Source: Methanocaldococcus sp.
Lineage (GTDB): Archaea; AGJL01; Methanococci; Methanococcales; Methanocaldococcaceae
Reading direction: 5' to 3'
Length of the DNA: 35,858 bases
NCBI RefSeq assembly: GCF_024490875.1
Contig: NZ_JACCLX010000023.1
Coordinates: forward strand, 1 to 35,858
Each line of letters begins with the position of its first letter. The stretch's first letter is position 1. Below are positions 1 through 35,858 of the stretch, one piece after another. The notes beneath the pieces were generated by a model. The model was not told the origin of the DNA. It saw nothing but the letters and a program-made list of their open reading frames with translations, and did not search any database. A program made the translations under genes and the position numbers.

Positions 1-95
1 AAAATCCCAGATAAAATTTTAATCTCCACCGATTTCCTATCTCTCTTAAAAAGTTCCGCCATTCGTTCCTTTAATACTTCTATCGTCAGCTTCAT
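1..95 (-). CDS. Partial hypothetical protein, N-terminal 31 codons
   Basis: An open frame begins with ATG at 95 and runs off the left edge without a stop. The visible residues start [18 protein letters not shown] and are charged and apparently helical, which fits a soluble protein. I do not recognise the family. The start is uncertain: the ATG at 95 has GGGGAT directly touching it, which is too close for a normal site, while an in-frame ATG at 62 has AAAGGA at good spacing. It lies on the same strand as mch, about 80 bases beyond the mch stop, so the two could be co-transcribed. Confidence 0.5.
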
Positions 96-173
96 ATCCC
101 CTATTTTTTACTTCCATATTTTTAAATCTTTCTTATCTTGACAGTCTCAATATAATTATTATACTTTTATATT

Positions 174-1145
174 TTACAATTCTGTCCAGCCTAATGATTT
201 TTTAAGTACTTCAACATTAATTTTTCCAGATTTGTATACCTTACCATTTGTTATATCATTAATTATTACAACTGCTGGAGCAAACATACCTTTATCTATT
301 TTATAAAAGTCATAATCAGCTGATTTAAAAACTTCCATAAATGGTTTTCCATAATCTTTTGATGTGCATGAAGGTAATGCCTTACAAAGAGATTCAATAT
401 CATCATTTTCATCACTTTTAATGTAATAATAGGTTATTCCTCCATATAACACCATATCGTTTGTAGCACCCATCATAGCAAAATCATCTCCAATTATTGG
501 GGCAATTGGAGCTAAACCAGCGGCATATTTAACCTTTGTAACATCAAACTCTAAACACTCTAACATTTTATATGTTCCATTCTCTACAACTCTACCACTG
601 ATTTGTATAGAACCTACCAATGAAGATGTAGGAGCCACTAATAAATAAACATTTTCTGGCTCAACATTACATTCTTTTGCTACATAGTCAGCAACTTCTT
701 CATTAGGTAATTTTGAAGCCTCTAAACATAAAACAGCAACATCTGCATCATCTTCATATTCAATTTCTTCATAAGTTTTCTTAGGTTTTTTAGCCAATGC
801 TCTTGCAGGACCTGAACCCATTGCAAAGTATTTGCCAACTTTTACTGCCCAACCTGCCTTTTGAGAACCTAATGTAGCAATGGCTGGATGAGATATTTTT
901 ACTTTAACAAATGGAAGGTTTATATCTTCAAAACCTGATGGAGATAAGGATATACCAACATGAGCTAAACCACCAAGGCAAACCTTTGTAAATAACTTTC
1001 CTGCTGCCCAACTTCCGGGGACATTAACTCCACAATCTAAAACAGTTGCTCCATTTTCTAATTTTATAACTTCTATATTTAACTCCTCTTTTTTTGAAAT
1101 CATATGATTTACGATTTCCAAGGCTTTTTTATTTACACTTATCAT
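174..1145 (-). CDS. mch: Methenyltetrahydromethanopterin cyclohydrolase
   Basis: This cytoplasmic enzyme interconverts formyl- and methenyl-tetrahydromethanopterin in the C1 pathway from CO2 to methane. The protein is 323 residues, the usual size for archaeal Mch. It matches the family along its length, for example the [13 protein letters not shown] segment near residue 40, the GGLAHVGIS stretch that follows it, and a C-terminal GMFAPA segment. The open frame extends upstream to a TTG at 1160, but I chose ATG 1145 because GGTGG sits six bases before it and five extra residues would lie inside that ribosome site. It is divergent from mptE with about 120 bases between. This is a core methanogenesis gene and nothing in it looks odd. 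Confidence 0.97.
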
Positions 1146-1267
1146 ATATACCACCAACAAAACCTATAACTTTTTAATAATAATTTATTAAAATATTGTT
1201 TTTATAATTTATGATTTAGTTTCAAATAGGACTTTAATATTGAAAATATTTACTCAAATGTGATAAT

Positions 1268-1984
1268 ATGGAAATGAAAGAATGGAAAAAATTTTATAAT
1301 GAAATTATTGAAGATTTTGGATTTGACAGAGATAAAGATATCAAAAGTGCAATAGTCTTAAACAATATCTTAGAGAATGCTGATAAAATTCCTATAAAAA
1401 ACCTTAAAAATATCATTGAAGGAAAAGAAGTTTTTATATTTGGTGCAGGTCCTTCATTAAAAAAACATATAAAAATTATAAAAAATTTAAATAAAGATAT
1501 TCCAATAATTGTTGCTGATGGAGCATCAAAGGCTTTTTTAGAAGAGGGAATTATTCCAGATATTATTGTTTCAGATTTAGATGGAGATTTAAATGCTATA
1601 TTTGAATGTAATAAAAGAGGATCTATAATAGTGGTTCATGCACATGGAGATAATATTGATAAAATTAAAGAGTATGTTCCAAAGTTAAAAAATGTTGTAG
1701 GTAGTTGCCAAATTCCAAATTATATGGAGTTAAATCTAAAAAATTTAGTTAATTTTGGAGGATTTACAGATGGAGATAGATGTTGCTTTTTAGCATATCA
1801 CTTTAAAGCTAAGAAGTTAATATTAGGGGGAATGGATTTTGGAATTTATATAACCAAGTATTCAAGACCCAATATAAAGAGTGAGATAGAAATTGGTGAT
1901 GAAATAAAAATAAAAAAATTAAAATATGCTGAAAAATTAATAAATTACTTAAAAAATAAAATAGATGTTGAATTTTTAAAATAA
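1268..1984 (+). CDS. mptE: 6-hydroxymethyl-7,8-dihydropterin pyrophosphokinase, MptE type
   Basis: The protein (238 residues) matches the archaeal DUF115/MptE family, which activates 6-hydroxymethyl-dihydropterin with ATP during tetrahydromethanopterin synthesis. Visible signatures are FGAGPSLKKH near residue 59, VADGASKAFLEEGIIPDIIVSDLDGD near 80-105, HAHGD near 125 and FGGFTDGDRC near 165. It is unrelated in fold to bacterial FolK. The start at 1268 has AATGTGAT just upstream; a second ATG two codons later is also possible. It stands divergent from mch, whose substrate carries the cofactor this enzyme helps build, so shared control from the 1146-1267 gap is plausible but is inference. Confidence 0.92.
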   Translation: MEMKEWKKFYNEIIEDFGFDRDKDIKSAIVLNNILENADKIPIKNLKNIIEGKEVFIFGAGPSLKKHIKIIKNLNKDIPIIVADGASKAFLEEGIIPDIIVSDLDGDLNAIFECNKRGSIIVVHAHGDNIDKIKEYVPKLKNVVGSCQIPNYMELNLKNLVNFGGFTDGDRCCFLAYHFKAKKLILGGMDFGIYITKYSRPNIKSEIEIGDEIKIKKLKYAEKLINYLKNKIDVEFLK

Positions 1985-2068
1985 ATAATAAACTATATAT
2001 ATCCCATAGTAAAGTTTATAAAACCTATTCTTAAAAAAATTTATATTATTATTAAAATTTAAATTTTT

Positions 2069-2073
2069 GTGAT
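2069..2073 (+). promoter_or_regulatory. Ribosome binding site that decides the DHH gene start
   Basis: GTGAT, complementary to the AUCAC near the 3' end of archaeal 16S rRNA, lies four bases before ATG 2078. The GTG is in frame and can be mistaken for the start. The same GTGAT-like arrangement precedes several other genes in the window. Confidence 0.75.
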
Positions 2074-2077
2074 AACT

Positions 2078-3505
2078 ATGATAACCGTAATAGGATATGG
2101 AACCTTTGGTAAAAAAGTTGTAAATTTAATAAAAAATAAAGAATCTATAACAATTATTGATATAAAAATAGATGATATAGATGATCTACTAAAAGAAGGA
2201 ATAAAAGTAATTGTTGGAGATGCTACTGATGAAAATGTATTAAAAAAAGCAAAAATAGATAAAGCAGATATTGTATTAATATTAACGAATAATCCAGAGA
2301 TTAATAGGAAAATAGCAGAAAATGTTTGTAAATTAAGTCCTAAATCTTACAAAATTGCTCGTGCTATACCTGGCTATCATGAAATTTATATGGGATTAAA
2401 TATAGATAAAGTTATAAACATCTTAGAAAGTGGTGCTAAAGACATTGCAAAAGAAGTTGAAAGTGCAAAATTAAAAAGAAAATTAATGAATTTGAAATAT
2501 CTTCTATTAGAAGGTATGAAAAAATGTATTAATGAAAAAGAAAATGAAGAAGAAAGTAAAAGACCATTATTAATATTAACTCATATAAATCCAGATCCAG
2601 ATGCAATTGCCAGTGCTATGGCTTTAAAAACAATATCTGAAAGATGGGGAGTAGAGGCAGAAATAGCATATGGAGGAAGTATTGGATATGATGAAAATAA
2701 GGCAATGATAAATTTGTTAGGTATTAATCTTTTAAATATTGAGAATGTTAATTTAAACGATTACTGCATAATTGCTGTTGTAGATACATCTACATCAAAA
2801 CAGTTACCAGTATTACCTCCTAAAATAGATATAATTATAGATCATCATAATAATTCTGATTTAACTGCTGAATATGTTGATATAAGACCAAAAGTAGGTG
2901 CGACATCTACTATTTTAACTCAATATCTTATGGAATTAAATATTGAACCTTCAAGAAATTTGGCAACAGCCTTATTTTACGGAATACAGTCAGATACTGA
3001 CTATTTTAAAAGAGAAACATCAAAATTAGATTTTGAAGCTGCTGCTTATTTACAGAGTTATATAGATGCCACTTTACTAAATATGATTGAAAATCCAGAA
3101 ATATCTACTGAAGTTATGGAAGTATTAGCCAGAGCTATAATGAACAGAAAAGTAGTTAAAGGAAACATAGCATTATCCTATGTAGGAGAGATTAGTAATA
3201 GAGATGCCCTACCAAAAGCCGCTGATTTCTTACTAAAAATGGAAGGAATATCTACAACATTCGTTTTTGGTATAGTTGGAGATGAAATACACATATCTGC
3301 AAGAACTAAGGATTTGAGGTTAAACTTGGGAGAAATATTAAATAAAGCATTTGGTGGGGGAGGGCATCAAACAGCTGCAGCAGCTAAAATTCCTTTAGGT
3401 ATATTTAAAGCAGTATCTGACAAAGAGGCATTAAGAAAGTTAGTTGAAGAGGCTATTAGAACTAAACTATTAGAAGTTATTGGAATTAAAGAAGAGGAAA
3501 AATAA
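2078..3505 (+). CDS. DHH-family phosphoesterase with N-terminal TrkA-like nucleotide-binding domain
   Basis: The 475-residue protein has two parts. Residues 1 to about 115 form a Rossmann fold of the TrkA-N/RCK type (GYGTFGKK, then D in TIIDIKIDD and GDATDE). From about 160 on is a DHH phosphoesterase: HINPDPDAIASAMA (metal ligands), DTSTSK, DHHNN, and near the end the DHHA1 signature GGGGHQTAAA. DHH proteins cleave phosphoester bonds in small nucleotides, cyclic dinucleotides or short RNAs. The fused NAD(H)-type domain suggests the activity is controlled by a nucleotide ligand, which is inference. The substrate cannot be told from sequence. ATG 2078 was chosen over the GTG at 2069 because GTGAT forms the ribosome site. 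It follows mptE after about 90 AT-rich bases holding a possible TATA box (AAATTTATATT, about 2037-2047). Confidence 0.88.
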   Translation: MITVIGYGTFGKKVVNLIKNKESITIIDIKIDDIDDLLKEGIKVIVGDATDENVLKKAKIDKADIVLILTNNPEINRKIAENVCKLSPKSYKIARAIPGYHEIYMGLNIDKVINILESGAKDIAKEVESAKLKRKLMNLKYLLLEGMKKCINEKENEEESKRPLLILTHINPDPDAIASAMALKTISERWGVEAEIAYGGSIGYDENKAMINLLGINLLNIENVNLNDYCIIAVVDTSTSKQLPVLPPKIDIIIDHHNNSDLTAEYVDIRPKVGATSTILTQYLMELNIEPSRNLATALFYGIQSDTDYFKRETSKLDFEAAAYLQSYIDATLLNMIENPEISTEVMEVLARAIMNRKVVKGNIALSYVGEISNRDALPKAADFLLKMEGISTTFVFGIVGDEIHISARTKDLRLNLGEILNKAFGGGGHQTAAAAKIPLGIFKAVSDKEALRKLVEEAIRTKLLEVIGIKEEEK

Positions 3506-3860
3506 ATTTTGAAATAACTATAAAATCTTATTTTATAATTGTCAGGTATTTTTCACATACCAATAAGAGCCTTCTTCTATGGATGTATTATTACTTCACT
3601 CGTTTTTCATAATTTGCCTTCCCTCGCTAAAAATTTTTATTTTTTGATTTAGGGGGTTTTAATTTAAAATTTTTTAATTTTAAGGATTTTTATCAAATTT
3701 CGAAGGGTCTTTTATTTTGATTAATTTGAGTATTTAATTTTATTAAATTATTGAGATTATTTCCTAATTTTTTTAGTTTATTTTTATCTTCAATTTTCCC
3801 CGATAATTAGGTTAATATTAAAAATTTCAAGGATTTTAAAGACAATAAATCAAAATAGAA
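3506..3860. other. AT-rich intergenic stretch
   Basis: No complete gene is visible here. The stretch has long T runs (for example 3635-3650) that could end the DHH transcript, a small hairpin with GGTAT and ATACC arms near 3546-3562, and a minus-strand open fragment described separately. The rest is low-complexity A/T sequence. Confidence 0.6.
3693..3806 (-). pseudogene. Possible gene remnant, 37 codons, no start
   Basis: The minus strand has an open stretch between an in-frame TAA (3807-3809) and a TGA (3693-3695). It reads KLKKLGNNLNNLIKLNTQIN in its core, followed by QNKRPFEI. The GNNLN heptad-like pattern recalls small relaxosome (MobC-type) and coiled-coil proteins. There is no ATG, GTG or TTG start and no ribosome site, so if real it is a decayed fragment. 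It could equally be chance in AT-rich DNA. Confidence 0.2.
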
Positions 3861-3940
3861 AAATTTATATATAAGTTCGGAGGTATATAAATAACAGGGG
3901 TAATTGACCCTCCGAACCATAACCCCTATATAAAGGAGAA
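3861..3940 (+). promoter_or_regulatory. TATA-flanked GC-rich inverted repeats, possible CRISPR leader promoter or small RNA
   Basis: A GC-rich island stands in very AT-rich DNA. It holds a perfect 9-bp inverted repeat (GTTCGGAGG at 3875-3883, CCTCCGAAC at 3909-3917) interleaved with a 6-bp one (AGGGGT at 3896-3901, ACCCCT at 3922-3927). As RNA the interleaved arms could form an H-type pseudoknot or two exclusive hairpins; as DNA the 9-bp repeat could be an operator. TATA-like boxes lie before it (TTTATATA, 3864-3871) and at its end (TATATAAA, 3927-3934). The second would start transcription some 25 bases before the first CRISPR repeat at 3984. In AT-rich hyperthermophiles GC islands often mark structured RNAs, but no known RNA family is recognised. 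Confidence 0.45.
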
Positions 3941-3983
3941 TAATAAGGTAATTTTAAAATTTTATCTCTTCAAATTGTGTCCT

Positions 3984-4214
3984 GTTTAAAATCAGGCCCA
4001 AAGGGGATGGAAATATCGACAAACTTAAAACTAACTGGCAATATACTTTAAGTTTAAAATCAGGCCCAAAGGGGATGGAAATCCACAATATGCTATCTAT
4101 AACTAAAATAGTCATTTGACCGTTTAAAATCAGGCCCAAAGGGGATGGAAATATTCATTTTGAGTTGTTTAATGATGCTTTAATGGAGTTTAAAATCAGG
4201 CCCCAAAGGGGAAG
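3984..4214 (+). CRISPR. CRISPR array 1: three full repeats, one degenerate repeat, three spacers
   Basis: Three identical 31-nt repeats start at 3984, 4052 and 4122. They begin GTTTAAAATCAGGCCC and end GGGGATGGAAAT. A fourth copy at 4188 is intact for its first 24 bases but then departs from the consensus (GGGGAAGGCAA). Spacers are 37, 39 and 35 nt (4015-4051, 4083-4121, 4153-4187) and unlike each other. The ATGGAAAT end resembles the crRNA handle of other archaeal repeats, so I place the array on the plus strand with the degenerate repeat at its far end. CCC-AAA-GGGG inside the repeat gives a very short stem. No cas genes are in the window, so processing enzymes must be encoded elsewhere. 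The right end merges into the long repeat. Confidence 0.95.
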
Positions 4215-4555
4215 GCAAAAAGAGGCATTGCTTCTTAAAAGAAGCAATGTATCCCGGGTATCCCAATAGGGCGGAGCCCTATGGGTATAAAATCAGGCCC
4301 CAAAGGGGATAAAAGTATTTAAATTTTTTAATGGTATAAAATATTTATAAATTTCTATATTCACATCTTTTTTAAGAGTAATAACGAACCTCGGGAAAAT
4401 CTTGATCTGAATATTATAAAATCATATAAATAACAAAAAAATATTATAGTAATATGAAAAATTTTAAAATTATAATATTACTATAATAAAAATTTAAAAT
4501 TTTTTATGATTTGATATTAACAAATCCCGAGAGTAAATATTATTCATTATAAAAA
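4188..4555 (+). repeat. CRISPR-associated long repeat (LR), copy 1 of an inverted pair
   Basis: This stretch is repeated in reverse orientation at 35409-35784 with roughly 90 percent identity by eye. It includes the degenerate CRISPR repeat (4188), a double hairpin, a second CRISPR-like repeat (4286-4310) and about 240 bases of AT-rich sequence ending a few bases past the ilvD stop. Shared words include AAGAGTAATAACGAACC and GATTTGATATTAACAAATCC. The M. jannaschii genome paper described LR segments of about 400 bp adjoining short repeats, and this matches that element. A TATA-like AAATTTAAATAC on the minus strand (about 4315-4326) points toward the array. Confidence 0.93.
4225..4285. other. 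Double hairpin in spacer-like position within LR copy 1
   Basis: Two strong inverted repeats lie end to end. The first pairs CATTGCTTCTT (4226-4236) with AAGAAGCAATG (4239-4249). The second pairs CCC-A-ATAGGGC (4262-4272) with GCCCTATGGG (4276-4285), with a single bulged A. They occupy the 74 bases between two CRISPR-repeat-like sequences. The same pair is kept in LR copy 2. Confidence 0.85.
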
Positions 4556-4561
4556 TAGAAA

Positions 4562-6220
4562 TTAAATCCTTAATACAGCCCCTTCATCAGCTGATGTTAC
4601 AAGTTTAGCATATCTTGCTAAGTATCCTTTTTTAACTTTTGGTTCAGGTTTTTTCCATTTAGATAATCTTTCTTTAATCTCTTCATCCTCTAAATCTAAA
4701 TCTAATTTTTTGTTTATCATATCTATTTTAATTATATCTCCATCTTCCACTATTGCTATAGGTCCCCCAGCCATTGCTTCTGGAGAAACATGCCCAATAC
4801 AGGGGCCTCTACTTCCGCCACTAAACCTACCATCCGTAATTAACGCAACTGAATCATCTAACCCCATTCCACATATTGCTGAAGTTGGAGATAGCATCTC
4901 CCTCATCCCAGGCCCTCCTGCTGGACCCTCATATCTAATAACTACAACATCTCCTTTCTCTATTTCCCCATTTAATATTGCATCTACTGCTTCTTCTTCA
5001 CTATCAAATACTCTCGCAGGCCCTTCATGTTTGTACATCTTAGGATTTACAGCCCCAATTTTAACTACTGCTCCATTTGGTGCTAAACTTCCTTTTAATA
5101 TTCTTAAACCTGCTGTTTCATGGACTGGATTGTCTATTGGTCTTATAACATTATAATCAATATACTTAACCTCATTAATTATCTCTCCAATTGTCTTTCC
5201 ACTAACTGTTAAACATTCTTTTCTTATTTTCTCTTCTAAAACTTTTAATACAGCAGGAATTCCTCCCGCTCTATGTAAATCTATCATAAAGTGTTCTCCA
5301 CCAGGTCTTAAAGATGCAATATGAGGCACTTCATCACTCAACCTATCAAAGTCTTCCAATGTGATAAATCTTGGCTTTATTTCATTTGCAATTGCTGGGA
5401 TATGTAAGGTTGTGTTTGTTGAACCTCCCAAAGCTAAATCTACCAATATAGCATTTTCAAATGCCTCCTTAGTTAAAATCTTATCTGGAGTTATATTGTT
5501 TCTTACTAAATCAACTATTTTCATTCCAGATCTTTTTGCAATTCTTATTTTTTCTGCTGTATTTGCATGAGATGTAGCGCAATAAGGTAATGATAAACCC
5601 ATAGCTTCAGTTAAACAAGCCATTGTATTTGCTGTAAATAAACCCGCACAACTTCCAGCCCCCGGACAGGCAATATCTTCAATTTCTTTAAGTTCTTCCT
5701 CTGTAATTTTCCCAGCCGCACACGCTCCAACTCCTTCAAATACACTAATTAAATCATATTTCTTTCCTCTCAACTCTCCAGGAAACATTGGCCCTCCTGT
5801 AACAACTATAAATGGTAATCCAGTTCTTACAGCCCCCATTATCATTCCAGGAACAATTTTATCACAACTTGGTATTAAAACTAAGCCGTCAAATCCATGA
5901 GCCTTTGCCATACTCTCTACTGTGTCAGCAATAATTTCTCTTGAAGGTAAAGAATACTTCATCCCCTCATGACCCATAGCAATTCCATCACATATTGCCA
6001 TTGTGTTGAATTCAAAGGCAGTTCCTCCATTTGCATATATTCCTTTTTTTACAGCTTCAGCAATGTCTCTTAAATGTATATGTCCTGGAACAACTTCAGT
6101 AAAGCTATTAACAACTCCAATAAAAGGTTTTTCTAATTCTTCATCCGTGTATCCACAAGCCTTTAACAAACTTCTATTTGGAGCTCTTTTTAGCCCTTTT
6201 TTTACTCTATCACTTATCAT
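4562..6220 (-). CDS. ilvD: Dihydroxy-acid dehydratase
   Basis: IlvD dehydrates dihydroxy-isovalerate and dihydroxy-methylvalerate in valine and isoleucine synthesis. The 552-residue protein is full length. Cysteines for the iron-sulfur cluster are visible in FNTMAICDG (about 77), LIPSCDK (about 119) and CPGAGSCAG (about 185-191). The PGHIHLRD segment near residue 45 has Gly-His where plant-type 2Fe-2S enzymes have Cys-Asn, so this looks like the E. coli-like 4Fe-4S form. The frame opens at GTG 6229, but AAGGTGGAT there is the ribosome site for ATG 6220. The gene ends a few bases before the long repeat. leuD, another branched-chain gene, lies about 110 bases upstream on the same strand. Confidence 0.97.
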
Positions 6221-6329
6221 TTTATCCACCTTTAAAAAAACTTAAATGCTAAGCTTAATGCTATTAATGAAATTTAAAAACTAATTTAAAAAGAAAAAAT
6301 AATTTTGTTGAACTTTTATCCATTATTAT

Positions 6330-6836
6330 TTAACCTTCTACTTTCATCTTCTTCTTTAAGTAAGGCATTAATCCTCCTGCCTCTAAAATTTCCATCATAA
6401 ATTCTGGAAGTTTGTTTCCTTGTAGAACTTCTCCAGTAGTTAAGTTTTTGATCTCCCCAGTTTTTAAATTAACCTCTAAAATATCTCCTTCATTAACTTT
6501 CTCTGAAATTCCTTTACATTCAATTACAGGCAAACCTACATTAATAGCATTTCTATAAAATATTCTTGCAAAGCTTTCAGCAATAATACAGCTAATTCCA
6601 GCCCCTTTTAATCCTAATGGTGCATGCTCTCTACTTGAACCACAACCAAAGTTCTTTCCTCCAACAATTATATCTCCAGGTTTAACTTTTTTTGGAAAGT
6701 CAGGATCAACCCCTGTCATAACAAACTGTGCTAACTCCTCTGGCTTAGTATAAACTAAGTATCTTGCTGGTAATATAGCATCTGTATCTATGTTATCTCC
6801 AAACTTCCAAACTCTTCCTTTTATTATCTTTTCCAT
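6330..6836 (-). CDS. leuD: 3-isopropylmalate/citramalate isomerase small subunit
   Basis: The 168-residue protein is the swivelling small subunit of an aconitase-family isomerase, which works with an iron-sulfur large subunit (LeuC) not present here. FGDNIDTDAILPARYLVY (residues 12-29) and GGKNFGCGSSREHAP (about 58-72) are diagnostic. Methanogens have a close paralogue, homoaconitase small subunit HacB of coenzyme B synthesis. That paralogue carries YLRT in the substrate loop, whereas this one has YLVY at 26-29, so I call leucine/isoleucine LeuD. The neighbour ilvD supports this. The frame extends to GTG 6845, but AGGTGAG there forms the ribosome site and ATG 6836 is preferred. Confidence 0.93.
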   Translation of the reverse strand: MEKIIKGRVWKFGDNIDTDAILPARYLVYTKPEELAQFVMTGVDPDFPKKVKPGDIIVGGKNFGCGSSREHAPLGLKGAGISCIIAESFARIFYRNAINVGLPVIECKGISEKVNEGDILEVNLKTGEIKNLTTGEVLQGNKLPEFMMEILEAGGLMPYLKKKMKVEG

Positions 6837-6904
6837 TATTCTCACCTATATGTTTTTAAAAATAAAAAAGATTCGAAGTATAATAAATACTTTTATGATA
6901 TATA

Positions 6905-8122
6905 TTATAATTCCTTCAATAATTTCTTTAAAATTTCTATATCACATTCAATTTTTATTGGCTCTTCACTAGCCCTTATTGCGGCGTCAGGATCTTTCAA
7001 TCCATGTCCTGTTGTTATACAAACAATTCTTTCATCTTTATCAATAATTCCTTCTTCTAACAACCTCTTAAGTCCAGCAATTGAAGAGGCTGAAGCTGGT
7101 TCAACAAATATTCCCTCCTTTCTTGCTAATAATTTTTGTGCCTCTATAATCTCCTCATCAGTAACTGCCTCAGCATAGCCATTTGATGAATATATAGCAT
7201 CTAATGCCTTTGGGGCATTTACTGGGTTTCCAATTCTTATAGCAGTAGCAATTGTCTCTGGATTTTTGTATGGAACTATATCCTTTGCCCCTTTTCTAAA
7301 TGCTTCAACTATTGGCTTAGCTCCCTCTGCTTGAATACCTGTCATTTTTGGAAGTTCGTCAATAATTCCAGTCATTTCAAACTCTTTAAATCCTTTCCAT
7401 ATTGCTGAAATATTTCCAGCATTTCCTACGGGAACTATAACTCTATCTGGGACTTGCCAATTTAGTTGGTCGCAAATCTCAAATGCAATAGTTTTTTGCC
7501 CTTCCAATCTAAATGGATTTATTGAATTTAATAAATAAATTAATTTTTCTTTTGCTAACTGTTTAACCATATTTAAGGCATCATCAAAGTTTCCTTTAAT
7601 TTGTATAACTTTGGCTCCATAAAACATTGCCTGAGCTAATTTTCCTAATGCCACTTTTCCCTCTGGTAGTAAAACTATGCATTTTTTTCCACATCTTGCT
7701 GAATATGCAGATAAAGATGCAGATGTGTTTCCTGTTGATGCACAACCAACAACTTCAACTCCCAACTCGTTAGCTCTTGTAACTCCAACTGTCATACCTC
7801 TATCTTTAAAACTTCCAGTAGGATTAGCCCCCTCATTCTTTACATAGAGTTCTTTAACTCCCAACTCTTTCTCTAAATTTTTACATCTATATAGGGGAGT
7901 TCCTCCTTCACATAAACTTACAATTTTACTTTTATCTTTTACTGGTAAGTATTCTAAATATCTCCAAACACCAATTTCCCTTTCTCTAAATTTTTCTTTT
8001 GAAACTTTATCCTTTATTTCTTCATAATCATAAACAATTTCTAACAATCCACCACATTCACAAGTATAAACTATTTCATCCACATCGTAAGTTTTTCCAC
8101 ACTTAATGCATCTTTGTATCAT
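6905..8122 (-). CDS. thrC: Threonine synthase
   Basis: ThrC converts O-phosphohomoserine to threonine using pyridoxal phosphate. The 405-residue protein opens with a zinc-ribbon-like segment (Cys5, Cys8, Cys21, Cys23), typical of archaeal forms. It then shows GSFKDRGM with the PLP lysine at about 106, STGNTSAS near 130 and a glycine loop VPVGNAGNISA near 231. The C-terminal part keeps EPASASSIAGL and TTGHGLKD. ATG 8122 is preceded by GAGGTGAG at good spacing. A TATA box lies about 50 bases upstream. It is on the same strand as leuD and ilvD, with about 70 bases to leuD, so these amino acid genes may form one transcript. Confidence 0.97.
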   Translation of the reverse strand: MIQRCIKCGKTYDVDEIVYTCECGGLLEIVYDYEEIKDKVSKEKFREREIGVWRYLEYLPVKDKSKIVSLCEGGTPLYRCKNLEKELGVKELYVKNEGANPTGSFKDRGMTVGVTRANELGVEVVGCASTGNTSASLSAYSARCGKKCIVLLPEGKVALGKLAQAMFYGAKVIQIKGNFDDALNMVKQLAKEKLIYLLNSINPFRLEGQKTIAFEICDQLNWQVPDRVIVPVGNAGNISAIWKGFKEFEMTGIIDELPKMTGIQAEGAKPIVEAFRKGAKDIVPYKNPETIATAIRIGNPVNAPKALDAIYSSNGYAEAVTDEEIIEAQKLLARKEGIFVEPASASSIAGLKRLLEEGIIDKDERIVCITTGHGLKDPDAAIRASEEPIKIECDIEILKKLLKEL

Positions 8123-8167
8123 TATTACTCACCTCGTATAATTAAGATGATGTATTTCAGAAGATTA

Positions 8168-8178
8168 TTTATATAGTT
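8168..8178 (-). promoter_or_regulatory. TATA box for thrC
   Basis: On the minus strand CTATATAAATA lies about 48-56 bases before the thrC ATG. A start 25 bases downstream would give a leader of roughly 25 bases including the ribosome site. Confidence 0.6.
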
Positions 8179-8269
8179 ATTTATTGAATATTTGAAGTAT
8201 TAATTAAAGTAATGTTTAATTTAAGATTAACTTAAATTTAATTCTTGTAAAAGTATAGAGAGGGAGAAT

Positions 8270-9025
8270 GTGAAGATTGGAGTTTCAACTTGTATATTTT
8301 TAGATACTGATAAAAATTTAGAGGAATCCTTAAATATCTTAGAGAAAAAGGTTAAGTATGTTGAATTAGGTTGCGATGGAAATTTAAATATAATGTCAGA
8401 TAAAAATATCGAAATAACAAAATCATATAATTTAAGATATACTTTGCACTGTCCTATAACAGATCTAAATATATCATCATATAGAGAAAAAATAAGAAAA
8501 GTTAGTTTAGAGTTTATTAAAGATATTTTAAAGTGTGCAATAGATATTAACGCTAAATTAATCGTTTTACATCCGGGATATTCTGTTTTTAAAAGTGACT
8601 ACAAAAAATCTTTATCATCTTTAATAAAAAGTTTAAAGGAATTAAATAAAATTCAAGAAGAGTATGGGATACAGATAACTATTGAAAATATGCCCTCTTA
8701 TGATATGTTTATGTTTAGACATCCAGAAAAATCAATTATAGAAAATTTAGGAGAGTTAAAAATAACTTTTGATATAGGTCATTCTTTCTTAAATAATAAT
8801 ATCAAAAATTTTTTAGAAATCTCTGATTTAATTGCTCATATTCATATCCACGACAATAATGGAGTGTTTGACGAGCATCTATGTATTGGAAAAGGTAAAA
8901 TTAACTTTAATGATTTTAAGAAAGATTTAAAAAGAATTAACTGCATAAAAATGATTGAAATGCAAAAGAAAAGATTAAATGATTTAGATATATGCATACA
9001 AAATTTAAAAGAACTTTTAAAGTGA
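8270..9025 (+). CDS. TIM-barrel sugar isomerase/endonuclease IV-like protein
   Basis: The 251-residue protein fits the AP endonuclease 2/xylose isomerase-like barrel. Metal-ligand candidates appear in the usual order: LHCPITDLN, LHPGY, ITIENMP (Glu), FDIGHSF (Asp, His), HIHIHDNNG (three His), then FDEHLCIGKG and IEMQ (last Glu). The family includes DNA endonuclease IV and sugar or inosose isomerases, and the exact substrate is not clear. At this length it lacks nothing obvious. GTG 8270 is a true start here: GAGAGGGAG is well placed and no ATG is nearby. The cbiZ start follows six bases after its stop, so the two probably share a transcript, but a functional link to cobamide salvage is only inference. 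Confidence 0.85.
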   Translation: MKIGVSTCIFLDTDKNLEESLNILEKKVKYVELGCDGNLNIMSDKNIEITKSYNLRYTLHCPITDLNISSYREKIRKVSLEFIKDILKCAIDINAKLIVLHPGYSVFKSDYKKSLSSLIKSLKELNKIQEEYGIQITIENMPSYDMFMFRHPEKSIIENLGELKITFDIGHSFLNNNIKNFLEISDLIAHIHIHDNNGVFDEHLCIGKGKINFNDFKKDLKRINCIKMIEMQKKRLNDLDICIQNLKELLK

Positions 9026-9030
9026 TATAT

Positions 9031-9801
9031 ATGGAGATAGAAAATGTTTTGTCAATGGACGATTGGAAGGCATATAAAGTTCCTCATAATGTGGAAGTAG
9101 ATGGTTTAGTTGAAAGAACAAAAACTTTAATAATAGAATTTGAAAAGAGAAGAAGAGTTTTATCTACAAAAGAAGGATTTAAGGTAGTAAAATATGTTGG
9201 AAATCATTCAATTCCAGAAGTTTTTTGGGATAAAGTTCATCACTATAAAGATTATATAAGGAAAGTTTTAGAAACTATTGGAATAAAAAAAGAAGATATT
9301 GCTTTATTATCAACAGGGGCGAATATGGATAATTTAGCAGTTGCAAAAGAAGAATTTGATGAATTTTATGTAGTTGCTTTTACTACTGCTGGGGCAAAAT
9401 ATAATGCAATTAGATTGGGAGACGAAGAGGCAGATTATATAGAAAAAGATTTTAAAACTTACAAAATAGTAAATGGTAAGATATTTCCAAAAGAGAATAT
9501 AGGGACAGTTAATATTATTTTAATAACCAATGCAAATTTAACAGATGGAGCTATGGCAAGGGCAATAATAACCATTACAGAGGCAAAAACTAATGCATTC
9601 CAAGAATTGAATATTAGGAGTACTAAACATCCAGAATTATTGGCTACAGGAACAGGAACAGATAATATAATTGTCGTTAAAGGTTTTGGAAAAGGGGTAG
9701 ATTATACCGGTGGGCATACAAAGATGGGAGAGATGATAGCAAAAGTCGTTAAAAAGAGTGTTATTGAAGCTTTAATAAAGCAGGATAACATTAAAATTTA
9801 A
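9031..9801 (+). CDS. cbiZ: Adenosylcobinamide amidohydrolase
   Basis: CbiZ removes the aminopropanol side chain of adenosylcobinamide to give adenosylcobyric acid, letting archaea salvage corrinoids from outside. The 256-residue protein carries family signatures: LSTGANMDNLAVA near 96-108, FTTAGAKYNAIRLGD near 118-132, TNANLTDGAMARAIITITEAK near 170-190 and ATGTGTDNIIVVKG near 207-220. The frame opens at ATG 8992 inside the preceding gene, but AGTGAT at 9021-9026 and ATG 9031 give the normal arrangement. It is convergent with apgM with only two bases between stops. CobY, the next kind of enzyme needed for nucleotide loop assembly, is also in this window at 30840-31445. Confidence 0.88.
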   Translation: MEIENVLSMDDWKAYKVPHNVEVDGLVERTKTLIIEFEKRRRVLSTKEGFKVVKYVGNHSIPEVFWDKVHHYKDYIRKVLETIGIKKEDIALLSTGANMDNLAVAKEEFDEFYVVAFTTAGAKYNAIRLGDEEADYIEKDFKTYKIVNGKIFPKENIGTVNIILITNANLTDGAMARAIITITEAKTNAFQELNIRSTKHPELLATGTGTDNIIVVKGFGKGVDYTGGHTKMGEMIAKVVKKSVIEALIKQDNIKI

Positions 9802-9803
9802 CT

Positions 9804-11033
9804 TTAAGCTCCAAACTTTTCATTTCTTCCAGTTAAATCTAACAATATCTTCATTACATGCTCTCCTCTAATCCAATGCAATGCACCTTTTGCACAGCTA
9901 AATTCATTGAATTCTTTAACATCATCGGTTCTAACACTTTTGCCCCAAATAACTATTGGAACTGGATCGGCTGAGTGATCTTTCATCTCTATAGGTGTGG
10001 AGTGATCCCCAGTTAATACAAAATAAACCTCATCTTTATTAATATGCTCTAATACATAAGATAGCATTTTGTCTATTTTTTCTATAACTTCTTTTTTAAG
10101 ATTGTAATTACCATCATGACTTGCCTCATCAGCTCCTTTAACATTTACCAAAACAAAATCATATTCTTTTAATGCCTCTACTAATGCCTTAGCCTTACCC
10201 ATAAAGTTAGTGTTAGGAGTTCCATTGGCTCCCTCAACTTCTATACAATCTAAGCCTATCATTCTCGCAATTCCTTTTATAAGACCAGTTCCGCAGATAC
10301 AGGCTCCTCTCATATTATATTTTTCAGAAAACTTCTCTATTTTTGGAACTATTCCAGCACCTCTTGGTAGTATTATATTAGCAGGAGGTAATCCTTTTTT
10401 TCTTCTTTCTATGTTTATTGGATGATTATTTAATCTTTCATAAACAATTTTCAATAACTTATTTAAAATTTCCGCTGTTTTTTTAGCCTCTTCAGAATCA
10501 TCCAATGGTTTTATTTCATTAACTTTAACTCCCACTTTGTGAGGATCTCCGTCACTTACCTTATATGATAATCCTTCTCCTCTTAGAACTAAAGCCCCTC
10601 TATATCCATTAGATGATTTAAAAATAACTTTAACTCCATCAATTTCTAAGCCATCAATCTCCTTTTCTAATATCTTAGCCTCTTCTGGACCAATTCTTCC
10701 AGCCCTTCTATCTAAGACAACAAAATTTTCATCAACAGTAGCAAAATTACATCTAAAAGCAACATCTCCCTCTTTTAAATTTAACCCCACTCCATATGCC
10801 TCCAAAGGTCCTCTTCCAGTATATACTTTATAAGGATTATATCCCAAAATAGATAAGTGAGCAGTATCACTTCCAGGTCTTATTCCAATATCAATAGCGT
10901 TCATCAAACCACATATTCCTTCCTTAGCCATCCTATCCATTGTTGGAGTTTTAGCCTCCTTTAAAGGAGTTAATCCTTTTTCATTTGGTCTATCTCCAAG
11001 TCCATCTATAATAAATATTACGCACTTCTTCAT
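9804..11033 (-). CDS. apgM: 2,3-bisphosphoglycerate-independent phosphoglycerate mutase, archaeal type
   Basis: ApgM interconverts 3- and 2-phosphoglycerate in lower glycolysis and gluconeogenesis. The 409-residue protein belongs to the alkaline phosphatase superfamily. It has metal-binding Asp10 in IIDGLGDRP, the catalytic serine at about 55 in RPGSDTAHLSILGY, the core KGADEASHDGN and a C-terminal TGDHSTP metal site. It is shorter than the bacterial iPGM, as expected for the archaeal branch. The start has GAGGGAGAA just upstream. It is the last gene of a five-gene minus-strand run with the glycogen-degrading enzymes, ten bases after the GH57 gene, which ties polymer breakdown to glycolysis. 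Confidence 0.95.
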   Translation of the reverse strand: MKKCVIFIIDGLGDRPNEKGLTPLKEAKTPTMDRMAKEGICGLMNAIDIGIRPGSDTAHLSILGYNPYKVYTGRGPLEAYGVGLNLKEGDVAFRCNFATVDENFVVLDRRAGRIGPEEAKILEKEIDGLEIDGVKVIFKSSNGYRGALVLRGEGLSYKVSDGDPHKVGVKVNEIKPLDDSEEAKKTAEILNKLLKIVYERLNNHPINIERRKKGLPPANIILPRGAGIVPKIEKFSEKYNMRGACICGTGLIKGIARMIGLDCIEVEGANGTPNTNFMGKAKALVEALKEYDFVLVNVKGADEASHDGNYNLKKEVIEKIDKMLSYVLEHINKDEVYFVLTGDHSTPIEMKDHSADPVPIVIWGKSVRTDDVKEFNEFSCAKGALHWIRGEHVMKILLDLTGRNEKFGA

Positions 11034-11043
11034 TATTTCTCCC

Positions 11044-12399
11044 TCACACTATTATAAATTTATCGTTTTCATCTTTAGGCTCTTCATTCTTTTCAATACA
11101 TTCTTTGCTATTGTTATCATTTATGTTTTTTATTTCTATATCTTTATTTACAATTAATTTTTCTTTACTATCATAATCACTTCTATTATTTAACTTTTTC
11201 ATCTCATCTTTTATATAGTATTCAAAGTCATACAAAATGTTTAAATAAGAGGCATAGGCATCAAATGGTGAGTCAAAATGGCTAAAATACATATGAACAT
11301 CTATATCTCCAAAGCCCTTGGTGCATTGATAATAGAAGTTGTCACTTGTCTGCAAAATTTTATATATTTTATAGATTTCTTCAAATTTTTCTGATTTTTT
11401 TAATTTATCTTTATTTTCTTTTATAAATTCTCCAATTTCTTTCAATTTTTCAAAGGATATTTTTTGCATTCTATTCCCTAACCACGCACTAACATCTCTT
11501 TCAGTGTCTGCCCAAGATATTGTAGCAAATTCATGAACATAAATTTCTCCTCTTGGTTTTAATTTTTTAACGACTTCATTTACATTAACAACCTCTAAAT
11601 GTTCATATTTTGAAATTTCAATAGGTAAGTATCTTAAAAATTCAAATATTCCAGATTCTTTCCACTGATGCTCTCCAAAAGTTTCATAATCCATATAGAT
11701 ATTTATAACCTCTCCGGGCGTTAAAGCCAACCATAAAGCATATTTATCGGCTGTTAGTGGATACTGATCCCAATCCCTTGCTGAAAATCTAAAACCAATG
11801 TCATCGCTCAACCTATAATTTCTCAACAAGATTTTCATACCATCAGGAGATTGATACAAATAATTTGGACTTCTCCAACTTAATATTTTCTCAGTACCTT
11901 CTGTAAATATTGCCTCAAAACCTAAATCCTTAGATATTTTTGCAATTTTATTGTTGTAGATTAATTCAGTATTTCTAAATATTTTTGGCTTTACTCCAAA
12001 AACATCTTTATACAACTTTCTATGTAATTCTATATCTTCTATAAACTCCTCCTCATTTTCATACAAACTTGATAAAGAGTGATGATATGTCTCAGCAATC
12101 AATTCAACATTTCCTGTTTTAACTAAATCTTTAAATAAATCTAAAACATACTCGTTAAATTCTAAACACTGCTCTATAAAACAACCAGTAATAGAATAAT
12201 TTACTTTAAAGTCATATTCATCAATAAGTTCTAAAATTAACTCATTTGCAGGAATGTAGCATTTATTTGCTACTTTATTAAAAATTTCTTTATTTAGATT
12301 TGTATCGACATATCTTTCCCATAAATTATTTCCTTTTTTATTAATATTTTTATTTAATCTGTGTGGCTGATGAACTTCAAAAGTGAATGTTATTAACAT
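11044..12399 (-). CDS. Glycoside hydrolase family 57 (alpha-amylase-like)
   Basis: The 451-residue protein has the GH57 motif series: EVHQPHRL at about 8-15, AETYHHS near 102, FRNTELIYN near 141-149 (candidate nucleophile Glu), and MDYETFGEHQW near 236-246 (candidate acid/base Asp). GH57 enzymes cut or rearrange alpha-1,4-glucans in thermophiles, and here glycogen is the likely substrate. No signal peptide is present, so it acts in the cytoplasm. The last 45 or so residues are low-complexity and rich in Asn, Lys, Glu and Asp, unlike the rest. ATG 12399 has AGATGAT just upstream; ATG 12408 is the alternative. The spacing to the GH15 gene upstream is 26 bases. Confidence 0.92.
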   Translation of the reverse strand: MLITFTFEVHQPHRLNKNINKKGNNLWERYVDTNLNKEIFNKVANKCYIPANELILELIDEYDFKVNYSITGCFIEQCLEFNEYVLDLFKDLVKTGNVELIAETYHHSLSSLYENEEEFIEDIELHRKLYKDVFGVKPKIFRNTELIYNNKIAKISKDLGFEAIFTEGTEKILSWRSPNYLYQSPDGMKILLRNYRLSDDIGFRFSARDWDQYPLTADKYALWLALTPGEVINIYMDYETFGEHQWKESGIFEFLRYLPIEISKYEHLEVVNVNEVVKKLKPRGEIYVHEFATISWADTERDVSAWLGNRMQKISFEKLKEIGEFIKENKDKLKKSEKFEEIYKIYKILQTSDNFYYQCTKGFGDIDVHMYFSHFDSPFDAYASYLNILYDFEYYIKDEMKKLNNRSDYDSKEKLIVNKDIEIKNINDNNSKECIEKNEEPKDENDKFIIV

Positions 12400-12425
12400 A
12401 TCTATCATCTCAAAAATATTTTATA

Positions 12426-14267
12426 TTATGGAATTATAATATTGTCATTTTCGTATATTGAGATAAGAAACATTGCATTACTCCAACCTAATGGCATAGC
12501 AGACATTGGAATTCCTAAATCTTTATGTATCTGTTCTGGAAACATACCTCCAAAACTATACTTTACCACCCAATCAAATAATTTTTTTGATTTTTGTAAG
12601 AAATAACTGTATCTTTCATCATTTTTTTCTTTTAAAATTCCTGATAATCTTTTATAGTATAAACTTAACCATAATGTAGATATTATCCAAGGATTTCCTC
12701 CAAAGTATATGTCACTTGGATATCTTCCAATTCCTCCAACTTTGTAATTAAAAGATTTTTCAATATCTTCTGCTGTCTTTATCATTCTTTCATCATCTAT
12801 CTCTATTAAATTGAATGGATAACTTAAACCTAATATACTTATATCAACCTCTTTATTTAGAGGATTTATAGATTTAGCAAATCTACCTTCCTCTTTTAAA
12901 TAAAATCTCTTTGGAACTTCCTTTTTTAAAAATTCAATAGTTTTTTCCCAATGCTTAACTTCCTCCCTTTTATCAACCGCCTTACTCATACTGTATGCAC
13001 ATTTTAAACCAGCATATATTGCTCCCATTGTATATGCAAAGACACCAAACTTCTCTTCCCATAAATCATAACATTGAGTAAAGTTTAAACCAGCATAATT
13101 TAGATAATTTCCTGCTTTCTCTATTGTTTTCCAATATCTTTTAACGAATCTCCTATCTCCACTTAATCTATAATGCACATCCATAGCCCACAATACAGAG
13201 CCAACTTGATCTATCTGTAATGCCGTTAATCTTGGATTACCATTAACATAATAGTTTTGAAGCCAAGAGCCATCCTCATTTTGAACTTTTGACATAAATT
13301 CAAAAAATCTATTTGGGAGTCCTCTAATTCCATATAAATCTAAGGCTATTGCTATATAACTTCCATCCCTTCCCCACACATATCTATAATCAGGATATAA
13401 TGAAGGAGATGCTATAATGCCCCCATCTTTGTCACAAAGCATCAATAGAATCATCAACGCCCTTTTAGCAATAGAGTAAATATTACAATCTGAAACTAAT
13501 TCAGGATTTATATATTTTCTTATATCTCCTATATAGTTTCTCCAATAGTTTAAGGAAAGATTTTTAATATGATCACTGTTATTTTTAATTATATTTAACT
13601 GTTCAGTAATTATTGACAAATCTACATCAAATTTTTGGGGAATTATATAAATATTAAATGCTAAACTTCTTTTTTTATCAATCTCTATATTCCAACAAAT
13701 TGCACTATCTGTCATCAGCCCAGAACTTTCTTTATTTTCTTTCAATATACCATTTTCAACATCTATGTATGCACTATTCTTACTGTATCTATTTCCACAC
13801 TGAAATGAATCTATTTTTTTATCACTACCTATGCAGAAGATATATTTTTTATCGAACTTTACAATACACTCTTCATCATCTAAGAATTTTACAGTATTTT
13901 CAGTAGGATTTTCTCCAATTCTTAAACTTTCATAAAAAAATAATTTAAAGAATATTTTTTTGTCTAATTTATTTTTTATATGTAATCTTCTAATTAACAC
14001 ATTGTGAGATACTGGAACTAAATCTTTGATTGTTAATATAATCTTATCATCTTCTAAGACCGTTTTAAAGATATTTGTCTCAGGAATATAACTTTGGCAT
14101 ATATTCCAATCATCATCCCAATGCCATTTTATTTTTTTGTCATATATTGCCAATGCTGAATCGAATATATGAGTTTCATACCCAACATGTGGATAAAATA
14201 AATAGTTTATTTCTCCATAATCTCCAATTTTAACCGATAAACTGTTATTTCCTACGATACCGCTCAT
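12426..14267 (-). CDS. Glycoside hydrolase family 15 glucoamylase
   Basis: The 613-residue protein has an N-terminal beta-sandwich of about 240 residues followed by an (alpha/alpha)6 barrel, the prokaryotic glucoamylase layout. In the barrel are YRYVWGRDGSY (about 295-304), YDLWEEKFG (about 400-408, candidate catalytic acid) and GGMFPEQ plus PLGWSNAM near the C terminus (candidate base Glu). It would release glucose from glycogen ends. No signal peptide is visible, so it is intracellular. The open frame starts at GTG 14276, but TAGTGAT there serves ATG 14267. It lies 19 bases after the small winged-helix gene and upstream of the GH57 gene, consistent with one operon. Confidence 0.93.
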   Translation of the reverse strand: MSGIVGNNSLSVKIGDYGEINYLFYPHVGYETHIFDSALAIYDKKIKWHWDDDWNICQSYIPETNIFKTVLEDDKIILTIKDLVPVSHNVLIRRLHIKNKLDKKIFFKLFFYESLRIGENPTENTVKFLDDEECIVKFDKKYIFCIGSDKKIDSFQCGNRYSKNSAYIDVENGILKENKESSGLMTDSAICWNIEIDKKRSLAFNIYIIPQKFDVDLSIITEQLNIIKNNSDHIKNLSLNYWRNYIGDIRKYINPELVSDCNIYSIAKRALMILLMLCDKDGGIIASPSLYPDYRYVWGRDGSYIAIALDLYGIRGLPNRFFEFMSKVQNEDGSWLQNYYVNGNPRLTALQIDQVGSVLWAMDVHYRLSGDRRFVKRYWKTIEKAGNYLNYAGLNFTQCYDLWEEKFGVFAYTMGAIYAGLKCAYSMSKAVDKREEVKHWEKTIEFLKKEVPKRFYLKEEGRFAKSINPLNKEVDISILGLSYPFNLIEIDDERMIKTAEDIEKSFNYKVGGIGRYPSDIYFGGNPWIISTLWLSLYYKRLSGILKEKNDERYSYFLQKSKKLFDWVVKYSFGGMFPEQIHKDLGIPMSAMPLGWSNAMFLISIYENDNIIIP

Positions 14268-14286
14268 ATAGATCACTATATTTTGG

Positions 14287-14499
14287 TTATTTTAATTTAA
14301 TAATCCATCTATTTCTATCTTTTAGCACAAATATCTTATCCTCTCTGGCTAACCATCCAATAGCCATTTTTACAATATTTGTATTGTATCCTTCTTTCCG
14401 CAAACATCTTTCTATTTGGGATAAACTTTTTTCTCCTTTTTCTAATAGATGATAAACTCTTCCAGCAGTTTCTCCAATTTTTCCCCACATATCTTCCAT
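14287..14499 (-). CDS. Small winged-helix protein, DUF2582-like
   Basis: A 70-residue protein starting MEDMWGKIGETAGRVYHLLE. It has a compact helix-turn-helix with wing: two helices, SLSQIERCLRKEGYNTNIVK as the recognition region and a C-terminal wing FVLKDRNRWIIKLK. It resembles the DUF2582 winged-helix family of anaerobes, whose role is not known. The size suits a DNA-binding regulator or a protein-protein adaptor. It sits inside the glycogen operon: its ribosome site GAGGTGAT overlaps the stop region of the glycosyltransferase gene, and the glucoamylase follows after 19 bases. Local control of glycogen genes is a reasonable guess but not shown. The GTG at 14508 is part of the ribosome site, so ATG 14499 is used. 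Confidence 0.8.
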   Translation of the reverse strand: MEDMWGKIGETAGRVYHLLEKGEKSLSQIERCLRKEGYNTNIVKMAIGWLAREDKIFVLKDRNRWIIKLK

Positions 14500-14504
14500 A
14501 TTAA

Positions 14505-15674
14505 TCACCTCATCATTTCAATGGCTATTTTATAAACATTAACTGTTTCTTTTGCAATATTATCCCAACTGTATTTTTCATAGACATCTTTTTTTGCATT
14601 TTTTACAATATAATCTCTAAAATTTGGGTCAGATAAAACTCTATCAACACCCCAAGCAATTGAATCTGGATTCTTAGGATAAACCCAAACTCCGTTATAT
14701 TCATGCTTTATAATTTCTTTTAAACCTCCAACTGAACTAACAACCACAGGTGTTCCAGAAGCCATCGCCTCCAATGCAACAATTCCAAACGGCTCATATA
14801 CAGAGGGAATAACTACAATATCTGATGATTTATAAAGTTTCTTTAACATTTCTTTACTGACAAAACCTAAAAAAATTACTTTGTGTCTTATATTTAATTG
14901 ATAAGATAAATCTTCTAAATAGTTCCTCATATCTCCACTTCCGGCAATAACTAACTTTACATTATGTTTTTCAAGAATTTTAGGTATTGCCCTTATTAAA
15001 TACTCAACTCCTTTTTGATATGTTAATCTTCCAACAAACAGTATCATCTTTTCGTCATCCTGAACACCAATACTTCTTCTAAAATTTAAAATTTCATCCT
15101 GACTCATATCAATGTCAAATTCCCATGGATCTATTCCATTGTAGATAACTTTAACTTTATCCTCAGGAGTTTTAAATATATTGCAAACTTCCTCTTTTAA
15201 TGAATAACTTACAGTTATCACTTGACAAGATTCATAAGTAGATAAATACTCAATTGTATGTATAGCCCTTGAATCGTCAGAATATAGTCCTCCACATCTA
15301 CCAATTTCAGTACTATGTATTGACTGAACATAGGGCATTTTACATGCATGCTTTAAATTAGCCCCTACAAAGTGTGTCATCCAATCGTGGCAGTGGATAA
15401 CATCATAATTATCAATTCCTAAAATACCCAATTTCTTTTCCATTTCTTCAGCCATAAACAAAGTCCAAGTTAAAAAATTTGGATGAGATATAGGTTTAAC
15501 TCTATATACATTTACTCCATTTATATTTTCATACTCTGGTAAATCATAGCCAACTGTTATAACATCTACCTTATGTCCATTTCTAGCCAAACCTTCTGCT
15601 AATCCTTTGCAGTGAATAGCTAAACCTCCTACGATTCTTGGAGGGTATTCCCAAGTTATCATTGCAATCCTCAT
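14505..15674 (-). CDS. GT4-family glycosyltransferase
   Basis: The 389-residue protein is a GT-B fold retaining glycosyltransferase. The N-terminal domain opens MITWEYPPRIVGGLAIHCKG, the usual acceptor-side glycine loop. The C-terminal domain has FVGRLTYQKGVEYL, PSVYEPFGIVALEAMASGTPVV (the E-x7-E pair contacting the nucleotide sugar) and SSVGGLKEII. In this setting it probably works on glycogen or a related glucan, perhaps as a second synthase, but GT4 enzymes have many substrates. ATG 15674 follows AGTGAGATA. It heads the minus-strand operon and diverges from glgA with 150 bases between. Its last codons overlap the ribosome site of the winged-helix gene. Confidence 0.9.
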   Translation of the reverse strand: MRIAMITWEYPPRIVGGLAIHCKGLAEGLARNGHKVDVITVGYDLPEYENINGVNVYRVKPISHPNFLTWTLFMAEEMEKKLGILGIDNYDVIHCHDWMTHFVGANLKHACKMPYVQSIHSTEIGRCGGLYSDDSRAIHTIEYLSTYESCQVITVSYSLKEEVCNIFKTPEDKVKVIYNGIDPWEFDIDMSQDEILNFRRSIGVQDDEKMILFVGRLTYQKGVEYLIRAIPKILEKHNVKLVIAGSGDMRNYLEDLSYQLNIRHKVIFLGFVSKEMLKKLYKSSDIVVIPSVYEPFGIVALEAMASGTPVVVSSVGGLKEIIKHEYNGVWVYPKNPDSIAWGVDRVLSDPNFRDYIVKNAKKDVYEKYSWDNIAKETVNVYKIAIEMMR

Positions 15675-15726
15675 TATCTCACTAAAATCTTATTATTAGA
15701 TATTAGACAAATTAATGGCAGTAATG

Positions 15727-15737
15727 CTTATATACTG
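15727..15737 (-). promoter_or_regulatory. TATA box for the minus-strand glycogen operon
   Basis: On the minus strand AGTATATAAGC lies about 53-62 bases before the glycosyltransferase ATG. The matching promoter for glgA on the other strand is less clear; AATAATATAAAAAGG close to its start is a candidate. Confidence 0.5.
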
Positions 15738-15824
15738 TATAATTTAAAGATTAATATTGAATAAGTTTTACTAATAAATAGTATAAGTTTTAAATTGAAT
15801 AATATAAAAAGGTTGTGATAAAGT

Positions 15825-17393
15825 ATGAAAATCGCGATTCTAGCTCCAACAATGACTCCAATAGTATCTTATGGTGGTTTAGGAGATGTAATGAAAGATT
15901 TGCCTAAATTTTTAAGAGATTATAATAATGAAGTATTTGTATTAACTTTAAACCATTATAATAGATATTGTAGATATCCCTATGAGGTTATTAAGAAAAT
16001 AAATGTTGTTTATAAAGGAGCAAAAATATCTTTTGAAGTTTTAAAAACAAAGCATCCAACGACTGATGTAGAAATTGTAGTATTTAGCAACGAAAAAATA
16101 AACAATTTAGACATTTGGGACCCTATTAAATATGAAATATTTGCCGACTTAGTAGTTAGCTATTTGGATGATATTAAAGATGTTGATGTTGTTTCTGGAC
16201 ACGATTGGATGGGTGGTTTAGCTATAGCAAAATGTAGAGATATTTTAGATCTTCCTACAACATTAACTATTCATAATGAGGCGTTTAAAGGAGCAATTGT
16301 TGAATATAAAGGAGAAGTTATGACTTTTTTAGAGTTTGGAATAAAATATGCTGATGCTGTTAATACTGTAAGCCCTACACACGCTGAAGAAATAAAAAAC
16401 TGTCCATATATAAAGAAATATATAACCAATAAGCCATTTGTTGGAATATTAAATGGAATAGATATTGATGAATACGACCCAATAAAAATTATAGATAGGA
16501 TGGTTACCCTTTCAAATAACAAACTTAATCCAAAGGATTATGCTTATATATCTCCATATACTGCAGAAGATGCTAAAAATATAAAACCAAAAATAAAATA
16601 TTCGTGGTTCTATAGGGGAGGAATTTATGAATATGTTGAAGATTGGAATAAAATAGGAGATAAAGGAATTTCAGCAACTGATGTAGAAGTTTATGGAGAG
16701 TTAAAAGGAGATATAGAAACTCCTTTACTTGGATTTGTTGGTAGAGCCACATATCAAAAAGGATTTAATACGATGTTTGAGGCAATTCCTGAACTTTTAG
16801 AGAAACATGATATAAGATTTGTATTTTTGACAAAAGGGGAAAAAGAAATTGAAGATAGATTAAAAAATCTTGCTAAGGAATATGATGATAAGATTTTAGC
16901 TTTAATAGGATATTGCCTTCCATTATCTTCATTAGTATTTGCAGGAAGTGATTGGACAGTTATGCCATCATATTGGGAACCTTGTGGTTTAGTACAAATG
17001 GAGTCTATGGCATATTGCACTCCTGTAATTGCTACAGAGACAGGGGGGTTAAAGGATACAATAATTCCTTTACATTATAACCCTTATGAGCATGCAAATT
17101 TTGATCAGGCAACAGGGGTTTTATTTAAAGTTCCAGATAAAATTGGCTTTATTTGGGGGGTAGAACATGCACTAAATTGGACATTTTATAAACTCAATGA
17201 GATTTGCATGTTTATGCAGTATATTAGATATAAATGTCCAAAACATCCCTATGATGAAAACTCTCCACTATCTATGATGATGAAAAATTGCTACTATCAT
17301 GTTCTTAGAAACTTGAGTTGGCAGAATTCTCCATCTATAAGAAAATATAAAGGATTATTTGGCGGAGCTCTTTATAATCATTACTTAAAATAA
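15825..17393 (+). CDS. glgA: Glycogen synthase, GT5 family
   Basis: GlgA elongates alpha-1,4-glucan from a nucleotide glucose. The 522-residue GT-B protein begins KIAILAPTMTPIVSYGGLGD, where YGGLGDV (16-22) stands in place of the bacterial KTGGLADV motif. It has GHDWMGG and TIHNEAFKG in the N-domain, LNGIDIDEYDP at the hinge, and GFVGRATYQKGFNTM plus PSYWEPCGLVQMESMAYCTPV with the E-x7-E pair in the C-domain. It is somewhat longer than bacterial forms at the C terminus. The start has TTGTGAT eight to fourteen bases upstream. It leads the plus-strand arm: PGI follows after 29 bases and ADP-PFK next. Confidence 0.94.
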   Translation: MKIAILAPTMTPIVSYGGLGDVMKDLPKFLRDYNNEVFVLTLNHYNRYCRYPYEVIKKINVVYKGAKISFEVLKTKHPTTDVEIVVFSNEKINNLDIWDPIKYEIFADLVVSYLDDIKDVDVVSGHDWMGGLAIAKCRDILDLPTTLTIHNEAFKGAIVEYKGEVMTFLEFGIKYADAVNTVSPTHAEEIKNCPYIKKYITNKPFVGILNGIDIDEYDPIKIIDRMVTLSNNKLNPKDYAYISPYTAEDAKNIKPKIKYSWFYRGGIYEYVEDWNKIGDKGISATDVEVYGELKGDIETPLLGFVGRATYQKGFNTMFEAIPELLEKHDIRFVFLTKGEKEIEDRLKNLAKEYDDKILALIGYCLPLSSLVFAGSDWTVMPSYWEPCGLVQMESMAYCTPVIATETGGLKDTIIPLHYNPYEHANFDQATGVLFKVPDKIGFIWGVEHALNWTFYKLNEICMFMQYIRYKCPKHPYDENSPLSMMMKNCYYHVLRNLSWQNSPSIRKYKGLFGGALYNHYLK

Positions 17394-17422
17394 AAAATAT
17401 AAAAATAATATAGCGGGAGATT

Positions 17423-18655
17423 ATGTTGAAGTATGAATATAAAAACGCTGTTAATATTGGAGATGTTAGTTTAGAAGATATTGAAAAAGTAGATTATATT
17501 AAAGCATATTCAAATTTAATGGAAAAGTTAAACAATGGAGTCGTAGGTTTTAGAGAAGTTATATATGATGATTTAGATAAATACAACGATTTTAAAAATG
17601 AAGATGGAAAAAATGTTGTAGTTGTAGGAATGGGTGGATCTATATTGGGAACAATGGCAATATATTATGGTCTTTCTTTATATAATTATAATAACGCCTA
17701 TTTTATAGACAACAGCGATCCAGAAAAAACTCTTTCAATATTAAAAAAAGTAGATTTAAATAATTCGATAATTTACATTATTAGCAAATCAGGTAATACT
17801 TTGGAAACCTTAGTAAATTACTATTTAATAAAAAGAAAAATTGAGAAGTTAGATTCATTTAAAGGGGATATTATTTTTATTACTAATGACGGTAAATTAA
17901 AAAGAGAGGCGGAAAAAAATAATTATAAAGTATATTCAATCCCTGAAAATGTTCCTGGTAGATTTTCTGTTTTTACAGTGGTTGGTTTGGCTCCATTATA
18001 CTCATTAGGAATTGACATATCAAAAATTTTAGAAGGAGCAAAGTATATGGATAAACTTTGTCAAAATAAAAATATTTTTAAAAATCCTGCATTGTTAAAT
18101 GGGGTAATACACTATTTGCACGAGAAAAAAGGTAGAAGTATTTCAGTAGTTATGAGTTATATTGAAAGATTAAAATATTTTGGGGAGTGGTATAAACAAC
18201 TCTTTGGAGAAAGTTTAGGTAAAAATAACAATGGTTTAACTCCTCTACTTTCAATAGGTGCTAAGGATCAACATTCACTTTTACAACTATATATGGATGG
18301 AAAAAAAGATAAAGTTATTACTTTTATAACAACAGAAAAATATGATTTAGATGAAGAAATAACTTTTGAAGATATAAATGACGAAAAAATTTCTTGTAAT
18401 CTTTCAAATATTATTAAATTTGAGCAAATGGCTACTGAAATATCTTTAACACAGCGTGGAGTACCTAATGTAAGAATAACCTTAGATAAAGTAGATGAGT
18501 TTTCCTTGGGGGCAATGATGTATATGTATGAAATGCAAGTTGGCTTTATGGGAGAGTTATATAATATTGATGCTTACAATCAGCCAGCAGTTGAAGAAGA
18601 AAAGAGAATATGTTGGAAATTAATAAAGGAATATGGAAAGTATGATGATAGATAG
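17423..18655 (+). CDS. pgi: Glucose-6-phosphate isomerase
   Basis: The enzyme interconverts glucose 6-phosphate and fructose 6-phosphate. The 410-residue protein is a true PGI-superfamily member, not the cupin type found in Thermococcales. It shows VVVGMGGSILG (66-76), ISKSGNTLETL (120-130, phosphate loop), ENVPGRFSVF with the arginine, KDQHSLLQLYMDG near 280 and YNQPAVEEEKR near the C terminus. It is shorter than the bacterial enzyme, as in other Methanocaldococcus. GCGGGAGATT precedes ATG 17423. Its position between glgA and the ADP-dependent kinase completes the link between glycogen and upper glycolysis. Confidence 0.96.
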   Translation: MLKYEYKNAVNIGDVSLEDIEKVDYIKAYSNLMEKLNNGVVGFREVIYDDLDKYNDFKNEDGKNVVVVGMGGSILGTMAIYYGLSLYNYNNAYFIDNSDPEKTLSILKKVDLNNSIIYIISKSGNTLETLVNYYLIKRKIEKLDSFKGDIIFITNDGKLKREAEKNNYKVYSIPENVPGRFSVFTVVGLAPLYSLGIDISKILEGAKYMDKLCQNKNIFKNPALLNGVIHYLHEKKGRSISVVMSYIERLKYFGEWYKQLFGESLGKNNNGLTPLLSIGAKDQHSLLQLYMDGKKDKVITFITTEKYDLDEEITFEDINDEKISCNLSNIIKFEQMATEISLTQRGVPNVRITLDKVDEFSLGAMMYMYEMQVGFMGELYNIDAYNQPAVEEEKRICWKLIKEYGKYDDR

Positions 18656-18697
18656 CCTCTTATTATTAAACTCTTAATTATTAAACTAATACAAGAT

Positions 18698-18733
18698 TAT
18701 GGTGGAGTAGGCCCCCCTCTATGGTTCGGAAAC
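18698..18733. other. GC-rich island between pgi and the ADP-PFK gene
   Basis: In a 99-base gap that is otherwise AT-rich, this stretch contains GGTGGAGTAGGCCCCCC followed by TCTATGGTTCGGA. A weak five-pair stem is possible (TGGAG 18703-18707 with CTCTA 18717-18721), and TATGGT occurs twice. The word TATGGTTCGGA is also found, on the minus strand, in the GC-rich element at 3911-3921. It could be a leader RNA structure for the kinase gene or a protein site. I recognise no known family. Confidence 0.35.
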
Positions 18734-18739
18734 TAATAA

Positions 18740-20131
<1,392 letters not shown>

Positions 20132-20139
20132 AAGATAAT

Positions 20140-20727
20140 TTATTCATTACTATTCTGGGACTCTTTATTTTCATTTCTCTCACTAATTTTTTCCAATTTT
20201 TCTAATGCCAACCTTGCACCTTCTTCAATTTCATCTGAAAATATATTTCCAATATTTATTAATACGATTACGCCCCAAATAACTAATATTATTAATACGA
20301 TTCCTGCTATAACTGGAGACATTCCTGCCATTATTGGTAAGAAGAACAGATAAGCAATTATTGCTACTATTAAATATGCTAATGCTCTTAAACCTCTTCT
20401 ATATCTTCTTAACTTATCGTCTGTTATTCTTTCTTTTGCTAATTTTGAAGCAATTATGTCTGCAACACCATCCATCAATTCTCCAAAATCTTTAATTATC
20501 TTTAAGAACACATAGGCTAACGCTATAAAGACAATTGCTGAAATTATAGGTTTTAAAGCAGTTAATCCAAATAAATATGGGTTTCCAAGCATATCTGCAA
20601 TTGGTATAAATATAAGAACACCAAATAACCATATTAACCCAGCAATGACTAATCTAATTACTATTTGAGGTATATTTTCTTTCAATTTTAATAGACCCTC
20701 TTTATATAACTTTTCGGTGTTATCCAT
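20140..20727 (-). CDS. Hypothetical membrane protein, four to five helices
   Basis: I do not recognise this 195-residue protein. It has a short charged N terminus, then hydrophobic segments at about 23-47 (IVIRLVIAGLIWLFGVLIFI), 51-80, 112-135 and 139-160, and an acidic to mixed-charge tail (EEGARLALEKLEKISERNEN) likely in the cytoplasm. A loop around residues 80-110 is rich in Arg and Lys (RITDDKLRRYRRGLR), consistent with a cytoplasmic loop. ATG 20727 follows GAGGTGAT at good spacing, so it is a real gene. It is convergent with pfkC and lies about 80 bases downstream of rpiA on the same strand. Nothing shows its function. Confidence 0.75.
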   Translation of the reverse strand: MDNTEKLYKEGLLKLKENIPQIVIRLVIAGLIWLFGVLIFIPIADMLGNPYLFGLTALKPIISAIVFIALAYVFLKIIKDFGELMDGVADIIASKLAKERITDDKLRRYRRGLRALAYLIVAIIAYLFFLPIMAGMSPVIAGIVLIILVIWGVIVLINIGNIFSDEIEEGARLALEKLEKISERNENKESQNSNE

Positions 20728-20805
20728 CTATTATCACCTCACAATTAATTATTTATATTATTTAGGTTATAAATTTTAATTTTTATTATAAATTTAAAAG
20801 AAATT

Positions 20806-21489
20806 TTATTTATTTAAAGTTTTTACACCTTTTTTGGTTCCTACTAAAACTTTATCTACCTTTGTGAATATTCCATTTTCAACTACTCCGGGAATGTTGT
20901 TAATTTCTTTTTCAAGTTCTATTGGATCATCAATATTTTTCATAAAAACATCTATTATCATATTTCCATTGTCTGTTATAACTGGTCCTCTCTTTCTTTC
21001 TCCTAATCTAATAACTGGCTCTCCTCCAAGTTCTGTTAATGCTTTCATAACAACTCTATAAGCCATTGGAATAACTTCTACAGGAATTGGAAATTTTTCT
21101 CCTAACTTTTTTACTAATTTACTTTCATCAACTAAAACAATAAACTCCTTTGCATTGTAATCAACTATTTTTTCTTGTGTATGACATCCTCCTCCACCTT
21201 TTATTAAAAATAATGTTTTTTCTTCAACTTCATCTGCTCCATCAAATGCAATATCTACATCATACTCATCCAAAGATACTAATGGAATTCCATATTGCAT
21301 AGCTAACATTTTCGCCTCGAAAGATGTAGGTATTCCAAATACTGTTAAATCTTCTTCCTGTATTTTGTTTCCAAGTTCTCTAATAAATAAAGCGGCTGTA
21401 GAACCAGAACCTAAACCTACAACCATTCCATCCTTAACATACTTTAATGCCTCTTTAGCCACTTTTAATTTTAAATCCTCATTAGCCAC
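20806..21489 (-). CDS. rpiA: Ribose-5-phosphate isomerase A
   Basis: RpiA interconverts ribose 5-phosphate and ribulose 5-phosphate. The 227-residue protein has GLGSGSTAALF (about 25-35), FDGADEV (about 83-89) with catalytic Asp, and IKGGGGCHTQEKIV (about 95-108), where the following region supplies the base. In methanogens lacking the oxidative pentose pathway it makes ribose phosphates from the ribulose monophosphate route or other sources. GTG 21489 appears to be the true start, with GGGGAT five bases before it and the family N terminus NEDLKLKVAKEA right after. It diverges from tiaS. Confidence 0.95.
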   Translation of the reverse strand: MANEDLKLKVAKEALKYVKDGMVVGLGSGSTAALFIRELGNKIQEEDLTVFGIPTSFEAKMLAMQYGIPLVSLDEYDVDIAFDGADEVEEKTLFLIKGGGGCHTQEKIVDYNAKEFIVLVDESKLVKKLGEKFPIPVEVIPMAYRVVMKALTELGGEPVIRLGERKRGPVITDNGNMIIDVFMKNIDDPIELEKEINNIPGVVENGIFTKVDKVLVGTKKGVKTLNK

Positions 21490-21515
21490 AGTTATCCCCT
21501 GTAAAGTTTTTTATT

Positions 21516-21523
21516 TTTATATA
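21516..21523 (-). promoter_or_regulatory. TATA-like box upstream of rpiA
   Basis: The minus strand reads TATATAAA, about 27-34 bases before the rpiA start. A start site 25 bases on would leave almost no leader and exclude the ribosome site. The box at 21557-21564, which is nearly palindromic, may instead serve rpiA. Confidence 0.35.
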
Positions 21524-21556
21524 TGGTTATTGGAAGTAAAAATTACTAAAATCCCA

Positions 21557-21564
21557 TTTATATA
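21557..21564 (+). promoter_or_regulatory. TATA box for tiaS, possibly shared with rpiA
   Basis: TTTATATA lies 43-50 bases before the tiaS ATG, giving an expected leader of about 20-25 bases that includes AAGGTGAG. Confidence 0.6.
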
Positions 21565-21606
21565 TTTTTGTTGTAATTATCAATATACCAAATTAAGGTG
21601 AGCTAA

Positions 21607-22872
21607 ATGTATATTGGTATTGACGATACAGACAGCCCATTTAAATATTGCACTACATATATAGGTACTTTACTAATTGAGGAATTGAAAAATAATGGTT
21701 ATTTTGTAGATATGCCAAAACTTATTAGAATGAATCCAATGGTTAAATATAAAACCAGAGGTAATGGAGGAGTGGCAATACATGTTTTAAATAAAGATTT
21801 ATCTTTAAATGATATTGATGAAATTAAAAATATAACTATTAGAATAGTTGAAAAATATACTGATTTTGAATGTGAAAATACTAATCCAGGAATAGTGTTT
21901 TTAGATGAAAATAAATACAAAGAAAATAGGGGAAAATTAAAGGAATACTATAAAGAAGTTTTATATAAAATAGTTAGCATAGATTATGCTGAAAAATTCA
22001 TTTTAAAGATTGGTGGAGATTATATCAAATACAAATTAGGGAGAGGGATTGTAGGGGCATTAGGGGCTATTTCTGCCACTCCACCATTTACTTACGAACT
22101 TTTGGCGTATAGAAAAAAAGAAATGTGGGGAAAAAAAAGAGTTATTAATGAAAATAGTGTCATAAAAATGGATAAAGAAACATTTCCATACACATTTGAC
22201 AACTACGATTATGAAAATAACAAAATTTTAATAACTCCTAACACCCCATGTCCTGTTTTATTTGGAATTAGAGGAATTAATCCTGAAATTTTATTAAAGG
22301 CTATGAACATGATAGAAGGAGAAAAACCAGAAAGATTCATGATATTTAAAACAAATCAAGGAACTGATGTTCATTTAAGACCAATGAAAATTAAAGATAT
22401 CTATCCAAACACTGGAGTTATTGTTTATGGAAGAGTTGTTGAAAATCCAAAAGACATAGAAGGGGGGCATGTAATATTTAGAATATTTGACAACACTGGG
22501 AAGATTGACTGTGTATCTTATGAGCCAACGAAAAAGTTTAGAGACGTTATAAGAAAATTGATTGTAGGGGATTATATAGCAGTTTATGGAACTGTAAGAG
22601 AAAAACCATTAGGAATAAATATTGAAAAAATTAAGATATTAAAGTTGGAAAAAAAGTATATTAAAGATAAAAAATGTCCATACTGTGGAGGCACATTAAA
22701 GGCAAAAGGTAAAAAAACAGGATACAAATGTAAAAAATGCAAAAAATTAATTGGATATGATGAAATTAGAAAGATAGAAGTTGAGAGAGATTTAAAAATA
22801 GGCTTTTATGAAGTTCCGGGCTCTGCAAGAAGGCATTTAAGTAAGCCTATACAGTTGATAGATTTAATTTAA
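21607..22872 (+). CDS. tiaS: tRNA(Ile2) 2-agmatinylcytidine synthetase
   Basis: TiaS attaches agmatine to C34 of the CAU-anticodon isoleucine tRNA so that it reads AUA codons, an archaea-only modification that is essential in AT-rich genomes using many AUA codons. The 421-residue protein starts MYIGIDDTDSPF, the ATP-binding signature. It has GNGGVAIHV near 55, RGIVGALGAI near 146, PNTPCPVLFGIRG near 212, an OB-fold near 270-345 (VIVYGRVVENP) and a zinc ribbon (CPYCGG about 357, CKKCKK about 375). AAGGTGAGCTAA precedes ATG 21607. It is single and divergent from rpiA. All domains of the family are present. Confidence 0.95.
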   Translation: MYIGIDDTDSPFKYCTTYIGTLLIEELKNNGYFVDMPKLIRMNPMVKYKTRGNGGVAIHVLNKDLSLNDIDEIKNITIRIVEKYTDFECENTNPGIVFLDENKYKENRGKLKEYYKEVLYKIVSIDYAEKFILKIGGDYIKYKLGRGIVGALGAISATPPFTYELLAYRKKEMWGKKRVINENSVIKMDKETFPYTFDNYDYENNKILITPNTPCPVLFGIRGINPEILLKAMNMIEGEKPERFMIFKTNQGTDVHLRPMKIKDIYPNTGVIVYGRVVENPKDIEGGHVIFRIFDNTGKIDCVSYEPTKKFRDVIRKLIVGDYIAVYGTVREKPLGINIEKIKILKLEKKYIKDKKCPYCGGTLKAKGKKTGYKCKKCKKLIGYDEIRKIEVERDLKIGFYEVPGSARRHLSKPIQLIDLI

Positions 22873-22884
22873 TAAAAATTACAT

Positions 22885-23727
22885 TTAAAAGACTAAATCA
22901 AGATTATAAATTTTTTCAATGTTTTCCTTATGAATTTTATAAACTTTGTCTTCATCTAAAACTCCTTTTTCAATTAATTTTCTTGTAACTCTTGGAACTG
23001 TTTTTATTCCTAAAACTACTCCCGGTCTCTTTAAGTCATCAATATAGTCAGTTTCCATTACAAATCTTACAGATTTTTTAACAACATCCTCATTAACTCT
23101 CGAAGCTAAAATTGAAGGAAATATACCATACTTTTCTCCTTCTACCACCATATCTCCACAGTGATGTTTTATAACTCTTTCAGGATTTAAATTAACTTTT
23201 TTAGCCATTTCAGAAAATTCTTTAAATTGCTCTTCTGTCGAACTCTCAGCGTGAATTTGAATAGCACAGTCTAAATCTTTCGCCAAAGACATACAATATT
23301 TTAAAATCTCATTTGAAGCTCTCCAAACATCTTCATCAACTTTATAATGTGGCCTTCCAACTTCACCAATACCTACAATAAAATCATTCTCTTCCACAAG
23401 TTTTTTTGCATAATTTAAAGCGTTAATAATTTTTTCTTTTGCTTCCTCCAAACTCATAAATTTCATTAGATAAGTTAATTCAGCAGGATGTACTCCTACT
23501 AATCCAAAGGCTTTAACAGGAGTTTCTTTATTTATTTTTTCTACATCTCTAACTAAAATATCCATTGATCTTGTTAAATCTCCATCAAATGTTGGCTTGT
23601 TTATAACTATCATTACCTTTCCTCCAGCATTATAGAATATTTTAGCCACTTTTATGGCTCCATAACCCTTAACATCATCAACGTGAATATGGTTATCTGT
23701 AACAGGTAGATTTTTCAATATATCCAA
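22885..23727 (-). CDS. TatD-like metal-dependent hydrolase
   Basis: The 280-residue protein is an amidohydrolase-superfamily TIM barrel related to TatD. Metal ligands are visible in order: DNHIHVDD near 12, GIGEVGRPHY near 119 (Glu), QIHAES near 156, KHHCGD near 184 and METDYIDD near 226 (Asp). TatD enzymes are DNases or phosphoesterases; this archaeal branch is less studied and its substrate is uncertain. The start is unusual. The frame opens at GTG 23736, but that GTG is in AGGTGAT, the ribosome site, and the next usable codon in the standard position is TTG 23727, which I chose. It lies 12 bases after hflX and is probably translated from the same message. Confidence 0.85.
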   Translation of the reverse strand: MDILKNLPVTDNHIHVDDVKGYGAIKVAKIFYNAGGKVMIVINKPTFDGDLTRSMDILVRDVEKINKETPVKAFGLVGVHPAELTYLMKFMSLEEAKEKIINALNYAKKLVEENDFIVGIGEVGRPHYKVDEDVWRASNEILKYCMSLAKDLDCAIQIHAESSTEEQFKEFSEMAKKVNLNPERVIKHHCGDMVVEGEKYGIFPSILASRVNEDVVKKSVRFVMETDYIDDLKRPGVVLGIKTVPRVTRKLIEKGVLDEDKVYKIHKENIEKIYNLDLVF

Positions 23728-23731
23728 ATTA

Positions 23732-23737
23732 ATCACC
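23732..23737 (-). promoter_or_regulatory. Ribosome binding site pointing to a TTG start
   Basis: GGTGAT on the minus strand ends four bases before TTG 23727. In this window the same arrangement is elsewhere followed by ATG, so the TatD-like gene appears to use TTG. Confidence 0.55.
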
Positions 23738-23739
23738 TT

Positions 23740-24963
23740 TTAATTAGCCACTTTTAAAATTCTATTTACATCTCTTTCTTTTGCTCTAAATGTTATAATA
23801 TGCTTATTGTCATCTATAATATCTTCAATAATTTCAGTGTTTTCATATAAGTAAGATACTAATTTAGGATTATCTGTTTCTATTGTTCCAATTGAAAGAT
23901 TTAACTTATCCATAATCATATCAATTAATTTATTTATATTTATGTGATACTTTGCAGACACAAATATAGGATTTACAATGTATCTGTCTAACTCTTCTAA
24001 AATTAACCTCTTCTTTTTTTCAGTTATTTTATCTACTTTATTAAATACAGTTATTATAGGAGATTTACAGTTAATTTTACTTAAAATTTCATGACATACC
24101 TTTAACTTTCTTCTAATTTCATCAATCTCATCAGAGGCATCTACAACAATTAATATTACATCACTATTTGCACTTTCCTCTATTGTAGATAAAAACGCCT
24201 CAATCATAAATGGTGGTAGATCATCTATAAAACCAACAGTATCAGTAACCAATATCTTTCTCTTAATATGCTTTATAGCCCTTGTAGTTGTAGTTAATGT
24301 TGTAAAAACTTGATTCTTTGCTTCTTTTCTTTCTCCAGTTAAAGCATTTAATAAACTTGTTTTCCCTGCATTTGTGTATCCAATTAATCCAACGGAATCA
24401 AATTTTTCCCTACTTTTTCTTGCTATTTTTCTATGCTCTCTAACCTTTTCTAATTTTCTTTTTATATTGGTTATCTCTCTTTTTACTTTTTGATAATATT
24501 TTTCAACTTCGTAATCTCCATAACCTCCAAATCCCGGCTGTTCTCCCATCTTAGCCAATCTTACCTTTTCCCTCGCCCTTGGTAGTTCATATTGCAACTC
24601 TGCCAATCTAACCTGCAATTGTGCCTCTTTAGTTCTCGCATGCTTATAGAATATTCTCAAAACAAGTTCAATCTTATCAATAGCCTCTACTTTAAATTTT
24701 TTTGCTAAGTTGTATTTTTGTGAAGGAGTTAATTTATTTCCAAATATAACAATGTCAATATTTTTTTCTTTAATTTTTTTAGATAACTTTTCTACTAATC
24801 CACTACCAATTTGATATTTTGGATCTGGTTTTCTTATTTGAATTACTGTTTCCACGGGCTCATAAAGAACACTTGCTAATTCTACCAATTCCTCCATACT
24901 TTTATTATCATTTTTATGATCTTTTCTTAAAATTAAGATTGCCTTAATCTTCTCTCCCTCCAT
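23740..24963 (-). CDS. hflX: HflX-type GTPase
   Basis: HflX is a ribosome-associated translational GTPase that in bacteria splits stalled ribosomes. The 407-residue protein has the HflX N-domain (DPKYQIGSGLVEKL near 47-60 and TKEAQLQVRLAELQYELPRA, 111-130), a Gly-rich hinge (GEQPGFGGYGDYEVEKYYQK) and a G domain: GYTNAGKTS (195-203), DTVGFIDDLP (241-250), NKVD near 318 and SAK near 345. A short C-terminal domain follows. ATG 24963 has no ribosome site upstream; instead GGAGGGAGAG lies inside codons 2-4. This suggests a leaderless or unusual start, or that the annotated first codon is wrong. It lies 75 bases beyond the end of hel308. Confidence 0.93.
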   Translation of the reverse strand: MEGEKIKAILILRKDHKNDNKSMEELVELASVLYEPVETVIQIRKPDPKYQIGSGLVEKLSKKIKEKNIDIVIFGNKLTPSQKYNLAKKFKVEAIDKIELVLRIFYKHARTKEAQLQVRLAELQYELPRAREKVRLAKMGEQPGFGGYGDYEVEKYYQKVKREITNIKRKLEKVREHRKIARKSREKFDSVGLIGYTNAGKTSLLNALTGERKEAKNQVFTTLTTTTRAIKHIKRKILVTDTVGFIDDLPPFMIEAFLSTIEESANSDVILIVVDASDEIDEIRRKLKVCHEILSKINCKSPIITVFNKVDKITEKKKRLILEELDRYIVNPIFVSAKYHININKLIDMIMDKLNLSIGTIETDNPKLVSYLYENTEIIEDIIDDNKHIITFRAKERDVNRILKVAN

Positions 24964-25038
24964 TTTTTATTTTTGTTTAATATTTTATTATTTGGTAGTA
25001 GTATATTACAAAAATCCAATATATAAATTTTGTTCTTT

Positions 25039-28000
25039 TTATAATAATTTTTGCTGTCCATATTTAACTCCCAACTCATTTAAAATCTTTTTAGTTATTT
25101 TTTCTCCAATAATTTGAGCAACTTTTGAAGGATTATTTATTATATCATCAATAGATTTAATTCCAGCGTTGTATAATTTTCTTGCTCTAACTCTTCCAAT
25201 ATATTTTATGTTTAATATCTCAATAATATCCTCTTTAGCCCCATATTCTAATCTTATCTCTAACTTTTCAGGAATATCAGTATTTTTATTTAGTATCTTA
25301 GCTATTTCCTTTAAAGCGTGCATGATCCAAACAGCATTTTCTACCTTGTATCTTAAAATTCCTGGCTCAATCTTATACTTCTTTAAAATTTTCTCTTCTG
25401 GAGTTTCATTAATCCAATCATAAAGCATTTTTGCAGTTTTAAACGCCTCTAAATCTTCTATATCAAAGTTTTTTATGCCAAAATATTCCATTTCACTAAT
25501 TAAATCTAACTCTTCAGATCTATAAACTCTTAAATTTGGCATCATCTCTAAGGTTTTTGAAACTAAATATAAATAATATAAATCTTCCTCTCTTTCCATC
25601 TCTTTTAATCCATCTATAATATATTTGGCAGATAATGGATCTATATAAAGTTCAGAAATTCTTTTTCCTAATTCTGTCGGAACAAAATCAACAATAAACT
25701 CATTCTCTTCTAAGAAATTAATCACTTCGTAAATATTTTTAGCAACCTCTCTTAAATTTCCATATTGATAAGCATAAAATGTATTTTTTATAAACGATTC
25801 TAAATCATACTCATCCTTAATATATCCAGTAGATATTAATCCTAAAAGTTGAGTTCTTAACACAGCCTGATTTGACAGTTTTGAATATATTGGCTCTGGC
25901 TTTTGGGTTAATATCTGATACGCCCTCAAATAATCTCTATCACCTTTTGCTATAATTATTCCCTCACCATAAGGATCTAATCCAGGTCTTCCAGCTCTGC
26001 CTATGCACTGTTGAACTTCCATAATTGGAATATATCTTAAACCTCTATTTGTATATCTCATCAAATCTTTGACTATAACTCTTCTACAAGGCAAATTTAT
26101 TCCAGCAGAATTATGCACTATAAACCCATTTGCCACAATATAATGGCTATTACTCCCATCATCAGGCAGTTCTATGTCGTAAGCATATTTGTCATTTACT
26201 TTTATTTTTTTAATTTCCTTAATTTTACTCCAATATATATCTCCATCATAACATTCTTTTTTAGATATTTCTTTACTTTTTATAATTTCTCCTAATTTTC
26301 TTCTTTTTTCCTTATGCCTTAGTGGAATATTTTCATAAAATCTTTTTATACTTATAAAGTCTCTAATTGTCAATACATAAATGTCTTTAAATTTAGTTTT
26401 CTTTTTTCTAATACTACTGTGAATTCCAAATCTTAATAATACAAACTGCAACTTCTTGATAAGCTTTTCAGATATTGAGTAAAACTCGATATTTTTTCTA
26501 TTTTTTATATATCCATCACTATCAAACAATCCTGCAATAAGGTATGATAACTTTTCCAACGGAAGATTACAAAATGCATCAATATTTTTGTTATCTTTTG
26601 TGAGTAAATTTAATTTATTAAAAATTTTTCTTAGCTTTTTTGAATATCTATAATGAGCAACACCTTTTGATATCCTACATTTCAAAAAATATTTTTTGTG
26701 AAGTTCAGAGTCATCAAAATTTGGTGGATATTTTGGATTAAATGCAAGGTCAGGACAGCCTTTAAACACATTTTTCTCTATAACTCCTGTGTAGCCGTCT
26801 CCTATAAAATATCCAATGAAGTAAAGGTCTCCATTAGATAAACCAATATCTTTCTCCTTAATTCTTATCTTATCAACAGTTGCCACATAATCCCCAACTT
26901 TTAACTCCTTAGCTTCTTTTTCACAAATCTCTTTTCCATTCTTTACTAAAAATATATGGTTAGGAGTTGTAGTAATTTCTAATCCATTTACAGTCCTTAC
27001 AACAATATTGTATTCATGCTGTGGAGTTTTGTGAATTTTCCATCCGCTAACTGGTTTTATTTCCTTTCCACACAATGCAAATACTTTCTCATTTTTATTC
27101 AATTCTGTAATCTTTTTAAATCCACTTTCTTGTAATATTTCAGTATTTGCATTTAAACAGAGTGTAGGAGTACAGCAAATAACCTTAATTAACCTCTCTC
27201 TAAAAGATTTTTCAACAATTTTCCTATGTTGATAGGTTAAACCAGCGTGATGAAATGCAACCCCATTTAAAATGCATTCAGCCAAGGTTTTACACATTTC
27301 AGTTGGTGGTTCTAATATTGATAAAATCTCTTCAGATATTTCTTTTAGTTTCATCTTTTCTTCATCTGTTAAAAATTTCTTTAAATTTAATTTTTTTGCC
27401 TCATTAACTGCCCCTTTTTTTGTATTACAAAATATTAAACAACTTCCTCCATCTTTTATACAATCAACTACTAAACTGTATATATCATTACTTTCAACTT
27501 TTATCCTTTTACAACTTCCATTTAAATACTCTATAATTCCTCCTCTGTAAATTCCCTTTTTTAACTCAACTGGTCTCCAATCATCAACTATAAGTTCAGC
27601 ATTTAACCATTCTGCCAATTCCTCAGGATTACCAATTGTGGCAGACAAGCCAATAATTTGTATATCTAATTCCTTTAATTTAGTTAATAAAATCTCTAAA
27701 GTTCCTCCTCTTGATTCATCATTTATTAAATGAATTTCATCAACAACTACAACTGAAACATCATTAATCCAAGGAATTTTATGCCTCCAAAGAGAGTCAA
27801 GTTTTTCTGCAGTGGTTATAATCAAATCGTAATTACTTAAATCTTCCTCCTCACTGTAATCTCCAATTGATAACGCTACTCTTAAACCATACTTTTCATA
27901 TTTATTTTTGAATTCTTCATATTTTTCTGATGCTAATGCCTTTAATGGAACTATAAATATTCCTTTTTTACCAGTTGGTTTTTTGTTCTCATCTAAAAGA

Positions 28001-28164
28001 TGATTTATTAATGCCATTTCTCCAATTAGCGTTTTTCCAGAGGCCGTTGGGATAGAAATTAAAAAATTTTTATTATCTAAAAGTCCTCTATCTAATGCCT
28101 TTTTTTGAGGAGGTCTAAGTTCTTTTATACCAAAATCCTTCAAAACATTTAAAACTTTTTCCAT
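25039..28164 (-). CDS. hel308: Hel308-type DNA helicase containing an intein
   Basis: Hel308 is an archaeal superfamily 2, 3'-5' DNA helicase acting at stalled forks. The host protein is 691 residues; a 350-residue intein (residues 336-685) raises the frame to 1041. Helicase motifs are PTASGKTLIGEM (about 39-50), VVVDEIHLIND (139-149), GLSATIGN (172-179), SCLIFCNTKKG, AFHHAGLTYQHR (303-314), motif V split by the intein (CCTPTL, then SAGINLPCRRV) and QCIGRAGRPGLDPYG (719-733). The C terminus has a ratchet region and a helix-hairpin-helix (IKYIGRVRARKLYNAGI). TGAGGGAT precedes ATG 28164. It is the last gene of a minus-strand run beginning with tldD, 15 bases after the methyltransferase. Confidence 0.97.
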   Translation of the reverse strand: MEKVLNVLKDFGIKELRPPQKKALDRGLLDNKNFLISIPTASGKTLIGEMALINHLLDENKKPTGKKGIFIVPLKALASEKYEEFKNKYEKYGLRVALSIGDYSEEEDLSNYDLIITTAEKLDSLWRHKIPWINDVSVVVVDEIHLINDESRGGTLEILLTKLKELDIQIIGLSATIGNPEELAEWLNAELIVDDWRPVELKKGIYRGGIIEYLNGSCKRIKVESNDIYSLVVDCIKDGGSCLIFCNTKKGAVNEAKKLNLKKFLTDEEKMKLKEISEEILSILEPPTEMCKTLAECILNGVAFHHAGLTYQHRKIVEKSFRERLIKVICCTPTLCLNANTEILQESGFKKITELNKNEKVFALCGKEIKPVSGWKIHKTPQHEYNIVVRTVNGLEITTTPNHIFLVKNGKEICEKEAKELKVGDYVATVDKIRIKEKDIGLSNGDLYFIGYFIGDGYTGVIEKNVFKGCPDLAFNPKYPPNFDDSELHKKYFLKCRISKGVAHYRYSKKLRKIFNKLNLLTKDNKNIDAFCNLPLEKLSYLIAGLFDSDGYIKNRKNIEFYSISEKLIKKLQFVLLRFGIHSSIRKKKTKFKDIYVLTIRDFISIKRFYENIPLRHKEKRRKLGEIIKSKEISKKECYDGDIYWSKIKEIKKIKVNDKYAYDIELPDDGSNSHYIVANGFIVHNSAGINLPCRRVIVKDLMRYTNRGLRYIPIMEVQQCIGRAGRPGLDPYGEGIIIAKGDRDYLRAYQILTQKPEPIYSKLSNQAVLRTQLLGLISTGYIKDEYDLESFIKNTFYAYQYGNLREVAKNIYEVINFLEENEFIVDFVPTELGKRISELYIDPLSAKYIIDGLKEMEREEDLYYLYLVSKTLEMMPNLRVYRSEELDLISEMEYFGIKNFDIEDLEAFKTAKMLYDWINETPEEKILKKYKIEPGILRYKVENAVWIMHALKEIAKILNKNTDIPEKLEIRLEYGAKEDIIEILNIKYIGRVRARKLYNAGIKSIDDIINNPSKVAQIIGEKITKKILNELGVKYGQQKLL
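26110..27159 (-). mobile_element. Intein with LAGLIDADG homing endonuclease in hel308
   Basis: The intein runs from Cys336 (CLNANTEIL, block A) to Asn685 (VANGFIVHN, block G), with Ser686 as the first C-extein residue. Block B is TTTPNHIFLV near 398-407. Two LAGLIDADG helices are present, YFIGYFIGDGY (acidic residue 456) and YLIAGLFDSDGY (acidic residue 550), so both catalytic acids are kept. The penultimate His and terminal Asn needed for splicing are intact. The insertion is inside helicase motif V, between TPTL and SAG. M. jannaschii Hel308 is also known to hold an intein. Confidence 0.95.
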
Positions 28165-28179
28165 TAAAATCCCTCAAAT

Positions 28180-28788
28180 TTATTTATATGCAGATATTGC
28201 TACAAAGCCACCTTTCCCATAACCTTCTTTAATCTCATATTTTCTATATTCATCTTCAAAAAGTGTCTGAGTTGCCTTTATATTTTTAAATTTTAGTTCT
28301 TTTAAGATCTCTATAACTTCTTTTGCAGATAAAAATTTTGCATCTTTGTAAAATTTACTTTTTTTCTTTTTTTCCTCATAAATTTTTCCTAAATAACTAT
28401 CTTTATCTATGATTCCTATTACAATTTTCCCTCCCTTTTTTAGAACTCTCTTAGCCTCCTCTAAAACTTTTTTAGGGTCTTCTACAAACTCCAAAACAGT
28501 ATTTATTAATACAAAGTCAAATTCTTCGTCATTAAAAGGTAAATTCTCTCCACTACTAATAATTACTTTTATTCCTCTTTTTTCAGCTATTTTAGCCATT
28601 TCTTTTGATATATCGACTCCTATCTTTATATTAAAGGGTTTTGCAAATCTTCCAGTGCCTACTCCAATTTCTAAACCTTTACCTTTTGGTATATGCCTCT
28701 TTAAGCACTCAATTTCTGCATTGTAAATTAAAGGGTTTTCATCAAACCATCTATCGTATTCCTCAGCAAATTTATCAAATACATTCAT
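28180..28788 (-). CDS. Class I SAM-dependent methyltransferase
   Basis: A 202-residue Rossmann-fold methyltransferase of the UbiE/SmtA type. Motif I is KGLEIGVGTGRFA (about 38-50), followed by an acidic residue in GVDISKEMAKIAEKRG, DEEFDFVLINTVLEFVEDP near 87-105 (motif IV and the post-IV helix) and LKKGGKIVIGIID (motif VI). The substrate is not evident. ATG 28788 overlaps the end of the LysR-like gene by 14 bases, so the two are translationally linked. The ribosome site is weak (TTAGGT), consistent with coupling. It is followed closely by hel308. Confidence 0.88.
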   Translation of the reverse strand: MNVFDKFAEEYDRWFDENPLIYNAEIECLKRHIPKGKGLEIGVGTGRFAKPFNIKIGVDISKEMAKIAEKRGIKVIISSGENLPFNDEEFDFVLINTVLEFVEDPKKVLEEAKRVLKKGGKIVIGIIDKDSYLGKIYEEKKKKSKFYKDAKFLSAKEVIEILKELKFKNIKATQTLFEDEYRKYEIKEGYGKGGFVAISAYK

Positions 28789-29632
28789 ACTTAAAACCTA
28801 ATTTTTTTATTTTTTTAATGTAATCTTTATCTATTTTTATCTCCCTATTTAAACTTATAAAGTTTATCGCATGTATAGTTTTTTCATAGAATTTAGGATA
28901 TTCTATATTCAAATTATCATCAACATATTTTAATAAACTTTCGTTTAAAAATAAACTGTAACCTTCATTAACCAACTCTATTGCTTTAAAAGGATTTTTA
29001 GTCCTAATTTTTACTTTAAAATTTATTCCTTCTTTCTTTAAGATATTATAAACTATTCTATGAGAACTATATCTAACTCCTACTAAATTTTTGTAGTCAA
29101 ACTCTTTTTTACTAACCATCACAAAGTGGTCATAGACAACTAAGAATATGTTAATATCAAAATTTCCAATCTCTGACTTCAAAAATCTTTCATCATTTAA
29201 TCTAAAAACCCAGTAACTGTCATCAACTCCCAATATATCTACAAAGTTTAATTTCAATAGTTTTAAGGCATTGTCAAAAGATGTTATTATTGGATTTTCA
29301 AATAATATTTTAGCAATTTCCCCACTAACAAATCCTGAAACTGTAAAAAATTTATTATTTAATCTTTTTTTACTAAATTCATAAATTTCCAAAATTTTTA
29401 ATCCATCCTCAGTTAAAATAGTCCCATTTGGAGTAGAGTAATATAGTTTAACTCCCAATTTCTTTTCTAACCTTTTCAACTGAATATTAAAAGAGGATGG
29501 ATTTATATTTAACAATTTAGACGCTTCATTCTGTGATTTAGTTTTTTGCAAAGATTTTAAAAGTTTTATTTGGTTTGGAGTTATTACCTTCCCTTTATAT
29601 TCTACAACAACATCTGCTTTAAAATCTTTCAT
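28775..29632 (-). CDS. LysR/ModE-type HTH transcriptional regulator
   Basis: The 285-residue protein has an N-terminal winged helix-turn-helix at about 18-80 (QIKLLKSLQKTKSQNEASKL, then LNINPSSFNIQLKRLEKKLG and a wing ending TEDGLKIL), the pattern of LysR and ModE regulators. Residues 95-285 form a separate domain that could be a reduced ligand-binding domain, with phrases like FDNALKLLKLNFVDILGVDD and LVNEGYSLFLNESLLKYV. It is close to the expected LysR length but the effector region is divergent. It starts three bases after the dapF stop, and the ribosome site lies in the dapF end. Targets are unknown; regulation of the adjacent biosynthetic genes is inference. Confidence 0.82.
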   Translation of the reverse strand: MKDFKADVVVEYKGKVITPNQIKLLKSLQKTKSQNEASKLLNINPSSFNIQLKRLEKKLGVKLYYSTPNGTILTEDGLKILEIYEFSKKRLNNKFFTVSGFVSGEIAKILFENPIITSFDNALKLLKLNFVDILGVDDSYWVFRLNDERFLKSEIGNFDINIFLVVYDHFVMVSKKEFDYKNLVGVRYSSHRIVYNILKKEGINFKVKIRTKNPFKAIELVNEGYSLFLNESLLKYVDDNLNIEYPKFYEKTIHAINFISLNREIKIDKDYIKKIKKLGFKYECI

Positions 29633-29635
29633 AAT

Positions 29636-30523
29636 TTACCATCCAATATTTATTAATTTGGCATCATATACAATTACAGCATCTCCAATCATATAAACTC
29701 CATCGTTTTTAATCTCAATCTCCAATTTACCCCCATCTAAATGTGCTAAAACCTTATTCTTTGTTTTACCAAGTTTGTGAGATATAATAACTGAAGCCGT
29801 AGTTCCTGTTCCACACGCTGTTGTGTATCCAGATCCTCTTTCCCAAGTAACGATTCTAATCTCGTTAGGATTTAAAACCTCTACAAAATGGACATTAATT
29901 CTTTCTGGAAATACAGGATGATTTTCAATTTCTTTTCCAATAACATTTAAATATTTCTTAGCAAAATTTAAGTCAATGTTATTATCTTCAACAAATATAA
30001 CTGCGTGAGGATTTCCTACATTAACAACACTCAATTTAACTTTTGGTAGGTAAGGATTTTTTAATTTTAACTCTCCATCTATAAATTCATCATCATCTTT
30101 ATAACCTTCAATTTTCATTGGAATGTCTTTTAATTTAAATTTTGGAACTCCCATATAAACTTTAACTTTTTTAACCTCATCATCTTCAATTTCCATTTCA
30201 CAGATTCTTAAACCTCCCTTTGTCTCTACTTTTAAAGGATTTTTTTTAATAATTCTCTCATAAACATACTTTGAAAAGCATCTTATACCATTTCCACACA
30301 TCTCAGCCTCAGAGCCATCACTGTTAAAAATTCTAAATCTTACATCGTATTCATCAGATGTAGGTTTTTGTATGAATATAACTCCATCTCCTCCTACGGA
30401 AAAACCTCTCCTACATATTTTCCTTGAAAATTGCGATTTATCATTTTCTTTAACTTTCTCTCCGTAAAATTCATTAATAACTATATAATCATTTCCAAGA
30501 GCATGCATCTTTGTAAATTCCAT
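29636..30523 (-). CDS. dapF: Diaminopimelate epimerase
   Basis: DapF converts LL- to meso-diaminopimelate on the way to lysine. The 295-residue protein keeps both catalytic cysteines: Cys76 in SEAEMCGNGIRC and Cys237 in GSGYTTACGTGTTAS. N-terminal FTKMHALGNDYIV and GGDGVIF are family signatures. It is slightly longer than bacterial forms, with a Lys/Glu-rich middle. Methanogens lack peptidoglycan, so lysine is the expected end product. The frame opens at TTG 30538, but GGCGGTG at 30530-30536 points to ATG 30523. It lies 25 bases after the PRC-barrel gene in the same operon. Confidence 0.96.
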   Translation of the reverse strand: MEFTKMHALGNDYIVINEFYGEKVKENDKSQFSRKICRRGFSVGGDGVIFIQKPTSDEYDVRFRIFNSDGSEAEMCGNGIRCFSKYVYERIIKKNPLKVETKGGLRICEMEIEDDEVKKVKVYMGVPKFKLKDIPMKIEGYKDDDEFIDGELKLKNPYLPKVKLSVVNVGNPHAVIFVEDNNIDLNFAKKYLNVIGKEIENHPVFPERINVHFVEVLNPNEIRIVTWERGSGYTTACGTGTTASVIISHKLGKTKNKVLAHLDGGKLEIEIKNDGVYMIGDAVIVYDAKLINIGW

Positions 30524-30548
30524 ATTATACACCGCCAAAAATAGATTT

Positions 30549-30830
30549 TTAACGAGTAGAGGGCTTTATAGTTACTTTATTTAAGTTCTTTTCATCTATT
30601 ACAAAAACATCTTTAACCGCAGTTACGAGTCTATAAGGAATTAAAACACACTTTCCCTCTTCTACATTTATTGGACTATTTTCAGAAGGTTCAATTTCTA
30701 AAGAAACCAATTTTCCTATTTTTTCATCGAATATAATATCTCTAACTACTCCAATAATACTTCCTAAATTTCCTATAACTTTTCTACCAAATAACAATTT
30801 AGCAGGTATCTTATCTCTTCTAATTTCCAT
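30549..30830 (-). CDS. PRC-barrel domain protein
   Basis: A 93-residue single-domain protein. The PRC-barrel pattern is clear: IPAKLLFGRKVIGNLGSIIGVVRDI, then a beta-strand with FDEKIGKLVSLEIEP, and IPYRLVTAVKDVFVIDE. PRC-barrels are small beta domains found in RNA processing (RimM), photosynthetic reaction centres and archaeal cell-division proteins (CdpB). Size and lack of any other domain fit the archaeal stand-alone group, but I cannot say which role applies. GGGAGATT precedes ATG 30830. It sits nine bases after cobY and 25 before dapF. Confidence 0.88.
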   Translation of the reverse strand: MEIRRDKIPAKLLFGRKVIGNLGSIIGVVRDIIFDEKIGKLVSLEIEPSENSPINVEEGKCVLIPYRLVTAVKDVFVIDEKNLNKVTIKPSTR

Positions 30831-30839
30831 AATCTCCCT

Positions 30840-31445
30840 TTATTTATACTTTTTATTTTTCAAAAAATTTTCCGCAAATTTTAAATCGTCAGGAGTATTG
30901 ACATTAATTATTAACTCATCAATTACCATAATCTCCTCTTTTTGATATCCACTCTTTGGAGACACTATATTTATTCCTACTGGAATTAAGCCATTAAATT
31001 CAATTGTTGCATTCACATGTTTAATATATTTATTTTTAGGGATCATAACAGTTAAAGATTCAATTTCTGGATTTTTAGATTTAATACTGTAAAAGTAATC
31101 TACTATACTATTAATAATTTTCGATGATAAATTTACTAAATCAGAACTTACTACTAAAAATGGCTTTGAAAAATATTTTATGCACTCATTTAAATCTTCT
31201 ATATAGCCATTACCAGAGGTTTCAATAACTTTAATATTTTTATAATCTTTATAATTTGAGATAATAAATTTTTTTGTATTTTTAGTATTTAGCGATGTGG
31301 CAATATATATTTTATTTATTTTATCTGACTCTAATAAAGGTTGGATTACATAAGATATGAGTGGTTTATCCTTTATTTTAATTAATGGTTTCTCTACATA
31401 TCCCATTCTTGATCCTCTACCCCCTGCCATAATTAGAGCATCCAT
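30840..31445 (-). CDS. cobY: GTP:adenosylcobinamide-phosphate guanylyltransferase
   Basis: CobY is the archaeal non-orthologous replacement for bacterial CobU. It transfers GMP to adenosylcobinamide phosphate during coenzyme B12 nucleotide loop assembly but has no kinase activity. The 201-residue nucleotidyltransferase fold starts MDALIMAGGRGSRMG (signature loop 6-15), then EKPLIKIKDKPLISYV (conserved Lys), ETSGNGYIEDLN, FLVVSSDLVN (metal Asp) and PVGINIVSPKSGYQKEE. Length and C-terminal NVNTPDDLKFAENF match M. jannaschii CobY (MJ1117, from memory). AAGTGGATT precedes ATG 31445. It follows tldD by 27 bases. Confidence 0.92.
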   Translation of the reverse strand: MDALIMAGGRGSRMGYVEKPLIKIKDKPLISYVIQPLLESDKINKIYIATSLNTKNTKKFIISNYKDYKNIKVIETSGNGYIEDLNECIKYFSKPFLVVSSDLVNLSSKIINSIVDYFYSIKSKNPEIESLTVMIPKNKYIKHVNATIEFNGLIPVGINIVSPKSGYQKEEIMVIDELIINVNTPDDLKFAENFLKNKKYK

Positions 31446-31472
31446 TTTAATCCACTTTATTTGTTTATTATA

Positions 31473-32837
31473 TTAAGAGAGTATAGCAATAGTTCTTATA
31501 AAACCTCCTCCATCACCTACTGGAACACTCTGTCCATATTTTCCACAGTAACCAACGCTTAGTTTAAAATCTTTTGTAACGGCATCTACCTTAAATAATA
31601 TATCTAAAATTTCTCCACTTAGTCCAGCATCTTTTAAAACTTTGGTTAATTCTCCATTTTCAATTAAATATGCTTCAACTGCACTAAACTGAAATAATCC
31701 TTTACCAGTATCAACTTGCCCTCCTCTTGAACCTTTTAAAAATATTCCCTCTTTTGTATCCTCTAAGAGTTCTTCAAATGACCAATCTCCTGGTTTTATA
31801 TAAGTATTACTCATTCTTACAATTGGCTTATTTAATCCCTCTGATCTTCCATTTCCTGTTAATTCAGCATTCATTCTTCCAGCGGTTTCTCTTGAATGTA
31901 AATATGTTTTTAAAATTCCATTTTCAATAATAGCTGTCTTTTTTCCTTCAACTCCTTCATCATCATATTTATAAGAACCAAAGGCATCTTTAACCGTAGC
32001 GTCATCTATAACTGTTACATACTCACTTCCAACTCTCTTTCCTAACTTATCTTTAAATACACTATCGTTTTGTAAAACTAAATCAGCCTCTGAAGCATGT
32101 CCAACAGCTTCATGTATAAATACTCCTGCTAACTCAGGGTCTAAAATCACTTTAAATTTACCTTTTGGACAAGGTTTTGCTTTAAGTAATCTTAAAGATC
32201 TATTTTTTGCTTCAATAGATAAATTCAAATAATTATCTTTTATTTTTTCAAATCCAAAGCCACCAGTTCTCTCCGCTCCATATTGTAAGTTTCCATTCTC
32301 TTTGGCAACGCAATTCATATACATTATGCATCTTGTTATTTCTCCTTCAATTCTTGAACCTTCGCTATTTAAAAATATTTTTTTACCCAATACATCAGAA
32401 TAACTTACAGAAATACTTTTAATTTTTTTGTCCATCATATTTTTGTAAGCATCTATTATTATATCCTTCTTTTCATCAATATCTACTTTTACGGGATTTA
32501 TTTTTCCAATCATTTGGTAATTATCTACTATTGCCTTATAATCTTTTAGAGATACTTCTTTTTCTGAATATTCATTTGAAAGTTTAGCCATTTTGTATGC
32601 CTTATTTATTAAACTCTCAATTTCTTTTTCATTTATAATATTTGAGGTAGCAAATCCCCAACCATTTTTATATAAAATCCTAACAGCAACTCCTTGCCCT
32701 AATCCAGAAGAAATTTCTTCTATTTTTCCATCCTTTAATGTTATAGTATTTGATTCCTTAACATTAATTCTTAAATCTGCATAATCTCCTATCTCCAAGA
32801 GTTTTTCTAATTTTTCTATATTAATATTGTTGATCAT
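31473..32837 (-). CDS. tldD: TldD-family metalloprotease
   Basis: TldD works with TldE (PmbA) as a heterodimeric zinc peptidase that trims unfolded or modified peptides. The 454-residue protein has the zinc motif HEAVGH (242-247) in GVFIHEAVGHASEADLV, an N-terminal domain ending near AERTGGFGFE and conserved C-terminal pieces DDEGVEGKKT, YLHSRETAGRM and GSRGGQVDTGKGLFQF. TldE carries no metal site and is not found in this window. GGTGAG just upstream of ATG 32837 sets the start. It heads the minus-strand operon that includes cobY and dapF, and is divergent from the membrane-anchored protein gene. Confidence 0.93.
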   Translation of the reverse strand: MINNINIEKLEKLLEIGDYADLRINVKESNTITLKDGKIEEISSGLGQGVAVRILYKNGWGFATSNIINEKEIESLINKAYKMAKLSNEYSEKEVSLKDYKAIVDNYQMIGKINPVKVDIDEKKDIIIDAYKNMMDKKIKSISVSYSDVLGKKIFLNSEGSRIEGEITRCIMYMNCVAKENGNLQYGAERTGGFGFEKIKDNYLNLSIEAKNRSLRLLKAKPCPKGKFKVILDPELAGVFIHEAVGHASEADLVLQNDSVFKDKLGKRVGSEYVTVIDDATVKDAFGSYKYDDEGVEGKKTAIIENGILKTYLHSRETAGRMNAELTGNGRSEGLNKPIVRMSNTYIKPGDWSFEELLEDTKEGIFLKGSRGGQVDTGKGLFQFSAVEAYLIENGELTKVLKDAGLSGEILDILFKVDAVTKDFKLSVGYCGKYGQSVPVGDGGGFIRTIAILS

Positions 32838-32908
32838 AAACTCACCATAGAATTTTATATTCTTGTTTGTTTATTAATATTTATTATAGTTTTTAAAATG
32901 GTGAGATT

Positions 32909-33556
32909 ATGAAAAAATTAAAAGAATTTATATTATTCATATTGGTAAATGTCCTTCCAATTGTTATTATTGGATGGTATTTGTATGAAAATATTGGAGG
33001 AGCAAACTCTTTAAATGAAGTTATAGAAGACTCTCCATTTAAAGAATTTATATATATTGATCACGATGTTATTATGGAGGATAATATAAATAACATAAAT
33101 AAAATTTATAAGCCTTTTTTAATATTTATTAATGGAATTTATATTAGTCGCGATGGTAATGCAGTTGGGATAAAAATGCCCTTTGCATTTATGTTTAAAT
33201 ATATTAAAATTGACAATTGTTCTTATTATAATGGCTGTATTATAAAGGGTAATGCTAATTTAGGGAAAGCAACGCCAAATGATTTAACAGTTTTAATTCC
33301 TCAAAACTTTAAAGACATTGTTATTTATAGTAAAGATAGCATTATAGCCGGGGTAATTACAAATAACGAAACTGTATATGTGTGGGCTTTTAGAAAGAAA
33401 GGAAATATAACTGCAAAAACAATAAAATTATACTTAGAAAATGTAAAAAAACATAATCCAAATTTAATTGAATATAAAGTTATTGATTTTAAAGATAAAT
33501 TTTGTGTATATCTTAAATATAGAGGGCATTATTTAGAATTAAATAAATTAACATAA
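32909..33556 (+). CDS. Hypothetical protein with N-terminal membrane anchor
   Basis: I do not recognise this 215-residue protein. An N-terminal hydrophobic helix of about 22 residues (FILFILVNVLPIVIIGWYLY, after LysLys) acts as a signal anchor. The rest is presumably outside or facing the membrane. It is beta-rich with Ile- and Asn-rich strands, for example IDNCSYYNGCIIKGNANLG with a Cys pair near 106-112, IVIYSKDSIIAGVITNNETV, then a helix with VKKHNPNL. The start has GGTGAG four bases before ATG 32909. It is followed after ten bases by hemD, so the two are probably co-transcribed, but nothing here suggests a role in tetrapyrrole synthesis. Confidence 0.7.
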   Translation: MKKLKEFILFILVNVLPIVIIGWYLYENIGGANSLNEVIEDSPFKEFIYIDHDVIMEDNINNINKIYKPFLIFINGIYISRDGNAVGIKMPFAFMFKYIKIDNCSYYNGCIIKGNANLGKATPNDLTVLIPQNFKDIVIYSKDSIIAGVITNNETVYVWAFRKKGNITAKTIKLYLENVKKHNPNLIEYKVIDFKDKFCVYLKYRGHYLELNKLT

Positions 33557-33566
33557 ATGGGATAAA

Positions 33567-34283
33567 ATGAAAGTTGTTATTACAAGACCTAAGGAAAGAT
33601 CTGAGGTATTTGCTAAACTATTAAAAAAAGAAGGTTTTAAGCCAATATTATTTCCTACTTTGGAGATAGTTTATAACAAAGATGTTAATGTTGATTTAAA
33701 TAAATATGATTGGATTATCTTCACATCTCCGAGTGGCGTTATTGGATTATACAACATATTGGACGATAGAAAAAAAGATAGGGTTAAAGATAAAAAAATC
33801 GCTGTCATTGGAGAAAAGACAGCAAAAACTTTTAAAAAATATTTTGGTAAATTCCCAGATATAATTCCAAAAGAATACACTGCTGAAAAATTATTGGAAG
33901 AATTAAAAAAAGTTATTAATGGAAATGAAAAATTTTTAATTCCTACAACACCATCAACCAGAGACATTTTAAAAAATAATTTAAATGCAGATTTATTGTT
34001 TGTTTATAACTCTGTTGAACCAAAAAATTTAAAAGAAAAGATTGAAAAATTAAAAAAAGAATTAAAAGATGAAAAATTTATTTTAACATTTACAAGTGGA
34101 TTAACTGCTAAAAACTTTTTTAAATATGTGGATAACGAATTTTCCAAGATAATAGAAAAGAATTATATTGTAGCAATAGGTCCAATAACTGGAAAAGTTA
34201 TTGAAGAATTTGGGTTTAAACCTTTACTGCCTAAAATATACACTATTGAAGGAATTATAGAAGTTATAAAAAATATTAAATAA
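33567..34283 (+). CDS. hemD: Uroporphyrinogen-III synthase
   Basis: HemD closes hydroxymethylbilane with inversion of ring D, the branch point to siroheme, F430 and cobamides. The 238-residue, two-domain protein has low sequence conservation typical of the family: MKVVITRPKERSEVFAKLL at the N terminus, DWIIFTSPSGVIGLY near 48-62, KIAVIGEKTAKTFKKYFG near 76-93, ILTFTSGLTAKNFF near 172 and VAIGPITGKVIEEFGFKP near 208. This TSP/TSG pair with two GP/GE hinges is diagnostic. In a methanogen the product feeds factor F430 and B12, and CobY and CbiZ are in the same window. GGGAT lies four bases before ATG 33567. Confidence 0.93.
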   Translation: MKVVITRPKERSEVFAKLLKKEGFKPILFPTLEIVYNKDVNVDLNKYDWIIFTSPSGVIGLYNILDDRKKDRVKDKKIAVIGEKTAKTFKKYFGKFPDIIPKEYTAEKLLEELKKVINGNEKFLIPTTPSTRDILKNNLNADLLFVYNSVEPKNLKEKIEKLKKELKDEKFILTFTSGLTAKNFFKYVDNEFSKIIEKNYIVAIGPITGKVIEEFGFKPLLPKIYTIEGIIEVIKNIK

Positions 34284-34312
34284 ATTACAAAGAGTGTGGT
34301 GGGGTTTTATAG

Positions 34313-35389
34313 ATGATAAATGTAAATGATAGGAATTTAATAAAAAAAGCTATTGAAAAAATAAACAAACTGTCTGAAAAAGTTGATAAATTGAAAATAA
34401 TGCATGTATGTGGAAGTCATGAACATACAATATGTAAATATGGAATTAGAGACATTCTTCCTGAAAATATTACTGTAATTCCTGGCCCAGGCTGTCCTGT
34501 ATGCGTTACTACACAAAAAGAGATTGATACAGCAATATATTTGGCTGATAATGGATATGTTATTACAACTCTTGGAGATATGTATAGAGTTCCGGGAAGC
34601 GAAAAATCGTTGATGGAAAAACAGGCAGAGGGTTGTGATGTTAGAATTGTATATAGCATTAGTGAAGCTGTAAAAATGGCTAAGAAAGAAAGAGATAAAA
34701 AATTTGTTTTTGTGGCAATTGGCTTTGAAACAACTGCCCCAACAACAGGAGCAGAGTTAATTAGTTTAAAAGATAAAGATATTGATAACTTTTTTATTTT
34801 AAACTATCATAGGCAAACCCCTCCAATTATGGAATTTTTGCTGAGTGAAAAAACATACATAGATGCATTTATTTGCCCCGGACATGTTTCAACGATAACT
34901 GGATTAAAGCCATATTATAAGCCATGCGAAAAATATAAGGTTCCAATGGTCGTTGCTGGATTTGAACCAATTGATGTATTAATGGCTATAATTATGATAT
35001 TAAGACAAATAATAACTGGAAATATAAAGGTTGAAAATGAATATATAAGGGCTGTAAAGCCAGAAGGGAATGTATTGGCTCAAAAGATAATAAACGAAGT
35101 TTTTGAAAGTATAGATGTGCCTTGGAGAGGGTTTCCAATTATAAAAAATGGTGGATTTGGATTAAGGGAGAAATATAAAAAGTTTGACATTTATGAGCAT
35201 GAAGATATTCCAGAGATTGAAGAAAAAATACCAAAAGGTTGTATATGTGATAAGATATTAAGAGGCGAAAAACTACCAACAGATTGTCCATTATTTGGAA
35301 CAGTTTGCAATCCACTAAATCCAGTAGGTAGTTGCATGGTTTCAGATGAAGGAACTTGTAGAATATTTTATAAGTATAGAAAAATATAA
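34313..35389 (+). CDS. hypD: Hydrogenase maturation protein HypD
   Basis: HypD, with HypC, assembles the Fe(CN)2CO unit of NiFe hydrogenases. The 358-residue protein has HVCGSHEHT (Cys33, 31-39), GPGCPVCVT (Cys61, Cys64), CPGHVS near 193 and AGFEPIDVLM near 219. It ends with a Cys-rich C terminus (CICDKILRG, TDCPLFGTVCNP, GSCMVSDEGTC) that binds a 4Fe-4S cluster. All key cysteines appear present. GGTGGGG is upstream of ATG 34313. It is the third gene of a plus-strand run and ends about 20 bases before long repeat copy 2. Confidence 0.96.
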   Translation: MINVNDRNLIKKAIEKINKLSEKVDKLKIMHVCGSHEHTICKYGIRDILPENITVIPGPGCPVCVTTQKEIDTAIYLADNGYVITTLGDMYRVPGSEKSLMEKQAEGCDVRIVYSISEAVKMAKKERDKKFVFVAIGFETTAPTTGAELISLKDKDIDNFFILNYHRQTPPIMEFLLSEKTYIDAFICPGHVSTITGLKPYYKPCEKYKVPMVVAGFEPIDVLMAIIMILRQIITGNIKVENEYIRAVKPEGNVLAQKIINEVFESIDVPWRGFPIIKNGGFGLREKYKKFDIYEHEDIPEIEEKIPKGCICDKILRGEKLPTDCPLFGTVCNPLNPVGSCMVSDEGTCRIFYKYRKI

Positions 35390-35408
35390 ATATTTATATT
35401 CTTAAAAT

Positions 35409-35784
35409 TTTTTATAATGAATAATACTTACTCTTGGGATTTGTTAATATCAAATCATAAAAAATTTTAAATTTTTATTATAATAATATTATAATTTTAA
35501 AATTTTTCATATTGTTATAATATTTTTTTGATATTTTTCTTATTTTGTAATATTCAGATCAAGAATTTCTCGGGGTTCGTTATTACTCTTAAAAAAGATG
35601 TGAATATATAAATCTATAAATATTTTATATTATTAAAAAAATAAAGAATTTAAATACTTTTATCCCCTTTGGGGCGTGATTATATACCCATAGGGCTCCG
35701 CCCTATTGGGATACCCGGGATGCATTGCTTCTTAAAAGAAGCAATGCCTCTTTTTGCCTTTCCCTTTGGGGCCTGATTTTAAAC
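35409..35784 (-). repeat. CRISPR-associated long repeat (LR), copy 2 of an inverted pair
   Basis: The reverse complement of this stretch matches 4188-4555 with roughly 90 percent identity by eye and the same internal order: AT-rich part, CRISPR-like partial repeat (35661-35685), double hairpin, degenerate repeat (35759-35784). Most differences are single substitutions and short indels in A/T runs. It starts some 20 bases past the hypD stop, just as copy 1 starts right after ilvD. A TATA-like AATTTAAATAC (35647-35657) points toward the hairpins. Confidence 0.93.
35687..35747. other. Double hairpin in spacer-like position within LR copy 2
   Basis: The first hairpin pairs CCC-ATAGGGC (35687-35696) with GCCCTAT-T-GGG (35700-35710). 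The second pairs GCATTGCTTCTT (35722-35733) with AAGAAGCAATGC (35736-35747), a perfect 12-bp stem. In copy 1 the outermost pair of the second stem is G and T, the only change in the arms. Confidence 0.85.
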
Positions 35785-35855
35785 AGTAAGCATATATTTA
35801 GACACAGACAGACCCTTAAAAAGATTTCCATCCCCTTTGGGGCGTGATTTTAAAC
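35759..35855 (-). CRISPR. CRISPR array 2, start only: one degenerate and one full repeat, one spacer
   Basis: On the minus strand a full 32-nt repeat (35824-35855) reads GTTTAAAATCACGCCCC, then AAAGGGGATGGAAAT, followed by a 39-nt spacer (35785-35823) and a degenerate repeat (35759-35784) that runs into the long repeat. Compared with array 1 it has ACG for AGG and one more C. The array continues past the right edge, so its size is unknown. Orientation is opposite to array 1. Confidence 0.9.
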
Positions 35856-35858
35856 AGG

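Follow-up and report, generated by a model that had tools for sequence, protein, structure and literature searches.

The window analysed here, 35,858 nucleotides of DNA and the whole of contig C23 in a draft Methanocaldococcus sp. genome (G000; 44 contigs, 1.468 Mb), contains a 31-kb block enclosed by two long copies of one element in opposite orientation. This arrangement raises the question of whether such copies have rearranged the chromosome and whether they can invert the DNA between them. A sequence-only reading of the window had taken the copies for CRISPR long repeats (LR) and had proposed that the block is invertible, its flipping exchanging spacers between two arrays. Most work on CRISPR arrays treats them as immune memory.

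Genomes compared

Gene order was compared with that of Methanocaldococcus sp. SG1 (LR792634.1; G005), which is approximately 95% identical to G000. The comparison used 1.22 of the 1.479 Mb of SG1, the last 259 kb being left out, and one-to-one anchoring aligned approximately 985 kb. The other relatives were G006, which like SG1 is assembled in 1-2 contigs, and G004, a complete genome of three contigs whose gene order fits Methanocaldococcus jannaschii, with which it is presumably identical. In the draft of G000, a handful of repeated sequences resembling insertion-sequence ends is common to many contig ends, many contigs terminate in CRISPR or insertion-sequence-like repeats, and the transposase-adapter sequence AGATGTGTATAAGAGACAG is present at some contig ends. 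Positions 1-148 of the window match several dispersed sites in relatives, and the same sequence starts or finishes many contigs of the draft; it looks like an insertion-sequence end that interrupted assembly. No Rfam match and no tRNA were found in the window.

Architecture of the CRISPR units

The two copies form the sole long inverted pair within the window (Table 1). On alignment they are 92% identical over the element, with a longest shared exact run of 47 bp (4482-4528), and they enclose the genes from ilvD (stop at 4562) to hypD (stop at 35389), their ends lying 6 and 19 bases from the respective stops. The geometry described in the sequence-only reading, i.e., inverted copies of approximately 370 bp starting 6-20 bases past the gene stops, was thus confirmed. 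The genome contains approximately 39 trailer copies, among which the two in the window are mutual best matches (93%); because of these related copies and the reciprocal match, the inverted pair is not a product of chance.

Comparison of all CRISPR elements in G000 gave a standard unit order of a leader-like element, a few repeats and spacers, a degenerate repeat, a double-hairpin element (HP), and a trailer (TR) that opens with a second degenerate repeat. The units are mini-arrays with 1-4 spacers, dispersed in the genome. The repeats are 31 bp and the spacers 35-39 bp in length, the spacers of the left array are unique in the genome, and a leader on one side is conserved across the arrays of G000 and SG1. 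Approximately 25 full or partial copies of the leader-like element are present in G000 and 8 in the compared part of SG1 (1.22 of 1.479 Mb), and partial matches occur at 8 sites in G004. Since intact repeats lie beside the leader-like element and decayed ones beside the trailer, and since the leader-like element contains a TATA-like stretch, each unit probably runs from the leader side (3599-3976 in the left unit) to a distal trailer.

Placed in this order, the paired element appears to be the distal end of a CRISPR array, consisting of the degenerate repeat, HP and TR. Its identification as an LR of the M. jannaschii type was rejected because G004 matches the leader-like element and, at many sites, HP, whereas a search for TR in that genome gave no match; the counterpart of such an LR would be the leader-like element of the left unit. 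HP also occurs alone, outside CRISPR units, at many sites in most Methanocaldococcus genomes searched, including some that have no TR, and for this reason it seems that a dispersed palindromic element became incorporated into the end of the array. Tandem trailer pairs spaced approximately 320 bp are frequent (C6:137-669, C22:146-674, C36:12-543, C27:34267-34852, and others), some of which lie at contig ends with no array beside them in the assembly. Segments of contigs C27 (435-34852, approximately 33 kb) and C26 (1905-56254, approximately 54 kb) are likewise enclosed by inverted trailers.

On the right the window, and with it the contig, breaks off within the right array. Its last 131 bp match the end of contig C6 exactly, and this overlap carries a spacer that is absent elsewhere in the genome, which indicates that C23 joins C6 and that the right unit is a complete array with one spacer, whose leader and leader-side neighbours lie on C6. 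Both arrays are located outside the trailer pair. A crossover between the trailers would therefore leave both arrays in place and exchange only the trailer-side neighbours, and the proposed swapping of spacers would not follow.

Table 1. Features of the window and re-paired array flanks (kb values are positions in SG1)
Feature	Position or contig	Strand	Basis or remark
Leader-like element, left CRISPR unit	3599..3976	+	378 bp; related to matches in G004
Left array: four repeats (last degenerate), three spacers (4015-4051, 4083-4121, 4153-4187)	3984..4218	+	Repeat search, sequence
Left paired element (LR of the sequence-only reading): degenerate repeat, HP, TR	4188..4555	+	Inverted-repeat search, genome search
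HP, double-hairpin element flanked by degenerate repeats	4216..4284	+	Genome and genus search
TR, trailer; outer end 1-6 bases from ilvD stop	about 4285..4560	+	Genome comparison
Block between repeats, ilvD-hypD	4562..35389		Mosaic relative to SG1 and G006
SG1 segment B	4569-9807		Comparison with SG1, G006
SG1 segment C	9804-20131		Comparison with SG1, G006
SG1 segment D	20128-20815		Comparison with SG1, G006
SG1 segment E	20827-22872		Comparison with SG1, G006
SG1 segment F	22872-31462		Comparison with SG1, G006
SG1 segment G	31486-35394		Comparison with SG1, G006
Right paired element: TR (35409-35687), HP (35688-35756), degenerate repeat	35409..35784	-	Inverted-repeat search, genome comparison
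Right array: single spacer (35785-35823) and leader-proximal repeat	35785..35858	-	Overlap with contig C6
Trailer flank of SG1 array a (64-66 kb) with leader flank of array e (318 kb)	C41		Contig spanning unit
Leader flank of SG1 array a with 9.37-kb site	C15
Trailer flank of SG1 array b (137 kb) with 407-kb site	C21
Leader flank of SG1 array f (822 kb) with hypD	C6 plus C23
Leader flank of SG1 array c (258 kb) with 1,188-kb site	C41 plus C3		79-bp overlap; weaker alternative C37

Gene order in the 31-kb block

Six SG1 segments make up the block as a mosaic, and the comparisons with both SG1 and G006 place its joints near 9804, 20131, 20827, 22872, and 31470. The genes of the block are of the conserved housekeeping type, and in relatives they lie scattered. 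As a unit, it was found in neither orientation in SG1, G006, or G004, and the assembly holds a single orientation; the proposed invertible block thus has a flipped copy in none of these relatives. The 9804 joint and the adjacency of segments C and E are kept in G004, and because the arrangement of G000 at these points is common to G004, SG1 and G006 appear to carry the derived order there. No CRISPR element was observed at the inner joints of the block in G000, and only the joint at 22872 corresponds to a CRISPR unit of SG1 (891 kb). The paired element as the cause of the whole scrambled block was therefore rejected, and with it the suggestion that the breaks between the gene groups are linked to LR.

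Those groups had been assigned to separate M. jannaschii loci (about MJ1633-1636, MJ1276-1277, MJ1603-1613, MJ1117-1124, and MJ0993-0996). The assignment is broadly right in that G004 scatters them, yet G004 holds 8271-21489 of the window as one run, minus gene D (20140-20727), and the list had omitted two other separate pieces, thrC (6905-8122) and the gene at 21607-22872. A large Hel308-like helicase ORF at 25039-28164 contains an in-frame insertion that, judged by eye, reads like an intein with a homing-endonuclease domain.

The two ends of the block have different histories in the relatives. In SG1, G006, and G004, ilvD adjoins a CRISPR unit whose leader side is directed toward the gene, whereas in G000 the trailer side is; on this ground, a single inversion through the trailer pair of the window was rejected as the source of the left junction. 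No CRISPR element lies beside hypD in SG1, G006, or G004, and the joining of hypD to a CRISPR unit consequently looks recent.

Breakpoints and array flanks

The comparison of G000 with SG1 gave 121 synteny breakpoints over the aligned sequence, which is a very high number at approximately 95% identity. Ten intervals were testable, i.e., contained a leader, repeat, or trailer and had both flanks anchored. All 10 of these CRISPR/TR intervals are at breakpoints, compared with 115 of 1176 other gene boundaries (9.8%; 13% when the gaps are at least 100 bp), so that breakpoints coincide with CRISPR loci above chance (P of approximately 1e-10 to 2e-9, with the intervals treated as independent). None of the 93 collinear intervals contains a CRISPR element, and insertion of the units into otherwise collinear DNA was rejected for this reason. 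The expectation that breakpoints fall at CRISPR elements thus held for every testable interval but not for the breakpoints as a whole: 111 of the 121 lack a CRISPR element in G000. A minority of the breakpoints is attributable to CRISPR, and because of these 111, another process would have to shuffle most of the genome. At many breakpoints the blocks meet with a gap of 0-10 bp, and G000 has no repeat there. Convergent gene pairs are enriched at non-CRISPR breakpoints (26 of 87, versus 15% of all gene pairs); this bias was read as selection against the splitting of operons and was set aside as a clue to mechanism.

The eight SG1 arrays have 15 mappable flanks, 11 of which are CRISPR-adjacent in G000 as well (base rate, 1.9%). 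Every resolved flank pair has a new partner in G000, and no pair is conserved; the evidence for these re-paired flanks (Table 1) comes from contigs running across CRISPR units and from overlaps between contigs, and its main caveat is the draft state of the assembly. The SG1 sites at 9.1 and 749.9 kb, whose sides are parted in G000, carry hairpin-plus-repeat relics. SG1 and G006, too, have different neighbours at two SG1 units (891 and 928 kb): two flanks that are 30 kb apart in SG1 are contiguous in G006, and the 28-kb segment between them is located elsewhere in G006, between CRISPR elements. Approximately half of the G000 units, including that at hypD, have flanks without CRISPR in SG1, and gain or loss of units is therefore also needed. 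From the G000 draft and 1.22 of the 1.479 Mb of SG1, re-paired flanks were recovered and a clean two-ended inversion was not reconstructed.

Homogenization of leaders and trailers

The mean identity of the leaders is 96.2% within SG1, 87.5% within G000, and 85.7% between the two sets, and the SG1 leaders form one clade (support, 100/100); most flanking genes are approximately 95% identical between the two genomes. The mean identity of the trailers is 81.5% within G000 and 68.8% between G000 and SG1. SG1 has two trailers, separated by 38 kb and inverted relative to each other, whose identity over 301 bp is 100%. These values indicate that leaders and trailers are homogenized within a genome, the copies exchanging sequence. 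With the 10 intervals at breakpoints and the re-paired flanks, this concerted evolution upholds the view of the sequence-only reading that CRISPR-linked repeats serve as substrates of recombination.

Origin of the junctions

We consider it probable that the paired element is the tail of dispersed mini-CRISPR units and that recombination between such units joined the present neighbours at the two block ends. Homologous recombination between the units would have produced both junctions, and a crossover that pairs the inverted trailers could reverse the 31-kb block, as a possible event rather than a demonstrated or regulated switch. We infer the use of the RadA pathway, the succession of events, and the inversion potential of the pair. 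Counting against this explanation are the CRISPR-free breakpoints, the CRISPR-free SG1 flanks of about half of the units, the longest exact match of only 47 bp in the pair, and the reversed unit at ilvD in SG1, G006, and G004, which is beyond any single trailer-trailer crossover.

Some of the same observations would be expected if the CRISPR units were not causal, and insertion sequences, other repeats, or end joining shuffled the genome while units accumulated or survived at tolerant junctions. The 111 breakpoints without CRISPR and the few insertion-sequence-like repeats shared by many contig ends agree with such a process, as does the difference between approximately 25 leader copies in G000 and 8 in the compared SG1 sequence, according to which units have multiplied or been lost. 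We nevertheless judge it unlikely, given that 11 of 15 SG1 array flanks are CRISPR-adjacent yet re-paired, which fits exchange via pre-existing units, and that no unit lies within an otherwise collinear interval, so that simple insertion is not seen. It is still less probable that a short-read assembler linked the wrong flanks across similar units, which would make the re-pairing, and even the orientation of the pair, false. The 44 contigs, the adapter sequence at some of their ends, and the many ends in CRISPR or insertion-sequence repeats would allow for such errors; however, the leader and trailer copies of G000 differ by 7-20%, normally enough to separate them, the C6-C23 join has a unique spacer, the window and G004 agree at joints that lack CRISPR (9804 and C-E), and SG1 and G006, assembled in 1-2 contigs, likewise show differences around CRISPR units. 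That the block is a true invertible cassette, flipping often within a culture by way of its two trailers, is very improbable. Long inverted repeats that are mutual best matches, and the identical inverted trailer pair of SG1, are what such a cassette would present, but no recombinase was recognized by eye among the translated ORFs of at least 150 amino acids in the window, the enclosed genes are housekeeping genes scattered in relatives, the approximately 39 comparable trailers leave the pair with nothing special, and the one assembly has a single orientation.

Recombination between dispersed units, the explanation preferred here, means that conserved CRISPR flanks act as repeated homology, marking one part of a very rapid turnover of gene order and probably driving it. 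The re-paired flanks offer defined junctions accessible to PCR or long-read sequencing. More tentatively, the trailer-bearing units might constitute a long-homology network for chromosome rearrangement, in which approximately 25 mini-arrays accompany the very fast shuffling and flanks, possibly also spacer sets, are recombined between loci.

Comparison with known systems

Inverted multicopy repeats such as rRNA operons and insertion sequences can give inversions by homologous recombination, and their copies are homogenized by gene conversion. The units described here resemble them in having inverted, homogenized copies that could give inversions, and differ in the nature of the repeats, which are CRISPR units, and in the identity of the copies, which within G000 is only approximately 80-93%. 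The multicopy LR/SR elements of M. jannaschii, the CRISPR loci of that genome, are similar in that short repeats of a related kind and a related leader-like element recur at many sites of the chromosome, and the hairpin is shared across the genus; the difference lies in the paired HP plus TR at the opposite array end, TR being unmatched in G004. A literature search found no study on gene order in Methanocaldococcus with CRISPR.

In the Thermotogales, CRISPR loci are associated with large inversions (DeBoy et al. 2006, J Bacteriol 188:2364, as summarized in PMC5052741). The two cases are alike in that the ends of inversions or rearrangements between closely related thermophiles fall at CRISPR loci. 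The present case differs in that a conserved trailer beyond the array is involved, that there are approximately 25 mini-arrays, that array flanks are shown to be re-paired, and that inversion of the 31-kb block itself is a possibility. The case belongs to the Thermotogales kind, with the conserved trailer and the re-pairing of flanks added.

Follow-up and report, generated by a model that had tools for sequence, protein, structure and literature searches.

Palindromic repetitive DNA elements have been reported in Methanocaldococcus jannaschii (Suyama, Lathe & Bork 2005, FEBS Lett 579:5281; cited in PMC2229807 and PMC2996958). The double-hairpin element described here is like them in organism group, in palindromic form and in high copy number (55 matches in the genome G008), and probably belongs to the same type. 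Where the two citing papers refer to the M. jannaschii elements, they mention neither long target duplications nor insertions into CRISPR arrays. The YPAL (RU-2) element of Yersinia is 168 bp long, has internal inverted repeats and no TA ends, and generates target duplications of variable length (3-26 bp) at targets located at or near dyad symmetry (PMC2229807). Like the present element, it is small and palindromic, produces duplications of variable length, and has been observed alongside empty sites (PMC2229807). However, it differs in length and sequence, and its duplications are shorter than the approximately 20-60 nt observed here.

Three other systems share features with the element. REP/BIME sequences, with TnpA-REP, likewise form extragenic, modular arrays of hairpins. 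In contrast, the target duplications here are long, and a Y1 transposase is missing in 12 of the 14 genomes searched. Archaeal MITEs, such as those of Sulfolobus, are likewise small and non-autonomous and carry target duplications, although the duplications of the present element are far longer and variable, and no parent transposon was identified in searches with PF00078, PF01797 and PF01867. Cas1-Cas2 spacer acquisition also yields an insert between two repeats, but the slot of this element is leader-distal, its duplications outside arrays are variable, and its sites are mostly non-CRISPR. Within the literature searched, which comprised papers available without subscription, we found no description of the long duplications, the empty sites or the CRISPR insertion. 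What is new here is the length of the duplications together with the insertion at CRISPR.

The window, by which we mean the whole stretch of 35,858 nucleotides of Methanocaldococcus DNA that was analysed, comes from contig 23 of the genome G000 and carries the element at two loci. At the first, on the plus strand, a short CRISPR array (3984-4154) with three intact repeats is followed by a degenerate repeat, the double hairpin, another degenerate repeat and a trailer. The same arrangement is present on the minus strand at 35409-35784. The features are as follows.

3984..4154, plus strand: CRISPR array with three intact repeats (GTTTAAAATCAGGCCCAAAGGGGATGGAAAT); the leader lies at left, at about 3840-3983.
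4188..4219, plus strand: left flanking CRISPR repeat GTTTAAAATCAGGCCCCAAAGGGGAAGGCAAA, the final ~8 nt of which (the crRNA tag region) are unconserved; read as the left copy of a target duplication.
4220..4284, plus strand: double-hairpin element, read as mobile from its fold, covariation and dispersed copies and from a covariance model score of 84.7 bits (E 8.8e-19), this same copy being in the training set of the model.
Within 4220..4284, plus strand: hairpin 1 GAGGCATTGC...GCAATGTATC, joint CCGGGTATC and hairpin 2 CCAATAGGGCGGAGCCCTATGG.
4285..4316, plus strand: right flanking CRISPR repeat GTATAAAATCAGGCCCCAAAGGGGATAAAAGT, which is the terminal repeat; it begins directly after hairpin 2, like the duplications at non-CRISPR copies.
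4317..4555, plus strand: AT-rich array trailer ('LR' body), present behind many arrays of the genome G000, with or without hairpins.
35688..35752, minus strand: second double-hairpin copy (88.3 bits), between two degenerate repeats and followed by a second trailer, to 35409.

A preliminary description had recognized two strong hairpins between CRISPR-like repeats at both loci, and this arrangement stands. The borders it gave, 4212-4285, are too wide, since they overlap the end of the left repeat and extend one base into the right repeat; the exact limits are 4220-4284 on the plus strand and 35688-35752 on the minus strand. Both flanking repeats (4188-4219 and 4285-4316) span the whole length of the array repeat but are degenerate, with the first ~25 nt matching it and the last ~8 nt diverging. 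The leader, which is TATA-like and conserved ahead of the first repeat in several arrays, is on the left side, so the hairpins are at the leader-distal end of the array. Spacers of the array are 36-40 nt long, and the hairpin slot is 65 nt. The trailer (4319-4555 and 35409-35645) is repetitive in its own right: its ends are nearly palindromic (CTCGGG...CCCGAG), and behind several arrays (L063, L066 and L068) two copies of it lie in tandem. Upstream of the leader, at 3543-3583, is a degenerate stretch resembling hairpin 2 (ACCAATAAGAGCCTTCTTCTATGG) that the covariance model does not report at E <= 1. A tRNA/tmRNA search of the window found none.

The structure of the element is well supported. 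As previously described, GC-rich hairpins are set in AT-rich DNA, with 49% G+C in the element compared to 29% in the window and 15% in the neighbouring trailer. The strong fold was likewise borne out: the region 4212-4285 folds at -29.8 kcal/mol versus -18.5 +/- 3.0 for shuffled sequences (z = -3.7; no shuffle among 200 folded as well), and a larger region around the hairpins has z = -3.4 relative to shuffles in both window copies. The copy at 4220-4284 has a single G:T end pair that is G-C in the other copy, also as noted before. The covariation test of the stems that the preliminary description had proposed was positive. Among 39 distinct copies, standard pairs are present in 98.1% of cells, compared to 92.9% in shuffles. 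Changes on both sides of a pair are seen in 8 pairs and 41 cells, where 3.0 and 8.9 are expected, and none of 500 shuffles was as high. Structures displaced along the same 39 copies are only 23-42% paired. The hairpin structure is therefore real, and it is conserved by compensating changes. Hairpin 1 accounts for most of the variation, and the CRISPR-borne copies alone vary little. The stems are as well kept in copies far from CRISPR as in those within it. Some copies (L010 and L120) have a hairpin 1 loop in inverted orientation, reading CCTCGCT..CGCTCGG versus CCGAGCG..AGCGAGG in other copies. A known structured RNA family was considered and rejected, as Rfam scans by gathering threshold and by E-value gave sub-threshold matches only.

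A DNA search with 77 nt around the hairpins matched 11 of the 14 genomes of the genus, and most matches are located away from CRISPR repeats. A covariance model (R1) built from 39 copies gave 28 matches in G000 and a maximum of 55 in G008 (1,664,970 bp), which we take to be M. jannaschii. In G024 (1,854,197 bp), from another genus of the same order and presumably Methanotorris igneus, it gave 46. None or one match was found in G002, G003 and G010, of which G003 and G010 have no copy and G002 one weak copy. The 65-nt unit is present in nearly all Methanocaldococcus genomes and in one neighbouring genus, mostly outside CRISPR, and many similar copies, up to about 55, are dispersed within a single genome. 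A virus or plasmid source was rejected: none of 2.9 million viral contigs contains an exact match to the core of hairpin 2, and none of 72,556 plasmids matches the 66-nt element.

Non-CRISPR copies abut target duplications and have empty orthologous sites that contain a single copy of the duplicated stretch. For 65 usable non-CRISPR copies, we compared the 90 nt to the right of hairpin 2 with the sequence to its left. The flanks are similar at a score of at least 18 in 33 copies, a level reached by 1.9% of mismatched flank pairs, and the right-hand duplicate begins 0-4 nt after hairpin 2 in 29 of these 33 cases (null, 10%); many copies are orthologous or related, and these counts are not fully independent. 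In a further set of 20 copies, which includes G002 and both non-Methanocaldococcus genomes tested, 15 score above every mismatched pair, and in all 15 the duplicate begins 0-4 nt after hairpin 2. This is not a fully independent sample, as a few of its members are shared with, or are near copies of, the earlier 65. About half of the 65 copies have no detectable duplication, for which age or composite structure may account. Among the best-preserved duplications, lengths of about 22 to about 60 nt are seen (L048, 22; L038, 35; L080, 42; L081, 50; L201, 56), and hence there is no fixed ruler length.

At ten sites we joined the flanks to predict the empty site and sought this sequence in relatives. 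Relatives are uninterrupted and have a single copy of the stretch at most of the ten (e.g. L081, L123, L080, L084, L130 and L010), and the alignments of L005 and L046 are less clean. In the left target copy, the end or start of a gene, or the end of a tRNA, is often intact. Copies are located in or at tRNA genes in L078, L194, L200 and L189, and in the first three of these the duplication begins in the tRNA T-loop (TTCRAATC).

In the CRISPR-borne copies, hairpin 2 is followed directly by the right repeat, and the left repeat ceases to match the array repeat near nt 25, a length that falls inside the duplication range of the non-CRISPR copies. The notion of a CRISPR-specific element is unsupported, given that most copies are elsewhere in the genome and that the flanking repeats match the target duplication of those copies. 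The proposal that the hairpins anchor adaptation proteins is unsupported as well. We consider it very probable that a dispersed palindromic mobile element inserted at the array, duplicated a CRISPR repeat, and was then copied together with the trailer. The double hairpin would be a passenger in the array rather than a part of CRISPR, the same unit being scattered genome-wide. Several points count against this explanation, among them the undetected duplications of about half of the 65 non-CRISPR copies, the relatedness of many copies, the ambiguity of hairpin-free trailers and the failure of the searches to identify an enzyme. A further point is position: the insertion falls exactly, to the base, on a CRISPR repeat edge, for which the chance is about 1 in 66. 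As judged from sequence, this exact fit and the duplications that start in T-loops suggest a preference for structured targets.

The exact edge is also what would be expected had the hairpin been taken up as an ordinary spacer by Cas1-Cas2, since spacer uptake too would give a repeat-hairpin-repeat arrangement with exact edges, and the hairpin does abut a repeat exactly at its leader side. A general spread of the element through Cas1-Cas2 would further fit the occurrence of Cas1 in all 11 genomes matched by the DNA query and the failure to find it in two of the three negatives (G002 and G003). However, both forms of this idea are very unlikely. The slot is leader-distal, and its 65 nt exceed the 36-40 nt spacers of the array. 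The left repeat matches to about nt 25 only, being without its last ~8 nt in the hairpin-bearing trailers examined. Away from CRISPR, the duplications vary from about 20 to 60 nt with no single ruler length. In addition, Cas1 only partly tracks the element and was rejected as a predictor of it: G010 has two Cas1 matches and no copy, and a weak copy flanked by a ~42-nt duplication is present in G002, where the Cas1 search was negative.

Hairpins with intact stems persist in about ten G000 trailers and in several belonging to G009 and G013. This retention favours a present role for the array-borne copy as a putative terminator, a 3' end-stabilising hairpin or a pre-crRNA boundary, which would be compatible with a mobile origin or any other. 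Such a role seems unlikely to us, because several G000 trailers are without hairpins, the stems are equally kept far from CRISPR, and there is no U-tract directly after the hairpins. Four hairpin-free trailers of G000 (L063, L064, L065 and L066) have a terminal repeat, which in L063 resembles a hybrid of the array repeat and the right-hand repeat. Judging from these repeats, trailers of this kind may represent the original state or may have arisen later by deletion between repeats. The hybrid form suggests secondary deletion in some, and thus hairpin-free trailers are no proof of the direction of insertion at CRISPR; we rejected their use as proof of the pre-insertion state.

In L061 (G000:C27:1-1500), the repeats at 199, 269 and 337 all carry the altered tail GGGGAAAGTTA of the hairpin-adjacent repeat, as if the array had shrunk to that repeat and then regrown from it. 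A unit of spacer, repeat, hairpin and repeat is tandemly duplicated in L072 (G009:C1:292900-294500, about 420-800), where the hairpin is found twice in one array. In L116 and L117 of G013 (about 560-800, minus strand), the slot holds hairpin 1, hairpin 2, an AT-rich linker and a second hairpin-2 type, and this longer composite ends at the same base. An inverted copy of the element is located upstream of the CRISPR leader in L057/L070 (G000:C16, about 30195) and in L118 (G013), such that these loci are bracketed by inverted hairpins, and L074 looks like a recombinant of an inverted hairpin pair of this kind.

For the movement of the element we propose the following route. A non-coding element of 65-70 bp, composed of hairpin 1, CCCGGGTAT and hairpin 2, would integrate in DNA form where a putative enzyme had made staggered cuts in the two strands, some 20-60 nt from each other, and gap repair would produce a direct duplication of 20-60 nt on both sides. 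By the same reaction, one copy would have entered a CRISPR array at its terminal repeat, on the edge facing the leader, in a single ancestral event before the G000, G009 and G013 lineages split. The duplicated stretch would have been the CRISPR repeat, giving the repeat-hairpins-repeat arrangement, and the array trailer, hairpins included, would then have been copied behind other arrays of the genome.

Searches of the 14 genomes for RVT_1 (PF00078), Y1_Tnp (PF01797) and Cas1 (PF01867) identified no moving enzyme. Variable duplications with one exact end, and a structure kept by compensating changes, would also be consistent with a transcribed RNA that spreads in a SINE-like manner by target-primed reverse transcription. 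We regard this as highly improbable, because RVT_1 was found in none of the 14 genomes while control genomes were matched, and because the inverted hairpin 1 loop of L010 and L120 points to DNA-level events. Being palindromic, extragenic, modular and of high copy number, the element resembles REP/BIME and might be of the REP-like kind, owing its movement to a domesticated Y1 (TnpA-REP/IS200) transposase. Yet Y1_Tnp is present in only two of the 14 genomes and absent from G000. Moreover, the long target duplications are unexpected for IS200/IS605-type insertion, which to our knowledge makes none, and movement by a Y1 enzyme is extremely improbable. The absence of reverse transcriptase, the restriction of Y1 to two genomes and the mismatch between Cas1 and copies in G010 and G002 together favour DNA integration at staggered breaks followed by gap repair. 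A new, transposase-independent route is conceivable, though doubtful. Breaks or nicks lying tens of bases from one another might capture folded hairpin DNA, or an off-target Cas1-type integrase might join it, which would result in uniquely long and variable duplications and favour structured targets, CRISPR repeats and tRNA T-loops among them.

What might have been a component of CRISPR is thus replaced by a mobile-element event. Less expected is an archaeal hairpin element that duplicates up to about 60 nt of its target in genomes without reverse transcriptase and mostly without a REP-moving transposase. As gene ends, gene starts and tRNA ends are often intact in the left target copy, the element is able to insert into genes while leaving them unbroken.
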